Positions 1 through 64,000 of a DNA stretch of 64,000 nt are shown piece by piece. The notes under the pieces were generated by a model. It was not told the DNA's origin. It worked only from the letters and a program-made list of their open reading frames with translations, and made no database searches. Each line of letters starts with the position of its first letter. Position 1 is the stretch's first letter. Source of the stretch: Alloyangia pacifica (lineage in GTDB: Bacteria > Pseudomonadota > Alphaproteobacteria > Rhodobacterales > Rhodobacteraceae); the NCBI RefSeq assembly GCF_020524285.1, contig NZ_JAIVKX010000012.1:62001-126000 (forward strand), written 5' to 3'. A program made the position numbers and the translations under genes.

Positions 1-567
1 AGTCTCTTCCGCGGCATTTCCTACATCGTGCTCGGCGATGGCGCCTACCGCGGCTACCCGGCGGACTTCGCCTACTTCGGGCAGGGCTACGTCTTCTGGG
101 TGATCTCCTTCGAGTTCGTGCTCTTCGCCCTCTTGGCGGTGCTCTATTACATCCTGCTGCACCGGACCAACTTCGGGCGCATGGTCTATGCCATCGGCAA
201 CAATGCCACCGCCGCCAGCTTCTCGGGCATCCGGGTGGCGCGGGTGAAGTTCATCCTCTTCCTGCTCACCGGGCTCATGTCGGGCGTCGCGGCGATCTGC
301 CTGACCTCGCGGCTCGGCTCGACGCGTCCGTCCATCGCCTTCGGCTGGGAGCTCGAGGTGGTGACCATGGTGGTGCTCGGCGGCGTGTCGATCCTCGGCG
401 GCTCGGGCTCGATTCCCGGCGTGGTGATCGCCGCCTTCGTCATGGGGCTGGTGACCTTCGGGCTGGGGCTGCTGAACGTGCCGGGCATCGTCATGTCGAT
501 CTTCATCGGCCTGCTGCTGATCGGGGTCATCGCCCTGCCGCGGCTCTGGGCCATGTGGAGGCGCTGA
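1..567 (+). CDS. Sugar (rhamnose-type) ABC transporter permease, 3' part
   Basis: The frame is open from base 1, so the gene starts before the window; about 188 C-terminal residues are present. The protein is a chain of hydrophobic segments ending in a short basic tail. It contains a stretch reading [17 protein letters not shown], the cytoplasmic loop typical of the BPD_transp_2 (RbsC/XylH) permease family that moves monosaccharides through the inner membrane. The stop overlaps the start of a rhamnose mutarotase gene by one base (TGATG), which indicates translational coupling. In rhizobia an L-rhamnose ABC importer sits in the same operon as mutarotase and kinase, so rhamnose is the probable substrate. 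The family call is firm; the substrate is inferred from context. Confidence 0.88.
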
Positions 568-881
568 TGGAGAAATACGCCTTCCGCATGGAGCTGAACC
601 CCGGCTGCGCCGAGGAGTACAAGCGCCGCCACGACGCGATCTGGCCCGAACTGGTCACGCTGCTGAAGGAGGCCGGGGTCGAGGATTACTCGATCCACCT
701 CGATCCCGAGACGAACCATCTCTTCGGTGTGCTCTGGCGGCGCGAGGACCACGGCATGGACGCGCTGCCGCAGACCGAGGTCATGCAGCGCTGGTGGGCG
801 CATATGGCCGACATCATGCGCACCCATCCGGACAACGCGCCGGTGGCGGTGCCGCTCGAGCCCATGTTTCACATGAAATGA
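567..881 (+). CDS. rhaM: L-rhamnose mutarotase
   Basis: A 104-residue protein starting [10 protein letters not shown]. It matches the RhaM/RhaU family in length and in its features: an N-terminal strand with a long run of charged residues ([17 protein letters not shown]), a DYSIHLD strand, and the C-terminal [12 protein letters not shown] segment characteristic of the family's dimeric alpha/beta-barrel fold. The enzyme interconverts alpha and beta anomers of L-rhamnose in the cytoplasm so that incoming sugar can enter catabolism. The start at 567 is preferred over an in-frame ATG at 555 because it overlaps the permease stop and removes four residues that are not family-like. The kinase gene follows after 7 bases, so the three genes form one operon. 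Confidence 0.93.
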
Positions 882-888
882 GATCGCG

Positions 889-2304
889 ATGACCAAGCCG
901 CCCCGCCCGAGCCCCCGTCATGTCGCCGTCTGGGACATCGGCAAGACCAACGCCAAGCTCGCCGTCGTCGACATTGCCAGCATGTCCGAGATCGGCGTGC
1001 GGACCCTGCCGAACAGGGTACTGCGTGACGGCCCCTATCCGCATTACGACATCGAAGGGCTCCGGGCCTTCCTGCTGGAGGGGCTGACCGCGCTTCAGCG
1101 CGAGCACGGCATTGACGCGATCAGCATCACCACCCATGGCGCCTCGCTGGTGCTGCTCGATGGGGCAGGGGCGCTGGCCTGCCCGGTGCTGGATTACGAA
1201 CATGACGGGCCGGACGGGCTGGCCGATGCCTACGATCAGCTCCGCCCGGACTTTGCCCTCACCGGCTCGCCGCGCCTGCCGATGGGGCTGAACGCGGGCG
1301 CGCAGCTGCATTGGCTGCTGGAAACCCGGCCCGGGCTGCGCGAGCGGCTGGCGCAGGTGGTGACCTATCCACAGTACTGGTCGGGTTTGCTCACCGGGCG
1401 GTTCGGCTGCGAATACACCTCGCTCGGCTGCCACACCGACCTGTGGCAACCGCGCGAGGGGCGTTTCTCTGCGCTGGTCGCCGCGCTCGGGCTCGAGGGG
1501 AAGATGGCACCGTTGGCCCATGCGGGCGATGTGGCCGGGACGCTGCTGCCGGAGATCGCCGCGCAGACGGGGATCGCGCCGGAGACGCCGGTGCTCTCGG
1601 GCATCCACGATTCCAACGCCTCGCTGCTGCCGCACCTCAAGGCGCTGCCACAGCCCTTCGCGGTGGTCTCGACCGGCACCTGGGTGATCTCCATGGCCGT
1701 CGGCGGCGCGCAGGTGCCGCTCGATCCGGCGCGCGACCTGCTGATCAACGTGAACGCGCTTGGCGGCCCGACCCCCTCGGCCCGCTTCATGGGCGGGCGC
1801 GAGTACGAGAGTCTGAAGCCCGAGACCGGCCCGCACTCGGACCGCGACGTGAGCGCCGTTCTGCAGCGGCAGGCCATGTTGCTACCCTCGGTCGAGACCT
1901 CCTCCGGCCCGTTTCCCGGGCGGCACGGCGGTTGGTCCGAGGCGATGTCGCCCGGCGAGAAATCCGTGGCGTTGGCCTTTTACCTCGGGCTGATGACCGC
2001 AGACTGCCTGGCGCTGATCGGGGCCGAGGGGCCGGTGATCGTCGAGGGGCCCTTTGCCCGCAACGCGCTGCTGCTCGACATGCTCGCCGTGGCGACGGGG
2101 CGCGAGGTGGCCTGCTCCGCCTCGGCCACCGGCACCAGCATCGGCGCGGCCCTGCTGGCGGTCGAAGCGGCCCCGGTCGGCGCTGTGCGGCCGCATGAGA
2201 TGACCTCCGACCGGGCGGCGCTGCAAAGTTACGCAGCGGCATGGCGCGCGGCGGTCCGGCACGATCCCTCCGAGGGGGCTTTTGTCCGCCGTGCAAACGG
2301 CTAG
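889..2304 (+). CDS. rhaK: FGGY-family sugar kinase, rhamnose kinase type
   Basis: A 471-residue ATP-dependent sugar kinase of the actin/hexokinase-fold FGGY family. The N-terminal phosphate 1 motif reads VAVWDIGKTNAKLAVVD. The C-terminal ATP-binding half carries STGTWVIS and GASxSGxS-like SATGTSIGAALLA segments. It differs from E. coli RhaB and resembles the shorter rhizobial kinase encoded with the rhamnose ABC transporter and mutarotase. It would phosphorylate the sugar (L-rhamnulose or L-rhamnose) after uptake. Its position 7 bases behind the mutarotase supports a rhamnose role. Substrate specificity rests on the neighbours and is less certain than the family. Confidence 0.8.
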   Translation: MTKPPRPSPRHVAVWDIGKTNAKLAVVDIASMSEIGVRTLPNRVLRDGPYPHYDIEGLRAFLLEGLTALQREHGIDAISITTHGASLVLLDGAGALACPVLDYEHDGPDGLADAYDQLRPDFALTGSPRLPMGLNAGAQLHWLLETRPGLRERLAQVVTYPQYWSGLLTGRFGCEYTSLGCHTDLWQPREGRFSALVAALGLEGKMAPLAHAGDVAGTLLPEIAAQTGIAPETPVLSGIHDSNASLLPHLKALPQPFAVVSTGTWVISMAVGGAQVPLDPARDLLINVNALGGPTPSARFMGGREYESLKPETGPHSDRDVSAVLQRQAMLLPSVETSSGPFPGRHGGWSEAMSPGEKSVALAFYLGLMTADCLALIGAEGPVIVEGPFARNALLLDMLAVATGREVACSASATGTSIGAALLAVEAAPVGAVRPHEMTSDRAALQSYAAAWRAAVRHDPSEGAFVRRANG

Positions 2305-2370
2305 GGTGCGCGCAAGCGAGGCGGTCTCCGCCCAGCCATGCGCGATTTCCCGAATCCGAGAGGTTTTCCC

Positions 2371-3324
2371 ATGCCCTTCCCGACCAATCCCCAGACCGTC
2401 GCCGTCATCGGCGCGGGCACCATCGGCGCCAGCTGGGCGACGCTGTTCCTCGGCGCCGGCCTGAGCGTCCGCGCCAGCGACCCGGGCGAGGGGGCCGAAG
2501 CGAAGCTGCGTGCCTTCGTCACCGCCGCTTGGCCGTCGCTCGAGACGCTGGGCCAGACCTCGGGCCGCGCCGTCGACGAGGCGCAAGCCGCGCTTGCCTT
2601 CTTTGCCACGCCCGAAGAAGCGGCCACCGGTGCCGAGCTGGTGCAGGAGAACGCCCCCGAGCGGATCGAGATCAAGCGCGAGACCTACGCCAGCCTCGAG
2701 TCGGCGCTGGCACCCGAGGTGGTGATTGCCTCGTCGACCAGCGGCATCATGCCCAGCGAGCTGCAGGCCGAGATGAAACACCCCGAGCGGCTGGTCGTCG
2801 GCCACCCGTTCAACCCGCCGCACCTCGTGCCGCTGGTCGAGGTGGTGCCGGGCAAGCTGACCTCGGAGGCGGCGGTCGAGGCGGCGATGGCCTTCTACAA
2901 GTCGGTCGGCAAGGTGCCGATCAAGCTCAACCGCGAGATGATCGGCCATATCGCCAACCGCCTGCAGGCTGCGGTGCTGCGCGAGAGCGTCTACCTCGCG
3001 CGCGAGGGCGTCGCCTCGATGGCGGACATCGATCTTGCGGCCTCGATGGGGCCGGGCCAGCGGTGGGCCTTCATCGGGCAGGGCAAGATCTTTGCGCTGG
3101 CGGGCGGCGTCGGCGGCATGGCGCATTTCCTCGATCACCTCGGGGATGCGGTCGAGACCTGGTGGGATGACCTGGGCGATGCGCGGCTCGACTCCGAGAC
3201 CCGCGCCATGCTGACCGAGGCCTATGGCACGCCGACCGAGGAGAGCTTCGCCAAGGATGTCGCGTTTCGCGATGCGGCGCTGCTGCGCCGTCTCAAGGCG
3301 CTGTCGGAAGATTCTGAGGGGTGA
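2371..3324 (+). CDS. 3-hydroxyacyl-CoA dehydrogenase family (carnitine dehydrogenase-like)
   Basis: A 317-residue NAD-dependent dehydrogenase. A Rossmann dinucleotide motif (VIGAGTIGASWA) stands at the N-terminus. Then come the family motifs ENAPERIEIKRE, SSTSG, and HPFNPPHLVPLVEVV with the catalytic-type histidine, followed by a helical C-terminal domain (NRLQAAVLRE). The layout fits L-carnitine dehydrogenase and lambda-crystallin/L-gulonate dehydrogenase relatives, which oxidise a secondary hydroxyl. The start at 2371 (MPFPTN) is chosen because GAGAGG lies just upstream at about 2357-2362; an ATG at 2338 has no such site. It lies 66 bases behind the rhamnose kinase on the same strand, but a role in rhamnose use is not evident. 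Substrate unknown. Confidence 0.8.
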   Translation: MPFPTNPQTVAVIGAGTIGASWATLFLGAGLSVRASDPGEGAEAKLRAFVTAAWPSLETLGQTSGRAVDEAQAALAFFATPEEAATGAELVQENAPERIEIKRETYASLESALAPEVVIASSTSGIMPSELQAEMKHPERLVVGHPFNPPHLVPLVEVVPGKLTSEAAVEAAMAFYKSVGKVPIKLNREMIGHIANRLQAAVLRESVYLAREGVASMADIDLAASMGPGQRWAFIGQGKIFALAGGVGGMAHFLDHLGDAVETWWDDLGDARLDSETRAMLTEAYGTPTEESFAKDVAFRDAALLRRLKALSEDSEG

Positions 3325-3325
3325 A

Positions 3326-3468
3326 GCCGGGCGAGCGTCGGCCCGTGGGTTGGCGCTGCAAACGCAGAGGTCCACGCTTTATGCCAGCCAAGTCCGCGTG
3401 ACCTCGTTCACGAGCAAATGAATGACAAAGCGCCAGCCCGCCCGGACGGGCCGGCGCTCGCCCGGCGG
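3326..3468. repeat. REPIN-like dispersed repeat, copy A
   Basis: A plus-strand arm at 3326-3361 begins GCCGGGCGAGCG and contains GCCCGTGGGTTGGCGCT. A related arm in the opposite orientation lies at 3429-3468. The whole segment recurs as its reverse complement at 23085-23225, again in an intergenic gap. Interior similarity between the two copies is weaker but includes a shared CTTTAT. This is the form of a REP doublet (REPIN) or a small MITE. It fills most of the gap between the dehydrogenase and the Lrp gene. Confidence 0.65.
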
Positions 3469-3495
3469 TGCTGCGCGCCTCGTTCCGGGCTGGCG

Positions 3496-3933
3496 TCACC
3501 CCGCCACATGCGCCAGCAGCAGGCAGCTTTCCGAGTTCAACACGCCGGGCACATCGCGGATCTCGCGCAGCACCCGGTCGAAGTTGACCAGGGAGTCGGT
3601 GCGGATCTCTACCACCAGATCCCATGCGCCATTGGTGGCGTGGATGGTCGAGACCTCGGGGATGCGGGTCAGCGTGCGGATCACGTTGCGCGACAGCCGC
3701 CCCTGCAGCTCGACCATGGTGATCGCGCGCACCTCTCCCTCGACATCCTGATCCGTCTCGATGGTGAACCGCCGGATCCGCCCCTCGGCCACCAGCGCCT
3801 CGAGTCGGGCGCGCGCGGTGGTGCGCGAGATTCCGACCGTCTGTGCGAGCTGGGTGATCGACATGCGCGAGTCGCCTCGCAGGGCGGCTATGATGGCACG
3901 GTCGGTGGCGGCAAGCTGGGTCATGCTGTGCAT
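3496..3933 (-). CDS. Lrp/AsnC-family transcriptional regulator
   Basis: A 145-residue regulator. The N-terminal helix-turn-helix (LAATDRAIIAALRGDSRMSITQLAQTVGISRTTARARLEAL) is followed by an effector-binding RAM domain (EVRAITMVELQG, IPEVSTIHATNGAWDLVVEI). The start may be 3933 (MHSM) or 3924 (MTQL); neither has a strong ribosome-binding site. It is divergent from arginase and ornithine cyclodeaminase, with only 112 bases between the starts. By analogy with other Lrp-type regulators beside arginine catabolic genes, it probably senses an amino acid such as arginine or ornithine and controls those genes. A long inverted repeat in the shared upstream region (3972-4013) is a candidate binding site. 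Confidence 0.9.
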   Translation of the reverse strand: MHSMTQLAATDRAIIAALRGDSRMSITQLAQTVGISRTTARARLEALVAEGRIRRFTIETDQDVEGEVRAITMVELQGRLSRNVIRTLTRIPEVSTIHATNGAWDLVVEIRTDSLVNFDRVLREIRDVPGVLNSESCLLLAHVAG

Positions 3934-3971
3934 TTTGATTTCATGATTGATCAAAGTGAATAGCAAATATG

Positions 3972-4013
3972 CCGGATTGGTCACTTTGATGAGCGGAAAA
4001 GTCACCAATCCGG
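3972..4013. promoter_or_regulatory. Long inverted repeat between Lrp gene and arginase
   Basis: CCGGATTGGTCACTTT (3972-3987) faces AAAAGTCACCAATCCGG (3997-4013). The arms match at 15 of 16 positions across a 9-base spacer. It lies 33 bases before the arginase ATG, in the leader or promoter region, so it may be an Lrp operator or an mRNA hairpin. A second AT-rich dyad-like stretch (TTGATTTCATGATTGATCAAA) lies nearer the regulator. Confidence 0.6.
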
Positions 4014-4045
4014 TGCATGATGCGGCAAATCCAGATGGAGTGACC

Positions 4046-4972
4046 ATGTCCAGAACCTGTTCCCTTCTCGGCGCCCCGGTGCAGACCGGCGCGTCGCAAC
4101 CGGGCTGCCTGATGGGCCCTGCCGCCCTGCGCACCGCCGGTCTCGAGCCGACCCTGTCCGAGCTCGACTGGCAGGTGAGCGATCTTGGCGATCTGAATAT
4201 TCCGGCGCTGTCCCCGCGGGGACACGACAACGCGGCGATCCACAACCTCGCCGAGACGATCGCCTGGATCGAGGTGCTGGAGGCCGCGGCCTTTGACGCG
4301 GCCAAGGCGCACGATCTGCCGATCTTCATGGGCGGCGATCATTCGATGTCCGCCGGCACCGTGGCCGGGATGGCACGCTACGCGCAAGGGCAGGGGCGTC
4401 CGCTCTTCGTGCTCTGGCTCGACGCGCACCCGGACCTGCACTCGCTGGAAACCACCACCAGCGGCAACCTGCACGGCACGCCGGTGAACTACTTCACCGG
4501 CCAGCCGGGCAATGACGCCTACCCGCCGCTCGCCGCCGCCGTGCCGACCCAGAACATCTGCATGATGGGCATCCGCTCGGTCGACCGCGCCGAGCACAAG
4601 CTGATCTCCGAGCAGGGCATCGAAGTGCACGACATGCGCGCCATCGACGAGACCGGCGTGCTGGCCCCGCTGAAGACCTTCCTCGAGAAGGTGCGCGCGG
4701 CGAACGGCCTGCTGCACGTCAGCTTCGACGTGGATTTCCTCGAGCCGGGCATTGCGCCCGCCGTAGGCACCACCGTGCCCGGCGGCGCGACCTTCCGCGA
4801 GGCGCATCTGATCATGGAAACCCTTGGCGACAGCGGGCTGGTGCGCTCGCTCGACCTCGTTGAGCTTAACCCCTTCCTCGATGAGCGCGGGCGCACGGCG
4901 AAACTGCTGTGCGACCTGACGGCGAGCCTGTTCGGCCGCCGCGTGCTCGACCGTATGACCCGGAGCTTCTGA
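4046..4972 (+). CDS. rocF: Arginase
   Basis: A 308-residue ureohydrolase that hydrolyses L-arginine to L-ornithine and urea with a binuclear manganese centre. The metal-binding motifs are in order: FMGGDHSMSAG, WLDAHPDLHS (most arginases have DAHAD) and SFDVDFLEP. A C-terminal LDLVELNP segment follows. The start at 4046 has GGAG at 4037-4040. An earlier in-frame start at 3947 lies inside the control region and is rejected. The stop overlaps the start of ornithine cyclodeaminase (TGATG), so both are made from one message. Together they turn arginine into ornithine and then proline, releasing nitrogen. Divergent Lrp-type regulator upstream. Confidence 0.94.
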   Translation: MSRTCSLLGAPVQTGASQPGCLMGPAALRTAGLEPTLSELDWQVSDLGDLNIPALSPRGHDNAAIHNLAETIAWIEVLEAAAFDAAKAHDLPIFMGGDHSMSAGTVAGMARYAQGQGRPLFVLWLDAHPDLHSLETTTSGNLHGTPVNYFTGQPGNDAYPPLAAAVPTQNICMMGIRSVDRAEHKLISEQGIEVHDMRAIDETGVLAPLKTFLEKVRAANGLLHVSFDVDFLEPGIAPAVGTTVPGGATFREAHLIMETLGDSGLVRSLDLVELNPFLDERGRTAKLLCDLTASLFGRRVLDRMTRSF

Positions 4973-6036
4973 TGATGGCCGTGAAACCTGCCGATCTCAA
5001 ACCGTCCGCATTGGCCTATGTGCCCTTCGTGTCGGTCGAGAACATGATGAAACTTGTGCACGCCCATGGCGTCGAGGCCTTCATCACGGGCCTTGCCTCG
5101 GAGATCGAGGATGACTTCAAACGCTGGCCCGAGTTCGACAAGACACCGCGCGTCGCGAGCCATTCGCGCGACGGGGTGATCGAACTGATGCCGACGGCGG
5201 ATGCCGAGAACTACGGCTTCAAATACGTCAACGGCCATCCCAAGAACATGCGCGAGGGCTACCAGACCGTCACCGCCTTCGGCGTGCTCTCGTCGGTGGC
5301 CAACGGCTACCCGATCCTGCTGACCGAGATGACCCTGCTGACCGCGCTGCGCACGGCGGCGACCTCGGCGCTGGTTGGCAAGTACCTCGCGCCCGAGGGG
5401 GCAGAGGTCATGGCGATGATCGGCAATGGCGCGCAATGCGAGTTCCAGGCGCTGGCCTTCCGCGCGCTCTGCGGAATCAACAGCCTGCGGCTCTACGACA
5501 TCGACCCGGCTGCGACCGACAAGGCCGAGCGCAACCTCAAGGCGCAGGGCTTCGAGGTGGTGCGCTGCGACAGCCCGGAAGCGGCGGTCGAGGGCGCGCA
5601 GGTGATCACCACCTGCACCGCCGACAAGCAATATGCGACGATCCTCACCGACAACATGGTCGGCAGCGGCGTGCACATCAACGCCATCGGCGGCGATTGC
5701 CCGGGCAAGACCGAGCTGCACCGCGACATCCTGCTGCGCTCGCAGATTTTCGTCGAATACCCCGAGCAGACCCGCATCGAGGGCGAGATCCAGCAGCTTG
5801 ACGACAACCACCCGGTGACCGAGCTCTGGCAGGTGATGCGTGGCGAGGTCGCCGGCCGACGTGATGCCAAGCAGATCACGCTGTTCGACTCCGTGGGCTT
5901 TGCCATCGAGGACTTCTCGGCGCTGCGCTACGTGCACGCGCTGGTGGCGGACGGGCAGTTCTGCGAGCAACTCGACCTATTGGCCGATCCGGACGATCCC
6001 CGGGATCTGTTCGGGATGCTGACCCGCGCCGGCTGA
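4972..6036 (+). CDS. ocd: Ornithine cyclodeaminase
   Basis: A 354-residue member of the ornithine cyclodeaminase/mu-crystallin family, which converts L-ornithine to L-proline and ammonia using tightly bound NAD. Visible features are the substrate-side segment GYQTVTAFGVLSSVANGYPILLTEMTLLTALRTAATSAL, the Rossmann motif VMAMIGNGAQCEFQALAF, and INAIGGDCPGKTELH with the catalytic-type aspartate. The start overlaps the arginase stop by one base; a second ATG follows immediately, so MM or M are both possible. Its length and immediate neighbour make the ornithine activity likely rather than one of the related ketimine reductases. Confidence 0.93.
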   Translation: MMAVKPADLKPSALAYVPFVSVENMMKLVHAHGVEAFITGLASEIEDDFKRWPEFDKTPRVASHSRDGVIELMPTADAENYGFKYVNGHPKNMREGYQTVTAFGVLSSVANGYPILLTEMTLLTALRTAATSALVGKYLAPEGAEVMAMIGNGAQCEFQALAFRALCGINSLRLYDIDPAATDKAERNLKAQGFEVVRCDSPEAAVEGAQVITTCTADKQYATILTDNMVGSGVHINAIGGDCPGKTELHRDILLRSQIFVEYPEQTRIEGEIQQLDDNHPVTELWQVMRGEVAGRRDAKQITLFDSVGFAIEDFSALRYVHALVADGQFCEQLDLLADPDDPRDLFGMLTRAG

Positions 6037-6056
6037 GTGACATCCGGCTCGAACCA

Positions 6057-6078
6057 AAGGCGCCCCGCGGGGCGCCTT
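6057..6078. terminator. Bidirectional terminator hairpin between ocd and tetR
   Basis: A perfect 22-base palindrome (arms AAGGCGCCCCG and CGGGGCGCCTT) lies between two convergent genes and overlaps the TetR-gene stop. There is only a short T run on either side, so efficiency is uncertain. Confidence 0.7.
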
Positions 6079-6748
6079 ATGCCTTGTAGGCGGCCATGAA
6101 GACCCGCACCGCGTCCTTCGCGACGCGGGCGATCTCTTCCTCGGTGGGGGCGTCGGGGCGGCGGCCGAAGAGCCGCGGGCGCCAGGTCAGCGTGGTCGAC
6201 AGCTCTATGAACTGCCCGGCGGCGAGTTCCGGGTCGGTCACGTTCAGGTTGCCCGCTTCGGTCTCGCGCCGCAGGAAATCCTGAAGACAGCTCAGGAAGT
6301 GCTTCGCCCCCGCGTCGTAGAAGCGGGTGCCCAGTTCGGGCATCCGTTCGACGACGCTGATGACGATGCGCTGCGCGCGGATCACGTCTTCCGAATTGAG
6401 CTGCGTCGACAGGCCCACGGCATAGGCCAGCAGCCGTTCCTCGATGGTGCCGGCCTCGGCCAGACGCGCGAAGATGCCGTCGAAGAAATCGCGGCGCTTG
6501 TCCTCGACCAGCGCGACGAAGAGGTCTTCCTTGTTCTCGAAGTAGACGTAGAGCGTGCCTTTCGAGACCCCCGCCGCCTTGCAGATGCTGTTCATCGAGG
6601 CGGCGTCGAATCCCTGATCGACAAAAACCTGCCATGCGCCGTCGAGGATTTGACGGCGTTTTTCAGGGTCTTCGCCTGCAGCATGGCGGCGTTTCTGCGC
6701 GCAGGCCTTGGCCCGCTCCGTGAGTGTGTCGAGTTTCATGACGCTCAT
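6077..6748 (-). CDS. TetR/AcrR-family repressor of the adjacent efflux pair
   Basis: A 223-residue regulator. Residues about 28-75 form the TetR DNA-binding domain (RRQILDGAWQVFVDQGFDAASMNSICKAAGVSKGTLYVYFENKEDL, with the recognition helix at KGTLYVYF). The rest is a helical ligand-binding domain. The start may be 6748 or 6739 (MKLDTL). It is divergent from the EmrA-like gene at 6878. A perfect 20-base palindrome ends only 3 bases before the 6748 start, so the repressor would block its own expression. A second, near-identical site lies closer to the efflux genes. The ligand is unknown; by context it is a substrate of the pump. Confidence 0.92.
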   Translation of the reverse strand: MSVMKLDTLTERAKACAQKRRHAAGEDPEKRRQILDGAWQVFVDQGFDAASMNSICKAAGVSKGTLYVYFENKEDLFVALVEDKRRDFFDGIFARLAEAGTIEERLLAYAVGLSTQLNSEDVIRAQRIVISVVERMPELGTRFYDAGAKHFLSCLQDFLRRETEAGNLNVTDPELAAGQFIELSTTLTWRPRLFGRRPDAPTEEEIARVAKDAVRVFMAAYKA

Positions 6749-6751
6749 ATA

Positions 6752-6771
6752 ATCGAACCGTACGGTTCGAT
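6752..6771. promoter_or_regulatory. Operator 1 for the TetR regulator
   Basis: Perfect 20-base palindrome ATCGAACCGTACGGTTCGAT directly upstream of the tetR start. Size and symmetry fit a TetR-family dimer site. Assignment to this regulator is inferred from position and from the second copy at 6810-6827. Confidence 0.85.
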
Positions 6772-6809
6772 GAAGTCTTGATTTCGTAACGGCAGCCGCC
6801 TATGTCCAG

Positions 6810-6827
6810 TCGAACCGAGCGGTTCGA
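6810..6827. promoter_or_regulatory. Operator 2 for the TetR regulator
   Basis: TCGAACCGAGCGGTTCGA repeats the half-sites of operator 1 with two altered central bases. It is centred about 57 bases from operator 1, on the efflux-gene side of the divergent promoter region. Confidence 0.82.
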
Positions 6828-6877
6828 TCAGCGAATCTCTCCTCCCATTCTGCATTCGACACCCGAAGGTGACCTCC

Positions 6878-8032
6878 ATGTCCCGCCACGACCGCATCGA
6901 AACCGACGATCCCGAGACCCGCCCCGCGACGGCTCCGCAAGCCACCACTCACGAAACCGCGGAGACGCCGCCCAAGAGCGGCCGCAAGAAGCGCATCCTT
7001 GGGGGGATCGCGCTTCTTGCGCTGCTCGCGGGTGGCTACGAGGGCTACGGCTGGTGGACGACCGGGCGCTACATGATCGAGACCGATGACGCCTATGTTC
7101 AGGCGGATCTCTCGCTCGTGTCGTCCAAGCTGCAGGGATATGTGGAGGAGATCCCGGTGCAGGCGAACCAGCATGTGAGCAAGGGTGACGTGCTGGTGCG
7201 GATCGAGGATGGCGACTACCGCATCGCGCTGGAACAGGCGCAGGCGCAACTGCCGACCCTCGAGCGCACGCTGGCCCGGATCGACGCCGAGACCGCCGCG
7301 GCGCAGGCGACGGTGACGCAATCGGAGGCCGAGCTCTCCGCCGCCGAGGCCGCGCTGCGCAGCGCGCAGACGGCGCTGACCCGGGCGCAGGGATTGGCGG
7401 AGCGCAAGGTGACCTCGCAGGCGGATCTCGATGATGCCACGGAGGCGCTGGAGACCGCCAAGGCCAACCGCGCCGCCGCCGCCGCCGCGATCAAGGGCGC
7501 CGAGGCGCAGGTCGAGGTGCTCAAGGCCGAGCGCGCCGAGACCGAGTCCAGCCGCCGCGAGATGGAGCTCGACATCGCGCAGGCGCAGCGCGACCTAGAC
7601 CACACCGTGCTGCGCGCGCCGTTCGACGGCACCGTCGCGAACATCGCCATCGAAGAGGGCGAACTGGTCAGTATCGGCGCGCGGCTCGCTGCCGTGGTTC
7701 CGGATCACGGGCTCTACGTCGAGGCCAACTTCAAGGAAACCCAGCTCGCCGGGATCCGGCCGGGCGAGACCGCCAAGGTCAGCATCGACGCCATGGAAGG
7801 CCATGAGGTCGAGGGCCGCGTCGTCTCTGTCGCGCCGGCCACCGGCTCGGTCTTCTCGCTGTTGCCAGCTGACAATGCCACCGGCAACTTCACCAAGATT
7901 GTGCAGCGGGTGCCGGTGCGCATCGAGCTGCCCGAGGGCACGCCCGGACTGCGTGCCGGCCTGTCGGTGGTGGTCGAGATCGACGAGCGCACCGCGCCCG
8001 AGGGCACGGAGCTGGCGGAGGTCTCGCAATGA
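6878..8032 (+). CDS. EmrA/HlyD-type membrane fusion protein
   Basis: A 384-residue periplasmic adaptor. There is one N-terminal membrane anchor (ILGGIALLALLAGGYEGYGWW), the strand Y-M-I-E-T-D-D-A-Y-V-Q-A typical of EmrA/VceA, lipoyl-like halves on both sides of a long alanine- and glutamate-rich coiled coil (residues about 115-235), and a beta-barrel region. It links an inner-membrane MFS exporter to an outer-membrane channel for drug or toxic compound efflux. The start at 6878 has GAAGG at 6865-6869. The stop overlaps the MFS gene start (ATGA), so the two are co-translated. TetR operators lie upstream. Confidence 0.92.
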   Translation: MSRHDRIETDDPETRPATAPQATTHETAETPPKSGRKKRILGGIALLALLAGGYEGYGWWTTGRYMIETDDAYVQADLSLVSSKLQGYVEEIPVQANQHVSKGDVLVRIEDGDYRIALEQAQAQLPTLERTLARIDAETAAAQATVTQSEAELSAAEAALRSAQTALTRAQGLAERKVTSQADLDDATEALETAKANRAAAAAAIKGAEAQVEVLKAERAETESSRREMELDIAQAQRDLDHTVLRAPFDGTVANIAIEEGELVSIGARLAAVVPDHGLYVEANFKETQLAGIRPGETAKVSIDAMEGHEVEGRVVSVAPATGSVFSLLPADNATGNFTKIVQRVPVRIELPEGTPGLRAGLSVVVEIDERTAPEGTELAEVSQ

Positions 8033-9594
8033 GCACCGCCGCCCAAGCACCGGCCGAAGAGCCCGAACTCACGCCGCGCAGGATCGCGGCGTTTTTCGTC
8101 ATGGTCTTCGGCATGTTCATGGCGATTCTCGACATCCAGATCGTCTCGGCCTCGCTGCCGGAGATCCAGGCCGGTCTCGGGGCGTCCTCGGACGAGATCA
8201 GCTGGGTGCAGACCTCCTACCTGATCGCCGAGGTGATCATGATCCCGCTTTCCGGCCTTCTGGGGCGGATGATGTCGACGCGCTATCTCTTCGCGATCTC
8301 GGCGGCGGGCTTCACCGCGGCTTCCTTCATGTGCGCCACCTCCGGCTCGATCAACGAGATGATCCTGTGGCGCGCGGTGCAGGGCTTCCTCGGCGGCGGC
8401 ATGATCCCCTCGGTCTTCGCCGCCGCCTTCACCCTCTTCCCGCCGTCCAAACGGGCGATCGTCTCGCCGCTGATCGGCCTCGTCGCGACTCTCGCCCCCA
8501 CCGTCGGCCCGACGGTCGGCGGCTATCTCAGCCACGCGATGAGCTGGCACTGGCTGTTCCTGGTGAACGTGCCCGCGGGCATCGCGGTCACCATCGGCGT
8601 GCTGGCGCTGGTGGATTTCGACAAGCCGGACTGGAAGCTCTTCGACAGCTTCGACTGGATCGGCCTCGGGGCGCTGGCCTGTTTCCTCGGCGCGATGGAA
8701 TATGTGCTCGAGGAAGGGCCGGGCAACGACTGGTTCCAGGACGAGATCGTCGCCGTGCTCTTCGTTGTCATGGTGCTGGGCGGCATCGTCACCTTCTGGC
8801 GGGCCTTCACGCTGAAGAACCCGGTGGTGGATTTCTCGGCCTTCGCCGATACCAATTTCGCGGTGGGCTCGGTGTTTAGCTTCGTCATGGGGATCGGGCT
8901 CTACGGGATGACCTATCTCTACCCGCTCTACCTGTCGTCGATCCGCGGCTACGACAGCCTGATGACCGGCGAGACGGTCTTCGTGTCGGGGCTCGCCATG
9001 TTCGTCTCGGCACCGCTGGCGGGGATCCTGTCGTCGAAGATCGACCTGCGGCTGATGCTGATGATGGGCTTCATCGGCTTCGGCGTGTCGTCCTGGATGC
9101 TGACCGGCATGACCGCCGAGTGGGACTTCCAGGAGCTGCTCTGGCCGCAGGTGCTGCGCGGGCTGTCGTTGATGATCTGCATGGTGCCGATCAACAACCT
9201 CGCGCTCGGCACATTGCCGCCGGAGAAGATGAAGAGCGCCTCGGGGCTCTACAACCTCATGCGGAACCTCGGCGGCGCGGTGGGCCTTGCGGTGATCAAT
9301 ACGCTGCTCACCGACCGCGGCGCGCTGCACACGGCGCGGCTCAACGAAGCGGTGAACTGGAACAACCCCGAGGCGCTGCGGCAGCTCGAGATGATGGGAC
9401 AGAACCTTGCGGCGCAGGGCATCGACGGCGACAAGGGCGCGCTGCAGCAGATGGCCGGGCGGATCGCCGAGCAGGCGACGGTGATGTCCTTCATCGACGT
9501 CTTCCTGCTGATCACCGTGCTCTTCGCGGGGCTCGCGATCATGGCGCTGGCGATGAAGCCGCCGGCGAAAGGGGCAGGGGCGGCGGCGCACTGA
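8029..9594 (+). CDS. EmrB/QacA-type DHA2 family MFS exporter
   Basis: A 521-residue inner-membrane transporter of the 14-helix DHA2 family. Visible signatures are FMAILDIQIVSASLPEIQ in helix 1 (the family's LDxTIVN-like motif C region), GRMMSTRYLF after helix 2, RAVQGFLGGGMIPS, and GPTVGGYLS in helix 5. It works with the adaptor encoded just upstream (4-base overlap) as a proton-driven tripartite efflux pump for hydrophobic drugs or stress compounds. No outer-membrane factor gene lies nearby, so a shared TolC-like channel is presumed. Regulated by the divergent TetR gene. Confidence 0.93.
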   Translation: MSTAAQAPAEEPELTPRRIAAFFVMVFGMFMAILDIQIVSASLPEIQAGLGASSDEISWVQTSYLIAEVIMIPLSGLLGRMMSTRYLFAISAAGFTAASFMCATSGSINEMILWRAVQGFLGGGMIPSVFAAAFTLFPPSKRAIVSPLIGLVATLAPTVGPTVGGYLSHAMSWHWLFLVNVPAGIAVTIGVLALVDFDKPDWKLFDSFDWIGLGALACFLGAMEYVLEEGPGNDWFQDEIVAVLFVVMVLGGIVTFWRAFTLKNPVVDFSAFADTNFAVGSVFSFVMGIGLYGMTYLYPLYLSSIRGYDSLMTGETVFVSGLAMFVSAPLAGILSSKIDLRLMLMMGFIGFGVSSWMLTGMTAEWDFQELLWPQVLRGLSLMICMVPINNLALGTLPPEKMKSASGLYNLMRNLGGAVGLAVINTLLTDRGALHTARLNEAVNWNNPEALRQLEMMGQNLAAQGIDGDKGALQQMAGRIAEQATVMSFIDVFLLITVLFAGLAIMALAMKPPAKGAGAAAH

Positions 9595-9633
9595 CGCCGC
9601 CCGGTCGGCAAACCGGAAAGTCGGAAAACGAAG

Positions 9634-9660
9634 AAGGCCGCCGGACTGTCCGGCGGCCTT
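9634..9660. terminator. Terminator after the efflux operon
   Basis: AAGGCCGCCGGAC (9634-9646) pairs with GTCCGGCGGCCTT, followed by CCTTTC. It lies between the convergent efflux and helicase genes and can serve both. Confidence 0.8.
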
Positions 9661-9706
9661 CCTTTCATTCAGCAATCGACGTGTTCGGCGATCGGCGCTC
9701 GGACTC

Positions 9707-11548
9707 TCAGCCCTTGCGGTGCTTCTTGGGGCCGGCCTTCTTGTGGGCACCGTCGGTGTCGCGGAAGGTCTTCTTGGCACCGAACTTGCCCTTGGGCTTG
9801 TCGCCATCGCGGCGCGGGCGGTCGAAGTCGCCATCCTCGGACTTGCGCTTGAAGCCGCCCTTGCCGGGGCCGCCGAAGGGCTTCTTCTTGAAGCCGCCTT
9901 CCTTGCGGAACCCGCCGTCCTTCTTGAAGCCGCCGGGCTTCTTGGGGCCGCGCGGCGCGCTCTTCAGCTCCTCGGGCAGGCCATCGACCTCTTCCATCAC
10001 CAGGCCCTGCGCCACTTCCATGTCGGGGCCGAGCGCCTCGAGGAAGCCCGCGACCGCGTTGTCGGCGATCTCGACGTAGGTCAGCTCGTCGGCGATGCGG
10101 ATGGCCCCGAGCGACTCGCGGGTGATGTTTCCGGCGCGGCAGATTTTCGGCAGCAGCCAGCGCGGGTTGGCGTTGCCTTCACGGCCGACGGTCACGGTGA
10201 ACCAGCGGCTCGGGCCGAAGGGCTCGGTGCGCGGCGCCTTCTCGGCGCGGGCGTCGACCGGCAGCAGTTCCTCGGGGGCCGAGCGCAGGCTGCGCCACTG
10301 GCGCACCATCGCCTGGGCGATTTCCTCGGCGCTGTATTTCTCGGTGATCTGGGTCACCAGCGCGGCATCGCTCTCGGGCGAGGGGTCGGTCCACATGGGA
10401 TCGGCCAGCATCCGCGCCTCGTCACGCTCCATCACGGCGTCGGCGGAGGGGGCTTCGCCCCACTCGGCCTCGACCTTGGCGAAGCGCATGATGCGCTCGG
10501 CCTTCTTGCGGTCGCGCAGCGGCACGATCAGCGCCGAGATCCCCTTGCGCCCGGCGCGGCCGGTGCGGCCCGAGCGATGCAGCAGCGCCTCGTTGCTCTG
10601 CGGAAGCTCGGCGTGGATCACCAGGTCGAGGTTCGGCAGGTCGATGCCGCGGGCGGCGACGTCGGTGGCGACGCAGACGCGGGCGCGGCCATCGCGCATC
10701 GCCTGCAGCGCGTGGCTGCGCTCGTCCTGGCTCAGCTCGCCCGACAGGCCCACCACGGCGAAGCCGCGGTTGGTCAGCCGCGACACCAGACGCGACACGG
10801 TGGCGCGGGTGTTGGCGAAGACGATGGCGTTGGGCGCCTCGTGGAAGCGCAGCAGGTTGGTGATCGCGTTCTCCTGGTCGCCCTGGGCGACAATCACCGC
10901 GCGGTACTCGATGTCGGAGTGCTGCTTGGCGCCGCCCTGCACCTGAACGCGCTGCGAGTCGCGCTGGTAGCGCTGCGCGAGCTGGGCGATCTGCGGCGAG
11001 ACGGTGGCTGAGAAGAGCAGCGTCTGACGCTCGGGGTTCGACGCCTCGAGGATGGTCTCGAGGTCTTCGCGGAAGCCGAGGTCGAGCATCTCGTCGGCCT
11101 CGTCGAGCACCACGGCCTTGACCTGCGACAGGTCAAGCGCGCCGCGGCGCAGGTGGTCGCAGAGACGGCCCGGGGTGGCGACGACGATATGCGCGCCGCG
11201 CTCGAGCGCCCGGCGCTCGGTGCGCGCGTCCATGCCGCCGACGCAGGAGGCCATGACAGCGCCCGCTTCGGCATAGAGCCAGGACAGCTCGCGGCGGACC
11301 TGAAGGGCCAGCTCGCGGGTCGGGGCGATGATCAGGGCTTCCGGCGCGCCGGCGGCGCCGAAGCTCTCGGCATCGCCGAGGATGGCGGGGGCAATGGCGA
11401 GGCCGAAGCCCACCGTCTTGCCAGAGCCGGTCTGCGCGGACACCAGCAGGTCGGCACCGGCGATGGCCGGGTCGGTCACGGCTTCCTGTACCGGGGTGAG
11501 CGTTTCGTATCCGCGGGCTTGCAGAGCGGCGGCGAGGGTCTGTTTCAA
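9707..11548 (-). CDS. DEAD-box RNA helicase (DbpA/CsdA type)
   Basis: A 613-residue ATP-dependent RNA helicase. All core motifs are present in order: Q motif region TLTPVQEAV, AQTGSGKT, PTRELALQV, TPGR, VLDEADEML, FSATV, then ATDVAARGID and HRSGRTGRAG. After the helicase core comes a DbpA-type RNA-binding domain (WFTVTVGREGNANPRWLLPKICRAGNITRESLGAIRI). The tail is low-complexity and rich in Gly, Lys, Phe and Arg (GGFKK repeats), a common RNA-affinity extension. Such enzymes act in ribosome assembly or cold-stress mRNA turnover. It is a single-gene unit convergent with the efflux operon. Confidence 0.94.
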   Translation of the reverse strand: MKQTLAAALQARGYETLTPVQEAVTDPAIAGADLLVSAQTGSGKTVGFGLAIAPAILGDAESFGAAGAPEALIIAPTRELALQVRRELSWLYAEAGAVMASCVGGMDARTERRALERGAHIVVATPGRLCDHLRRGALDLSQVKAVVLDEADEMLDLGFREDLETILEASNPERQTLLFSATVSPQIAQLAQRYQRDSQRVQVQGGAKQHSDIEYRAVIVAQGDQENAITNLLRFHEAPNAIVFANTRATVSRLVSRLTNRGFAVVGLSGELSQDERSHALQAMRDGRARVCVATDVAARGIDLPNLDLVIHAELPQSNEALLHRSGRTGRAGRKGISALIVPLRDRKKAERIMRFAKVEAEWGEAPSADAVMERDEARMLADPMWTDPSPESDAALVTQITEKYSAEEIAQAMVRQWRSLRSAPEELLPVDARAEKAPRTEPFGPSRWFTVTVGREGNANPRWLLPKICRAGNITRESLGAIRIADELTYVEIADNAVAGFLEALGPDMEVAQGLVMEEVDGLPEELKSAPRGPKKPGGFKKDGGFRKEGGFKKKPFGGPGKGGFKRKSEDGDFDRPRRDGDKPKGKFGAKKTFRDTDGAHKKAGPKKHRKG

Positions 11549-11673
11549 GGTCTGAGATCCGATCCAAGGACTGTCGGCGAAGGAAGTCGGTACGAGGAGT
11601 CAGACCGAGTCAGGGCGCCGGGAAAGGGTGCGCTATATACCCTGCATCCGAGTCCGTAAAGCGTCGATTGCGC

Positions 11674-13188
11674 TCAGCCGAACAGCGTGGTGATGAGTAG
11701 GAAGCAAAGCGCCGACAGCAGCGCCGAGGCCGGCACGGTCACCAGCCAGGCGGCGATGATTGTCATCAGATGCGAGCGGCGGACCAGCTTGCGGCGCTGG
11801 CGTTCCTCGATCGGCAGCAGCTTGGTGGCACGCGTCGCGCCCTCGGTCCGGGCCCGCCGCGCCATGTACCATTCGCGGTAGAAGCCGACGCCGAAGACGC
11901 CGCCCACGGCGATGTGGGTCGAGCTGACCGGCAGGCCGAGCCAGGAGGCAAGGATCACCGTCAGCGCCGCCGAGAGCGCGACGCAATAGGCGCGCATCGG
12001 GTTGAGCTTGGTGATCTGGCTGCCGACCAGCCGGATCATCCGCGGCCCGAAGAAGATCAGGCCGCAGGAGATCCCCAGCGCGCCGATCATCAGCACCCAG
12101 TAGGGGATGACGGTCATCTGCTCCGCGACCTCGCGGGACTGCAGCGCCTTCACGATCGCGCCGAGCGGGCCGACGGCATTGGCCACGTCGTTGGCGCCAT
12201 GGGCAAAGGACAGAAGCCCGGCCGAGATCACCAGCGGCAGGCGGAACAGCACCTTGAGCGAGGCGTTGCGGTTCTCCATCCCGCGCGATCGGCGGCGCAC
12301 CAGCGGAATGGCGATCAGCCAGCTCAGCACGCCGACCGCGAGGCCGGAGAGCGCCGCCTGGTGCAGGCCGATGCCGAGCAACTGCCGCAGCCCCTTGAGC
12401 GCGAGGTAGCAGGCGAAGGCGCCCGCCATGACCCCGATCAGCACCGGCAGCCAGATGCGCGCGGCGGCGATCCGGTCCGGCACGTACATGATCTTCCACT
12501 TGATGAAGGCCAGCACCGCCGCCGCGATCACCCCGCCCAGGATCGGCGAGACCACCCAGCTTGCGGCGATGGCGCTCATCGTCGGCCAGTTCACCGTGCC
12601 GAAGCCGGCGGCGGCGATGCCCGCGCCCATGACACCGCCGACCACCGCGTGGGTGGTCGAGACCGGCGCCCGCAGCAGCGTTGCGGCGTTGATCCAGACG
12701 GCGGCGGCCAGCATGGCCGACATCATCGCCTGCACGAAATGCGCGCTGTCGGCGATCTCGCCCTGCGCGATGATGCGGTCCGAGATGGTCGAGACGACCT
12801 CGCCCCCGGCCAGCAGCGCCCCGGCGGTCTCGCAGAGGGCGGCGATGGCGATGGCCCCGGCCATCGACAGGGCGTTGGCCCCCACCGCCGGCCCCATATT
12901 GTTGGCCACGTCGTTGGCGCCGATGTTGAGCGCCATGTAGGCCGCGAAAGCCGCGGCGATGGCGATCATCAGCGTGCCCTGCAACTCGCCGGCGGCGAGC
13001 GCGACGATGGCGGCGACCAGGGCGATGAACACCAGCGAGATGCCGACGCCGACCAGCGGCCGCGCGGTGTGCAGCGCGGCGGACTCGATCAGCGACATGC
13101 GCCCGAGATCCTTGTCCAGCGTCGGCCAGTGCTGCTCGGAGTCGCGCTCTGACGCGGGGCCGGCCGCGCGATGCCTGGACTCGGTCAT
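11674..13188 (-). CDS. pit: PiT-family inorganic phosphate permease
   Basis: A 504-residue integral membrane protein with the duplicated PiT signature: GANDVANNMGPAVGANALS in the first half and GANDVANAVGPLGAI in the second, each followed by a partner motif (APVSTTHAVVGGVMGAG and LPVSSTHIAVGGVFGVG). It imports phosphate, usually as a metal-phosphate complex, driven by the proton gradient. The N-terminus has an extra soluble stretch of about 45 residues before the first helix. The Nudix gene ends 5 bases upstream on the same strand, so both are probably co-transcribed. Confidence 0.95.
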   Translation of the reverse strand: MTESRHRAAGPASERDSEQHWPTLDKDLGRMSLIESAALHTARPLVGVGISLVFIALVAAIVALAAGELQGTLMIAIAAAFAAYMALNIGANDVANNMGPAVGANALSMAGAIAIAALCETAGALLAGGEVVSTISDRIIAQGEIADSAHFVQAMMSAMLAAAVWINAATLLRAPVSTTHAVVGGVMGAGIAAAGFGTVNWPTMSAIAASWVVSPILGGVIAAAVLAFIKWKIMYVPDRIAAARIWLPVLIGVMAGAFACYLALKGLRQLLGIGLHQAALSGLAVGVLSWLIAIPLVRRRSRGMENRNASLKVLFRLPLVISAGLLSFAHGANDVANAVGPLGAIVKALQSREVAEQMTVIPYWVLMIGALGISCGLIFFGPRMIRLVGSQITKLNPMRAYCVALSAALTVILASWLGLPVSSTHIAVGGVFGVGFYREWYMARRARTEGATRATKLLPIEERQRRKLVRRSHLMTIIAAWLVTVPASALLSALCFLLITTLFG

Positions 13189-13193
13189 GGGCT

Positions 13194-13682
13194 TCAGCCG
13201 ATCTCGGGCTGTGGCAGGAGGCTCGGCACCTGCGCGAGCAGAATCTGCAAGCCGGGCTCGTCGACCATCTTAGCAGCTTCGCTGGGCGGCACCCAGCGCC
13301 GTTCGCGCTGGCCGGCCTCGGGGTAGTCGTCGCGCAGCGGCTCGGTCACCTCGGCGGCATAGACGAAGACCACGGTGTCCATCGGCAGGCCGCCATCGAG
13401 ACGCTTGTCGTAGCGATAGCTGCCGATCTCGGAGGTGTGGGCGTTCGGGGCGACGACCCCGGCTTCCTCCCAGGCCTCCTCCATCGCGGTGCCGGCGGAG
13501 TCGAGCCCGGCCTTGGGCCAGCCCTTGGGCAGCACCCAGCGCCCGGTGTCGCGCGAGGTGATCAGCAGGATCTCCAGCCCGTCGGCGCAGTCGGCATGCC
13601 GGAAGCACATCGCCGCGACCTGAAATCGCGGCGGCCGCCGGAACGCCGGGCCGAACACCTTATGCCAGAGGTTTCGAAACAT
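13194..13682 (-). CDS. Nudix hydrolase
   Basis: A 162-residue Nudix-fold protein. The Nudix box is recognisable as GWPKAGLDSAGTAMEEAWEEAGV, but it departs from the strict consensus: leucine stands at the first glutamate position and glutamate at the arginine position. The EExGV metal-binding core is kept. This variant resembles bacterial relatives of diphosphoinositol-polyphosphate hydrolases, so a nucleoside or polyphosphate substrate is possible, which would fit its coupling with a phosphate permease 5 bases downstream. The true substrate is unknown. It diverges from the M29 aminopeptidase gene. Confidence 0.85.
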   Translation of the reverse strand: MFRNLWHKVFGPAFRRPPRFQVAAMCFRHADCADGLEILLITSRDTGRWVLPKGWPKAGLDSAGTAMEEAWEEAGVVAPNAHTSEIGSYRYDKRLDGGLPMDTVVFVYAAEVTEPLRDDYPEAGQRERRWVPPSEAAKMVDEPGLQILLAQVPSLLPQPEIG

Positions 13683-13846
13683 GGCGGGCCTCCTAGCATC
13701 AATACCGGGAGATCTTCAATCTATATTGGCGATGATCGCGCCAAGCTGTGACGCTTTCACGCGAGGTCAGCCTGGCGGTCGGGCGCTTGACTGTCCTAGC
13801 CCGCAGGCCCAGCTTTGCGGCAACAAGACAGACTCAGGAGCTTTTC

Positions 13847-15085
13847 ATGACGTCGACCCCCATCGACCCGACGCTGATCGACCGGCTGGCCGAAGTGGCC
13901 GTGCGCACCGGTGTGAACATCCAGCCCGGCCAGCAGCTCGTGCTGACGGCGCCGGTTTCGGCGCTGCCGCTGGTGCGCGCGGTGACCCGCGCCGCCTATC
14001 GCGCCGGTGCCTCGCTGGTGACGCCGCTTCTTTCGGATTCCGACGTGGCGCTGGCGCGCTTCGAGGAAGGCCAGGACGCCAGCTTCGACGCCGCCGCGGG
14101 CTGGCTCTATGGCGGCATGGCCGAGGCCTTCGGCGAGGGCGCCGCGCGCATGGCCATCGTCGGCGAGGATCCGATGCTGCTTGCCGGGCAGGACCCGGCC
14201 AAGGTGTCGCGCACCGGCAAGGCCAATTCGATCGCCTACAAGCCGGCGATGGAGAAGATCACCAACTTCAACGTGAACTGGTCGATCTGTGCCTGGCCGG
14301 GCGCGGCCTGGGCCAAGCGGATGTTCCCCGAGCTTTCCGAGCCCGAGGCGCAGGCCAAGCTTGCCGAGGCGATCTTTGCCGCGTCGCGCGTCACCGGCGA
14401 CGATCCCGTCGCGGCCTGGGCCGAGCACAATGCCGCGCTGCGCGCGCGTACCGAATGGCTGAACGCCGAGCGCTTCTCGGCGCTGCATTTCACCGGGCCA
14501 GGCACCGACCTGACCATCGGGCTTGCCGATGGCCACGAGTGGCACGGCGGGGCGAGCACCTCGCAGAACGGCGTCGTCTGCAACCCGAACGTGCCGACCG
14601 AAGAGGTCTTCACCACGCCGCACGCGCAGCGCGTTGAGGGCACCGTGCGCTCGACCAAGCCGCTGTCGCACCAGGGCAGCCTGATCGACGGCATCGAGGT
14701 GCGCTTCGAAGCGGGTCGCATCGTCGAGGCCAAGGCCGCGCACGGCGAGGAAGTGCTGCGCGAGCTGCTGGCAACCGACGAGGGCGCGGCGCGCCTCGGC
14801 GAGGTGGCGCTGGTGCCGCACAGCTCGCCGATCTCGCAGTCGGGCCTGCTGTTCTACAACACGCTGTTCGACGAGAACGCCGCCTGCCACATCGCGCTGG
14901 GTCAGTGCTACTCGAAATGCTTCCTCGACGGCGCCTCGCTGACGCCGGAGCAGGTCGCGGCGCAGGGCGGCAACAGCTCGATGATCCACGTCGACTGGAT
15001 GATCGGCGGCGCCGAGACCGACATCGACGGCATCCGCAAGGATGGCACCCGCGTGCCGGTCTTCCGCAAGGGCGAGTGGGCCTGA
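13847..15085 (+). CDS. M29-family aminopeptidase (AmpS/PepS type)
   Basis: A 412-residue cytosolic metallopeptidase of the thermophilic aminopeptidase M29 family, which removes N-terminal amino acids using two metal ions. Candidate ligand regions are visible: FTGPGTDLTIGL, a glutamate in GEVALVP, histidine in NAACHIALG, and the paired His/Asp of IHVDWMIG near the C-terminus. The start at 13847 (MTSTPID) has AGGAG at 13836-13840; an in-frame start at 13748 would add 33 residues from the promoter region and is rejected. It is a single-gene unit ending at a strong terminator. Confidence 0.92.
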   Translation: MTSTPIDPTLIDRLAEVAVRTGVNIQPGQQLVLTAPVSALPLVRAVTRAAYRAGASLVTPLLSDSDVALARFEEGQDASFDAAAGWLYGGMAEAFGEGAARMAIVGEDPMLLAGQDPAKVSRTGKANSIAYKPAMEKITNFNVNWSICAWPGAAWAKRMFPELSEPEAQAKLAEAIFAASRVTGDDPVAAWAEHNAALRARTEWLNAERFSALHFTGPGTDLTIGLADGHEWHGGASTSQNGVVCNPNVPTEEVFTTPHAQRVEGTVRSTKPLSHQGSLIDGIEVRFEAGRIVEAKAAHGEEVLRELLATDEGAARLGEVALVPHSSPISQSGLLFYNTLFDENAACHIALGQCYSKCFLDGASLTPEQVAAQGGNSSMIHVDWMIGGAETDIDGIRKDGTRVPVFRKGEWA

Positions 15086-15118
15086 GCGGCCATACCCGCA
15101 TGAGTTGAGACGTTCACG

Positions 15119-15150
15119 CGCCGCGCCGGGGAGACCCGGCGCGGCGTTTT
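15119..15150 (+). terminator. Rho-independent terminator after the aminopeptidase
   Basis: CGCCGCGCCGGG (15119-15130), loop GAGA, CCCGGCGCGGCG (15135-15146), then TTTT. A 12-bp perfect stem. Confidence 0.92.
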
Positions 15151-15262
15151 CGTCCCACTTTCGCCAAAAGTCTTAACGCGAGGTTAACTTAGCGCATTGT
15201 CCACAGGCCGACTCAGGCTACACTCGATCCGCTGCCACGCGAGTATGAGGGGGGGTCGGTTC

Positions 15263-15538
15263 ATGCGCAAGACAGAGACAGTCACCATCAGCGGCGAGAT
15301 TCTTTCCTATGCGGAAGGCCTCGTGGCCCGCGGTGAATATCGTGACATCGGTGCGGCGATCGAAGGTGAGTTGCTCAAGGCCCGTGCGCGCCGCTCGGGC
15401 AAGGTCAGCCCGTTCCAGAACGAGCTGAGCACGCGCCTGATGATCCAGCCCGACCAGTGGGACGCCATGGGCGTTGCCGCGGAGCCGTTCTTCGGCGACG
15501 ACCCGGCGCTGGCGCGGGTGATCGAAGACCGCAGCTGA
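15263..15538 (+). CDS. ParD-like ribbon-helix-helix protein, orphan
   Basis: A 91-residue protein. Residues about 5-45 (TETVTISGEILSYAEGLVARGEYRDIGAAIEGELLKAR) look like the ribbon-helix-helix domain and linker of ParD antitoxins. The remainder is acidic and has no recognised fold. The start at 15263 follows a G-rich stretch at about 15248-15257. No RelE/ParE-like toxin gene is adjacent: the next gene is a convergent LysR regulator only 13 bases away, and upstream is a terminator. It may be an orphan antitoxin or a small transcriptional regulator. Family call moderate, role unknown. Confidence 0.65.
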   Translation: MRKTETVTISGEILSYAEGLVARGEYRDIGAAIEGELLKARARRSGKVSPFQNELSTRLMIQPDQWDAMGVAAEPFFGDDPALARVIEDRS

Positions 15539-15551
15539 CAGTCCGGTCGCT

Positions 15552-16436
15552 TCAGTCGTGATCGTCGCGCGGGCGCCCATGTTCGATCAGCGCGGCGATC
15601 AGGGCTGACAGCACCTCGGCCCGGCTGGTGGTCGGGCGCTGCACGAGTCCCAGCCGGCGGTGGATCGGTGGCGCGCCGAAGGGAAACCAGTCGAGCGCGG
15701 CGGTGATCGAATCCTGCAGCGCCACATAGGGGATGATGGCAAAGCCCAGCCCCGCCCGCACGCAGCCCACCACCGCCGTCATCGTGTTCACAGAAGCCAC
15801 CTGCCGCGGCGCGACGCCGAGCCGGGCAATCTCGGTGTCGATCTGGCGCGCCAGCGGCACCTGGGTGCGGTAGCGGATGTAGGGCACGCGGCGGATCAGG
15901 TCGTGGATGGCCAGCCCGCCGGTGCCGGGCGGGGTGATCACCACCAGCGGTTCGCTCAGCACCTCGGTCCAGCGCAGGCTCGGCGGCACCGCCACGTGTT
16001 CGGCGACCAATGCGGCGTCGAGCTGGCCCGAGACCACCTCCGCCATCAGTTCTTCGGACATGCCGATGCGCAGCCTGTAGGTGAGGTCCGGGTAGCGGCC
16101 CTGCAGCGAGGCAAGGGCTTGCGGCACCAGAGAATTCGCTCCGGTGCGCAATGTGCCGAAGGCGAGCGTGCCGCCGACATCGCCGCCGCTGACCGAGGCC
16201 TTGGTCTCGGTGACGATGCGCAGGATCTGCCGCGCCGAGCGCAGCATCTCGGCGCCCTTGGCGGTGAGCACCGGCGGGCGGCGGGTGCGGTCGTAAAGCT
16301 GCACGCCCAGTTCGGCCTCCAGCGCCGAGACCTGCTGGCTTACCGCTGAGGCGGTGAGGTTGATTGCCTGCGCGGCGGCGGCGAAGCCGCCGTGCTGCTC
16401 GATGGCGAGAAGTGTCTGCAACTGACGCGTGTCCAT
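15552..16436 (-). CDS. LysR-type regulator of the tct operon
   Basis: A 294-residue LysR-family regulator. The N-terminal winged helix (MDTRQLQTLLAIEQHGGFAAAAQAINLTASAVSQQVSALEAELGVQLYDR) precedes a periplasmic-binding-like effector domain. The start at 16436 is the second of two in-frame ATGs. It is divergent from the tripartite tricarboxylate transporter operon, with 135 bases between starts, the usual arrangement for a LysR activator and its target. The effector is probably the substrate of that transporter. Confidence 0.92.
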   Translation of the reverse strand: MDTRQLQTLLAIEQHGGFAAAAQAINLTASAVSQQVSALEAELGVQLYDRTRRPPVLTAKGAEMLRSARQILRIVTETKASVSGGDVGGTLAFGTLRTGANSLVPQALASLQGRYPDLTYRLRIGMSEELMAEVVSGQLDAALVAEHVAVPPSLRWTEVLSEPLVVITPPGTGGLAIHDLIRRVPYIRYRTQVPLARQIDTEIARLGVAPRQVASVNTMTAVVGCVRAGLGFAIIPYVALQDSITAALDWFPFGAPPIHRRLGLVQRPTTSRAEVLSALIAALIEHGRPRDDHD

Positions 16437-16571
16437 CACCACAAGATAAGTAAAACTGAAAAAGATGGCAATAAATACGCGCTTTGTGTGGCTCGACCTT
16501 GTGTTACTTCAGGTTTACCCAACCAGAACGCTGGCGGAGAAACCGCTGGCCTCAACACAGGGAGCCTCCCA

Positions 16572-17519
16572 ATGAAACTTCGCACGGGCTTTGCCGCCCT
16601 TCTTGCCGCGGCCACCATGATTGCCGCCCCTGCCAGCGCGCAGGATTACCCCGACCACCCGGTCGAGTTCATCGTGCCCTGGTCGCCGGGCGGCGGGTCG
16701 GACACGCTGATGCGCCTGATCGCCGGCAATGTCGCGCCCTACCTCGGTACCGAGATGCCGATCATCAACATGCCCGGCGTCGGCGGCACCGTCGGCCTGC
16801 GCGAAGCCTCGCGCCGCGCCAACGACGGCTACACCATCAGCCAGGTGCACGAGGGCCTGCTGGTCGCGACCGAGACCGGCATCACCGATCTGGCGTGGGA
16901 CGACTTCGAGCCGATCGCGCTGATGACCGCCTCGCCGCAGTACCTGGTGGTGCATCCGACCGAGGACTACTCGGATTTCGAGGAGTTCGTCGCCTACGCC
17001 AAGGAGCACCCGGGTGAGATCACCATGGGCGTGACCCTGGGCGGCGTGCCGCACCTGCACGCGGCGATGATCGAACAGGCCTACGGCCTGCAGTTCCAAT
17101 ACGTCGGCTACGAAGGCACCGGCGAGCGCATTCGCGCTCTGGTCGGCGGCAACCTCGACGCGGCCATCGGCGACATCTCCTCGTCGAAGCAGTTCGTCGA
17201 CAACGGCGACCTGCAATTCCTCGCCGTGGGCTCCTCCGAGCGCGTCGAGGAAGCGCCGGACGTTCCGACCTTCGCCGAGCTGGGGCAGGATCTCGAGCTG
17301 CAGGTGACCCGCGGCATCGTGATGCCGAAGGGCGCGCCGCAAGAGGCCCGCGACACGCTGGAAGCGGCGCTCGAAGAGCTGTCGAAGGACGCGACCTACA
17401 TCGAGCAGACCAACAATGCCGGCGCCGCCGTCATGTTCCGCGGCCAGGAGGCCTACAGTGCCTATCTCGCCAAGCTCGACGAGACCGTGAAATCGCTCGC
17501 AGAGGTTCTCGCACCGTGA
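16572..17519 (+). CDS. tctC: TctC-family periplasmic substrate-binding protein
   Basis: A 315-residue extracytoplasmic solute receptor of the tripartite tricarboxylate transporter (TTT) family. A Sec signal peptide (MKLRTGFAALLAAATMIAAPASA) ends before QDYPD. Then follow the TctC signatures FIVPWSPGGGSDTLMR and PGVGGTVGLREASR. It binds a carboxylate-type ligand in the periplasm and delivers it to the TctA/TctB membrane unit. The start at 16572 has a GGAG-type site at 16561-16564. tctB begins inside its last codons (4-base overlap). Ligand unknown; the co-operonic gamma-glutamyltransferase hints at a gamma-glutamyl compound or glutamate derivative. Confidence 0.92.
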   Translation: MKLRTGFAALLAAATMIAAPASAQDYPDHPVEFIVPWSPGGGSDTLMRLIAGNVAPYLGTEMPIINMPGVGGTVGLREASRRANDGYTISQVHEGLLVATETGITDLAWDDFEPIALMTASPQYLVVHPTEDYSDFEEFVAYAKEHPGEITMGVTLGGVPHLHAAMIEQAYGLQFQYVGYEGTGERIRALVGGNLDAAIGDISSSKQFVDNGDLQFLAVGSSERVEEAPDVPTFAELGQDLELQVTRGIVMPKGAPQEARDTLEAALEELSKDATYIEQTNNAGAAVMFRGQEAYSAYLAKLDETVKSLAEVLAP

Positions 17520-18031
17520 GCGACGCCGGCTACGACAAGCAGCAGGCAAGGGAGGCGGGCGAGATCGCCCGCCTCCTGAGCTACGTGCTGATCCTCCTCG
17601 CCTCGGTCGGGCTGTTTGTCTCGGCCGCCGCAATTCCCACCTCGCGCTTCGAAAAGCTCGGCGCCGGCGCCTTCCCCAAGATCGTCTTCGCAGGCATCGC
17701 GCTGGTCGCGGTGATCGCCATCATCGACGCGCTGCGCAAGATTCCCGCGGGTGCCTACGGCCGCTTCGCCGGCCAGACCGCGGCCTGGGCCAAGCGCCGC
17801 TACCTGGTCTTCGTCGTGCTGGCGACGCTGGCGGTCTACCTGCTGGCGATTCCGCTGCTCGGCTTCCCGATCGCGAGCTTCCTCTTCATCCTCGTGCTCG
17901 AGCTGGTGCTGATGCCGCGCAAGCCCGCAACGCTGCTGATCGCGGTGATCGTGGCCGCCGTCTTCTCCTTCGGGCTGAACTGGCTCTTTGCCGAGGTCTT
18001 CACCGTCTTCCTGCCGCGCGGGGTTCTCTGA
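17516..18031 (+). CDS. tctB: TctB-family small membrane subunit
   Basis: A 171-residue protein with four hydrophobic segments (LLSYVLILLASVGLFVSAAA, IVFAGIALVAVIAIIDAL, YLVFVVLATLAVYLLAIPLLGFPIASFLFILVLELV, LLIAVIVAAVFSFGLNWLF), the standard topology of TTT small subunits. It pairs with TctA to form the membrane part of the transporter. It starts with GTG at 17516 overlapping the tctC stop by 4 bases and ends one base before the tctA start. Sequence conservation in this subunit is low, so the call depends partly on context. Confidence 0.9.
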   Translation: MSDAGYDKQQAREAGEIARLLSYVLILLASVGLFVSAAAIPTSRFEKLGAGAFPKIVFAGIALVAVIAIIDALRKIPAGAYGRFAGQTAAWAKRRYLVFVVLATLAVYLLAIPLLGFPIASFLFILVLELVLMPRKPATLLIAVIVAAVFSFGLNWLFAEVFTVFLPRGVL

Positions 18032-18032
18032 C

Positions 18033-19550
18033 ATGGACAGCTTCCTTTCCGGCGCGGCGCAGATCTTCACGCTCGCCACGCTGATCTACATGCTCGCCGG
18101 CTCGGTGGCCGGCATCATCGCCGCCGCGATCCCCGGCTTCACCGTCACCATGGCCATCGTGCTGACGCTGCCGCTGACCTTCACCATGGAGCCGCTGCAG
18201 GGCATCGCAGTGATGCTCTCGGTCTACGTGGGCGGCTACACCGGTGGCCTGATCTCCGCCGCGCTGCTGGGCATTCCCGGCACGCCCTCCTCGGTGGCCA
18301 CCACCTTCGACGCCTTCCCCATGGCCCGCCGCGGCGAGCCCGGCCGGGCGCTGTCGCTCGGGGTCTGGGCCTCCTTCTTCGGCACTGTCATCTCGACCGT
18401 GGTGCTGATCGTTGCCGCGCCGCCGCTGGCGATGTTCGCGGTGAAGCTCGGCCCGTGGGAATATTTCTCGCTGATCGTCTTCGCGCTGACCATCGTTGCC
18501 TCGCTGGTCGGGGACAGCGTGATCCGCGGCATGCTGGCGGGTCTCATCGGCCTGGCCATCTCGACCGTCGGCACCGATCCGATCATGGGCCGGCCGCGCT
18601 TCGACTTCGGTATCGAAATGCTGGAGACCGGCCTGCCGTTCCTCGTGGTGCTGATCGGCATCTTTGCCATCTCGCAGCTGACCTCCGAAGTCGAGGATTC
18701 GAAATCGGTGCGCTCGGGCAATGCGCTGGTGACCGGCGCCATCGACTTCCAGACCTGGAAGGTGATGAAAGAGGTGCTGCTGCGCCCGGTGAACCTGATC
18801 CGCTCGTCCATCGTCGGCGTGCTGATCGGGGCGCTGCCGGGGGCAGGGGGCTCGATCGCCAACCTCGTGGCCTACGACCAGGCCAAGCGCAATTCCAAGG
18901 ACCCCGACAGCTTCGGCAAGGGCAACCCTGACGGGGTTGTCGCCTCGGAGGCGGGCAACTCGGCCACCGCGGGTGGTGGCCTGATCCCGCTGATCGGTCT
19001 CGGCATCCCGGGCTCGGCGGTGGACGCGATCCTCATGGCCTCGCTCATGGTGCACGGCATCTCGGTGGGTCCGCGTCTGATCATGGACCACGGCGACCTC
19101 GTCTACGGGATGTTCATCGCCATGGCCGTCGCCTCGCTGATGATGCTGGTGGTCTCGGTGCTGTCGATGCGCCTCTTCCTGCGCGTCGCCGAGGTGCCGA
19201 AATGGCTGATCGTGCCGGTGGTGATGGTTTGCTGCGTCGTCGGCTCCTTCGCGCTGAACAACCGCGTGACCGACCTCTACCTGCTCGGCTTCATCGGGGT
19301 GGCGGGCTACGCGCTGCGCGCACTCGGCTACTCGCTGGCGCCGCTGGTGCTGGGGGTGATCCTCGGCCCGATCGCCGAGACCAACCTGCGCCGCGCGCTG
19401 ATGACCAACGACGACCCGTCGCTGTTCTTCACCCGCCCCATCAGCCTCATTTTCCTCATTGCGGCTGTCGTCTCGATTGCCTGGGCGATCCGCAGCCATC
19501 TGAAACAACGCAAAACTTCCGGGAGGAGCACCGATGCGCCTGCGTCATGA
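18033..19550 (+). CDS. tctA: TctA-family large membrane subunit
   Basis: A 505-residue polytopic protein. The TctA signature is clear: GGYTGGLISAALLGIPGTPSSVATTFDAFPMARRGEPGRAL near residue 70, and a related second-half motif GNSATAGGGLIPLIGLGIPGSAVDAILMASL near residue 310. It is the ion-coupled permease that moves the ligand delivered by TctC. The start at 18033 (MDSFLSG) follows directly after tctB. Its last 17 bases overlap the gamma-glutamyltransferase gene, so four genes are translated as one operon under the divergent LysR regulator. Confidence 0.95.
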   Translation: MDSFLSGAAQIFTLATLIYMLAGSVAGIIAAAIPGFTVTMAIVLTLPLTFTMEPLQGIAVMLSVYVGGYTGGLISAALLGIPGTPSSVATTFDAFPMARRGEPGRALSLGVWASFFGTVISTVVLIVAAPPLAMFAVKLGPWEYFSLIVFALTIVASLVGDSVIRGMLAGLIGLAISTVGTDPIMGRPRFDFGIEMLETGLPFLVVLIGIFAISQLTSEVEDSKSVRSGNALVTGAIDFQTWKVMKEVLLRPVNLIRSSIVGVLIGALPGAGGSIANLVAYDQAKRNSKDPDSFGKGNPDGVVASEAGNSATAGGGLIPLIGLGIPGSAVDAILMASLMVHGISVGPRLIMDHGDLVYGMFIAMAVASLMMLVVSVLSMRLFLRVAEVPKWLIVPVVMVCCVVGSFALNNRVTDLYLLGFIGVAGYALRALGYSLAPLVLGVILGPIAETNLRRALMTNDDPSLFFTRPISLIFLIAAVVSIAWAIRSHLKQRKTSGRSTDAPAS

Positions 19551-21123
19551 TCCCGTCTACCCGTCGCGCCGCTCGCCCGTGCTGGCAGAGAACGTCGTCG
19601 CGACCTCGCAGCCGCTGGCCACGCAGGCCGGGCTGACCATCCTGCAGCAGGGCGGCAACGCGGTGGATGCCGCGATTGCCACCGCCGCTGCGCTGACCGT
19701 GGTCGAGCCGACCGGCAACGGGCTTGGATCGGATGCCTTCTGCATCCTCTGGGACGGCAAGCAGCTTCATGGCCTCAACGCCTCGGGCCGCGCGCCCGCG
19801 GCCTGGTCGCCCGAGCGCTTCCCGGATGGCATGCCGCAGCACGGCTGGGACGCGGTGACCGTGCCCGGCGCCGTGAGCGCCTGGGTCGAGCTGTCCGAGC
19901 GCTTCGGCAAGCTGGGGCTGGCGACGGTGCTGGCCCCCGCCATCCGCTACGCCGAAGAGGGCTTCATCGTCTCGCCGGTGATTGCCGCGCTCTGGGCCAA
20001 GGGCGCCGAGACCCTGGGCAAGCAGCCCGGCTTCGCCGAGACCTTCATGCCCGGCGGCCGCGCGCCCAAGGCGGGTGAGCGCTTCCGCAACCCGGGCGCC
20101 GCGCGCACGCTGCGGGCGATTGCCGACACCAAGGGCCGCGCCTTCTACGAGGGGGAGATCGCGGAAGAGATCGTCGCCTTCGCCAAGGCCCATGGCGGCG
20201 CGATGACGCTGGAGGATCTTTCGAGCCACAAGCCCGACTGGTGCGGCACGATCAGCCAGTCCTTCGACGACGTCGAGCTGCACGAGATCCCGCCGAACGG
20301 GCAGGGGATCGCCGCGCTCATGGCGCTGGGGATGCTGCAGCACACCTCGATCCGCGATCACGGACCGGACGACCTGACCGCCGTGCACCTGCAGATCGAG
20401 GCGATCAAGCTGGCCTATGCCGACCTGCACGCCTTTGTCGCCGACCGCGATCACATGACCGAGGTCGACGAGACCGCGCTGCTCGATCCCGAATACCTGA
20501 AATCCCGCGCCGCGCTGATCTCCGAGGAGAGGGCGCAGGACTTCGGCCCCGGCGCGCCGAAGCGCGGCGGCACGGTGCTGCTGAACGTCGGCGACGCCTC
20601 GGGCATGATGATCAGCTTCATCCAGTCCAACTACGCGGGCTTCGGCTCGGGCGTCGTGGTGCCGGGCACCGGCGTGTCGATGCAGAACCGCGGCTTCGGC
20701 TTCACCACGGAAGAGGGACACGCCAATCAGGTCGCGGGCGGCAAGCGCCCCTTCCACACGATCATCCCGGGCTTTGCCATGAAGAACGGCGCGCCGCTGA
20801 TGGCCTACGGCATGATGGGCGGGCCGATCCAGGCGCAGGGCCACATGCAGCTGCTGCTGCGCACCGAGCTATGGGAACAGGACGTGCAGACCGCCGCCGA
20901 CGCGCCGCGCTGGCGGATGATCGAAGGGCTCGACGTGGCCTGCGAGCCGACCATGGCTCCCGAGCTTCTGGACGGTCTGGCCGCACTCGGCCACAAGGTG
21001 CAGATCGAGGCGCCGGACAATGCCTTCGGCTTCGGCGGGGCGCAGCTGGTGCATCGCCTGCCGGACGGCGGCTTTGCGGCCGGCTCCGATCCGCGTAAGG
21101 ATGGGCAGGCCGCAGGGTTCTGA
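19534..21123 (+). CDS. ggt: Gamma-glutamyltransferase family protein
   Basis: A 529-residue N-terminal-nucleophile hydrolase precursor. The likely autoprocessing and catalytic threonine is T347 in KRGGTVLLNVGD, followed by SFIQSNYAGFGSGVVVPGTGVSMQNRG, the family's conserved block. GGNAVDAAIA and VPGAVSAW stand in the N-terminal subunit. No signal peptide is seen, unlike periplasmic E. coli Ggt, so action in the cytoplasm is likely. It would hydrolyse or transfer gamma-glutamyl groups from a compound brought in by the TctCBA transporter, whose gene it overlaps by 17 bases. The actual substrate is unknown; some family members act on cephalosporin- or polyamine-type amides. Confidence 0.88.
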   Translation: MRLRHDPVYPSRRSPVLAENVVATSQPLATQAGLTILQQGGNAVDAAIATAAALTVVEPTGNGLGSDAFCILWDGKQLHGLNASGRAPAAWSPERFPDGMPQHGWDAVTVPGAVSAWVELSERFGKLGLATVLAPAIRYAEEGFIVSPVIAALWAKGAETLGKQPGFAETFMPGGRAPKAGERFRNPGAARTLRAIADTKGRAFYEGEIAEEIVAFAKAHGGAMTLEDLSSHKPDWCGTISQSFDDVELHEIPPNGQGIAALMALGMLQHTSIRDHGPDDLTAVHLQIEAIKLAYADLHAFVADRDHMTEVDETALLDPEYLKSRAALISEERAQDFGPGAPKRGGTVLLNVGDASGMMISFIQSNYAGFGSGVVVPGTGVSMQNRGFGFTTEEGHANQVAGGKRPFHTIIPGFAMKNGAPLMAYGMMGGPIQAQGHMQLLLRTELWEQDVQTAADAPRWRMIEGLDVACEPTMAPELLDGLAALGHKVQIEAPDNAFGFGGAQLVHRLPDGGFAAGSDPRKDGQAAGF

Positions 21124-21214
21124 GGCCGGCCCGGCAGAGGCGTGAAATCCCCACGCGCCTCTGCCGCGAACAGCGAGCGGCGCATGCGCCGGAGAGGAAA
21201 CGACAGGAGACGGG

Positions 21215-22201
21215 ATGAAGTTTCTCAAACGCATCGGCATCGACACCTACATGCTGCTGCTTCTGGCGACGGTGTGCCTCGGCCTGCTGCTGCCGGCGCA
21301 GGGTATCGCCGCGGTCGGGCTCAAGCATGTGACCTTCTGGGCGGTTGCGCTGCTGTTCTTTCTCTACGGGGCCAAGCTCGATCCGAGCTCGGTGCGCGCG
21401 GGGCTGCTGAACTGGCGCCTGCAGGGGCTGAGCTTTGCCGCCACCTACGTGATGTTCCCGCTGATCGGCCTGGCGCTGGCGGCGGTCTTCGGCGGGGCGC
21501 TCGGCCCGACGATCACGCTGGGGCTGCTGTTCCTGGCGGTGCTGCCCTCGACCGTGCAGTCGTCGATCGCCTTCACCTCGATCGCCGGCGGCAACGTGCC
21601 CGCGGCGATCTGCGCCGCCTCGCTGTCGAACATCGTCGGCGTGGTGCTGACCCCGGCGCTGGTCGCGCTGCTGCTGCACCAGGGCGACGGCGGGGTGAGC
21701 TTCGACGCGGTGCTGAAGATCGGTACGCAGATCCTGCTGCCCTTCGTTCTGGGCCAGCTGGTGCGGCGCTGGGTCGGGGCCTTCGTGAAGAAGCACAAGG
21801 TGCTGACCATGGTGGTCGACCGCGGCTCGATCCTGCTGATCGTCTACTCGGCCTTCAGCGCGGGCACGGTCTCGGGGCTCTGGCTGCAGATTCCCGCCGC
21901 GAGCCTGCTGATCCTGGGGCTCGTCGTGCTGCTGTTCCTGGCCATCACGATGCTTCTGATGGCGGGGTCGGGCAAGCTTTTCGGACTGCCCTACCCGGAC
22001 CGCGCGGTGCTGTTCTACTGCGGCTCGACCAAGAGTCTGGCCTCGGGGCTGCCGATCGCGACGGCGCTCTTCGCGCCCGACCAGGTCGGGGCCATCGTGC
22101 TGCCGGTGATGATCTACCACATGAGCCAGCTTCTGGTCTGCGCCTTCATCTCGCAGCGCGCGGCGCGGCGCGATCAGGCGGGCGTGGTACCCGCGAGCTG
22201 A
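21215..22201 (+). CDS. SLC10-type (bile acid:Na+ symporter family) transporter
   Basis: A 328-residue membrane protein with about ten hydrophobic helices. It fits the SBF-like/YfeH branch: LYGAKLDPSSVRAGLLNWRLQG, LPSTVQSSIAFTSIAGGNVPAAICAASLSNIVGVVLTP (the crossover helix region with SSIAFT) and FYCGSTKSLASGLPIA. It probably imports an organic anion with sodium. The substrate is not known. It lies 91 bases behind the ggt gene on the same strand and ends at a strong terminator, so it may be the last gene of that operon or have its own promoter. Confidence 0.9.
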   Translation: MKFLKRIGIDTYMLLLLATVCLGLLLPAQGIAAVGLKHVTFWAVALLFFLYGAKLDPSSVRAGLLNWRLQGLSFAATYVMFPLIGLALAAVFGGALGPTITLGLLFLAVLPSTVQSSIAFTSIAGGNVPAAICAASLSNIVGVVLTPALVALLLHQGDGGVSFDAVLKIGTQILLPFVLGQLVRRWVGAFVKKHKVLTMVVDRGSILLIVYSAFSAGTVSGLWLQIPAASLLILGLVVLLFLAITMLLMAGSGKLFGLPYPDRAVLFYCGSTKSLASGLPIATALFAPDQVGAIVLPVMIYHMSQLLVCAFISQRAARRDQAGVVPAS

Positions 22202-22224
22202 CACCACCCGTGCGGAGTAACCTC

Positions 22225-22255
22225 AAAGGCCCGGCTTTTGCCGGGCCTTTTTCTT
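22225..22255 (+). terminator. Rho-independent terminator after the symporter
   Basis: AAAGGCCCGGC (22225-22235), loop TTTT, GCCGGGCCTTT (22240-22250), then TTCTT. The T-rich tail is on the plus strand; the A-rich left flank can also serve the minus-strand CBS gene. Confidence 0.92.
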
Positions 22256-22273
22256 GCGAGCCGGAGTCGGCGC

Positions 22274-22795
22274 TCAGCCGACAATCAGCTGCTTGAGCTT
22301 CAGCGCTTCGTATTCCAGCGCGGTGAGCCGGTAGTTCACCACGTCGCCGATCGAGATCAGCCCGACCAGCCGGCCGTCCTCGAGCACCGGCATGTGGCGG
22401 AAGCGCCCGTCGGTCATCCGCCGCAGGATGCGCACCAGCGTCTCGTCGGGGGTGCAGGTCTCGAGCTCCGAGGTCATCAGCTCGGCCACCGTCTGCGGCA
22501 GGGTGCGGCCCGGCGTGTCGGCGAGTCGGCGAACGATGTCGCGCTCGGACAGGATGCCGACCAGCTCGCCCTGCGGATCCTTGACCAGCAGCGCGCCGAT
22601 GCGCTGGTCGCGCAGCACCTCGACGGCCGTGCCGATGGTCTCCTGCGGCTGGATCCAGAAGAGATCGCCGCTCTTGCCGTCCATCACGTGGCGCACGGTC
22701 GCCTCGGCTGCCGAAAGGTTGGTTTCGACTGTCTGGCTGTGGGTCTTCTCGTGTTCGTCGTCGTCGCGGGTATGAGGTTTGTATGAAGCTGGCAT
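22274..22795 (-). CDS. Tandem CBS-domain protein
   Basis: A 173-residue soluble protein made of two CBS motifs: residues about 36-95 (VRHVMDGKSGDLFWIQPQETIGTAVEVLRDQRIGALLVKD ... GILSERDIVRRLA) and about 105-165 (VAELMTSELETCTPDETLVRILRRMTDGRFRHMPVLEDGRLVGLISIGDVV). Paired CBS motifs bind adenosine nucleotides and act as energy sensors. There is no catalytic domain, so it probably regulates a partner or signals redox or energy state. The N-terminal 30 residues are charged and His/Glu rich. Single gene; partner unknown. Confidence 0.93.
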   Translation of the reverse strand: MPASYKPHTRDDDEHEKTHSQTVETNLSAAEATVRHVMDGKSGDLFWIQPQETIGTAVEVLRDQRIGALLVKDPQGELVGILSERDIVRRLADTPGRTLPQTVAELMTSELETCTPDETLVRILRRMTDGRFRHMPVLEDGRLVGLISIGDVVNYRLTALEYEALKLKQLIVG

Positions 22796-22876
22796 GGCGT
22801 TACCCTCCCTTGAACCTCTTTCAGGTTAGTGCAATCAGCGCACGAGTAAACGAATTCCAGCCGAGAGGTCTGAATC

Positions 22877-23059
22877 TTGCCCGAGCTTACGCTGACTCCC
22901 GCCAGCGCCACGGTGCTCTTCGTGATTGCGTGCCTTGCCGGTTACCGCTACCGCAGCGTGTGGAAGGCCGAAGGCCCGCGCTGGCAGCTCTGGGTGTTCG
23001 GGCTGATCGCGGCTGTGGTGCTGCTGGTGCTCGGGCTGACGCCGCTGACCGGGGGCTGA
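22877..23059 (+). CDS. Small membrane protein, hypothetical
   Basis: A 60-residue protein that would start at TTG 22877 behind GAGAGG (22863-22868). It contains two hydrophobic segments (SATVLFVIACLAGYRY and LWVFGLIAAVVLLVLGLTPL) separated by a basic, Trp-containing loop (RSVWKAEGPRWQLW), as in small two-helix inner-membrane proteins. It reads in the opposite direction to the CBS gene and toward nqrM. No family is recognised. The ribosome-binding site and topology favour a real gene; the rare start codon keeps confidence modest. Confidence 0.5.
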   Translation: MPELTLTPASATVLFVIACLAGYRYRSVWKAEGPRWQLWVFGLIAAVVLLVLGLTPLTGG

Positions 23060-23084
23060 GGCTGCCCGGACTCAAGGCGAAGCC

Positions 23085-23225
23085 GCCGGGCAAGCGGCTG
23101 CCCGTCCCGACGGGCTGGCGCTATGGGTCGTCTGCATGCCGTTCCGAGTTCGTCCGGGCCTGACCGAGATAAAGTGCCGACCCCAGTCGTTGCAGCGCCA
23201 ACCCACGGGCCGTCGCTTGCCCGGC
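23085..23225. repeat. REPIN-like dispersed repeat, copy B (inverted relative to copy A)
   Basis: The plus-strand arm at 23085-23127 begins GCCGGGCAAGCGGCTGCCCG. The opposite arm at 23192-23225 reads, on the minus strand, GCCGGGCAAGCGACGGCCCG and continues TGGGTTGGCGCTGCAA, nearly identical to the left arm of copy A. The whole segment is the reverse complement of copy A (3326-3468) in arm order and spacing, though the middle has diverged. It occupies the gap between the small membrane protein and the nqrM terminator. Confidence 0.65.
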
Positions 23226-23258
23226 GCCCGCTGCGAAAACCTCTCCGTGAAAAAGCGA

Positions 23259-23284
23259 AAACGCCGGCCCTTGGGCCGGCGTTT
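23259..23284 (-). terminator. Terminator after apbE-nqrM
   Basis: AAACGCCGGCCC, two bases, GGGCCGGCGTTT. On the minus strand the stem is followed by TCGCTTTTT, as expected downstream of nqrM. Confidence 0.85.
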
Positions 23285-23307
23285 CGTAGTCGAATGAGGC
23301 GTGCCGC

Positions 23308-23556
23308 TCAGGTCGCCGCGCGTTCCTCGCGCTCCATGTCCTCGAGCATCTTGCGGGCCTTGGGGCAGTGCAGGCGGTCGCGCAGCGGGCTGTCGGGGTC
23401 GACCTCCTGCTTGCAGACCACGCAGCGGTCTGCGCCCGCGATCGCGTTGAGTCCGCCGCAGCTGCCCTTGATCGTGCGTCCGTTGAGAATGACGCCGAGC
23501 GCCATGCCCAGCATCACGATCATCAGAAGTCCGAAAGCAAGAATGAAGGTCGACAT
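23308..23556 (-). CDS. nqrM: NqrM, iron-delivery factor for Na+-NQR assembly
   Basis: An 82-residue protein with one N-terminal membrane helix (STFILAFGLLMIVMLGMALGVIL) followed by the diagnostic GRTIKGSCGGLNAIAGADRCVVC motif. Its cysteines are those of the DUF539/NqrM family. In Vibrio, NqrM is needed for maturation of the Na+-NQR complex, probably by supplying iron to the centre between NqrD and NqrE. Here it lies 35 bases behind apbE on the minus strand, divergent from nqrABCDEF. The paired maturation factors therefore form their own transcript instead of following nqrF. Confidence 0.93.
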   Translation of the reverse strand: MSTFILAFGLLMIVMLGMALGVILNGRTIKGSCGGLNAIAGADRCVVCKQEVDPDSPLRDRLHCPKARKMLEDMEREERAAT

Positions 23557-23591
23557 GGCGTCCCTCTCTCAGCGGTTGCGGCGGTTGGCGA

Positions 23592-24620
23592 TCAGGCCTG
23601 CAGCGCGGTGAAGCGATCGCTGGCGGTGATCTCGAAGCCCTTGTCGCCCGCTTTGCCCGAGCGATCAATGAACAGAGCGGCCATATCACGCTGATTTGCG
23701 ATCTCGAGACCGCGCTCGCGGCCCAGCACCAGCAGGGCGGTCGCCCAGGCGTCGGCCAGCATGGTGTTCTCGGCCATCACGGTCACCGAGGCGGTGTTGT
23801 GGGTCACCGGGCGGCCGGTGGTGGCGTCGATGATGTGCGAGTAACGCTTGCCTTCGAAGTCGAAGTAGTTGCGGTAGTCGCCCGAGGTCGCCATGCCCAT
23901 GTCGGAGACGGCCACGACCTGCTGCACGCCGCGGTTGAAGGCTTCGGGCGTCTCGATGCCGATGTGCCAGGGCTGGCCATCGGGGTTCTTGCCCGCGGTG
24001 TAGAGATCGCCGCCGACCTCGACCATGTAATCGGTGATGCCGAAGCTGGCGAGGGTGCGCGCGACCTGGTCGATGCCGAAGCCCTTGCCGATGGCCGAGA
24101 GGTACACCTCTGCCTCGGGGCGCATCTTCTGCAGCGCGCCGTTGCCGACGTTCACCGACTGCGACTGGCCGCAGCAGGCCAGAGCCTGCGCGATCTCTGC
24201 CTCGGAGGGCATGTCGCTGCGGGTCTTGCCGGCGCCGAATCCCCAGAGGTCGATCAGCGGGCCGACGGTGACGTCGAAGGCGCCGTCGGTGGCGGCGTTG
24301 ATTTCGTGCGCGGCGGTCATCACATGCGCAACCTCGGGCGAGACGGCGAAATGATCGGTGGCGCCAGCGGCGTTGAAGCGCGAAATCTCCGAGCTGGAAT
24401 CCCAGTTGGACATCTGCGCGTTGACCTGTGCTAGGCTGGCGTCCACGGCCTTCTGCAGCTCGGCCTTCTCGATCTTGTTGCTGTGGTCGATCGCGGCGAT
24501 CGAGTAGCTCGTGCCCATGGTCAGCCCGGTGAGTTCCAGAACGGACCACCCTTTCTTGCACGCTGCCAGAGCGAAAGGCATCACAAGGAAGCTACGGCGA
24601 GAAAAGGTAAGAGGGTTCAT
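23592..24620 (-). CDS. apbE: ApbE, FAD:protein FMN transferase
   Basis: A 342-residue lipoprotein that attaches FMN covalently to threonines of NqrB and NqrC. The N-terminus (MNPLTFSRRSFLVMPFALAAC) has both a twin-arginine-like SRRSFL motif and an LAAC lipobox, so it is probably exported folded and anchored by lipid at Cys21. Family motifs follow: GTSYSI, MSNWDSSSEISRFNA, DVTVGPLIDLWGFG, YLSAIGKGFGIDQVA, VEVGGDLYTAG and MLADAWATALLVLG. The start at 24620 is preferred over a longer upstream frame because it begins with the signal peptide. Divergent from nqrA, upstream of nqrM. Confidence 0.95.
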   Translation of the reverse strand: MNPLTFSRRSFLVMPFALAACKKGWSVLELTGLTMGTSYSIAAIDHSNKIEKAELQKAVDASLAQVNAQMSNWDSSSEISRFNAAGATDHFAVSPEVAHVMTAAHEINAATDGAFDVTVGPLIDLWGFGAGKTRSDMPSEAEIAQALACCGQSQSVNVGNGALQKMRPEAEVYLSAIGKGFGIDQVARTLASFGITDYMVEVGGDLYTAGKNPDGQPWHIGIETPEAFNRGVQQVVAVSDMGMATSGDYRNYFDFEGKRYSHIIDATTGRPVTHNTASVTVMAENTMLADAWATALLVLGRERGLEIANQRDMAALFIDRSGKAGDKGFEITASDRFTALQA

Positions 24621-24784
24621 CCGGTATCTCCGCAAGAAGCTGTAGGGTCGACGATGAGACAAAGGGCTTCTGAGCCGTTTTGGCGGGTGATTCAACATTA
24701 AATTGGAAACTTTCTCGTCAAACTCTTCCAAACTGCGGCGTTGCGGCGCATAAGGCTGCCGGAAAATGGACAGGACGAAGCGAC

Positions 24785-26128
24785 GTGCAGCAATATACGT
24801 TGAGAAAAGGTCTCGATGTCCCGGTGCTGGGGACACCCGTAGGCGGAATCGAAGACGGTGCAGCGGTCCGGACCGTTGCAGTTCTGGGGCAGGATTACAT
24901 CGGTTTGAAGCCGAGACTCGCGGTTCAGGAGGGCGATGTCATCGCCGCCGGAGCGCCGATTCTGGCCCATAAAGACACCCCCGAGGTTCAGGTCACCGCA
25001 CCGGTTTCAGGCCGAATCAAGGCGATCAACCGCGGCGCCCGCCGGGTGCTGATTTCGGTCGAGATCGAGGTCGATCCGAGCGCTGCCGAGCCGGTGGACT
25101 TCTCGTCGGTCGGGGACGCCACGACGGCCGAGGGCCTGACCCAGAAGCTCTGCGCCGCCGGCCTTTGGACGTCGTTCCGCACGCGCCCCTACTCGAAGGT
25201 GCCGAGCGCCGATGCGAAACCCGCCGCGATCTACGTCACCGCGATGGACAGCGAGCCGCTCAGCGGCGATGCCGCGACCATCATCGCCGAGGACGCCGAT
25301 GCCTTCGCACGTGGTCTGCAGGCGCTGCCGCTGTTGACCGAGGGCAACGTCTACCTGTGCCAGGAAATCGGCGCGACGGTTCCCGGCGTAGATCTGCCGG
25401 GGATCACCGCCGCGGGCTTCTCGGGGCCGCATCCGGCGGGCCTTGCCGGCACCCACATGCATTTCCTCGAGCCGCCGTCGGCCTCCAAGACCGTCTGGAC
25501 CATCGGCTACCATGACGTGATCGCCATCGGGAAACTGCTCGAGACCGGCCGTCTCGACGGGTCGCGCATCATCGCCCTGTCCGGCCCGATGTGCGGCCGT
25601 CCGCGGCTGGTGCGCACCCTTGCAGGGGCTTCGATGCTGGAGCTCTGCGCCGAGGACCTGAACGGCACCGCGCCGGTGCGCGTAATTTCCGGCTCGATCC
25701 TCAGCGGTCGCATGGGCGCGGGGCCCGATGCCTTCCTGGGCCGCTATGCCCGCCAGATCACGTTGATCGAGGAAGACCAGAAACAGATCCCGATGGGCTG
25801 GATTCGCCCGATGGGGTCGAAATTCGCGGTGCAGCCGGTGCTCGGCTCTGCCTTCACCAAGAAGCTCTACGCGCTGACCTCGAACCTCAACGGCGGCCGC
25901 CGCGCCATGGTGCCGATCGGCACCTTCGAGGAGCTGATGCCGCAGGACTTCCTGCCGACGCAGCTGCTGCGCGCGCTGCTGGTGATGGACACCGACCAGG
26001 CGCAGGCGCTGGGTGCGCTTGAGCTGGACGAGGAAGACCTTGGGCTCGTGGGCTTCGCCTGCCCGGCCAAATACGAATACGGCATCGCCCTTCGCGACAG
26101 CCTCAGCAAGATCGAGAAGGAGGGGTAA
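24785..26128 (+). CDS. nqrA: Na+-NQR subunit A
   Basis: A 447-residue peripheral subunit of Na+-translocating NADH:ubiquinone reductase, associated with quinone access. It starts at GTG 24785 ([16 protein letters not shown]), matching the family's KGLDxPxxG N-terminus and usual length of about 446 residues. Other features are [32 protein letters not shown] (barrel-sandwich lipoyl-like fold) and the conserved [14 protein letters not shown] region. An AGGA sequence lies just upstream at about 24773-24776. First gene of nqrABCDEF; the 164-base gap to the divergent apbE gene must hold both promoters. Confidence 0.95.
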
Positions 26129-26132
26129 GACC

Positions 26133-27332
26133 TTGGGTCTGCGCAATTTCTTTGATCGGATCGAGCCGCAATTCCTGAAGGGCGGCCGTTTCGAGAAGTA
26201 CTTCCCCGTCTATGAGATGGTGGAGAGCTTCATCTACACCCCGAAGACGGTGACCACCGTCGCGCCCCATGCCCGCTCGTACATCGATATGAAGCGGATC
26301 ATGACCTACGTGGTCATCGCGACGATCCCCTGCATCCTCTTCGGCATGTACAACACCGGCCTGCAGACCAACATGGCGATCGCCGAGTACGGCGCATCGG
26401 GCTGGCGCGCGGCGATCATCGACGCGCTCGGCATCGGCTTCAACCCGGCCAACCCGCTGGCGAACATCCTGCACGGGCTGCTGTATTTCCTGCCGATCTA
26501 CATCGTGACGCTGATCGCGGGCGGCATCTTCGAAGTGATCTTCGCCGTGGTCCGCGGCCACGAGGTGAACGAGGGCTTCCTCGTGACCTCGATGCTCTAC
26601 ACGCTGATCATGCCCGCTTCGGCCCCGCTCTGGCAGGTCGCGCTCGGCATCATCTTCGGCGTGGTGATCGGCAAGGAAGTCTTCGGCGGCACCGGCAAGA
26701 ACTTCCTCAACCCGGCGCTGGTCGGGCGGGCGTTCCTCTACTTCGCCTACCCGGCGCAGATGTCCGGTGACCGTGTCTGGACCCCGGTCGACGGGTTCTC
26801 GGGCGCAACCGCGCTTTCGGTCAGCGCCAGCGACGGCGTCGCCTCGCTGCCCGCGCATGGCATCAGCTGGATGGACGCCTTCGTCGGCACGATCCAGGGC
26901 TCCTTCGGCGAGACCTCGACCATAGCCTGTCTTCTGGGACTCGCCTTCCTGTTGGCCACGAAGATCGCCAACTGGCGCCTGATCGCCGGCTGCCTTGGCG
27001 GCATGATCGGCTTCTCGCTGCTGCTGAACATCATCGGCTCCGACACCAACCCGATGTTCGCCATGCCCTGGTACTGGCACCTGGTGGTCGGCGGCTACGC
27101 CTTCGGCCTGGTGTTCATGGTGACCGAGCCCGTTTCCGCCTCGCACACCAACGTCGGTCGCTACATTTACGGCGCGCTGATCGGTTTCATGGTTGTGATG
27201 ATCCGTGTCATCAACCCGGCCTTCCCCGAAGGCATGATGCTTGCGATCCTCTTCGGCAACGTGTTCGCGCCGCTGATCGACTACTTCGTCGTCCAGGCCA
27301 ACATCAAACGGAGGGCCAAGCGCAATGTCTGA
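26133..27332 (+). CDS. nqrB: Na+-NQR subunit B
   Basis: A 399-residue membrane subunit carrying covalent FMN and riboflavin. The flavinylation motif is VDGFSGATALSV with the acceptor at about T226, modified by ApbE. The N-terminal GLRNFFDRIEPQFLKGGRFEKYFPVYEMVESFIYTP block is typical of NqrB. It starts with TTG 26133, preceded by a strong AAGGAGGGG site overlapping the nqrA end. Multiple helices form part of the sodium path. It overlaps nqrC by 8 bases. Confidence 0.95.
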   Translation: MGLRNFFDRIEPQFLKGGRFEKYFPVYEMVESFIYTPKTVTTVAPHARSYIDMKRIMTYVVIATIPCILFGMYNTGLQTNMAIAEYGASGWRAAIIDALGIGFNPANPLANILHGLLYFLPIYIVTLIAGGIFEVIFAVVRGHEVNEGFLVTSMLYTLIMPASAPLWQVALGIIFGVVIGKEVFGGTGKNFLNPALVGRAFLYFAYPAQMSGDRVWTPVDGFSGATALSVSASDGVASLPAHGISWMDAFVGTIQGSFGETSTIACLLGLAFLLATKIANWRLIAGCLGGMIGFSLLLNIIGSDTNPMFAMPWYWHLVVGGYAFGLVFMVTEPVSASHTNVGRYIYGALIGFMVVMIRVINPAFPEGMMLAILFGNVFAPLIDYFVVQANIKRRAKRNV

Positions 27333-28134
27333 CACCAATGCGAACAAGGGCATGATCCGCCGTTTCCTGGACATGCCGCCGGATTCCACCGTCAAGACGG
27401 TGACCGTGGCCGTGGTGCTGTGCCTTGTGGCGTCGATGATCGTGTCGGCCGCCGCGGTCTCGCTGCGCCCGGTGCAGGAGAACAACCGCCTGCGCGACAA
27501 GCAGCGCAACGTTCTGGAAGTTGCCGGCGTCTACGAGCCGGGCATGAACATCGCCGAGGCCTTCAGCGACTTCGAGCCGCATGTGCTCGAGCTGGCGACC
27601 GGCGAGTTCACCGACCAGTATGAGATCGACACCTTCGAGGAACTGGCGACCTCGGGCGATCCGGCGCTTGTGCGCGCGCTCGACGAGGACCCGGCGGGCC
27701 TTGGCGGCACGCAGCAGATCTTCCAGATGGTTTACATCCTGCGCGATGACGCGGGTGCGATCGACAAGGTGGTGCTGCCGATCGAGGGCTACGGCCTGTG
27801 GTCGACGCTCTACGGCTTCATCGCGCTGGAAGAGAACGGCAACGACATCTATGGCCTGCAGTTCTACCAGCAGGGCGAGACCCCCGGCCTCGGCGCCGAG
27901 GTCGACAACCCGCGCTGGAAGGCGCTCTGGAACGGCAAGAAGCTGCGTGACGAAGACGGCACGCTGCAGATCACCGTCGCCAAGCAGCCGCCGCCCGCCG
28001 GCCAGGACTACTATATCGACGCGCTGGCCGGGGCGACCCTGACCTCGCGCGGTGTCGACAACCTTGTCCGCTTCTGGATGGGTGAACAGGGCTACGGCCC
28101 GTTCCTCGAGCGGCTTAAGGCAGGAGAGATCTGA
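27325..28134 (+). CDS. nqrC: Na+-NQR subunit C
   Basis: A 269-residue subunit with one N-terminal membrane helix ([26 protein letters not shown]) and a periplasmic FMN-binding domain. The flavinylation motif reads [10 protein letters not shown], with the FMN acceptor at about T238. [15 protein letters not shown] and [15 protein letters not shown] are conserved family blocks. It receives electrons from NqrF/NqrDE and passes them to NqrB. The stop overlaps the nqrD start by one base. Confidence 0.95.
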
Positions 28135-28787
28135 TGGCCCAGACCCGCAAATCGCAGCTCGTCGATCCGCTGATCGACAACAACCCGATCACCCTGCAGG
28201 TGCTGGGCATCTGTTCGGCCCTCGCCGTGACCTCCTCGCTGAAGGTGGCCCTGGTGATGGCGATCGCCGTGACGCTGGTGACCGCCTTCTCGTCGATGTT
28301 CATCTCGATGCTGCGCAACCAGATCCCCAGCTCGATCCGGATCATCGTGCAGATGGTGATCATCGCCAGCCTCGTGATCCTCGTCGACCAGGTGCTCAAG
28401 GCCTATGCCTACGATATCTCCAAGACACTGTCGGTCTTCGTCGGCCTGATCATCACCAACTGCATCGTGATGGGCCGCGCCGAAGCCTTCGCCATGAGCA
28501 ACCCGCCGGTGGCCAGCTTCGTCGACGGTGTCGGCAACGGTCTCGGTTACGGGCTGATCCTGATGGTCGTCGGCGTGATCCGCGAGCTCTTCGGCTCGGG
28601 CTCGCTGTTCGGCATCACCATCCTGGAGACGGTCAACAACGGCGGCTGGTACGTCCCGAACGGCCTGCTGCTGCTGCCGCCCTCGGCCTTCTTCGTGATC
28701 GGCCTGCTGATCTGGGCGATCCGTGCCTGGAAGCCGGGCCAGGTCGAAGAGCGTGAATACAAGATCCAGAGCGTGGAGGCGCACTGA
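28134..28787 (+). CDS. nqrD: Na+-NQR subunit D
   Basis: A 217-residue six-helix membrane subunit. Cysteines in LGICSAL near the first helix and in IITNCIVMG lie at the positions that, with NqrE, ligate the intramembrane iron centre. [20 protein letters not shown] and [20 protein letters not shown] are typical NqrD blocks. It overlaps nqrC and nqrE by one base each, consistent with stoichiometric production. Confidence 0.95.
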
Positions 28788-29395
28788 TGGAAGGTCTCAT
28801 CTCTCTCGCGGTCAAGGCGGTCTTCGTCGAGAACCTCGCCCTGTCCTTCTTCCTGGGGATGTGTACCTTCATCGCCGTGTCGAAGAAGATCTCGACCGCC
28901 ATTGGTCTCGGCGTCTCGGTGATGGTCGTGCAGGCGATCACCGTGCCCGCCAACAACCTGATCCTCGACTATCTTCTCGCGCCGGGCGCGCTGGCCTGGG
29001 CCGGCTTTCCCGACATCGACCTGACCTTCCTCGGCCTGATCTCCTATATCGGGGTGATTGCCGCACTGGTGCAGATCCTCGAGATGGTGCTCGATAAGTA
29101 CTTCCCGCCGCTCTACAACGCGCTCGGTGTCTACCTGCCGCTGATCACGGTGAACTGCGCCATCCTCGGTGGCTCGCTGTTCATGGTGGAACGGAACTAC
29201 GACTTTGCCGAAAGCCTCACCTACGGCGTCTCGTCCGGCTTCGGCTGGGCACTGGCGATCACCGCGATGGCCGGTGTGCGCGAGAAGCTGAAGTACTCGG
29301 ACATTCCCGACGGGCTTCAGGGTCTCGGCATCACCTTCATCACCGCGGGTCTGATGGCCATGGCCTTCATGTCCTTCAGCGGCGTGAAACTCTGA
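28787..29395 (+). CDS. nqrE: Na+-NQR subunit E
   Basis: A 202-residue six-helix membrane subunit homologous to NqrD in inverted topology. Cysteines in [12 protein letters not shown] and [12 protein letters not shown] correspond to the iron-centre ligands. [13 protein letters not shown] and the C-terminal [28 protein letters not shown] block are family-specific. A 20-base gap with an AGGAGGA sequence (29399-29405) separates it from nqrF. Confidence 0.95.
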
Positions 29396-29415
29396 GGCAG
29401 GAGGACTAGGAACTC

Positions 29416-30639
29416 ATGGAAACTTTCAGCCTCGGCGTCATCCTCTTCACCCTGATCGTGATCGCGCTGGTAACCGTCATCCTGGTTGCCCGCTCGCGTC
29501 TGGTGTCGACGGGCAACGTCAACATCACCATCAACGGCGAAAAGACCATCTCGGTCCCGGCCGGCGGCAAGCTGCTGCAGACCCTTGCCGGCCAGAAGCT
29601 CTTCGTGCCCTCCGCCTGCGGCGGCGGCGGCACCTGCGCGCAGTGCCGGGTGCGGGTGCATTCGGGCGGCGGGTCGATCCTGCCGACCGAAGAGAGCCAC
29701 ATCACCAAGCGGGAAGCCGCCTGCGGCGACCGCCTGTCCTGCCAGGTCGCGGTCAAGCAGGACATGGAGATCGAGGTCCCCGAAGAGGTCTTCGGCGTGA
29801 AGAAGTGGGAATGCGAGGTCATTTCCAACGAGAACGTCGCAACCTTCATCAAGGCGCTGGTTCTCAAGCTGCCGGAAGGCGAGGACGTGAACTTCCGCGC
29901 CGGTGGCTACATCCAGATCGAGGCCCCCGCGCACAAGCTCTCGTACAAGGACTTCGACGTCGCCGAGGAGTACCGGAGCGACTGGGACAAGTTCAATCTC
30001 TGGCAGTACGAGTCGACGGTCGAAGAGCCGATCGAGCGGGCCTACTCGATGGCGAACTACCCGGATGAGAAGGGCATCATCATGCTCAACGTCCGGGTGG
30101 CCTCGCCGCCGCCGGGCTCCACCGGCATTCCGGCTGGTCAGATGTCCTCGTACATCTTCAACCTCAAGCCCGGCGACAAGGTCACCATCTCGGGTCCGTT
30201 CGGCGAATTCTTCGCCCGCGACACGAAGAAGGAAATGGTCTTCATCGGCGGCGGCGCGGGCATGGCCCCGATGCGCTCGCACATCTTCGACCAGCTCAAG
30301 CGGCTCGAGAACCGCGACCGGAAGATCTCCTTCTGGTACGGCGCGCGCTCGAAGCGCGAGATGTTCTTCGTCGAGGATTTCGACGAGCTGGCCAAGGAGT
30401 TCGACAACTTCGAATGGCACGTGGCCCTGTCGGACGCGCTGCCCGAGGACGAGTGGAAGGGCTACACCGGCTTCATCCACAACGTGCTCTACGAAGAGTA
30501 TCTGAAGAACCACCCGGCGCCCGAGGACTGCGAGTTCTACATGTGCGGCCCGCCCATCATGAACCAGTCGGTGATCAACATGCTGCTGGATCTGGGCGTG
30601 GACCGAGAGGACATCATGCTCGACGACTTCGGCGGCTGA
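29416..30639 (+). CDS. nqrF: Na+-NQR subunit F, NADH dehydrogenase
   Basis: A 407-residue electron-entry subunit. There is one N-terminal helix ([20 protein letters not shown]), then a [2Fe-2S] ferredoxin domain with C68, C74, C77 and C109 ([12 protein letters not shown] ... SCQV). A ferredoxin-reductase module follows: FAD site around [11 protein letters not shown] and NADH site around [17 protein letters not shown], with a C-terminal [13 protein letters not shown] block. It oxidises NADH at the cytoplasmic face and feeds electrons to the rest of the complex. Last gene of the operon; its terminator hairpin has been split by an insertion sequence. Confidence 0.96.
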
Positions 30640-30664
30640 GCCGGTCGGCAGGAATGCAAGAGGG

Positions 30665-30677
30665 GGGCTTCGGCCCC
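30665..30677. repeat. Left 13-bp target duplication of the insertion sequence
   Basis: GGGCTTCGGCCCC, repeated at 32569-32581 in the same orientation immediately outside the other end of the element. The duplicated sequence is the core of the nqr terminator hairpin. Because it is nearly palindromic, a shorter true duplication cannot be excluded. Confidence 0.7.
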
Positions 30678-30701
30678 AGCCCTTTGCATTTCGTGTTGCA
30701 G
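30678..30701 (+). repeat. Left terminal inverted repeat of the insertion sequence
   Basis: 24 bases, identical to the reverse complement of 32545-32568. Confidence 0.9.
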
Positions 30702-30731
30702 CCGCCGAGGGATCGGCGGCTGTTCCATTTT

Positions 30732-32464
30732 CTACTCGAAGAACTCGCTGAGACGCATCTTGCCTCGGGCGAGGCCGAGCTTCATCGCCGGCGTTTCTTT
30801 CGTCTTCGATGAGCCGATCCAGTTGTGCACGAAACGGTAGATCTCGATGATCTTCACCATCGTCTCCGGATTGTAGAGGTAATGTCGATCCCAGGTGCGG
30901 CCGTTTCCGCTGGGCGTATGAGCAGGCCGTGCGGCGAAGCGGATATTCGATCGCACCTTGTGGAAGTAGGCATCGACGCTTCGAAGCGTCGCGAGGCGCA
31001 TCAGACGGGCTCGCCGATCCGGTGCCATTTCCAGTCGATCCGTCAGGATGCGGATACGGCGGTGCGGCTCGCTTTTGGTGTGGAAGGGCCAAGCGAAGGG
31101 CTCACCAAGCAGATGCCCGCAAAGAAGGCCCTCGATGGCCATGTCGGTGCGTTGGAGTTTCTCCTTCACCTCCAGCTTGGCCCAGTTCGCCTGGGTGATC
31201 CCGGTCGCAAGTTCGAGCGCCGCCTTTCCGTCGCCGACCAGCATATTCCGCTCGTCATTGGACTTGTGCTTGTTGAACTGCACGACGATGACATCGGCGC
31301 GCTTCTGTTTCACCCATTTCGCGAATGCCGAGACGAAGGACAGCGCCAAGCCTGGATCGGCGTCCAGCACGAAGACGAACCGCTCGCCTCCTTTCCCGAG
31401 AAAGTGGCGCAGGAGAAACGCGTGGGCGAGCTGTGCGATGTCTTGGCGCAACAGGGAGCCTCGGTGCGGCAGTTGCAGATCGAGATCCACATCCGGGCTT
31501 CCAGCGGGTGAAGCTGAACGCCTCTGGTGATCTTGTCGAGATACGCTTTGAATTCGGTTTCCGACCAGACCCGGGCTTGGCTCCGAAACGCGCGGGGCAA
31601 GGTGAAATCCCCGGCCGCAGTCATTCGCGCCTCGATGTCCGGGAGATCCACGCTCGGGTCCAGGCCGAGATGGGCGGCCATGATGTATCCAGTATTGGCG
31701 TGGGCCGTGCAGAGGTGCTGCACCGCTATCTGCGCCCGTGTTTTCTTGTTCGGCCAGTTGAGGTGTAGCGTCTGGGAATCCGTCGCGAAGCGCCGCCCCA
31801 CCTTGTTCCAATCCACCGATGCGAAGGAGCCTTCACGCCGGGCGGTGTGGTCGACGACGCGGTCGTAGATGAAGTCGATCTTGCGATAGACATCCCGCGG
31901 GCAGAGGCCGGTGAAATCGCTGATCTTGGAGATTGGCATCCCATTGGTGATCATCCACAGCACATCGCGGTTCGAGCTGCTGCGGTGCTGCTTTCGGATG
32001 CGAGACCCGACCGTGAAGGTCTTCAGGCAAGCCTTGCAGATGTAGCGCTGCGTTCCCGTCCCAGTGCGACCGTATTTCCGGTATAGGCCGGGATTCTGGG
32101 CGAGCGACTTTTGATGGTTGCCGCAAACTTCATTCCGGCAAAAATCCGGCGGAGGCAGCTCCGCCCGGAAGCGGCCGCGCAACCGGCGATACTCTTCGAC
32201 GACCGCTCCGTTGTTCTTGATGATCGACGATTGGCCGCAGACCCCGCACTTGAAGGTCTTGTCGTTGTCGGAGCCGATGACTTCGCCACGGGGTTGATTC
32301 CGCTTGACTTTTGCGGGAGGTCGTCCTTGTCTTATGTATGGATCAGGCGGCTCCGCGAAGAGTTCGCATTGCGGGTTGCGACAGAAGTTGATGTCGATTC
32401 CGTATTTCGGAAGCGGCAATCTGCGCTGAAGTGCTGGCGAAGAAATAATCGCGGGCGCGAGCAT
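30732..32464 (-). pseudogene. Transposase read in two frames (frameshifted or programmed -1)
   Basis: The first part starts at 32464 (MLAPAII, with GGGAG upstream) and stays open to 31310. It contains Cys pairs of zinc-finger type (FCRNPQCELF, FKCGVCG, FCRNEVCGNH, YICKACLKTF), then an HTH-like stretch (NGMPISKISDFTGLCPRDVYRKIDFIYDRV) and ASVDWNKVG, a candidate first catalytic Asp. The sensible sequence then continues in the -1 frame from near 31500 (SPDVDLDLQLPHRGSLLRQDIAQ, FVFVLDADPGLALSFV) to the stop at 30732. Joined, it gives about 577 residues. No clear slippery heptamer is seen at the junction, so a frameshift mutation is likelier than programmed shifting. Exact IS family unknown. Confidence 0.75.
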
Positions 32465-32544
32465 ACTTTCTCCCTCGGAAAAAACCACATATTGCGGCTA
32501 TCGAGGGTAAGGTTGGCCAAAATCTGGCAAACCCAAGTTTTTTC

Positions 32545-32568
32545 CTGCAACACGAAATGCAAAGGGCT
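32545..32568 (-). repeat. Right terminal inverted repeat of the insertion sequence
   Basis: 24 bases, exact inverse of 30678-30701. Confidence 0.9.
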
Positions 32569-32590
32569 GGGCTTCGGCCCCCCTTTTTTT
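32569..32590 (+). terminator. Right half of the nqr terminator, displaced by the insertion sequence
   Basis: GGGC TTCG GCCC stem continuing CCC and T7. Its first 13 bases are the right copy of the target duplication. The end of the inserted element (AAAGGGCT) can pair with CCCTTT across a 2-base bulge, so a working hairpin may have been rebuilt here. The left half remains at 30662-30677. Confidence 0.7.
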
Positions 32591-32613
32591 GTGGTCCACC
32601 GGGTCGAGGGCGT

Positions 32614-32621
32614 GAAGGAAG
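32614..32621. repeat. Left 8-bp target duplication of the IS66-type transposon
   Basis: GAAGGAAG, immediately outside the GTAAGCGTT end. The same octamer stands at 49462-49469 directly outside the other end. IS66-family elements make 8-bp duplications. Confidence 0.88.
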
Positions 32622-32644
32622 GTAAGCGTTGCATCTGACCCCCT
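32622..32644 (+). repeat. Left terminal inverted repeat of the IS66-type transposon
   Basis: Begins GTAAGCGTT. Its inverted partner is 49439-49461, with 17 of 23 positions matching. Confidence 0.85.
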
Positions 32645-32711
32645 GATTGCCCTCTAAACCTGACCACCTCTCGTCCGCTAGTCTGCATCCGAACTACGAT
32701 CGGAGGCGACT

Positions 32712-33116
32712 ATGGCGGAACGTGAAGTCTGGGGGTTCAAGATCCGGACCTCCCCGTCGGGCAAGAGGATTTGGCCGAGCGAGCTCAAACGCGAGGCGAC
32801 AAGGCGCCTTCGGGAAGATGGCGTGTCGCCCGGAGATGTCGCCGCCGAGCTGGATGCCCATGAATGCCTGGTTAGAAAATGGTGGGTCGCTGATAGGCGA
32901 GAGCGAGGCGAAAAGATCTCCGTCGATGGGCCAGCCTTTGCACAGGTATCAGTCGAACCGGCCTTCGCTCCGGCAGCCATCCAAACACCCGCTGCAGGTA
33001 TTGGCTCAGCAAGCTCCGCTCATCTGTACATGGGCGGGATTTGCCTCCAGTTTCCGTTGTCCATTGACGAAGCAGACCTTCTGAAGCTGATCCGTGTTGC
33101 GGGGCAGTCTCAGTGA
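32712..33116 (+). CDS. tnpA: IS66 TnpA (OrfA)
   Basis: A 134-residue protein. The N-terminal half is a transposase-8-like helix-turn-helix (WPSELKREATRRLREDGVSPGDVAAELDAHECLVRKWW). The C-terminal half (LYMGGICLQFPLSIDEADLLKLIRV) is the conserved tail of IS66 OrfA. It is needed with TnpB and TnpC for IS66 transposition and probably binds the element's ends. GGAGG at 32702-32706 marks the start. It begins 90 bases inside the left terminal repeat and overlaps tnpB by 4 bases (GTGA). It looks intact. Confidence 0.92.
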   Translation: MAEREVWGFKIRTSPSGKRIWPSELKREATRRLREDGVSPGDVAAELDAHECLVRKWWVADRRERGEKISVDGPAFAQVSVEPAFAPAAIQTPAAGIGSASSAHLYMGGICLQFPLSIDEADLLKLIRVAGQSQ

Positions 33117-33487
33117 TCTCGCCGTCCAGCAGCTATCGTATCTATCTGGCCACTCAACCTGTCGACTTCCGGAAGGGGATGGATGGCTTGGCCAATTACG
33201 TCATGACCAATTTCGAACTCGATCCCTTCTCCGGTGCGTTCTTCGTCTTCCGCTCTAAGGGACGCGACAAGATCAAGGTTCTGATGTGGGACGGCACTGG
33301 CCTCGTGCTGATCTACAAGCGTATCGAAGGCGCGGGCTTCGTTTGGCCCAAACTTTCCGACGGGACGATAACCCTGACGAAGGCACAGTTTGAAGCTCTC
33401 TTTGAAGGGATCGACTGGCGTCGCGTCGTCTCGGCCGCCTATCACCACCCTTCCATTTTCAACAAAACAACCGCGGAGGTCGAGTGA
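33113..33487 (+). CDS. tnpB: IS66 TnpB (OrfB)
   Basis: A 124-residue protein of the IS66 Orf2 family. Its hallmark blocks are YLATQPVDFRKGMDGLANYV, GAFFVFRSKGRDKIKVLMWDGTGLVLIYKRIEGAGFVWP and ITLTKAQFEALFEGIDWRR. The function in IS66 transposition is essential but not biochemically clear. It starts with GTG overlapping the tnpA stop. In standard IS66 elements tnpC follows directly. Here the next gene is an AAA+ ATPase starting one base after the stop, and tnpC lies 9.6 kb further on. Confidence 0.95.
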   Translation: MISPSSSYRIYLATQPVDFRKGMDGLANYVMTNFELDPFSGAFFVFRSKGRDKIKVLMWDGTGLVLIYKRIEGAGFVWPKLSDGTITLTKAQFEALFEGIDWRRVVSAAYHHPSIFNKTTAEVE

Positions 33488-33488
33488 G

Positions 33489-34577
33489 ATGGCGACGATC
33501 CCATTCATTCAGTGCAAGATCTTTCCCGTCGAGCAGACCGCGGACTACCTCGAAAAGCGCTTCATCAAGCACCTACGGCTATTGCGAAGTGGCCTGGTCG
33601 GCCAGCCGGCGCATGAAGTCGAACTGCTTGGAGTCGACAATCAGGAACTGCATGAGGTGAGGATAACCCATCTCGAGAAGAGCAGGATCCAAAAACGCGT
33701 CAAGAAGCTTATTTCACGGCGCCAGGAAGCGTCAGGGATGGGCCATTTGCAGAGGGATGAGCGCGAGCGATTGACCGCCTTGGCAGGCGGCGTTCGGCTT
33801 GCGACGTTGAAGACCGAACACCAAGCGGATGAAATCGCGGCGGCACTTCACGATGAAATGCCCTGGATGGGGCCCGCGACCGAACAGGTCTGGAAGGCCA
33901 TGCGCAGGTCGGTGAGAGAAGGCTCCATCGGTCTTCGCCTGCCGCCCATCCTGCTCGATGGCCCTCCCGGGATCGGCAAGAGCTTTTGGGCGCGGCGCCT
34001 TGGTCGCCTCTTGACCGTACCCACGACCGTTATCGAGGCAACGAATGAAAATGCTTCATTCGGTGTCGTCGGATCCCAGCGTGGATGGGGAAGCGCCGGC
34101 CCCGGGCGTCTCATTTCCACGATCCTTATGGAACATGTCGGCAATCCGGTCATGGTCGTCGATGAGGTCGAGAAGTCTGGGACTGCGACCTCCATGTCAG
34201 GCCGCGCATTCGGACTGTCGGAGGCGCTGCTACCCCTGTTGGAGCCCTTGACCGCACGAAGCTGGAGTTGCCCATTCTATCAGGTCAAGTTCGACATGAG
34301 CTGGGTCATCTGGGTCCTGACATCCAACAACTACCACGCGTTGCCCGAGCCGCTTCTGAGCAGATGCCCACCGATATCCCTACGAGCGTTAACGACTGAC
34401 GAACTGGTCATGTTCATCTGGCGCGAAGGGCGCAGGCAGGGCACCAGCGACGTGGCCTTGGACGCTGCGGTCGAAGCTTTCAAGCGTGCGGGCCAGGCAA
34501 GCCAACCGAGTCTGAGAACTGCGGCACGGGTGTTGCAGAGGGCAGCTGATCTCGAATGTCACCCCACGTTGCATTGA
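33489..34577 (+). CDS. AAA+ ATPase coupled to tnpB
   Basis: A 362-residue protein. The first 145 residues are helical and charged (EVRITHLEKSRIQKRVKKLISRRQEA). A single AAA+ domain follows: Walker A GPPGIGKS at residues 158-165, Walker B VMVVDEVEKS with D225 and E226, a sensor 1-like VLTSNNY, an arginine-containing LLSRCPP and a small C-terminal lid. It is closest in style to Lon/ClpX-type ATPases but has no protease domain. The start at 33489 has GGAGG at 33475-33479 and lies one base past the tnpB stop, so it is translated with the transposition genes. It may be cargo or a regulator of transposition, as AAA+ proteins are in Tn7/Mu-like elements; that second idea is speculation. Confidence 0.85.
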   Translation: MATIPFIQCKIFPVEQTADYLEKRFIKHLRLLRSGLVGQPAHEVELLGVDNQELHEVRITHLEKSRIQKRVKKLISRRQEASGMGHLQRDERERLTALAGGVRLATLKTEHQADEIAAALHDEMPWMGPATEQVWKAMRRSVREGSIGLRLPPILLDGPPGIGKSFWARRLGRLLTVPTTVIEATNENASFGVVGSQRGWGSAGPGRLISTILMEHVGNPVMVVDEVEKSGTATSMSGRAFGLSEALLPLLEPLTARSWSCPFYQVKFDMSWVIWVLTSNNYHALPEPLLSRCPPISLRALTTDELVMFIWREGRRQGTSDVALDAAVEAFKRAGQASQPSLRTAARVLQRAADLECHPTLH

Positions 34578-34616
34578 ACCGATTTCACGCGCTCATCACA
34601 CCAGGGAGGCGGCTTC

Positions 34617-34874
34617 GTGACTGAATTCGAGATCATCTTCGTCGTGTTTGGTATCGGCGCATGCATCGTTGGCGCCATCCATGTCACCATCGCCTACCGC
34701 TCTTCGATACGAGATGACGAACCAGATCCGGAACGTGTTCGGCGATTTGTGGAACGGGGAATGGAGCTGCGGCGGCAGGCCCTGGAAAAATCGCGCGCCA
34801 CCGACAGGCCGAGCGACGACATCACTGAGCCAGTGTCTGCAGATCTTCCCACGCGGCAAGCGGATACTGATTGA
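34617..34874 (+). CDS. Small single-helix membrane protein, hypothetical
   Basis: An 85-residue protein starting with GTG 34617 behind AGGGAGG (34603-34609). The N-terminus is a membrane helix (FEIIFVVFGIGACIVGAIHVTIAY). The rest is a charged cytoplasmic-type tail (DEPDPERVRRFVERGMELRRQALEKSRATDR). It follows the AAA+ gene by 39 bases and is probably in the same transcript. Its last 53 bases overlap the convergent ygjP-like gene. No family recognised. The good ribosome-binding site and clear topology support a real gene. Confidence 0.6.
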   Translation: MTEFEIIFVVFGIGACIVGAIHVTIAYRSSIRDDEPDPERVRRFVERGMELRRQALEKSRATDRPSDDITEPVSADLPTRQADTD

Positions 34875-35562
34875 GCTCGTCGCGTATGCTGCGCCACTTC
34901 GGCATATTGTCGTCAAGGACCTTGATGAAACGCTCATCATGGCGCGGCGATATCAGGTGGGCGAGCTCATGCAGCAGTACGTACTCAATCGCCCGAACGG
35001 GTTTCTTGGCGAGCTCGAGATTAAGCCAGACGATTTTCTTGTCCGGATTGCAGCTGCCCCATTTCGTTTTCATTGGTCGGATGCCCCAGGTTTCGGTTGC
35101 AACGCCTAAGTGCGATGACCAATGCTCGAGCCGTGGAGCCACGTGCTCCCTTAGGCGAGCCTTGTACCAATTCTCCAGCCATCGCCTGCGTACTGCAGGC
35201 GTTGTGTCTGCCGGCACCGAATAGCGGAGCCGGTCACTGCCGATGAGTTCGATCCGGTGGACCTTCTTATCCCAATGGATCACATCCAGTCGAAGAGGCC
35301 GGCCGAAAACGAAGTGTGTTTCGCCGGAGACGTACTTCCGTTGCGTCTGGCGCTCCTGAGCGAGGAAACGGGCCTGCTTGCGGCGAACCCAATCCATCCT
35401 CGAGAGTACAGCCAGCTTGACCGCATCGAGACTGACGCTCAGCGGGGCCGCAACTCTGACCTGGCCGTCAGGCGGATAGACACCGACATGGAGGTTCTTG
35501 ATCGCCTTCCAGCGGACCTCGACCGGCGTTCCTCCGATGATGTGGTGTTCAGTATTCACCAT
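34822..35562 (-). CDS. YgjP-like M48-type metallopeptidase of the type I R-M operon
   Basis: A 246-residue protein of the YgjP/DUF45 family. The zinc motif is VLLHELAHLISPRHDERF, preceded by the family's MKTKWGSCNPDKKIVWLNLELAKKP. Such genes are often found directly behind hsdR in type I restriction operons, but their job there is not established; one possibility is proteolytic control of a restriction subunit. It starts inside the end of hsdR (14-base overlap), which indicates tight coupling. It converges with the small membrane protein gene. Confidence 0.9.
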   Translation of the reverse strand: MVNTEHHIIGGTPVEVRWKAIKNLHVGVYPPDGQVRVAAPLSVSLDAVKLAVLSRMDWVRRKQARFLAQERQTQRKYVSGETHFVFGRPLRLDVIHWDKKVHRIELIGSDRLRYSVPADTTPAVRRRWLENWYKARLREHVAPRLEHWSSHLGVATETWGIRPMKTKWGSCNPDKKIVWLNLELAKKPVRAIEYVLLHELAHLISPRHDERFIKVLDDNMPKWRSIRDELNQYPLAAWEDLQTLAQ

Positions 35563-38500
35563 GGTTCTTCAGTATCTGCAGTAGCGTATCCACAGTGTCG
35601 GGATCCGAAATCTCAGCTTCCAGGCAGCGTCTGACTTTCTTTTCTTTCATCGTATGACCGCGCCACCCGTGGGGGGCGGTCGCCCGTACAGCCTGGTCGA
35701 CCCGGCGCGCTAGGGCCTCATCTTGTCCCAGGTTGTCGAACAACGCCTTCTGCCCGGGCGATTTCATGCTCTCAGGATAGGTATTGCCATGCCCGGATTT
35801 CGCGGCCCTTACCAGCTCCGCGATCTTCTCCAAATACTCGGCGTACTCGATCGCGCCGCTCCGGCGCTGCGCCACCAAGTCAGTCAGCAGCTCCGACATC
35901 TTCTCGTAGAACTTAGGGTTCACGGGTGTCTCGTCGATGATCAGCTTCCTGACGTTGTTCTCGATCGCCTCGGCAACATTCTCACGCTTCCCCTTGGACG
36001 GCGCCGGAAGATCATCCTCGGCTTTGGCCCCTTTGCTCTCGACCAGATCAATCAGGCTGATGTCATCCAGGTGAGAGATGACCTGAGAGTCGTCGGCCCT
36101 GATGTAATTGTCGATCAGGTGGCGCATGGCCGGCTCGTAGAGCTTCATGTCAACGGCATCGCCGCTGTGGAGCCGCACGGCATCACGGATGCCGATGGCA
36201 TGCTCGACCTCCTTGCGCATTTCCGCCAGCTCCAGCTCGTTGAAGTCCGATCCGTCCGGTTCGGCGGCGACGTTCGTGTAGGCACGCGCATAGCGCCCCG
36301 CCAACTTGTAGAGCGCTTGGCGGCGGCGAGCTTTCTCTTCCGCGTCCGGATCGCTTTCGATGCCTTCGGGACTGGAGAAATACGCGAAGAGCTCTTCATC
36401 GCCCTTGGGCTGCTCGACCGCGTCGAGAAGCCCCAGCCAAGCATCGCGCGCCGTCCGCAGATCCGTATCGGCCTGCTCGGCACGATCCGTGATCAGGCCC
36501 TCGACATCCTCCTTATCGAAGGCATCGAACGCCTCGGACGTATAGTCATCCACCGCGCTCTCGATGTTCCGGAACAGATCCTTGTAGTCGACGATATAGC
36601 CGAAATCCTTATCGTCGCCGTCCAGACGGTTCACCCGGCAGATCGCCTGAAACAGCCCATGATCCCGCATCTGTTTGTCGATGTAGATATAGGTCGCCGT
36701 CGGCGCGTCAAAGCCGGTCAACAGCCGGCTCACCACGATCAGCAGCTTCATCCGCCCCGGCTCTTTCTTGAACAGCCGTAGCGCCTCCTCCTCGTACTCT
36801 TCCTCCGACGTATCGCCGAGGAGATCGGTATAAACACGGTGGACGCGCTGCTTCTCAGTCTCGCCCATGCCGGTTTCTTCACCGGTGATTTCCGGTGCCG
36901 CGCGTTTGTAGGAGGTGACGATCGCGCACTTGTCGGCCAAGATTGATCCGGACTTCCGGAATATCTCGAAGAGCTCGCATGCCTCGGGGATGGAGCCTGC
37001 AACGAGCATGGCGTTCCCCATGCCCGCGTTCAGGCGCGGCTTCATCTCCATATCCAGAATGATATCGTTGGCGATCTGCTCCAGCCGGTCACGGCTCGAC
37101 AGCACACGTTGAAGTGTACCCCATCGTTGCTTGAGCGTCGCCTTTGCGATCGGGGTCAGCCCCTTCGTCTTGGCTTCGAACCAGGCGTCGATCTTGTCCG
37201 GCGCGCTGATCCTCTGGTCGATGTCGCGGGCCTCATAGCGCAGGTCCAGCACCACGCCGTCCTCGACCGCCTCGTCAAATCGATAAGGCTTGCCGATGTA
37301 GGGGCCGAAGGTTTCGAGCGAAGTCCCCTTGTCGGACCGCAGCAGGGGCGTGCCGGTAAAGCCGATGAACATGGCCTTGGGCAGCACCTTGCGCATCGCC
37401 TTGGCCAGCTTGCCGGACTGGGTGCGGTGTGCCTCGTCGATGAAGACGAAGAACTCGCCCTTGGGTGCGCCGATGTTGGCGTTCTGGATATCGGAGATCA
37501 GGCTTTCAAGCTCCCCCTCTTCCTTCTTTCCGAACTTGTGGACGAGGGAGCAGATGATCCGATCCGTCGGATCGGCGAGTGCGGCCATCAGGTCGTTGCC
37601 CGATCGCGCGCGCCGCACCTTGTCGCCGGTATTGCCGAATACGTCCTCGATCTGGCTGTCCAGCTCCTTGCGGTCGGTGACCACCAGGATGCGGCCGTCC
37701 GGGAACGCCTCCCGAATCCAGCGCGCCAGCATCACCATGATCAGGCTCTTGCCCGAGCCCTGGGTCTGCCAGATGATACCGCCCTCGCGCGCTGCCACGC
37801 GTTCCTGCGCGGCCTTCACGGCGAAGTACTGGTTGGGGCGGGCGATCTTCTTGATGCCCGCGTCGAACAGGGTGAAGTCGTGGATCAGCTCCAGGAACCG
37901 CGTCGGCGCCATCATCTGGGTCACATCGCGGTCAAGCCGGGCCGAGATCTTGCTCTCTTCCTTCCAGGCCAGCCAATAGGGCTGCGGCGTCTGGATCGGG
38001 GCGTAGCGCAGGCCCTCGCTGTCATTGCCCGCAAAGTTGATCTGCACCGTGGTGAAGAAATGGCGGATGAACTCGGGCCGTTGATTATCGAGCGTCTGGC
38101 GGATGCCGGTCCCCACGCCCACGGTGGACTTCTTCAGCTCCACCACGCCAAGCGCGATCCCGTTGACATAGAGCACCAGATCGGGCCGCTTGTTCCAGGC
38201 CTTGGCGTCCTTGCCCTTGATCGAGACCTCTTCAGCCACGCCGAGGTCGTTGGTGCCCGCATTGCCCCAGTCGACAAAGCGCACGGTGACGGGGGCCTCG
38301 CCCGGGCCAGGGGCGATGGCCACGCCGTAGCGGAGCATGTCGTAGAAACTCTGGTTGGCCTCGTAGAGCTTGGTGCCTTCCATCCGCGCCTCTCGTTCAA
38401 GGCGGGTGATGGCCTGGGTAATGACCTCAGGCGCATAGCCCCGCGCCTCCAGCCAGGGGCGTAGCAGCGAGGGCTCGATATTGGCGTTGCCCTCGCGCTT

Positions 38501-38617
38501 TTGCCAGTCGCCGAGGTAGTGCCATCCGAGGCCCCCGGGGGTGCCGGATTTGTCCCCGCAGAGCAGGTCGATGACCCGGTTCTGGGCCTTGCGTTCCGCC
38601 TCGCCGATCTTGCTCAT
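35549..38617 (-). CDS. hsdR: Type I restriction enzyme R subunit
   Basis: A 1,022-residue motor and nuclease subunit. The N-terminal nuclease domain has the PD-(D/E)xK pattern (KRPDLVLYVNGIALGVVELKK). An SF2 helicase follows with IIWQTQGSGKSLIMVMLARW, FVFIDEAHRTQSGKLAKAM, FIGFTGTPLL and the C-terminal motor motif SRLLTGFDAPTATYIYIDKQMRDHGLFQAICRVNR. It translocates and cuts DNA lacking the host methylation pattern when bound to HsdM and HsdS. All motifs look intact. The operon order on this strand is hsdM, hsdS, hsdR, ygjP. Confidence 0.97.
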   Translation of the reverse strand: MSKIGEAERKAQNRVIDLLCGDKSGTPGGLGWHYLGDWQKREGNANIEPSLLRPWLEARGYAPEVITQAITRLEREARMEGTKLYEANQSFYDMLRYGVAIAPGPGEAPVTVRFVDWGNAGTNDLGVAEEVSIKGKDAKAWNKRPDLVLYVNGIALGVVELKKSTVGVGTGIRQTLDNQRPEFIRHFFTTVQINFAGNDSEGLRYAPIQTPQPYWLAWKEESKISARLDRDVTQMMAPTRFLELIHDFTLFDAGIKKIARPNQYFAVKAAQERVAAREGGIIWQTQGSGKSLIMVMLARWIREAFPDGRILVVTDRKELDSQIEDVFGNTGDKVRRARSGNDLMAALADPTDRIICSLVHKFGKKEEGELESLISDIQNANIGAPKGEFFVFIDEAHRTQSGKLAKAMRKVLPKAMFIGFTGTPLLRSDKGTSLETFGPYIGKPYRFDEAVEDGVVLDLRYEARDIDQRISAPDKIDAWFEAKTKGLTPIAKATLKQRWGTLQRVLSSRDRLEQIANDIILDMEMKPRLNAGMGNAMLVAGSIPEACELFEIFRKSGSILADKCAIVTSYKRAAPEITGEETGMGETEKQRVHRVYTDLLGDTSEEEYEEEALRLFKKEPGRMKLLIVVSRLLTGFDAPTATYIYIDKQMRDHGLFQAICRVNRLDGDDKDFGYIVDYKDLFRNIESAVDDYTSEAFDAFDKEDVEGLITDRAEQADTDLRTARDAWLGLLDAVEQPKGDEELFAYFSSPEGIESDPDAEEKARRRQALYKLAGRYARAYTNVAAEPDGSDFNELELAEMRKEVEHAIGIRDAVRLHSGDAVDMKLYEPAMRHLIDNYIRADDSQVISHLDDISLIDLVESKGAKAEDDLPAPSKGKRENVAEAIENNVRKLIIDETPVNPKFYEKMSELLTDLVAQRRSGAIEYAEYLEKIAELVRAAKSGHGNTYPESMKSPGQKALFDNLGQDEALARRVDQAVRATAPHGWRGHTMKEKKVRRCLEAEISDPDTVDTLLQILKNHGEY

Positions 38618-38659
38618 GGGGACCTCTCCGTTCTGGAAAATACTCGTTCAAATAAGGTG

Positions 38660-39787
38660 TCAGACCAGCCTGATCCGTCCGGTCAAAAGGTTCTGCATCA
38701 TGCCATCCTTCACCTGTCGCGCCTTTTCGAGACGGGCGTCGAGGGCTTGGATTTCGGCGTCCATGTCTTTCAGTGTCGCTGAGATCGCAATCTGTTCGTC
38801 TGGACTGGGCACGAACACATCGATGTTCTCGATAGTCTTGGCATTCAAGCTCGGAACTCCGGACGCTTCATTGTAAGACTGCCAATCAATCCTCTGGAAA
38901 ACATAGAATATAAACCGCGGATCGTTCGGCGGCTGGATATCGGTGTAGAACAACGTGTCTACGGTCCAGAACGGCGACTCGACGAATTGCGGGCGGTCAA
39001 TTGTTCCCTTTCGTCCAATGAGAACTGAGGGCTTGTCCCAGAGATAGCTGTTGGCTGTGCCGATCTGACCGCCGGTCGCCAGAATGGGGTATTGACCTGA
39101 AACGACCTCAACTTGCTTTTGGGAACGCCCATGTCGGACGGTGAGGAGCATCCCGAGCTTGCGCTCCACCCACTCCCCAGAGAACCCTGGAAGGCGGCGC
39201 TTGGCGGTCAGGAGGTCCTGCATCGCGCCCTGCTTGATGAGCCGCTTCTTGGCGATCAGCCGCTCCAGCCCCTCGATCAGCGCATCCGCATCCGAAAGCG
39301 CCGACCCGATACGCGTTTGCTCTTCTGCCTCATCCGGAACGGCCAGCTCGCACTTCTCAAACACCGAGTTCAAAAGGTGGGTCTGGTTCACGCCATCATT
39401 GAAGGCCAGAAAGTAGGGGTTCCGGTTTAGCACGTGGAAGAGCATCTTCGGGTCAGCTCCTGGGCGGGGCCGCAGGATGCAAACCCGTTGGTTCACTGCA
39501 TAAAGCTCGTCTTGTTCAACCAAGTAACACTTAGCCAGCGCACGACCATTGGGTAGATCGCTCATCACCAATAGAACGTCGTCTCTTCGCGCCGGAGTGA
39601 TATTCTGGTTGCAGGTCTTTGCGACTTCGCCCTCGGTGGAAATGAACTTCGAATTTACACAGATAAATTCGCCAAGCGGATCTATGAAAGGCTCGTGGGC
39701 TTTTCCTGGGATAAACTGGCACAGGTCAAACAGGCGCCTTTTTGACCAACCATTGGGTAGGTTCGTGGCCGCAGCAGAGGAGTTCAT
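38660..39787 (-). CDS. hsdS: Type I restriction enzyme specificity subunit
   Basis: A 375-residue DNA-recognition subunit with two target recognition domains. The first spans about residues 10-160. It is followed by the central coiled-coil spacer (EEQTRIGSALSDADALIEGLERLIAKKRLIKQGAMQDLLTAKRRL). The second runs to about residue 330, then the C-terminal coiled coil (DEQIAISATLKDMDAEIQALDARLEKARQVKDGMMQNLLTGRIRL). This repeat symmetry is standard for HsdS. The sequence recognised cannot be predicted. The start overlaps the hsdM stop by 4 bases. No truncation seen. Confidence 0.95.
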   Translation of the reverse strand: MNSSAAATNLPNGWSKRRLFDLCQFIPGKAHEPFIDPLGEFICVNSKFISTEGEVAKTCNQNITPARRDDVLLVMSDLPNGRALAKCYLVEQDELYAVNQRVCILRPRPGADPKMLFHVLNRNPYFLAFNDGVNQTHLLNSVFEKCELAVPDEAEEQTRIGSALSDADALIEGLERLIAKKRLIKQGAMQDLLTAKRRLPGFSGEWVERKLGMLLTVRHGRSQKQVEVVSGQYPILATGGQIGTANSYLWDKPSVLIGRKGTIDRPQFVESPFWTVDTLFYTDIQPPNDPRFIFYVFQRIDWQSYNEASGVPSLNAKTIENIDVFVPSPDEQIAISATLKDMDAEIQALDARLEKARQVKDGMMQNLLTGRIRLV

Positions 39788-42222
39788 TGTTCGAACCCCA
39801 TTGCTTTCAGGTGCTCTGCAACTTTGCCTGCGATATCATCGACGGAGGCGGCAACCTCCGGCAGAGTATGCCCATACCGCTCCGTCAGTACCCGCACCCG
39901 GGCGGTCATCTGCTCGGTCCGCGCCTCGATCTCGGCCTCGATCAGATCGGCGATGTCGGTCAGCCATTTGTCATCCACGACCAGGGAGCGAATCTCTTCC
40001 TCGGTCAGCTCGGGGTATTTCTTCAGCGTGGCCTCGGTCAGCGCTTCCTCGGCTTCCTTGGCGGCCTTCTTGGCTGCCGTCTCGGCCGTCATCAGCTTGG
40101 CCACCTGTTTCAGCAGCTTCGCCTCTTCCGGCTCGGCCTCGCCAGTTTTCTGGCGCGCCCTGATGGAGGCCGCGGTCAGCTTGCCCGCCTCGGTCAGCGC
40201 GTCCGCCAACAGGCCGCCCTCGGCCCCGTGTTCCTCGACCAGTTCCTCGATCTCGCGGCCCAGCTCTTCGGCCTTGGCCTGAGCATCATCGACGGCCTGC
40301 TGCAATTCCGGGAAGAAGCGCGCAACGATCAGCCGGGGCGGAATGACATCGGCCACAAGGCGCACCTTGTTCACGGTCAGGTCGGCCTCTTCCAGCCATT
40401 TGACCTTGCCCTTGTCGTCGGTCTCCTTGCGCGCCTCGCGCAGTTCCCTGGCCGCCTCCCAGCCGTCATGGGCGATGATGAAGACATCGTCCTGCATGGT
40501 CTCGGCCCAGTAGGACATGAGCCGCTGATACGCCTCGTAGCGGTCGATCAGGGGCGCGTCGGCAAAGCGGTCGAGCATGTCCTCGGCGATGGTGTGGATC
40601 AGCTCCTTGGGCTTGTCGCCGACCTGGATGCCATCCATGCGTGGCGCATTCGCCCCGGCCCAGCCATCGAGAATGCCATGGACGCGGGTCTGAAAGGCGG
40701 TGAATTCGGCGTGGTCGCGGATGGTGCAGCGCACCTCCTCCGGCTCGACCAGCGGATCGGAATAGCCCGGGCGCGGGTTCGGCCCGAAGAGCGTGGCGCG
40801 GATGCCGGGCATGACCTCCCAGAACGCGGCCAGCCCGTCGATGTCGCGGTTCGGCACGCCGCCCTTGAGGTGCGCCTCGATGTCCTGCAGGTCCTCGGGG
40901 CCGGAGCCGTCGATGTAGCGCGGGATGTTGAGGTTGAAGTCGTTGCGCGTGATCTCGGCATAGGGGACGAGGCGCGAATAGCCCGCGATCTCGGCCTGGC
41001 GCGTATAGGCGTCGGTGATCTTGTGGATATCCCGTTCACGCAGTCGGTTCTTGTTGCCGTCCTTGATGAAGCCGCGCGAGGCGTCGATCATGAAGACGGG
41101 GCGCTCGGCCTGGGCTTGGGATTTGTCGAGCACGATGATCGAGGCCGGGATGCCGGTGCCGTAGAAGAGGTTCGCGGGCAATCCGATGATCGCCTTGATG
41201 TAGCCGCGCTTGAGGATCTTCTCGCGCAGCTCGGCCTCCTTGTTGCCGCGGAAGAGCACGCCGTGGGGCAGGATGACTGCGCCGGAACCGGTGGCCTTCA
41301 TAGAACCAAGGATGTGGAGCAGGAAGGCGAAGTCTCCGTTCTTCTCGGGCGGCATTCCGAGGTCAAAGCGGCCATAGCGGGTCTCGCTGGTCAGGCCAGA
41401 GCCCCAGGCCTTGGCCGAGAAGGGCGGGTTGGCGACGACGAAGTCGAAGGTAAGAAGTTCGGTCTCAGACGCCTTGAACTGGGGCTCGGCGATGACATCG
41501 CCCTGGGCGACATCTGCATCCTCCCGCCCATGCATGATCATGTTCATCTTGGCCAGGCCGCGGGTGGTGATGTCGAATTCCTGGCCGTAGATAGTGAGCG
41601 CGACGTCGGCGGCGTCAGCGGCCTTCAAGAGCAGAGATCCTGAGCCACAGGTGGGGTCATAAACGGTCTGCTTCGGGCTCGTGGCGCGATTGACCCCCGC
41701 AACGGCGGCGACAACACGCGAAACCTCCGCAGGTGTGTAGAACTGGCCCTTGCTCTTGCCGGACTCGGTCGCGAAGTTGCGCATCAGGTATTCATAGGCG
41801 TCGCCCAGGATGTCGTCGCCATCGGCCCGGTTGCGGCTGAAGTTCAGCTCTTCCCGGCTGAAGATGTTGATGAGCGCGGTCAGCGTCGTGACCATCTTGG
41901 CGCCACGGCCGAACTTCTCGGAATCGTTAAAGTAGGCACGGTCGATGACGTTCTTGAGGTCATTGGCTTCGGCAATCCCCGCGATGGCCGTGTCGATACC
42001 TTCGCCTATGTCCTTGGTGCCACGAAGCTTCTTAAGGTCCTCGAAAGAGCAGCCCTGGGGGACCTCGATCAACGCGTCGGGCTTGCCCACGCGGTCAGAG
42101 ACGTACTTCACGAACAGAAGCGTGAGGATGTAATCTTTGTAGAGGGAAGCATCCATGCCACCCCGCAGCTGGTCACAGCTGTCCCACAGGGATCTGTAGA
42201 TATCGCTCTTCTTGATAGCCAT
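39784..42222 (-). CDS. hsdM: Type I restriction enzyme methyltransferase subunit
   Basis: An 812-residue N6-adenine methyltransferase. The N-terminal HsdM domain (KSDIYRSLWDSCDQLRGGMDASLYKDYILTLLFVKYVSD) precedes the SAM-binding motif DPTCGSGSLLLKA and the catalytic FVVANPPFS. The C-terminal 300 residues are helical and rich in Glu and Lys, making it longer than the classic 500-residue HsdM. The start at 42222 (MAIKKSD) has a GAAGGG site upstream; an in-frame extension to 42324 is not family-like. First gene of the restriction operon. Its upstream region holds four repeats of a TTGCGAAAAA box. Confidence 0.96.
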   Translation of the reverse strand: MAIKKSDIYRSLWDSCDQLRGGMDASLYKDYILTLLFVKYVSDRVGKPDALIEVPQGCSFEDLKKLRGTKDIGEGIDTAIAGIAEANDLKNVIDRAYFNDSEKFGRGAKMVTTLTALINIFSREELNFSRNRADGDDILGDAYEYLMRNFATESGKSKGQFYTPAEVSRVVAAVAGVNRATSPKQTVYDPTCGSGSLLLKAADAADVALTIYGQEFDITTRGLAKMNMIMHGREDADVAQGDVIAEPQFKASETELLTFDFVVANPPFSAKAWGSGLTSETRYGRFDLGMPPEKNGDFAFLLHILGSMKATGSGAVILPHGVLFRGNKEAELREKILKRGYIKAIIGLPANLFYGTGIPASIIVLDKSQAQAERPVFMIDASRGFIKDGNKNRLRERDIHKITDAYTRQAEIAGYSRLVPYAEITRNDFNLNIPRYIDGSGPEDLQDIEAHLKGGVPNRDIDGLAAFWEVMPGIRATLFGPNPRPGYSDPLVEPEEVRCTIRDHAEFTAFQTRVHGILDGWAGANAPRMDGIQVGDKPKELIHTIAEDMLDRFADAPLIDRYEAYQRLMSYWAETMQDDVFIIAHDGWEAARELREARKETDDKGKVKWLEEADLTVNKVRLVADVIPPRLIVARFFPELQQAVDDAQAKAEELGREIEELVEEHGAEGGLLADALTEAGKLTAASIRARQKTGEAEPEEAKLLKQVAKLMTAETAAKKAAKEAEEALTEATLKKYPELTEEEIRSLVVDDKWLTDIADLIEAEIEARTEQMTARVRVLTERYGHTLPEVAASVDDIAGKVAEHLKAMGFEQ

Positions 42223-42426
42223 CGTGTTCTGCCCTTCGCCAGTCGCCCGCGTTCTCTTCGCGCGAGTTGATTTCAGGTCTAGCGCCTCCTGGCCGCGAGG
42301 AACAGATACACCTTGCCTGATCAAGTCGAGCCAAGACCTTGAAACTGCCGACCCTGAATGGGCTACAGGCCGGCAACGTCAAAAAAGGTGCAGAAGAAAT
42401 TGACGCCAAGCAGGCGTCCGCAAGAC

Positions 42427-42550
42427 TTGCGAAAAAAGGAATTAAGGCCTTGCGAAAAATAACTCCATTCTCGAGCGAAGCGCTTATAAATAACCAGCTT
42501 CAGCCGGGATGACAGCTTGCGAAAAAATCGATATTGCCTCTGCGAAAAAT
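42427..42550. promoter_or_regulatory. Four TTGCGAAAAA boxes in two pairs upstream of hsdM
   Basis: Copies start at 42427, 42450, 42517 and 42540 (the last begins CTGCG). The two members of each pair are 23 bases apart and the pairs are 90 bases apart. All are in the same orientation. They lie in the 444-base region between the divergent hsdM start and the small HTH gene, so they are candidate operators. No gene is seen in this region, which is AT-richer than its surroundings. Confidence 0.6.
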
Positions 42551-42666
42551 TCCGATTAGGAGATTAGTGGCGGCGTTTCAAAAACAGCCGTCAATGCCCC
42601 ATGTCAACTTCACTGTTGATCTTCACCATTCAGTGCATCATTTCTTTCTTAAAGTGATTCGCAAAG

Positions 42667-42921
42667 GTGAAGGGCGATCCATTGGATTTGGTCATAGATA
42701 GAGAAAGACATGCTCGGATCCGATACGAGCTTTCCCTGCGCGGCCTGACCTTTGCGGAGATCGCGAGACGCGCTGAGGTTAGCGTTTCTTCCGTCAGTGC
42801 GGTTTCACTTGGAAAAAGCAGATCCTCGCGCATAGAGCTGATCTTGGCGCAGGCATTGGCTACTCGCCCGGAAGCGCTTTTCCCGGACCGCTACCCTGCC
42901 AACAGCGGAGAAGGCACATGA
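42667..42921 (+). CDS. Ner/Nlp-like small DNA-binding protein
   Basis: An 84-residue protein. DLVIDRERHARIRYELSLRGLTFAEIARRAEVSVSSVSAVSLGKSRSSRIELILAQALATRPEALFPDRY fits the helix-turn-helix of the Nlp/Ner family (phage Mu Ner-like regulators), with FAEIARRAEVSVSSVSAVSLG as the HTH. The start is uncertain: GTG 42667, or TTG 42682 with a better-placed AAGGG. It is divergent from hsdM and probably controls the restriction operon through the nearby TTGCGAAAAA boxes, acting like a C-protein. A hairpin at 42950-42981 may terminate it. Confidence 0.75.
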   Translation: MKGDPLDLVIDRERHARIRYELSLRGLTFAEIARRAEVSVSSVSAVSLGKSRSSRIELILAQALATRPEALFPDRYPANSGEGT

Positions 42922-42949
42922 GCTAGAAACCAAGGGCTCTGGAAGAGTT

Positions 42950-42981
42950 GAGGCCCCGGGACTGGTAATCCCTAGGGCCTC
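42950..42981 (+). terminator. Possible terminator after the Ner-like gene
   Basis: GAGGCCC-C-GGGA pairs with TCCC-TA-GGGCCTC around a 7-base loop. There is no strong T run, so function is uncertain. Confidence 0.45.
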
Positions 42982-43040
42982 GGAAAATCGCTCGGCGCGA
43001 CACCTCATCTATTCCCGACACGCACGAAGAAGTCAAGCCT

Positions 43041-43064
43041 CATGCCCGTCACCCCACGGGCATG
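43041..43064. other. Short perfect hairpin before tnpC
   Basis: CATGCCCGT (43041-43049), 6-base loop, ACGGGCATG (43056-43064), about 60 bases before the tnpC start. It could be a leftover terminator or a control element limiting transposase expression. Confidence 0.45.
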
Positions 43065-43125
43065 TACACTCGGGTCTTGCTTGCGGTTTTGAGCCAAGAC
43101 CTTGTTTGGCCACTGGGATGATGGG

Positions 43126-44842
43126 ATGGATACTATACAAGCGGCCTGCGCCCAACTCGCAGTCCACCAGGACAGGTATGTTCAAGAGCTCTCGGAAGTG
43201 ATTGAGCGGGCGGATCGTCAGCGCGACAACGAATACGACCAATTGAGAGCAAGGCTTTCCAAGGCAACGTCGGAGATCAAGACATTGCGCTCGGAGCTCA
43301 AGCGCACAAGGAGCCAAGTCGAAGATCTGACCACCCAAGTGGCGGATGAAGCGGCGCGCACTGTAGAATTGCTGCATGAACAGTACAGCCCAAAATCTGA
43401 ATCGACGAAAGCAAAAAGACGTCAAGGAGTTATGCGCACTGACGGCCAGAGCGAGGGAGGCAATCCTTCTTTTTCGGGGCAAATCAAGAAGTTTTCAGTC
43501 GCTCCGCCGCCCAGGCCACGTAACAGAAACGGCCGTGGCGCGAAAAATTGGGAAGGCCTGGAACGCATTGAAATTCCGATGGATTTCCCGAAAACGTGCC
43601 CCTGCCCCTGCCCCTGCGGCTGCGGCGGCACAATTAGAAGTTTTTATCCAGATGAGAAGCGGGAGGTAATTCCCGCAAAGTTTTATATCGTAGTACGCAG
43701 GTATCTTCGCTATCGCTGCCGAAAAGACGACGTCACCGTCGGCACTCTGTACAAGCCTACGCTAATGCCTGGAGTGACCAGCGGATCAAGCATGCTGGCA
43801 TACTTGGTGACCATGCGCTACGGGTGGGGGATGCCCATGTATCGGATTGAAAACATGCTCAATCATAGTGGCACCACCTATCATCGCGCGACCATGTGCA
43901 AGCAGATCGGCCGACTTGCCGCCGAGCTTGGGCACGTAACATCTGAACTACAACGCCACACTCTGGATGATGCTTCCCGCATCTTCTTCGATGAGACGGT
44001 GTTGAAAATACTGCGCCCGGGTGAAGGAAAGACTGGGCAATCCTATATGTATGCGGCTCATCGCGACGATAGCTCATTTGGCGGCAATGCCCCGCGTTCA
44101 ACGGTTTTCTTCCATCGAACCTCTCGGTCGATGGCGCATATACACGGGATCCTTGGTGGCAAGTCGTTGATCGTACAGCACGACGGCTATGCGGGTTATG
44201 GTCGCCTGGGCCAGCCCGGCAGTGATGTCGAGAACATTGTGTCGGTTGAATGTTGGGTGCATGCCCGGCGCAACTTCATTAAGGCAGCGCAAACAATGGA
44301 ATCGAACCTGCCAAATGAAGTCGTGGAAATGATGGCAGAGCTTTTTGATGTTGAAAGCATTCTTCGTGGCCAGACACCGGCTGCGAGACTAACATACCGA
44401 AATGAACGATCCCAGGCAGTCGTTCAGAAGCTTCATTCGAGATTGAGGGGCATGTCTTCTCGCACGTTGCAAAAAGACAGGCTTGGCAAGGCCATTAATT
44501 ATACGCTTGAGCGATGGGATTCTCTGACGCTTTTCCTGAGAGACGGACGAATAGATCTCGATACAAATCCAGTTGAACGTCAGTTCAAACCGATTATCCT
44601 GCAGCGCAAGGGCAGTCTCTTCATCGGCAGTGAAGAGGGGGGGGCATACGTGGGCTGCGATGTCCTCATTGGTTGAAACTTGCAAGCTGAACCGAGTGGA
44701 CACGTACCGCTATTTTTCCTGGATGATTGACGATCTCGCGGAGATGAGAACGAACAACCTTGACGAGGATATCGATTACAGTCGGTATTTGCCGTGGAAT
44801 GCGCCAGTACACTGCAAGGTGAAGCTGCCGCCCGTGAAGTAG
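43126..44842 (+). pseudogene. tnpC: IS66 TnpC transposase, frameshifted in a G8 tract
   Basis: The DDE transposase of IS66. An N-terminal coiled coil (about residues 15-90) precedes a Cys-rich zinc-binding block (CPCPCPCGCGGTIRSF). The catalytic core has IFFDETVLKILRPGEGK, LIVQHDGYAGYG and DLDTNPVERQFKPIILQRKGSLFIGS. The reading frame is lost at a run of eight G (44637-44644) and runs out at 44676. With seven G it would continue GSEEGGHTWAAMSSLVETCKLN, the standard IS66 C-terminal domain, to the stop at 44842 (571 residues in all). So a single extra base separates this from a normal gene. It could be a mutation, polymerase slippage that restores some full-length product, or a sequencing error. 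Confidence 0.9.
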
Positions 44843-45151
44843 TGCGGTGAAATGACGTTCGTTTCCATGAGCCCGAATGCTTGCAATTTTCCGGATGTTC
44901 GAGATTGAGGAGCCCCCCCGAGCCACGTATCAGGAAAGACTGCTCGACATGGAGTAGGTTTTCCACCTAAAACCAGATAAGTTCACGAATTCGCTCTCGC
45001 TTGCCTGCGGCGCGTTCGCTGTAGAGAATGTGCCTGTGGGGCCGAGGTGTGAGGGGCTGAGCCAGATGAACAAGGCCCTTGAGGCAGACGGCTCCGACAA
45101 GATGTCTGTTTCCGACGAACCGGAAGCCGGGGGGTATCTCCAACGGCGATT
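44843..45151. other. Intergenic stretch between tnpC and the nuclease gene
   Basis: About 309 bases with no convincing gene. It holds a 29-codon ORF (45066-45155) of no recognised type. No GTAAGCG-type IS66 end is present here, so tnpC is not the edge of a separate IS66 copy. The promoter of the nuclease-helicase pair should lie here. Confidence 0.5.
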
Positions 45152-45964
45152 TTGACGGCTGCGTGCAAAGTCAACGAGCACTGTGTCGGCGATCACTGGA
45201 CTGTCGGTGATTTCGATTCACTGGCCCGGCTCATAGCGATCATCGCTATGGGACAGGCGAAGCACGCGGCGCGGATTATCACTGACCTGCAGCCAGCGGT
45301 CCCGGCATTGACGATCGACGCGCTCCGTGCCGATGCGAAACAGCGTCTGACCGTGACTGGAGACACGCCAGAAAAGCAGGACGCTCATCGATGGCATCGG
45401 GACGGTCTGATCTTCGAGGCGATCTTTTGGATCGTCGCCCGACAGGGTGCTGCCGCCAACGTTCTCATGAAAGACCCGCACATCAGTGCGACGACACAGG
45501 GCCTTGATGGGCTTATTATCGAACTGGACGAAAAGGGTGAAACGGTCGTCCGTGTGACAATTCTCGAAGACAAGTGTTCGAACGACCCACGGAGAAAATT
45601 CAGAGACGAAGTTCTGCCTGCCTTCCGAAACTATCATGTCGGCAAAAGGGCTTCGGAGCTGGTGGCGGCAACATCCTCGTTACTTGACGGTAAGATTCCC
45701 GACGAAGCGGTCATGGAGGCTGCGGGGCGCGTTCTTGATATGGAATTCAGGGCCTACCGTGCCGGATTGACAATCAATTCTGAACACGATTCGGAGGCGG
45801 GACGCACAGCGTTGTTCAAGGGATATGAGCGTCTTGAAATGATCACCGGAGCTCAGCGCATCGGAGCAACATTTCTGCCGCCTTCAGAGCTGCGCACTTG
45901 GTTTGACGAAATTGCCGGTCAGGCGATCGCCTTCATCGACGAGCTCGGGAAGGAAGATCACTAA
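45152..45964 (+). CDS. Putative PD-(D/E)xK nuclease of a nuclease-helicase defence pair
   Basis: A 270-residue protein with TTQGLDGLIIELDEKGETVVRVTILEDKCSN in the middle. The Asp at residue 119, about 20 residues before an E139-D-K141 pair on a beta strand, is the pattern of a PD-(D/E)xK nuclease core. HRDGLIFEAIFWIVARQ before it fits the helix that usually carries an extra catalytic Glu. The stop overlaps the start of a large SF2 helicase (TAATG). A small nuclease coupled to a large helicase is the layout of Hachiman (HamA-HamB, DUF1837) and AbpAB anti-phage systems, and this is probably a relative. The start is uncertain: TTG 45152 or TTG 45080. The family was not confirmed by a search. Confidence 0.65.
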   Translation: MTAACKVNEHCVGDHWTVGDFDSLARLIAIIAMGQAKHAARIITDLQPAVPALTIDALRADAKQRLTVTGDTPEKQDAHRWHRDGLIFEAIFWIVARQGAAANVLMKDPHISATTQGLDGLIIELDEKGETVVRVTILEDKCSNDPRRKFRDEVLPAFRNYHVGKRASELVAATSSLLDGKIPDEAVMEAAGRVLDMEFRAYRAGLTINSEHDSEAGRTALFKGYERLEMITGAQRIGATFLPPSELRTWFDEIAGQAIAFIDELGKEDH

Positions 45965-48900
45965 TGTTCGACCCGGTGACCGCGGAGATCATACGTACCG
46001 CGCCAGCCTTGCCAGGCCTGAATCCCGCCGATCTGCCGCAGTTACTTACAGCGCAGTATGCAGAGCTGTCTGCTCGCAGAATGAGACGTGTAGAAGGCGC
46101 TGAAGATGCGATGGGTGACGGCGCCTCTGACGTCGAGTGGCCTCTCGCCCGTATTGCCGACGCATACGAGATCGTTGTGTCCGTCCGGCGCGACGCTGAC
46201 TACCGCCGGGCAGCCGCATTCGTTGCCGGTACAGCACATCAAATTCTGGCGCAGGACCTCGAGCAGAACGATGCAACCCGGCCTTTTGCCATCATGGATC
46301 GGGATAGCATACATCCAGCGATTGCGGCGGCGGTGCTTTTCTTGGTGGCCGAGCAGTACGCGGACGCCCAAGAAGCCGCGCGCTTCATCCGGCCGGAAGA
46401 TGGAGAGCAGGACTATGTCTGCACAATTTTGGCCGAAGATATCCGTGACTTGGCGCGCGGTAGTTTCCAGAGCATTCTTGAACGCGCGCAACGCCGTCCG
46501 GCAGGGTTCTTCATCGGTGGAGCGCTTGAACAGCGGGGAACAACGGCGCTCTTCGAGAGCCTCGTCGTCGGTGTCGAGTTGTTTGCAGCGGAAGTGCTGG
46601 CAACAGACGTGCCTGAGAAGGCGGCAGGGCGGTTCGACGGCGCAAGGGCGGCGTTCGCCCGCGTGTTGGCCCTTTCTTCGTTAGAGCACGGTCGCCTCGG
46701 CGATTTGTCCCAGAATTTTCAGACTAACTACCCGGGACCGCGTCACCTCGCGTCACTGCTGCTCGCAGCCTATGATACCATTGTGGACGCGGCGGTTACA
46801 CGCCTGCAACCGCCTGATGGTTCAGATGGGGACTACTGGCGAAGCTGGCTGAGGCATCGTGCGAATGCCGCACCTTTTGTCTGGCCAAATCATAGGGAAG
46901 CCATAGCGAAAGGCTTCCATGAAAGCGGCAATTCCGCCGTGCTAATTCTGCCGACCGGCGCGGGAAAAACGACGGTCTCTTGCCTGAAGATTGCTGCTGT
47001 GCTCGCAAGCGGCAAGTCGGTTGTGTTCGTCGCTCCAACTCATGCACTCGTGGATCAGCTCACCGACGATCTGCAGAAGGTCTTCCCGGAATCGCTGGAA
47101 GGTTCTGTTGTATCGAGCGATTTCGACCGCTTGTTCGCCTCCGGCACCAACTTCGAAAGCATCGAAGTCATGACGCCGGAGCGCTGTCTTGCGCTTCTGT
47201 CATACTCGCCAGAGGCTTTTGATAACGTGGGGCTGCTGGTCTTTGATGAATGTCATCTCCTCAGCCCCGTATCGAGTCTCCGCCGAGCGCTGGACGGAAT
47301 GTTCTGCGTCCTTGCCTTCAACAGCATCGCACCGGAAGCCGACTTCCTTTTTCTTTCTGCGATGCTTGAAAATGGCGCTGCATTCGCGGAGTGGATTGAA
47401 GAGCTTACCGGTCGAACCTGTGTTTTTGTCGATCCGCTTTGGAAGCCGAGCCGACAAGCGCGTGGCGTCCTGCTATATGAGAGTGCCGCCATCGCTCAGA
47501 TGAAACGTAACGCGATTGCCGTTCAGCGCGCGGAGGATGTCCGAAAGAAGAAGCGCGCAAAGAACCTGCGCAAACCGGCCGCTGAGGCGCTACAATGTCC
47601 GCCGCATGCTCTCTTTGGACTTCAGCACAACTGGCTGGCTGGCGCAGCGCCAAGCTGCACTCTGACGGCCATATCCGATGCGCCGGTCACGTTAACCGGT
47701 AAGCTCAACAGGGATGGTTCGATCTATCTGACCCCTAATGTAAATAAGGTGGCAGCGCAGGTTGCGGCGGCTGCTGCTCGCAACGGCGTGAAAGGTATCG
47801 TCTTCGTCAACCGCAAGGATACTGCCGCGTCTACTGCTCGTGAAATCTCGGCGCTTTTGGGTGACCCGCCAGAGCAAACGCAAGATGAAGAAGAAAGATG
47901 GAAGGCGCTGGAGATTGAGCTCGGCGGTCTGGAACACGCAATCTTGCGCGGGCCCGCCGCTGCTGTGCCCCACAATGCGCTGATGCTCAGGCAGGAGCGC
48001 GATCTGGCAGAACGCTTGTTCCGCCGTGCCGACGGGGCAAAAGTCATCGTCGCCACACCGACGCTGGCGCAGGGGCTCAACCTTCCGGCTCATATTGCCA
48101 TTCTTGCCGGGGACAAGCGTAGCGACCCGGATGAAGGAGGGCGCGAGGACCTGGAGGCGCATGAGATACTGAATGCAGCGGCCCGTGCAGGGCGTGCCGG
48201 TCACCTCGCCAACGGCATCGTACTGCTGATCCCTGAAGCTGTGCTTCAATTCAGGCGCGGCAGCCCCTTCGTTCCAGGAGTGCTCGACAAACTGAAGTCA
48301 GTACTGCCTGAGGACGACCGCTGCCTGTCCCTGAGCGATCCCCTGCAGACAATTCTTGATCGCATTAATGTGGCGCCTGCTGCCGACCCCGATGTCGAGT
48401 ATGCCCTGAACCGCTTGGCTACTGCGGTCTCGCCTGATGGCGCAGAAACCGAAGCAACAACGCGTTTCTCGATAGGACGGTCACTGGCGGCCTTCACGGC
48501 CAAGAGAAGCAATAAGAAAGCTGAGTTCGATGCGAAAGTCGCGAAACTGAACGAGCTTATTGGCGAGAGAGCGAAGGAGGCCAACGATCAGGTCCTAGCG
48601 GAGCTTGCCACTCAGAGCGGCGCGCCGCTTGGCATACTCAAATCGCTCCGGCAAAGGATCGAGGATCAGATTGAACAGCTACCCCAGACAATACTCGACT
48701 GGACGTCCTGGATCATCAAATGGCTCGCAGAGGATCAGGATGCGCGCGATGCTCTTCTGATCCGTGATGGTAGAGCAATTCTCGGGGCTACCGGAAACAA
48801 GAAGGACGGACCGCTCACGGCCGATGCCGTGAGAAACCTCGAACCCGGGATTCTGGCTTGGTTACGCGGCGAACCTTTGCGCGAAATAGAAAGACAACTC

Positions 48901-49266
48901 GGCGGCGACCCCGCTGAAAAGGCAGTTTGCCCGCGCGCCCGTGAGCTAGTCTCTCAGCTAGTGCCGCTCAGCCTTTCATTCGCTGCCGGTCTGGTCGCGC
49001 GCACGGCAAGCGAGATACCTGCCATCGCAGATGGAACGGCTACGCCGGTCTCTGTCATTGACTGCCTTGCAGCCGGTGTCAGGCGCGGCTTCGACACTCC
49101 GAACAAGCTCGCCTTTAGCGACATCATGCGCGGTTTCCTGAGTCGCGTTCAGACACATCAGTCCTATTTCGCTACTATCGAGCATGAGCCAGAGATCTCA
49201 AACGTGGAAGAGTATCCGGCGGTTGTGGACCGAATGCGGGTGTATCTGCTGCTAGTCGGCGACTGA
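45964..49266 (+). CDS. Large SF2 helicase of the nuclease-helicase defence pair
   Basis: An 1,100-residue protein. The first 310 residues are a helical region of no recognised fold. The helicase core then shows LILPTGAGKT (residues 327-336), FVAPTHALVDQL, VMTPERC, LLVFDECH (DECH 428-431), FLFLSAM, IVFVNRKDTA, VIVATPTLAQGLNLPAH and ILNAAARAGRAG, a Ski2-like SF2 order. A long helical C-terminus of about 350 residues follows. It is translationally coupled to the nuclease. By analogy with Hachiman HamB it would sense or travel on phage-modified or damaged DNA and release the nuclease. The catalytic motifs look complete. The defence role is inferred from architecture and the neighbouring restriction system. 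Confidence 0.75.
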   Translation: MFDPVTAEIIRTAPALPGLNPADLPQLLTAQYAELSARRMRRVEGAEDAMGDGASDVEWPLARIADAYEIVVSVRRDADYRRAAAFVAGTAHQILAQDLEQNDATRPFAIMDRDSIHPAIAAAVLFLVAEQYADAQEAARFIRPEDGEQDYVCTILAEDIRDLARGSFQSILERAQRRPAGFFIGGALEQRGTTALFESLVVGVELFAAEVLATDVPEKAAGRFDGARAAFARVLALSSLEHGRLGDLSQNFQTNYPGPRHLASLLLAAYDTIVDAAVTRLQPPDGSDGDYWRSWLRHRANAAPFVWPNHREAIAKGFHESGNSAVLILPTGAGKTTVSCLKIAAVLASGKSVVFVAPTHALVDQLTDDLQKVFPESLEGSVVSSDFDRLFASGTNFESIEVMTPERCLALLSYSPEAFDNVGLLVFDECHLLSPVSSLRRALDGMFCVLAFNSIAPEADFLFLSAMLENGAAFAEWIEELTGRTCVFVDPLWKPSRQARGVLLYESAAIAQMKRNAIAVQRAEDVRKKKRAKNLRKPAAEALQCPPHALFGLQHNWLAGAAPSCTLTAISDAPVTLTGKLNRDGSIYLTPNVNKVAAQVAAAAARNGVKGIVFVNRKDTAASTAREISALLGDPPEQTQDEEERWKALEIELGGLEHAILRGPAAAVPHNALMLRQERDLAERLFRRADGAKVIVATPTLAQGLNLPAHIAILAGDKRSDPDEGGREDLEAHEILNAAARAGRAGHLANGIVLLIPEAVLQFRRGSPFVPGVLDKLKSVLPEDDRCLSLSDPLQTILDRINVAPAADPDVEYALNRLATAVSPDGAETEATTRFSIGRSLAAFTAKRSNKKAEFDAKVAKLNELIGERAKEANDQVLAELATQSGAPLGILKSLRQRIEDQIEQLPQTILDWTSWIIKWLAEDQDARDALLIRDGRAILGATGNKKDGPLTADAVRNLEPGILAWLRGEPLREIERQLGGDPAEKAVCPRARELVSQLVPLSLSFAAGLVARTASEIPAIADGTATPVSVIDCLAAGVRRGFDTPNKLAFSDIMRGFLSRVQTHQSYFATIEHEPEISNVEEYPAVVDRMRVYLLLVGD

Positions 49267-49344
49267 GAGCGTACCAAGCTAGTTCGCAGGCATTCCAGTT
49301 GCCGTGTGATCGATCTCACTAGTAAAGCCCTCTGTTCGCTCGAG

Positions 49345-49403
49345 CGGTTGTAAAGGGACGATCACAACCGATTTTCGCGCTCCCGTATTGGCGTACGCCA
49401 ATA
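49345..49403. other. Two dyads just inside the right transposon end
   Basis: CGGTTGT (49345-49351) and ACAACCG (49364-49370) form a stem followed by ATTTT, possibly the helicase-gene terminator. Then comes an 18-base perfect palindrome TATTGGCGTACGCCAATA (49386-49403), ending 58 bases before the transposon end. The palindrome could be a subterminal protein-binding site. Confidence 0.55.
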
Positions 49404-49438
49404 TAGGGTGCCGAAGGGAAGCGGGGAATAGATCCTTT

Positions 49439-49461
49439 AGGGGGCTCTTTGTAACGCTTAC
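49439..49461 (-). repeat. Right terminal inverted repeat of the IS66-type transposon
   Basis: Ends AACGCTTAC. Read on the minus strand it begins GTAAGCGTT and shares CCCCCT with the left repeat. Confidence 0.85.
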
Positions 49462-49469
49462 GAAGGAAG
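49462..49469. repeat. Right 8-bp target duplication of the IS66-type transposon
   Basis: GAAGGAAG, identical to 32614-32621. Confidence 0.88.
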
Positions 49470-49526
49470 CGCCCGGGGGAGGCGAAGTCCCCAGAGGCGA
49501 GGCGCCGTGACCTCGCGGCGCGGAAA

Positions 49527-49910
49527 TCAGATCTCGTAAAGCTCCAGCGGCAGCCCGTCGGGATCGGCGAAGAAGGTGAAGCGTTTGCCGGTCAGCGGGT
49601 CGATCCGCACCGGCTCGACCTCGACGCCTGCAGCCTCGAGCCAGAGCACAGCCTCGGCCATGTCGGCGACGCGAAAGGCGAGATGCCGCAGCCCCTTCGC
49701 CTCGGGGCGCGAAGGCCGCTCGGGCGGGTCGGGGAAACTGAAAAGCTCCAGCTGCCCGCCTCCGGGCACGGCAAGATCGAGCTTCCAGCTGTCGCGTTCG
49801 GCGCGGTGGGTCTCGGCAATCACCTCCAGCCCGAGCAGATCGACGTAGAAGGCACGGCTGCGGGCGTAATCGCCGCAGATCAGCGCCACGTGATGCAGGC
49901 CCTGGAGCAT
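49527..49910 (-). CDS. VOC-family (glyoxalase-like) protein
   Basis: A 127-residue vicinal oxygen chelate protein with the paired beta-alpha-beta-beta-beta fold: LHHVALICGDYARSRAFYVDLLGLEVIAE in the first half and LRHLAFRVADMAEAVLWLEAAGVEVEPV in the second. Metal-ligand candidates are the first-half His, ELFSF, the second-half His and the C-terminal LELYE. It resembles the short GloA2/YaeR group, whose reaction is often unassigned; lactoylglutathione lyase activity is only possible. It is the first host gene beyond the right end of the transposon and lies behind the NAD kinase gene on the same strand. Confidence 0.9.
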   Translation of the reverse strand: MLQGLHHVALICGDYARSRAFYVDLLGLEVIAETHRAERDSWKLDLAVPGGGQLELFSFPDPPERPSRPEAKGLRHLAFRVADMAEAVLWLEAAGVEVEPVRIDPLTGKRFTFFADPDGLPLELYEI

Positions 49911-49956
49911 CGGCTGTTCCTTCCTGTTGCTGCCTGTCCCGAGCCGCGGCCGGGGA

Positions 49957-50718
49957 TCAGACGAACTGCTCGCGGATCAGCCGCTCTTCCAGGCCGTGGC
50001 CCGGGTCGAACATCACCCGGTGCGCCACGTCGGGGGCCGAGCGAATGTCGACCCGCACCACCTCGCGCACCGACTGGCTGTCGGCCTCGGCCATCACCGG
50101 GCGCTTCTCGTGCTCGAGCACCTCGAAGCTCACCTCGGCAGCCTTGGGCAGCAAGGCGCCGCGCCAGCGCCGCGGGCGGAAGGCCGCGACCGCGGTCAGC
50201 GCCAGAACCTCGGAGCCGATGGGCAGGATCGGCCCGTGCGCGGAGTAGTTGTAGGCGGTCGAGCCGGCCGGCGTGGCCAGCAGCGCGCCGTCGCAGACCA
50301 GCTCGGGCAGGCGCAACTTGCCATCGACGTGGATCGCCAGCCGCGCCGCTTGCGGGCCGGTGCGCAGCAAGGAGACCTCGTTGATCGCCAAAGCCTCGTG
50401 CACCTTGCCATCGACGGTGGTGGCCGACATCGACAGCGGGTTGATCACGGCCTCCTCGGCCTCTTCCAGTCGCTCCTCGAGCCGGTGCTCGGAATAGGCG
50501 TTCATCAGGAATCCGACCGTGCCGCGGTTCATGCCGTAGACCGGCACGTTCAACTCCTGCGTGCGGTGCAGGGTCTGCAACATGAACCCGTCGCCCCCCA
50601 GCGCCACGATCACGTCGGCGCCGCGCTCGGCGTGATCGCCGTAGCGGCGCGTCAGGGCGGCATGGGCCGCCTGGGCGATCGGCGCGCGCGAGGCGCAGAA
50701 GGCTATTCTCAGAGACAT
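49957..50718 (-). CDS. nadK: NAD kinase
   Basis: A 253-residue enzyme that phosphorylates NAD to NADP using ATP. It carries GGDG at residues 41-44, the downstream [10 protein letters not shown], the NEVSLLR motif and the glycine/threonine block [22 protein letters not shown] that binds NAD. The start at 50718 (MSLRIAF) matches the alphaproteobacterial family. An in-frame extension to 50826 is rejected. It diverges from glyA; the 193-base gap should hold both promoters. Confidence 0.95.
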
Positions 50719-50911
50719 GGGTCCGGGGTCTTTCTGGCTGTCGCGCGGTTTCCGGTCGCGTCCGGGATGTTCCGAAACAATCACAAGTTTTCCTGCGCCG
50801 CCAGAGACGCCGGTACAGAAACACAAGCTGTCGCATTGGCGTCTTTGCGTTGGCCGCGGTTTCCTTTACTCAGGCCGCGGAACTCGAATCCTTGACACCC
50901 GGAGACTGCCC

Positions 50912-52207
50912 ATGACCGCCGCGCCCAGCGACACCGGCTTTTTCACCGAAGAGCTTTCCTCCCGCGATCCCGAACTCTTCGCGTCCATCACCGGCGAGCT
51001 CGGCCGCCAGCGCGACGAGATCGAGCTGATCGCCTCCGAGAACATCGTCTCCCGCGCCGTGATGCAGGCGCAGGGCTCGGTGCTCACCAACAAATATGCC
51101 GAAGGCTACCCGGGCAAGCGCTACTACGGCGGCTGTGACTGGGTCGACGTAGCCGAGAATCTCGCCATCGACCGCGCCAAGGCGCTCTTCGGCTGCGAAT
51201 TCGCCAACGTGCAGCCGAACTCCGGCTCGCAGGCCAACCAGGGCGTCTACCAGGCGCTGATCCAGCCCGGCGACACCATCCTCGGCATGAGCCTCGACGC
51301 CGGCGGTCACCTGACCCACGGCGCCAAGCCCAACCAGTCGGGCAAATGGTTCAACGCCATCCAGTACGGCGTGCGCAAGCAGGACAACCTGCTGGACTAC
51401 GATCAGGTGCAGGAGCTGGCCAACGAGCACAAGCCCAAGCTGATCGTCGCCGGCGGCTCGGCCATCCCGCGCCAGATCGATTTCGCCAAGATGCGCGAGA
51501 TCGCCGACAGCGTCGGTGCCTACCTGATGGTCGACATGGCGCACTTCGCGGGCCTCGTGGCCGGTGGCGCGCATCCCTCGCCCTTCCCGCACGCGCATGT
51601 GGCCACCACCACCACGCACAAGACCCTGCGCGGCCCGCGCGGCGGCATGATCCTGACCAACGACGAGACCATCGCAAAGAAGGTCAACTCGGCGATCTTC
51701 CCCGGCATCCAGGGCGGCCCGCTGATGCACGTGATCGCCGGCAAGGCCGTGGCCTTCGGCGAGGCGCTGCGCCCCGAGTTCAAGGACTACGCCAAGCAGG
51801 TCATCGCCAACGCGCAGGCGCTGTCGGACCAGCTGATCAAGGGTGGCCTCGACACGGTGACCCACGGCACCGACACCCACGTGGTGCTGGTCGACCTGCG
51901 CCCCAAGGGCGTGAAGGGCAACGCCACCGAGAAGGCCCTGGGTCGCGCGCATATCACCTGCAACAAGAACGGCGTGCCGTTCGACCCGGAAAAGCCGACC
52001 GTGACCTCGGGCATCCGCCTGGGCTCGCCCGCCGGCACCACCCGCGGCTTCGGCGAGGCGGAGTTCCGCAAGATCGCCGACTGGATCATCGAGGTGGTCG
52101 ACGGTCTCGCAGCCAATGGTGAAGAGGGCAACGCCGAGGTCGAGGCCAAGGTGAAGGGCGAAGTCGAGGCGTTCCTCAAGGGCTTCCCGATCTACCCGAC
52201 GCTCTGA
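50912..52207 (+). CDS. glyA: Serine hydroxymethyltransferase
   Basis: A 431-residue PLP enzyme that converts serine and tetrahydrofolate to glycine and methylene-THF. The signature [15 protein letters not shown] is at the N-terminus, [10 protein letters not shown] forms the folate and PLP pocket, and the PLP lysine lies in [21 protein letters not shown] at 50901-50904 fixes the start at 50912. Length and motifs are entirely standard. It ends at a strong terminator. Confidence 0.97.
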
Positions 52208-52232
52208 GCTTCGCTTCGGTGCGAGATTGAGG

Positions 52233-52259
52233 GGGCGGGCCGCAAGGCCCGCCCTTTTC
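52233..52259 (+). terminator. Rho-independent terminator after glyA
   Basis: GGGCGGGCC (52233-52241), loop GCAA, GGCCCGCCC (52246-52254), then TTTTCT. Confidence 0.92.
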
Positions 52260-52442
52260 TATTGTGCACCGCAGTCCGTCGGCCCGGCTCATGCTGCACT
52301 GCGTGGCACGCTCGGCAAATACATGCGCCCGGCATCTATTTTTCCGCCGCCCCCTTGGCGACACCGCAAAAACCCGCTCTACCTTGGCGGCAGGCCCGTA
52401 TACCTGTCGCTCCCCCGGGCCGGCGACCAGCCCCCGAGCCTC

Positions 52443-54065
52443 ATGCCCACCAAATCCGCGTCGCCCCTCACCGTCCTGCGCATTCCGGCCTTCCGGGCGC
52501 GCTGGACCGCCTCCATGGCCTCGAATCTCGGCACGCTGGTGCAGTCGGTCGGCGCGGGCTGGATGATGACGCAGATCTCCGACAGCGACGCGATGGTGGC
52601 GCTGGTGCAGGCCGGGGTGACGGTGCCGACCATGCTGTTCGCGGTCTTTGCCGGGACGCTGGCGGACAACTTCGACCGCCGCCGGGTGATGATCGGCGCG
52701 CAGCTCTTCATGATGGCCTCGGCCTCGCTGCTCTGCGCGCTGGCCTGGTTCGACCTGCTGACGCCCTGGCTGCTGCTCGTGCTGACCTTCCTGATCGGCA
52801 CCGGCTCGACCTTCTTCAACCCGTCGTGGCAGGCCTCGCTCGGGGATATCGTGCCGCGCACGGATCTGCCCTCGGCGGTGACGCTCAACTCCATGGCGTT
52901 CAACGCCATGCGCTCGATCGGCCCGGCGATCGGCGGCATCATCGTCGCGGCGGCCGGGGCCGCGGCGGCCTTCGCGCTCAACGCGGTCAGCTACCTGCCG
53001 ATGATCGCCGTGCTCTGGCGCTGGAAGTCGCCCCCGCCGGACAGCAAGCTGCCGCCCGAACCGATGCGCTTCGCGGTGGGCTCGGGGCTGCGCTACGTGG
53101 CGATGTCGCCCAACCTGATGAACGTCATGGCCCGCGCCTTCCTGTTCGGCTTCGGCTCGGTGGCGGTGCTGTCGCTGCTGCCGCTGATCGCGCATGAGCG
53201 GCTCGGCGGGGACGCCTCGACCTTCGGCATCATGCTGGGCTGCTTCGGCGTCGGCGCGGTGATCGGCGCGCTCAACAACGCGCGGCTGCGCGACCATTTC
53301 GACAACGAACATCTCGTGCGCTTTGCCGCCGCCGCCGCGACGATCGGCACGGCGATCCTGGCGGTGGCCCCGACGCTCTGGGCCTGCCTGCCGGCGCTGA
53401 TGCTCAACGGCATGGCCTGGACGGTCGCCCTGTCGCTGCTCAATGTGACGGTGCAGCTCTCGACCCCGCGCTGGGTGGTGGGCCGGGCGATCGCGCTTTA
53501 CCAGTCGGCCAGCTTCGGCGGCATGGCGGCGGGCAGCTGGGTCTGGGGCTCGGTCTCCGACGGCTGGGGGCTCGGTACGGCGCTGGCGGGGGCGGCGGGC
53601 CTGCTGGCGGTGGCGGCGCTGGTCGGCCTGAAGATGCCGTTGCCCGAGTACAGCGATCTGGATCTCTCGCCGCTCGATTTGTTCAAGGAGCCGGCCCTGC
53701 AACTCGACCTGAAGATGCGCAGCGGCCCCATCGTGGCGGTGACGCAGTTCGAGATCGATCCGGACGATGTGCCGGAGTTCCTCGCGATCATGGCCGAGCG
53801 GCGGCGGGTGCGGATCCGCGACGGGGCGCAGAACTGGGTGCTGATGCGCGATCTGGAGGATCCGCGCATCTGGGAAGAGACCTACCACGTGCCCACCTGG
53901 GTCGAGTACATCCGCCACAACACCCGCCGCACGAAGGCCGACGGCGGCACCTTCGAGCGGCTGATGGCCCTGCACCGGGGTCCGGAGCGCCCGCACACCC
54001 GGCGGATGATCGAGCGCCAGTCGATCCCCCGCCGCAGGGGCGGGGTCTACGACTTCAACCTCTGA
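52443..54065 (+). CDS. MFS exporter (EntS/TMEffux type) with C-terminal soluble domain
   Basis: A 540-residue protein. The first 415 residues form a 12-helix MFS transporter of the MFS_3/enterobactin exporter-like group: FRARWTASMASNLGTLVQSVGAGWMM, FAGTLADNFDRRRVMIGAQ, GTGSTFFNPSWQASLGDIVPRTDLPSAVTLNSMAFNAMRSIGPAIGG. The last 100 residues (GPIVAVTQFEIDPDDVPEFLAIMAERRRVRIRDGAQNWVLMRDLEDPRIWEETYHVPTWVEYIRHNTRRT) look like a ferredoxin-fold antibiotic monooxygenase-like domain. The start at 52443 lacks a strong ribosome-binding site, and a longer frame is open to 52227. Substrate unknown. It converges with the mscS gene. Confidence 0.85.
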   Translation: MPTKSASPLTVLRIPAFRARWTASMASNLGTLVQSVGAGWMMTQISDSDAMVALVQAGVTVPTMLFAVFAGTLADNFDRRRVMIGAQLFMMASASLLCALAWFDLLTPWLLLVLTFLIGTGSTFFNPSWQASLGDIVPRTDLPSAVTLNSMAFNAMRSIGPAIGGIIVAAAGAAAAFALNAVSYLPMIAVLWRWKSPPPDSKLPPEPMRFAVGSGLRYVAMSPNLMNVMARAFLFGFGSVAVLSLLPLIAHERLGGDASTFGIMLGCFGVGAVIGALNNARLRDHFDNEHLVRFAAAAATIGTAILAVAPTLWACLPALMLNGMAWTVALSLLNVTVQLSTPRWVVGRAIALYQSASFGGMAAGSWVWGSVSDGWGLGTALAGAAGLLAVAALVGLKMPLPEYSDLDLSPLDLFKEPALQLDLKMRSGPIVAVTQFEIDPDDVPEFLAIMAERRRVRIRDGAQNWVLMRDLEDPRIWEETYHVPTWVEYIRHNTRRTKADGGTFERLMALHRGPERPHTRRMIERQSIPRRRGGVYDFNL

Positions 54066-54071
54066 GCCGGC

Positions 54072-55688
54072 TCAGGTGTTGTCCGAGTCCTCGTCGTAGC
54101 CCTCGTCGCCGCGGCGGAAGGAGGTCACCCGGTCCTCGCGCGCGTAGTAGGGCTCTCCCTCCTCGGGCGTGGGATCGGCGGACGTGTCTACCCCTGCTTT
54201 GGCCGCCTCGCCCTTGCCCGGATCGCCGAAGGGCAGGGCGGCCGGCGCGGCCATGTGCACGTGCATATCGGTCTGCGGGAAGGGGATCGAGATGCCCTCG
54301 CGGTCGAAGGCTTCCTTCACCTGGCGCGTGAGATCCCAGTAGACCGTCCAGTAGTCGTCGACCTTGGTCCAGGGGCGGCAGATGAAGTCCACCGAGCTCG
54401 CCCCCAGTGCATTGACCCGCACCACCGGCGCCGGATCGTCGAGGATCAGCGGGTGCTCGGACACGACTTTCTCGAGCACCTCCTGCGCCTTTTCGATGGA
54501 ATCGCCGTAGCCGATGCCGAAGGTCAGATCGACGCGGCGGGTGTCGCTGGCGGTGACATTGGTGATGACGTCGCCCCAGACCTTGGAGTTCGGGATGACG
54601 ATCACCTGGTTGTCGGGGGTGACCACGGTGGTCGAGACGATCGACACGGATTGCACCGTGCCGCCGGTGCCCGCCACGGTGACGTAATCGCCCTCGTCGA
54701 AGGGGCGGTTGATCATGATCATCAGCCCGGCGGCAAGGTTGCCCAGCGTGTCCTGCATGGCAAAGGCGATGATGAAGGAAGCGCCGCCGACCAGGGCGAA
54801 GAGCGGTGTCACGTCGATCCCCAGCGCGCTCAGAACGATCATCAGCCCGAAGGCGATGGTCAGCCAGTAGATCACCATGACGATGAAGGCCTGCAGCAGC
54901 TTCGACAGATCCGGCACCCGCGACAGCCCGCGACGCGCCACGCCGCGCACCGCGCGGGCGATGATCAGGAGAGCCAGCAGCGAGCCGACGATGACCGCCA
55001 CGCGCAGCGCCAGCCGCAGGCCGCCGTCTTCATCGGTAGCCCAGTTCGCCGCCTGTGCGAGCAGGGTGCGCCAATCGGCGCGCTGGGTCTCGTCCACGTG
55101 GATCGCGCCGCGGTAGGCGCGGTAACCGGCGACCTCGGCGGCGTCGCCGCCCTTGGCCTCGAGCCCGTCGACCACGGTCGAGAGGTTCTCGAAGGCGTTG
55201 TTGCGCAGCTCGATCAGCTGCGTCAGGCGCTCCCGCGGCACCTCTTCCTGGCCGGCATTCTCCTTGGCCAGCACGGCGAGCTGTTCCTCGACCACGGCCT
55301 TGGTCATGCCCTTGGCCATGTTCTGCCAGGCCTGCGCGAGCTGGCTCATTTCCGCGGCGGTCAGCGGCAGCGCGCGGATGGCGAGCTCTTCCGAGGGGAT
55401 GGCGGGATCGGTGAGCGCCGCGATCAGCGCCTCGTCGCTCTCGGCGGGCAGCGGCGCGTCGGCGGCGCCGCGCGCGCCGATCACCTCGGGGTTCGACATG
55501 AGCGCCTGCCGGCCGCGTTCCTCGGCGCTGCCGATGGCCGCCTCGGCGGGGGTGGGCGGGCTTTCCGCCGCGCCACTGTCGGCGGGCGCCGGGGCGTCGG
55601 CGGTTTCTTGCGCGGCCAGGTCGGTGGCGGCGTGGACCATCAGGAAGACAAGGAAAACACGGAGCAATGGCAGTATCGCGCGCGGCAT
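54072..55688 (-). CDS. MscS-family mechanosensitive channel
   Basis: A 538-residue channel protein. A signal peptide (MPRAILPLLRVFLVFLMVHAATDLAAQ) and a periplasmic region of about 200 residues, with an Ala/Glu/Pro-rich start, precede the membrane helices. The pore helix and beta domain are of MscS type: GASFIIAFAMQDTLGNLAAGLMIMINRPFDEGDYVTVAGTGGTVQSVSIVSTTVVTPDNQVIVIPNSKVWGDVITNVTAS. An acidic tail (DPTEEGEP, DEDSDNT) ends it. It opens when membrane tension rises after osmotic downshift. Single gene. Confidence 0.94.
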   Translation of the reverse strand: MPRAILPLLRVFLVFLMVHAATDLAAQETADAPAPADSGAAESPPTPAEAAIGSAEERGRQALMSNPEVIGARGAADAPLPAESDEALIAALTDPAIPSEELAIRALPLTAAEMSQLAQAWQNMAKGMTKAVVEEQLAVLAKENAGQEEVPRERLTQLIELRNNAFENLSTVVDGLEAKGGDAAEVAGYRAYRGAIHVDETQRADWRTLLAQAANWATDEDGGLRLALRVAVIVGSLLALLIIARAVRGVARRGLSRVPDLSKLLQAFIVMVIYWLTIAFGLMIVLSALGIDVTPLFALVGGASFIIAFAMQDTLGNLAAGLMIMINRPFDEGDYVTVAGTGGTVQSVSIVSTTVVTPDNQVIVIPNSKVWGDVITNVTASDTRRVDLTFGIGYGDSIEKAQEVLEKVVSEHPLILDDPAPVVRVNALGASSVDFICRPWTKVDDYWTVYWDLTRQVKEAFDREGISIPFPQTDMHVHMAAPAALPFGDPGKGEAAKAGVDTSADPTPEEGEPYYAREDRVTSFRRGDEGYDEDSDNT

Positions 55689-55850
55689 GCGGGCCTCGTT
55701 TAAAATAGGTTTTTCAAAGGGCTAAAGGTATTCAGATCGCTATGCCGGAAGTTTAGCAGGTTGCCCGGCGGAAGGGCACCACCCTGGGGCGAGCCTCTCG
55801 CCGTGGTACCCTCGGCGAGAGCAGGTGCAACGCGAAGCACCCCGGAGAAG

Positions 55851-55878
55851 AAAACACCCGCCGGAGGCCCGGCGGGTG
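55851..55878 (-). terminator. Terminator after the peroxiredoxin gene
   Basis: On the minus strand CACCCGCCGG pairs with CCGGCGGGTG around a short loop and is followed by TTTT (55854-55851). Between here and the mscS start at 55688 no gene is seen. Confidence 0.85.
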
Positions 55879-55920
55879 CTGGTCAGCTGCGATGGCGGCC
55901 GCGTCGGGCCGCGGGCCGGA

Positions 55921-56574
55921 TCACTCCGGGTTCTTGGCGAAGCGCAGGTAGGGCAGCTTGATGTCCAGCGCGCCGTATTTCTCGGCTGCCTGCTCGTTGT
56001 TGAGCGACAGGGCGACGATCACGTCCTGGCCGGTTTCCCAGTTCGCCGGGGTCGCCAGCGGCTGCTCGTAGGTACGCTGCAGCCCGTCGAGCGCGCGCAG
56101 CACCTCGGCGAAGTTGCGGCCCACCGACATCGGGTAGGTCATCATCAGCTGCACCTTCTTGTTCGGCGCGATGATGAAGACCGAACGCACGGTGGCGCTG
56201 TCGGCCGGGGTGCGTCCGTCGGGCAGGTAGGCCTCGGCAGGCAGCATGTCGAGGGCCTTGGAGACGGCGAGATCCTCGTCCGCCACGATCGGGAAGCCCG
56301 CGCCCGTGCCGGCGACGGTCTCGATGTCACCTTTCCACTTCTTGTGCTCCTCGACGCCGTCGACCGAGATGCCCATCACCTTGGTGCCGCGCTTGGCCCA
56401 TTCGTCCGAAAGCTGCGCGACGGCGCCGAATTCGGTGGTGCACACCGGGGTGAAATCCTTGGGGTGCGAGAAGAGGATCGCCCAGCTGTCGCCGATCCAG
56501 TCGTGCAGGTCGTACGCGCCCTGATCGGTGGTCACATGGAGGTTCGGGAGGGTGTCGTTGATACGCAGAGCCAT
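55921..56574 (-). CDS. 1-Cys (Prx6-type) peroxiredoxin
   Basis: A 217-residue thiol peroxidase. The peroxidatic cysteine is C45 in SHPKDFTPVCTTEFG. The long C-terminal arm (residues about 160-217, WETGQDVIVALSLNNEQAAEKYGALDIKLPYLRFAKNPE) is typical of the Prx6 class. It reduces hydrogen peroxide and alkyl hydroperoxides. The start at 56574 is clear. It is divergent from an aldehyde dehydrogenase gene; two palindromes in the shared upstream region suggest joint control. Confidence 0.95.
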   Translation of the reverse strand: MALRINDTLPNLHVTTDQGAYDLHDWIGDSWAILFSHPKDFTPVCTTEFGAVAQLSDEWAKRGTKVMGISVDGVEEHKKWKGDIETVAGTGAGFPIVADEDLAVSKALDMLPAEAYLPDGRTPADSATVRSVFIIAPNKKVQLMMTYPMSVGRNFAEVLRALDGLQRTYEQPLATPANWETGQDVIVALSLNNEQAAEKYGALDIKLPYLRFAKNPE

Positions 56575-56671
56575 GGAATATCCTTTCCTGTCCGAATGAT
56601 CGGCCTTGGGTCTCGCGAAATAGATACGGGCCGGAGTCACGATGTAAAGAGCTCGCTTGCGCCGGTCGCGG

Positions 56672-56686
56672 CACAGTGACACTGTG
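56672..56686. promoter_or_regulatory. Palindrome 1 between the peroxiredoxin and ALDH genes
   Basis: CACAGTG-A-CACTGTG, 7-base arms around one central base. Candidate operator in a divergent promoter region. Confidence 0.55.
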
Positions 56687-56698
56687 ACGCTTGGGAGT

Positions 56699-56712
56699 AA
56701 TTTGATCAAATT
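56699..56712. promoter_or_regulatory. Palindrome 2 between the peroxiredoxin and ALDH genes
   Basis: AATTTGATCAAATT, a perfect 14-base palindrome 13 bases after palindrome 1 and 31 bases before the ALDH start. Confidence 0.55.
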
Positions 56713-56742
56713 CGGACTCAGTCCAGACTTGCGGAGACTAAC

Positions 56743-58182
56743 ATGATCGAGAAGCGCCAGTTCTACATCGACGGCCAATGGGTGGACCCGGCCGCGCCGC
56801 GCGATCACGCGGTGATCAACCCCGCCACAGAAGAGCCCTGCGCCGTCATATCGCTGGGCGACCAGGCCGACACCGATGCCGCCGTTGCCGCCGCCAAGGC
56901 CGCACTGCCGGGCTGGATGGCGACCCCGGTCGCCGAGCGCATCGGCTATGTCGAGAAGTTGCTCGAGGTCTACAAGGCGGGCGCCGAGGAGATGGCGCAG
57001 GCGATGACCCTCGAGATGGGCGCGCCGATCTCGCTGTCGCGCTCGGACCAGGTCGGGGCCGGCACCTTCCACCTCACCAACTTCATCCGCGCCGCCAAGG
57101 AATTTACCTTCGAGCATTCCCTGCGCGACGACCTTCCCGAGCACCGCATCATCCACGAGGCGGTGGGCGTCGCAGCGCTGATCACCCCGTGGAACTGGCC
57201 GATGAACCAGGTCACGCTGAAGGTCGGCGCCGCCGCGGTGGCGGGCTGCACCATGGTGCTGAAGCCCTCCGAGGAAAGCCCGCTCGACGCCATCCTCTTC
57301 GCCGAGATGATGGATGAGGCCGGCTTCCCCAAGGGCGTCTTCAACCTCGTCAACGGGGACGGCGCGGGCGTCGGCACGCAGCTGTCGTCGCACGTCGACG
57401 TGGACATGGTCAGCTTCACCGGCTCGACCCGCGCGGGCCGGGCGATCTCCAAGGCAGCCGCCGACACGCTGAAGCGCGTCCACCTCGAACTCGGCGGAAA
57501 GGGCGCCAACCTCGTCTTCGCTGATGCCGATCCAGAGGCGGTGAAACGCGGCGTGCTGCACATGATGGAAAACTCCGGCCAGAGCTGCAACGCGCCCTCG
57601 CGCATGATGGTCGAAGCGCCCTTCTACGACACGGCGGTCGAGCAGGCCGCACAGGCGGCAGCAGCGGTGAAGGTCGCCGATCCGCAGCAGGAGGGCGATC
57701 ACATCGGCCCGGTGGTCAACGCGGTGCAATGGGGCAAGATCCAGGATCTCATCCAGAAGGGCATCGACGAGGGCGCGCGACTCGTGGCCGGTGGCCTTGG
57801 CCGCCCAGAGGGGCTGAACAAGGGCTTCTACGTGCGCCCCACCGTCTTTGCCGACGTCACCCCCGAGATGACCATCGCCCGCGAGGAGATCTTCGGGCCG
57901 GTGCTCTCGGTGATGAAGTTCGACACCGAGGAAGAGGCGGTGCGAGTCGCCAATGACACGCCTTACGGGCTGACCAACTACGTGCAGAGCACAGATCCGG
58001 CGCGAGTCAACCGGCTGACCCGGCAGCTGCGCTCGGGCATGGTGCAGAACAATGGCACCGGCCGCGCCGCGGGCGCGCCTTTCGGGGGCATGAAGCAGTC
58101 GGGCAATGGCCGCGAGGGTGGAACCTTCGGCATCCTCGACTTCCTCGAGGTGAAGTCGGTCAGCGGCTGGGCCGCCGAATAA
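56743..58182 (+). CDS. NAD(P)-dependent aldehyde dehydrogenase
   Basis: A 479-residue enzyme of the ALDH superfamily. Catalytic residues are visible: the general base Glu in LELGGKGANLVF and the nucleophile at about C282 in MENSGQSCNAPSRMM. The coenzyme-binding region has TPWNWPMNQVTLKVGAAAVAGC and SFTGSTRAGRAIS. It oxidises an aldehyde to the acid. The substrate is not evident; the ALDH group is a broad-specificity one. Divergent from a peroxiredoxin gene, which suggests a role in detoxifying aldehydes formed under oxidative stress. This is inference. Confidence 0.93.
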   Translation: MIEKRQFYIDGQWVDPAAPRDHAVINPATEEPCAVISLGDQADTDAAVAAAKAALPGWMATPVAERIGYVEKLLEVYKAGAEEMAQAMTLEMGAPISLSRSDQVGAGTFHLTNFIRAAKEFTFEHSLRDDLPEHRIIHEAVGVAALITPWNWPMNQVTLKVGAAAVAGCTMVLKPSEESPLDAILFAEMMDEAGFPKGVFNLVNGDGAGVGTQLSSHVDVDMVSFTGSTRAGRAISKAAADTLKRVHLELGGKGANLVFADADPEAVKRGVLHMMENSGQSCNAPSRMMVEAPFYDTAVEQAAQAAAAVKVADPQQEGDHIGPVVNAVQWGKIQDLIQKGIDEGARLVAGGLGRPEGLNKGFYVRPTVFADVTPEMTIAREEIFGPVLSVMKFDTEEEAVRVANDTPYGLTNYVQSTDPARVNRLTRQLRSGMVQNNGTGRAAGAPFGGMKQSGNGREGGTFGILDFLEVKSVSGWAAE

Positions 58183-58212
58183 GGCGTTTATCTTTCCGAC
58201 AATACTCTCGGC

Positions 58213-58234
58213 GCGGCGCCTTCACGGGCGCCGC
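58213..58234 (+). terminator. Hairpin after the aldehyde dehydrogenase
   Basis: GCGGCGCC (58213-58220) pairs with GGCGCCGC (58227-58234) over a 6-base loop. There is no strong T run. Confidence 0.5.
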
Positions 58235-58289
58235 GTTCGCGTTTGGCGCAGGCTGTTTCCGGCGGGGGACTCTGAGGGAAAGACGAAGG

Positions 58290-59276
58290 TCAGAGCCCCA
58301 GCGTCGTCAAAGCGCTCTCCAGCGGCGCAGGGTCCTGGAACCGCAGGCGCACCGGCAGGCTCAGCACCTTGGGGCGGAAGCTCTCGGGCAGGCGCGCGGC
58401 GTCCTTCTCGGTGGTCACCAGCTGCGCGCCCAAGATCTGCGCCTCGCGCTCCAGCCGGGTCAGCAGTGCGGCGGTGAAGGGCTGGTGATCGTCCAGCGCC
58501 TCGGCCCGGAGGATATTGGCGCCGAGCCCCTTCAGCGTGGCGAAGAACTTCTCGGGGTGGCCGATCCCGGCAAAGGCGAGGGCGGGCAGCCCGTCCCAAT
58601 CCATGCCGGTCTGCAGTGGCTCCAGCGCGCCACGCAGGCGGGGCAGGGAGATCTCTCTGCCCCATTGCGCGTCGAAGCCCCGCTGCGTCTCCTCGGTGCC
58701 GATCGAGAGCAGCAAGTCGGCGCGTTCCAGCCCTACGGTCACCGGTTCGCGCAGCGGCCCGGCGGGCAGGCAGCGGCCGTTGCCGAAGCCGTAGCCGGCG
58801 TCGACCACGATGATCGAGAGATCCTTGACCAAAGCCGGGTTCTGGAACCCGTCGTCGAGGATGATGACCTTTGCCCCGGCGGCGATGGCAGCGCGGGCTC
58901 CGGCGGCGCGATCACGGGCCACCCAGACCGGGCCGAAGGCGGCGAGCAGCAACGGCTCGTCCCCCACATCTGCCGCGCTGTGCGCGCGTGGGTCGACCTG
59001 AACGGGCCCGGTCAGCCTGCCGCCATGCCCGCGCGACACCACATGCGCCCCGGCCTCGCGCAGCCGCTCGAGCAGCGCGATCACCGTGGGGGTCTTGCCG
59101 GTGCCCCCGGCGTTGATATTGCCGACGCAGATTACCGGGACTGGGACTTTCTCGCCCGGACCCGAGGCGATGCGCCGCGCTGTGGCGCGGGCGGCGAGCG
59201 CGCCGAGCGGCGCGAGCAGGCGGGCCTGCCAGGCGGGAGCATCGGGGCTGGTCTGCCAGAAGCCGGGCGCGCGCAT
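58290..59276 (-). CDS. lpxK: Tetraacyldisaccharide 4'-kinase
   Basis: A 328-residue inner-membrane-associated kinase that adds the 4'-phosphate to the lipid A disaccharide. The Walker A motif is [15 protein letters not shown], followed by [16 protein letters not shown] and [23 protein letters not shown], all typical of LpxK. The start overlaps the waaA stop by one base. It forms the lipid A/Kdo block with waaA and the small DUF4170 gene, as in many Rhodobacterales. Confidence 0.95.
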
Positions 59277-60484
59277 CAGGCGGTCTCTGCCTCGTCGAGC
59301 CAGCCGCAGGCCAGCGCGATCATCTCGTCGGTCAGCTCGGCGCCCTGGGTGGTCACGTCCCAGCCCGCATGCGCCATGGCGGCGGCGCGGTCGGGAGCGA
59401 CGAGCTGGCTGAGCGCCCCGGCAAGCGAGTCGAAATCGCGCACGATGCGCGCCGCCCCGGCCTCGGCCAGCCGGGAATAGGCGGGCAGGTGGCGCCCGAC
59501 GTTGGGCCCGTAGAGCAGCGCGATGCCATGGGCGGCGGCCTCCATGGGATCCTCGCCGCCGTGGCCGTTGATCAGCGAGCCGCCGAGGAAGGCCACCGGC
59601 GCCAGCCGGTACCAGAGCCCGAGCTCCGAGGCGTCCTCGGTGACCAGAACCTGGGTGTTCTCGTCGGGCATCTCGCCGGCCTCCCAGGCGCAGAGCCGCA
59701 GGCCCGAGTCGCGGGCGACCTCGGCCACCGCGGGGGCGAGGTCAAAGGTGGCGGGCACGAGGACCAGCATCAGGCGGTGGGCGAGCCGCACGGCGCGCTT
59801 GTGGGCGTGCAGCACCTCCTCGGCCTCCTGCGCGCTGCGCAGCTTCGCCGCGAGCCAGATCGGCCGCCCGGTGAGCACCCCGGACATCTCCTCGTAGAGC
59901 TTGGTGTTGCACTCGAGCGGCGGCGCGCTGTCGGTGAGCGGGCCGAGCGTCGGCATGGTGCTGTCCTCGACACCGGCGCGGCGCAGCCGGCGGCGGGCGG
60001 CCTCGTCCACCGGGCAGATGCGGTCGAAGAACTGCAGCGTGGCGGCGGAGGGATCAGGCACCCAGTTCGGCGCGGGGCTGGTCCAGGGCGCATCGCGCGC
60101 GTCGAGCAGAACCAGCCGCGTGCCGGCCTCGTGCAGCTTCTGCAGCAGCGCCGGGCGCAGCTCCTGGCCGGTCCAGAAGCCCACCTGCGGGCGCCAATGC
60201 TCGAGAAAGGCGGCGATCTCGGCCGGGCTTTCCCCGGGCAGGTCGGCGCGCAGCGCGCCCTCCGGGGGATGGTCCGACTCGCCGGTTACCAGCAGCGTCA
60301 GTTCGGGACGCTGGATCTTCATCCGCGTGGCGAGCGCGGAGAGCGCCTGCCCGGAGCCGGGGCCACCGGCGTGCAGCCAGAGCAGCGGCCCGTCGGGCCG
60401 GGTCGGGGGCGTCGCGAGCGGCGCCGCCCCCCGGCCGCGCGCATAGGCCAGGTAGGCCGAAAGGGAGAACGGCCTGCGCGCCAC
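59276..60484 (-). CDS. waaA: 3-deoxy-D-manno-octulosonic acid (Kdo) transferase
   Basis: A 402-residue GT30-type glycosyltransferase that adds Kdo to lipid A precursors. The N-terminal half has [15 protein letters not shown], a weakened form of the usual HxxSxGE motif, and [15 protein letters not shown]. The C-terminal half carries the sugar-nucleotide region [34 protein letters not shown], the strongest family signature. A long N-terminal membrane anchor is not obvious. It is co-transcribed with lpxK (1-base overlap) and follows a small DUF4170 gene by 5 bases. Confidence 0.9.
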
Positions 60485-60489
60485 GGGTG

Positions 60490-60732
60490 TCAGCCGAGTT
60501 CTTCGGTCGGGGAGACCTCGGTTTCCTCGTCCCGCAGGCGGTGGATGTGGGCGATGAAGTAGCGCATGTGGGCGTTGTCCACGGTGCGCTGCGCTTCGGC
60601 CTTCCAGGCGTCATAGGCGGAGGCGTAATCGGGGTACATGCCGACGATGTGGATGTCGTTCACGTCCTTGAAGACGGACTTCTCGGGGGTGACAAGCTCG
60701 CCGCCGAAGACGAGGTGGAGACGTTGAGGCAT
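60490..60732 (-). CDS. DUF4170 protein
   Basis: An 80-residue protein: MPQRLHLVFGGELVTPEKSVFKDVNDIHIVGMYPDYASAYDAWKAEAQRTVDNAHMRYFIAHIHRL. It belongs to the small DUF4170 family, common in alphaproteobacteria and usually next to waaA or cysQ. The function is unknown. The start at 60732 has an AAGGA site upstream. Its position 5 bases before waaA suggests a lipid A or envelope connection, without direct evidence. Confidence 0.88.
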   Translation of the reverse strand: MPQRLHLVFGGELVTPEKSVFKDVNDIHIVGMYPDYASAYDAWKAEAQRTVDNAHMRYFIAHIHRLRDEETEVSPTEELG

Positions 60733-60879
60733 GGGGGGTCCTTTCCCGTACAGACGCGGGCAACCTACTTTCTGCACCCGCAGCGTCAAGATTCTACCGC
60801 GGGTCAGCGTTACGCCGCCGGATCACCTGTTCGGCATTCGGGCCGGTCGGCGACGGGGGCAGGTGCGATGGGGCGAGCC

Positions 60880-61674
60880 TCAGGGGGCAAGCGTCAGCCG
60901 CCCCATGATGTCGCCGTGCAGCGCCGGGTTGGCGGCGACGACGCCGGGATGTTGCGGGTGGCGCGCGTTGAACCGCAGCGGGCGTCCCAGCCGGTCGGTG
61001 ACCCTGGCCCCGGCCTCCTGCAGCAGCAGCGTGCCCGCGGCGATGTCCCACTCCCAGGTCGGACGGAAGGTCAGCATGGCATCGAAGCGCCCCTCGGCCA
61101 CCAGCCCCAGGCGATAGGCGAGCGAGGGCCGGTGCGCGCGGCGGATCGGCGGCAGCGGCACGCGCCAGTAGGGGCTGTCGATCACCGGGCGCGGCGCCAG
61201 CACCTCGGCCTCTTCCAGCGTGCCGGTGGCGGTCGCGCGCAGCGGCACGCCGTTCAACACCGCGCCCTGGCCCAGGGCGGCGCTGTAGAGCAGGTCGCGT
61301 TTCGGCAGGTAGACGGCAGCGGCGGTGACCACGCCGTTCTCGGCCACGGCCAGCGAATGTGCCCAGGTGTCCTCGCCGGCGATGAAGGAGCGCGTGCCGT
61401 CGATCGGATCGACGATGAACACCCGCTCGGCGGCGCGGCGCTCGGCATTGTCGACGCTTTCCTCCGAAAGCCAGCCATAGTCCGGCTGCGCGCCGCGCAG
61501 CAGCGCTTCGAGCCGGGCATTGACCGCGAGGTCCGCGGCGGTCACGGGGCTGCCGTCGGCGGCCTTGTAGCGCACGTCGAGCGCATCCCCGGAAAAGGAG
61601 AGCGCCACCGCGCCCGCCTCGCGCGCCGCGCGCTCGAGCAGAGCGCGGTCGGCGGCGTGATCACTCGCCGGCAA
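60880..61674 (-). CDS. cysQ: CysQ-like 3'(2'),5'-bisphosphate nucleotidase (inositol monophosphatase family)
   Basis: A 264-residue metal-dependent phosphatase. The signature motifs are in order: WLSEESVD, FIVDPIDGTRSFIAGEDTWAHSLAV and WEWDIAAGTLLLQEAGARVTD. The family includes inositol monophosphatase and CysQ, which recycles PAP from sulfate assimilation; placement beside waaA/DUF4170 is typical of the alphaproteobacterial CysQ-like member. Its start overlaps the end of pmbA by 14 bases, so it is translated after pmbA. Confidence 0.88.
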   Translation of the reverse strand: MPASDHAADRALLERAAREAGAVALSFSGDALDVRYKAADGSPVTAADLAVNARLEALLRGAQPDYGWLSEESVDNAERRAAERVFIVDPIDGTRSFIAGEDTWAHSLAVAENGVVTAAAVYLPKRDLLYSAALGQGAVLNGVPLRATATGTLEEAEVLAPRPVIDSPYWRVPLPPIRRAHRPSLAYRLGLVAEGRFDAMLTFRPTWEWDIAAGTLLLQEAGARVTDRLGRPLRFNARHPQHPGVVAANPALHGDIMGRLTLAP

Positions 61675-63034
61675 GCGTGAGCCCCTCGACCAGCAGCGAG
61701 GGCACCACCCGCGACAGCCAGGGCCGCGCGTCGTTCGAGGGCACCATGGAACGCAGCATCTGCCGCAGGTTGCCGGCGATGGTGACGCCCGACACCGGGT
61801 AGGCGATCTCGCCGTTCTCCACCCACCAGCCAGCGGCGCCGCGCGAGTAGTCGCCGGTATTGGGGTTGATCGTCGCGCCGATCATCGAGGTGACCACGAG
61901 TCCGCGGCCCATCTCGGCGATCAGCTCCTCCGGCGACTTGTCGCCCTGCGTCAGCTCGAGGTTCCAGACCGTCGGCGACGGGCCCGAGGAGGTGCCGCGC
62001 GCGGCGTTGCCGGTGGGCGCCATGCCAAGCTTGCGGGCGTTGGCGAGATCGAGCGTCCAGCCCTTCAGCACCCCGTCCTCGACCAGCGCACGGCGGCGGG
62101 TCGGCAGGCCCTCGGCATCGAAGGGGCGCGAGCCCGAGATGCGCGGCCGGTGCGGATCCTCGATCAGCGAGATCCCGTCCGGCAGCACCGGCTCGCCGAG
62201 CGCATCGCGCAGCCACGATCCGCCGCGCGCCACCGCGGCGCCATTGGCCGCGGCAACGAGATGGCCGATCAGCGAGGAGGCGATGCGCTCGTCGAAGAGC
62301 ACCGGGTAGGCGCCGGTCTTGGGTTTGCGCGGGTTCAGCCGGTCGAGCGCTCGGGTCGCGGCGCGGTGGCCGATCTCGGCGGGGCTGCGCAGGTCCGACT
62401 GGAAGGTGCGGCTGTCGCCGTCGTAGTCGCGCTCCATCCCCAGCCCGCTGCCGGCGATGGCCACGCAGGAGGTCGAGCGGGCGGTGCGGGCGTAGCCGCC
62501 GGCAAAGCCGTTGCTGGCCGCCAGGAACACCCGCTGCGCGTCGTAGGAGGCCGAGGCCGATTGCACCTGGCTGACGCCGTCCACGGCCAGCGCCGCCGCC
62601 TCGGCCTCCAGCGCATCGCGCTGCAGCGCGTCGGGCGCGGGGTCGGCGGCGGGATCGGCCAGTTCCAGCGCCTCGAGATCCCAGTCCGTCGCCAGCTGCG
62701 ACGGATCGGCGAGCCCGGCGTAGGGATCCTCGGGCGCCTCGCGGGCCATGGCCACGGCGCGTTCGGCCATGGCGGCCAGCGTCGCGGACTTCACGTCCGA
62801 GGTAGAGACCACGGCGCTGCGCTGACCGAGCAGCACCCGCAGGCCGACGTCGATGCCCTCGGAGCGCTCGGCGTGCTCCAGCGCGCCGGCGCGCACGTCG
62901 ATGCTGAGCGAGGTGCCGTCGATGGCGATGGCGTCCGCCGAGTCTGCGCCGGCCTTGCGCGCGGCCTCGAGCAGCTGCGCGGTCAGCTCCTGCAGGTCCC
63001 GGGCCGCCGGGTGGTTGCGCTCTGTGCCGTCCAT
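61661..63034 (-). CDS. pmbA: TldE/PmbA-family metalloprotease-like protein
   Basis: A 457-residue protein of the TldD/PmbA family. It corresponds to TldE (PmbA), which pairs with TldD in cleaving unfolded or modified peptides and in maturing peptide antibiotics. Features are the N-terminal DVRAGALEHAERSEGIDVGLRVLLGQRSAVVSTSD, and the C-terminal block NAARGTSSGPSPTVWNLELTQGDKSPEELIAEMGRGLVVTSMIGATINPNTGDYSRGAAGWWVENGEI. TldE lacks the zinc motif that TldD has, and none is seen here. The start at 63034 (MDGTERN) is chosen over longer frames. No tldD lies in the window. Confidence 0.94.
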   Translation of the reverse strand: MDGTERNHPAARDLQELTAQLLEAARKAGADSADAIAIDGTSLSIDVRAGALEHAERSEGIDVGLRVLLGQRSAVVSTSDVKSATLAAMAERAVAMAREAPEDPYAGLADPSQLATDWDLEALELADPAADPAPDALQRDALEAEAAALAVDGVSQVQSASASYDAQRVFLAASNGFAGGYARTARSTSCVAIAGSGLGMERDYDGDSRTFQSDLRSPAEIGHRAATRALDRLNPRKPKTGAYPVLFDERIASSLIGHLVAAANGAAVARGGSWLRDALGEPVLPDGISLIEDPHRPRISGSRPFDAEGLPTRRRALVEDGVLKGWTLDLANARKLGMAPTGNAARGTSSGPSPTVWNLELTQGDKSPEELIAEMGRGLVVTSMIGATINPNTGDYSRGAAGWWVENGEIAYPVSGVTIAGNLRQMLRSMVPSNDARPWLSRVVPSLLVEGLTLAGE

Positions 63035-63152
63035 GTCGCCTCCGGTATGTCGTCTGATTGATTGGGTAGGCCCCGGGGCGCTGCAAGGCAAGCTCCGGAG
63101 GCCGCTTTGGCACGCCAGCGGGCGCGGCGGGGCGCAGCGTGCCCCGCAGGGC

Positions 63153-63914
63153 TCACTCGACCGGAACCACCACGCCGATGAGCGGCCCGAGCGTGCGGCC
63201 GATGTCGGCCCGGCCGATCTGGGGTGCGAAGAGCCGCGAGACATTGCCGTCGAAGAACAGCGCGTTGGGCATCTTCAGCGCGTCGCGGTAAAGCGTGCCG
63301 AACTCGTAGAAGCTCACCGGCTCCTCGGAGATGGCAAAGACCAGCGTCTTGCCGTCGGCGGAGGTGCCGACCCCGTTGCGGATATAGCGCGAGGTGCTGT
63401 CGGGCAGGAAACGCGGGTGCAGCTCGCCGTCGATCACCAGCATCGGTCCCGACTGCGTGGCGTAGCGGCACACGGGCTTGCGGGTGAGGAAATCGCGGGT
63501 CTCGTAGACCTGCGCCTCGCCCTCGCCGATGCACAGGACGCCGTTGGGCAGCATGCCGAAGTTGCCGGGCCCGGGGCTGGAGATGACGCGCATCTCCTCC
63601 TCGCCGTTCTCGACGTAATGGCCGACCGGGGCGCGGTCCTCGTGGTACATGCCGGCGTTCATCGCGAAGGCGAGGGTCTCGCCCTTCTCGCGCAGCGCCG
63701 CGTCGAGGGGCGAGAAATGCCCCCAGACCGAGCCGTCGGGGGCGCGCAGGAAGGTGCGCAGATCCTCATCCGCGCTGACCGTGCAGAGCGTGTAGCGCCT
63801 GCCCTCGTGGCTGGCGCCCTCGCAGCTGACGGCCCCGGCCTGCGAGGCCAGCAGCGACGGCACCAGCGCCGCCGCGGCCAGCGACAGCGCGGTCAGAACG
63901 GCGCGCAGGCTCAC
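63153..63914 (-). CDS. DUF2233 (phosphodiester glycosidase-like) secreted protein
   Basis: A 253-residue protein with an N-terminal signal peptide (MSLRAVLTALSLAAAALVPSLLASQAGA). It has the DUF2233/NAGPA core: TLAFAMNAGMYHEDRAPVGHYVENGEE, NFGMLPNGVLCIG, YATQSGPMLVIDGELHPRF and LFFDGNVSRLF. Relatives include exopolysaccharide-associated proteins and the phosphodiester alpha-GlcNAcase of animals. A periplasmic glycosidase-type role is plausible; the substrate is unknown. It starts with GTG, overlapping the stop of the next upstream gene (GTGA). Confidence 0.88.
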   Translation of the reverse strand: MSLRAVLTALSLAAAALVPSLLASQAGAVSCEGASHEGRRYTLCTVSADEDLRTFLRAPDGSVWGHFSPLDAALREKGETLAFAMNAGMYHEDRAPVGHYVENGEEEMRVISSPGPGNFGMLPNGVLCIGEGEAQVYETRDFLTRKPVCRYATQSGPMLVIDGELHPRFLPDSTSRYIRNGVGTSADGKTLVFAISEEPVSFYEFGTLYRDALKMPNALFFDGNVSRLFAPQIGRADIGRTLGPLIGVVVPVE

Positions 63915-64000
63915 GCGTCGTCGTCCTCGCCCGCGTCCTGCCCCTCGACGTCGCGGCGCACCGCCTCCTGCGAGAAGATGCGGCGGGTCTCGTCGAGCCG
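63911..64000 (-). CDS. C-terminal end of an unidentified protein
   Basis: An open frame enters from the right edge and ends in TGA at 63911. The 29 visible residues (RLDETRRIFSQEAVRRDVEG... ending DAGEDDDA) form a charged, acidic tail. The 3-base overlap with the DUF2233 gene start supports a real co-transcribed gene. It is too short to identify. Confidence 0.6.
   Translation of the reverse strand, partial: RLDETRRIFSQEAVRRDVEGQDAGEDDDA

Follow-up and report, generated by a model that had tools for sequence, protein, structure and literature searches.

A probable 16,840-bp IS66-family transposon with split transposition genes and defence-type cargo in Alloyangia pacifica, and its relatives

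Introduction

Defence islands are usually carried by prophages, Tn7-like transposons and conjugative elements, and defence-carrying Tn7-like transposons are a known case of interchangeable defence cargo within a transposon. Insertion sequences of the IS66 family that carry passenger genes have a name, tIS66, one example being ISPa75 with fosZ (2,996 bp), and the accessible text of the same paper counts passengers in 7 of the 25 Pseudomonas IS66 members in ISfinder (PMC12888890). IS66 genes have also been noted close to defence genes: IS66 is among several insertion sequences flanking the RptR-RMS-DarTG-M48 island of EPEC (accessible part of PMC12255303), and an IS66 gene is a neighbour of the restriction-modification (RM) site R3 of D. 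pigrum (accessible part of PMC8547433). Among the listings from searches of open-licence PMC text, and in the accessible parts of PMC7371123, PMC11092175, PMC9330008, PMC12375680 and PMC12715929, no single IS66 unit around a defence island was found.

Results

Boundaries of the element and the empty site

The window, that is, the whole stretch of 64 kb from Alloyangia pacifica that was analysed, contains an IS66-type element of 16,840 bp at positions 32622-49461, with the following boundaries.

32614..32621, unstranded: left target-site duplication GAAGGAAG; one copy only in the G301 empty site
32622..32644, plus strand: left terminal inverted repeat of IS66 type; 17/23 against the right end
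49439..49461, minus strand: right terminal inverted repeat; the final 106 bp share 89.6% identity with the Chachezhania element
49462..49469, unstranded: right target-site duplication GAAGGAAG; exact copy of the left one

The left end reads GTAAGCGTT... from 32622 and the right end ...AACGCTTAC up to 49461; both begin with GTAA and form short inverted repeats, as is typical of the IS66 family, with the first 9 of the 23 positions matching exactly. On both strands of the window, the left 23-mer recovered itself (23/23) and the right end (17/23), and no further place above 15/23. The octamer GAAGGAAG occurs five times on the plus strand of the window and four times as its reverse complement, and the octamer alone is therefore weak evidence; what counts is its exact placement against both ends. 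In an offset control with 9 of the 11 both-ended elements described below and 137 candidate right ends, the 8-mers directly next to the ends agreed 9 times (8 perfectly, one with a single mismatch). When the comparison was moved outward by 8 to 48 bases, in six offsets, agreement was 0/137 every time. The 8-bp duplication is of the length expected for the IS66 family.

The original prediction of a single IS66-bounded unit is borne out by these ends, by the exact duplication and by one genome of the same genus (G301), in which the predicted empty site has a single GAAGGAAG, continuous flanks and no partial stage of assembly. In a second genome of the genus (G304), nqrF and the VOC gene are likewise adjacent with no element between them; the intervening stretch differs and holds no GAAGGAAG.

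Transposition genes

As predicted, one IS66 set of tnpA, tnpB and tnpC lies within the ends, together with a gene of the HTH_35 type.

32712..33116, plus strand: tnpA, 134 aa; HTH_Tnp_1 0.0058 (Pfam, weak, below cut-off)
33113..33487, plus strand: tnpB; TnpB_IS66 3.8e-37
42667..42921, plus strand: HTH_35 gene just upstream of tnpC; PF13693 1.7e-10
43126..44676, plus strand: tnpC, IS66 DDE transposase; DDE_Tnp_IS66 9.6e-77

A set of TnpA, TnpB and DDE TnpC is characteristic of the family, TnpA being weak in Pfam; tnpA, which overlaps tnpB by 4 bases, is 96% identical in the Chachezhania element and 92% in that of G502. The usual IS66 order, with tnpC straight after tnpB, is not found: the two genes are 9.6 kb apart, versus about 80-164 bp in four canonical IS66 copies, and the element is therefore filed as an IS66 variant and not as a canonical member. 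The D, D and E columns, which we take to be the catalytic triad, are invariant across six split-type TnpC rows of the alignment. A run of eight G (44637-44644) puts the C-terminal part of the window tnpC out of frame, so that the present copy may be non-autonomous, unless there is a sequencing error in the run; the Chachezhania relative is intact (567 aa). With the tnpC of G502, which is stopped by TAA, this gene looks damaged in two of the seven split copies described below.

The HTH_35 gene, originally predicted to regulate the type I RM operon, is present in all seven split elements (six by Pfam; Chachezhania by tblastn, 93%) and also adjoins tnpC in G530, G477 and G020, three elements without a recognised type I RM gene. 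A role confined to the RM operon is thus less likely, and the gene would regulate tnpC.

The position of the cargo between IS66 genes might suggest a composite transposon moved by two flanking IS66 copies, but there is a single tnpA, tnpB and tnpC set with a single pair of ends, and no second tnpB or tnpC was matched at window positions 31001-51000. Since the organism's own genome has one tnpAB match at the DNA level and, at E<=1e-120, a single match to TnpC, there is no flanking pair of insertion sequences, and this vanishingly improbable reading was dropped.

Cargo genes

Between and beyond the transposition genes lie the following genes.

33489..34577, plus strand: AAA+ ATPase with Lon-like AAA domain, accessory gene; PF00004 5.9e-9
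34617..34874, plus strand: small ORF, hydrophobic N-terminus by eye; 94% (Chachezhania) and 93% (G502) identical
34822..35562, minus strand: YgjP-like metallopeptidase next to hsdR; PF01863 2.1e-55
35549..38617, minus strand: hsdR; TIGR00348 1.1e-147, PADLOC REase_I 1233.7 bits
38660..39787, minus strand: hsdS; PF01420 2.2e-21
39784..42324, minus strand: hsdM; N6_Mtase 4.3e-97
45152..45964, plus strand: nuclease-like partner of the helicase, with an ExK-type motif recognised by eye alone; no profile match
45964..49266, plus strand: SF2 helicase, HamB-like; PADLOC HamB 3.3e-30

The AAA gene, the small ORF (no match in NCBIfam), the type I RM system and the helicase had all been listed in the original prediction, which missed the YgjP-like metallopeptidase. 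HsdR, HsdS and HsdM of a type I system are all present; hsdS is the most divergent part between elements, with a best, partial tblastn identity of 45% and a gap in the DNA match.

The AAA gene (1.4e-18 against TIGR00763, far below cut-off) starts one base past the tnpB stop, the usual place of tnpC in IS66, and is matched in five of the seven split elements. It was considered as an essential IS66 helper and rejected, because no AAA match was found in the other two (G530 and Thioclava FTW29) or in two tIS-type elements, and it accompanies Tn7-like genes too. Indeed, its homologues are often near TnsA/TniA/TniB/TniQ genes, clearly so in L045, L046, L057, L064, L077 and L078 among the 45 AAA loci listed, some of which overlap. 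This could mean that a Tn7-like element comprising AAA and RM genes is the true core and that IS66 is embedded in it by chance. However, tblastn queries with TniA, TniB and TniQ, drawn from L034, L077 and L078, gave no match listed in the window element, and both the ends and the 8-bp duplication are of IS66 type, Tn7-like elements leaving duplications of 5 bp. The Tn7-like core, very improbable on this evidence, was dropped.

The last two genes had been predicted to be a Hachiman/AbpAB-like pair. The helicase is HamB-like: it has a DEAD helicase match in Pfam, its PADLOC HamB match is best along the helicase core, and in the PDB it matches HamB (8vx9, 4.2e-20), with SLH1 scoring better (1.5e-29). 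Its partner matches no profile in Pfam, PADLOC or NCBIfam, HamA included, and no PDB entry below E 0.9; a single-sequence AlphaFold model was useless (pLDDT 36.8). Homologues of the partner are found on 11 plasmids, and on 2 of the 11 the matching region touches a gene annotated as a DEAD/DEAH helicase. The pair resembles HamA-HamB in that a nuclease-like gene is followed by a HamB-like helicase and differs in the first gene, and its assignment to Hachiman is half supported. The cargo would have defence activity.

Related elements at other sites

The left-end pattern is present in 28 genomes, of which 27 were inspected; pairing of ends gave a both-ended element with a duplication in 9, and the others showed contig ends, remnants or ends that were not found, one of them (G020) having a complete element on another contig. 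Altogether, 11 both-ended elements with duplications were found (ten 8/8, one 7/8), so that the same kind of ends does occur elsewhere with other 8-bp duplications and with similar or different cargo, as predicted.

Seven of the 11 share the split plan, in which tnpA-tnpB lie at one end and HTH_35 and tnpC 5.8-9.8 kb away, with cargo between the two parts and usually also beyond tnpC. They are 11.7-16.8 kb long and occur in six genera by genome tag (G000, G139, G502, G477, G530, G020) and on a Thioclava plasmid. The elements carry, among other cargo, RM genes of type I and of type ISP, Gabija and SPARSA genes, and genes for heavy metals. The non-split relatives G450 (6.6 kb, with a retron-type RT-Toprim gene) and G339 (5.3 kb) follow the tIS66 plan, in which the passenger comes after tnpC and before the right end.

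The G477 element sits inside an IS3-family transposase gene. When the flanks are joined, they align gap-free with an uninterrupted copy in Paracoccus sp. AK26, and a second comparison copy (Thioclava, L194) needed several gaps to align; judged by these alignments, an equivalent of a second empty site appears, in substance, to have been found. For the Thioclava FTW29 element no empty site was found in the plasmid collection, nor for the G530 element in one other genome of its genus.

The left block, tnpA-tnpB-AAA-YgjP-hsdR/M-HTH with hsdS apart, recurs at other sites: in G502 (94.7% over 6152 bp and 91.8% over 3234 bp of DNA; duplication ATCCGGTG, 8/8) and, together with tnpC, in Chachezhania sediminis (93.7% over 6149 bp and 88.5% over 5011 bp; duplication 7/8). 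The transposase, the hsdS-encoded specificity subunit and the second defence system have each been exchanged between elements whose DNA is otherwise about 88-95% identical. The region from tnpC to the right end (slot 2) contains the nuclease-helicase pair in the window and Gabija in two relatives; the pair was not found in slot 2 of any other element recovered.

These comparisons bear on the alternative that an ordinary IS66 of about 2.5 kb came first and that defence genes entered piecewise at this site, between tnpB and tnpC and behind tnpC. Such a history would fit the variation of slot 2, the presence of AAA genes near Tn7-like genes, and plasmid pFER4 of P. ferrooxidans, where Tn7-like genes lie close to a related set of HsdR/S/M and YgjP that other insertion sequences have partly disrupted. 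However, the left block has identical order and the same end at different sites with their own duplications, and therefore had been assembled before the G502 and Chachezhania insertions; the G301 empty site, too, lacks a partial stage. Piecewise entry is unlikely overall and mostly refuted for the segment between tnpB and tnpC. One-step transposition, as originally predicted for the whole unit, is well supported for the left approximately 10 kb and for tnpC with the right end; because the nuclease-helicase pair was seen in no other element, it may have entered later, between a tnpC and a right end that were already in place.

Frequency and phylogeny of TnpC

TnpC matches at E<=1e-120 were found in at least 4 of 190 genomes of the class, the own genome included, and at E<=1e-150 in at least 12 of 394 genomes of the family, both counts being lower bounds as up to seven (class) or three (family) candidates per genome were scored. 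The three other class genomes (G677, G764, G753) have at least four matches, two of them in G764; the G677 match and one of the two in G764, the only ones retrieved, are canonical IS66 copies. The split kind looks uncommon. In the TnpB tree (14 rows, many forks weak) the window element groups with Chachezhania, G502 and G180. In the TnpC tree (13 rows) the split TnpC proteins form two groups, one joined to the non-split G450 and G339. Both trees were made without G020, and the TnpC tree without the broken copy of G502, which is 65% identical to the G477 TnpC (tblastn) and therefore belongs to the other TnpC group.

Discussion

The 16,840-bp element is very probably an IS66-family transposon with passengers, that is, a very large tIS66, its passengers lying inside a single pair of ends. 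TnpC, aided by TnpA and TnpB, would recognise the GTAAGCG ends and move everything between them, leaving an 8-bp duplication. Placing tnpA-tnpB at the left and HTH_35 with tnpC about 9.6 kb inside would create two cargo slots, the first for AAA, the small ORF, the YgjP peptidase and the type I RM operon, the second from tnpC to the right end. At the sequence level, this reading is carried by the ends, the duplication, the empty site, the block at other sites and the exchange of cargo and tnpC. Which proteins transposition would require, and whether movement would be cut-and-paste or replicative, we infer; the passengers are probably dispensable, judging by their absence or exchange in relatives.

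It is plausible, with somewhat less assurance, that the large split IS66 transposons of Rhodobacteraceae follow a distinct plan as a dedicated modular anti-phage carrier, with a fixed tnpA-tnpB end (often with the shared AAA gene), a middle HTH_35-tnpC unit whose tnpC is exchangeable along with the right end, two cargo slots with defence systems swapped between genera, and control by a Ner-like regulator. Relatives with the same split transposase genes and different cargo suggest a recurring, little-described way of moving defence systems, in which a three-gene family of insertion sequences surrounds RM genes of types I and ISP as well as Gabija and SPARSA genes. The elements are testable units: their ends are defined, their transposition genes lie in two separate parts, and several of their components have been exchanged in nature.

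Among known systems, the defence-carrying Tn7-like transposons have the AAA gene in common and, in a single instance, also a related RM-YgjP set, but differ in transposase set (TnsA/TniA/TniB/TniQ) and ends. In the EPEC island, too, IS66-family genes adjoin RM and defence genes, and RM is paired with a metallopeptidase (PMC12255303), and in D. pigrum R3 they adjoin RM genes (PMC8547433); however, the accessible parts of both papers describe no single IS66 unit with ends and a duplication. Five canonical IS66 copies of 2.3-2.6 kb (P. alcaliphilus 2526 bp, Pontiella 2333 bp, G494 2467 bp, G677 2553 bp, G764 2494 bp) share GTAAGCG ends (GTATGCG in Pontiella), 8-bp duplications, TnpB and DDE TnpC, but no cargo was seen in them, and in four of them tnpC follows tnpB after about 80-164 bp. 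The sixth control, a 3906-bp copy from Rhizobium, has extra genes. There is also a likeness in plan to ISPa75, which, as far as the accessible text goes, has IS66 ends, one tnpA-tnpB-DDE set and a passenger between tnpC and the right end (PMC12888890), so that IS66 ends with passengers are not the undescribed type that had been supposed. ISPa75 carries one resistance gene in 2,996 bp, whereas the split elements are 11.7-16.8 kb long with mostly defence-type cargo that flanks tnpC on one side or on both, have HTH_35 beside tnpC, and have tnpA-tnpB 5.8-9.8 kb away from it. IS66 with passengers is already named, and the split form is a variant of tIS66.

Ends, target duplication and empty sites

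The element occupies 32622-49461 (16,840 bp), and its terminal inverted repeats agree at 17 of 23 bases, the first nine being identical. When the left 23-mer was searched on both strands of the 64-kb window, only the query itself and the right end scored above 15/23. The octamer GAAGGAAG adjoins the element at either end as a target-site duplication; it occurs five times directly and four times in reverse in the window, so that its position counts and its presence does not. As a control, 8-mers abutting the ends and 8-mers at six offsets further out were compared in nine of eleven elements, with 137 candidate right ends. The former agree in nine cases, eight of them exactly, the latter in 0/137 at each offset. 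The original description of a single IS66-bounded unit with a matching duplication is supported.

The empty site was sought in 20 genomes of the same genus, the element's own included. Only in G301 are both flanks matched side by side, and there the aligned sequence continues through one GAAGGAAG where the window has the element, which is the junction that had been predicted. The left-flank query had no match in 18 other genomes, which are therefore uninformative on the empty site; in one of these (G304), nqrF and the VOC gene are adjacent with no element between, and the short stretch separating them is unlike in sequence and lacks the octamer. A separate 1.9-kb insertion sequence, absent in G301, intervenes in the nqrF terminator and accounts for the greater distance of nqrF from the insertion site in the window:

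30677-32569: insertion sequence; its inverted repeats (CAGCCCTTTGCATTTCGTGTTGCAG) are perfect over 25 bp
30732-31811 and 31310-32488, minus strand: two ORFs in different frames, judged by eye to be possible transposase genes

A second empty-site case is provided by the element of genome G477, whose insertion divides an IS3-family transposase gene. When the flanks are joined, they align gap-free with the intact copy of this gene in Paracoccus sp. AK26, and with several gaps with a poorer comparison copy (Thioclava, L194). Sequence comparison demonstrates exact insertion with an 8-bp duplication, the cargo moving together with the ends.

Gene organization

From left to right, the element contains:

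first part: tnpA, tnpB, AAA gene (starting one base past the tnpB stop), small ORF
next, opposite strand: YgjP peptidase, hsdR, hsdS, hsdM
last part: HTH_35 gene, tnpC, nuclease-like gene, SF2 helicase

In ordinary IS66, tnpC occupies the place just after tnpB. The last gene pair had been likened to Hachiman/AbpAB; a likeness to Hachiman is seen in the helicase and not in its nuclease-like partner. In six aligned TnpC proteins of the split type (tnpA-tnpB at one end, HTH_35 gene and tnpC distant), D, D and E, which we take to be the catalytic triad, are invariant. The window tnpC is out of frame at an eight-G run (44637-44644; damage or a reading error), and the Chachezhania tnpC is open (567 aa), without the run at that place. 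Two of the seven split copies are interrupted, the other by a TAA stop at about 11580 of locus L178; the remaining five are open.

Distribution and cargo

A left-end pattern with at most three mismatches was present in 28 of 394 family genomes, about one per genus; the reversed pattern gave none in the rows of this search. Examination of 27 of the 28 (G565 was left out) yielded nine elements with both ends and a duplication, and TnpC searches added those of Thioclava and G020. As anticipated, ends of this kind are found at other sites with duplications of their own and similar or different cargo. The duplication is 8/8 in ten of the eleven.

Elements with both ends and a duplication. Defence genes among the cargo, assigned by profile, are putative.
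Window: split; 16,840 bp; GAAGGAAG; type I RM, nuclease-like/helicase pair
Chachezhania sediminis CAU 1508 (G139, taken as NZ_VOPH01000017.1): split; 16,767 bp; AACGATAC/AACGATGC, 7/8; type I RM, Gabija (GajA 6e-260, GajB 2.2e-224)
G502: split; 16,569 bp; ATCCGGTG; type I RM, another Gabija (1.4e-236, 3.9e-238)
Thioclava sp. FTW29 plasmid: split; 15,434 bp; CGTCCTTC; type I RM; additionally MerR, heavy-metal P-type ATPase, multicopper oxidase
G477: split; 14,296 bp; type ISP RM (1715 aa), OLD-like and CoiA_N genes
G020: split; 14,278 bp; AAGCAAAC; SIR2 and short pAgo, SPARSA type (3.9e-219, 1.3e-211)
G530: split; 11,715 bp; OLD/AriA-like, SWIM_XIII and DUF6493 genes
G450: tIS kind; 6,630 bp; past tnpC, retron-type RT-Toprim protein (2.7e-209)
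G339: tIS kind; 5,289 bp; cargo past tnpC without clear assignment
G180: no tnpC; 3,808-bp internal-deletion form, both ends matching the G502 element; duplication perfect
G555 (L161 1582-3467): no tnpC or other tnp match; 1,886 bp; IS66-type ends, perfect AGTCTGCG

Five ordinary IS66 copies found with similar scripts measure 2333-2553 bp, and a Rhizobium copy carrying extra genes 3906 bp. In the seven split elements, tnpB and tnpC lie 5.8-9.8 kb apart and an HTH_35 gene is always directly upstream of tnpC (recognised by Pfam in six, in Thioclava over 64 residues; in Chachezhania, the gene matches that of G502 at 93% by tblastn). Type I RM is carried by four of them and Gabija by two; the G530 cargo is the weakest case for defence, and two further G020 ORFs (699 and 427 aa) had no match in PADLOC or Pfam. 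Incomplete pieces hold a DRT UG13a reverse transcriptase (3.7e-190) with Hsd-like genes (G045), a ThsA-like SIR2 protein (3.1e-12; G042) and, past tnpC, a HamB-like helicase (1.5e-31; G503). Split-type tnpC occurs near the G042 and G045 genes (L176 16585-19065 and L166 15992-17830, respectively). Plasmid SC52 has HsdR, N-6 methylase, HTH_35 and tnpC in matching order.

Exchange between elements

The window, Chachezhania and G502 elements have tnpA-tnpB-AAA-small ORF-YgjP-hsdR-hsdM-HTH in common and differ in hsdS. Between window and Chachezhania, likeness extends through tnpC and ends at slot 2 (between tnpC and the right end), where Gabija replaces the nuclease-like/helicase pair; the terminal 106 bp are again alike. 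Between window and G502, it ends after HTH and before tnpC; from there on, tnpC, slot 2 and right end are all unlike. These comparisons demonstrate that slots have been exchanged between elements, and likewise the half made up of tnpC and the right end. Trees and identities agree with tnpAB and tnpC parts having been exchanged, the trees having few rows and the TnpB tree weak forks. Pseudodonghicola xiamenensis has a collinear piece (tnpB, AAA, RM, HTH, tnpC), its left end beyond the fetched stretch and its tnpC matching only up to residue 479, close to the contig end.

As is usual for the family, TnpC would catalyse transposition and TnpA and TnpB would assist it; HTH_35, a domain type of Mu Ner, may repress tnpC. 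The window's genome has a single tnpAB copy, suggesting that movement is rare or conservative.

The AAA gene is an accessory gene of split elements, because only five of the seven have it and it also occurs near Tn7-like genes, clear ones at no fewer than six of the 45 AAA loci listed. The family lies near TnsA/TniA/TniB/TniQ genes at L077 (10196-25302), L078, L046, L057 and L064, and one AAA family is common to two transposon kinds. On P. ferrooxidans pFER4, the same surroundings include a related RM-YgjP set (HsdR 83%, YgjP 62%, HsdM fragment 76%). Plasmids of P. yeei and K. vulgare (L033 17970-18557; L034 17992-18558) have no recognisable tnpA in the tnpA position and instead a DUF6634 gene overlapping tnpB by four bases; past tnpB follow metallophosphoesterase, AAA, DUF6634 and metallophosphoesterase.

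Relation to known elements

The element had been proposed as an undescribed type. That proposal is not supported as it stands: IS66 carrying passengers already bears the name tIS66 (PMC12888890), and IS66 genes adjoining RM or defence genes also appear in earlier reports (PMC8547433, PMC12255303). No IS66 element of such size with both split plan and defence cargo was found in the open PMC text searched. As far as that text extends, the novelty lies in the size, the split plan and the defence cargo, within the already known tIS66 kind.
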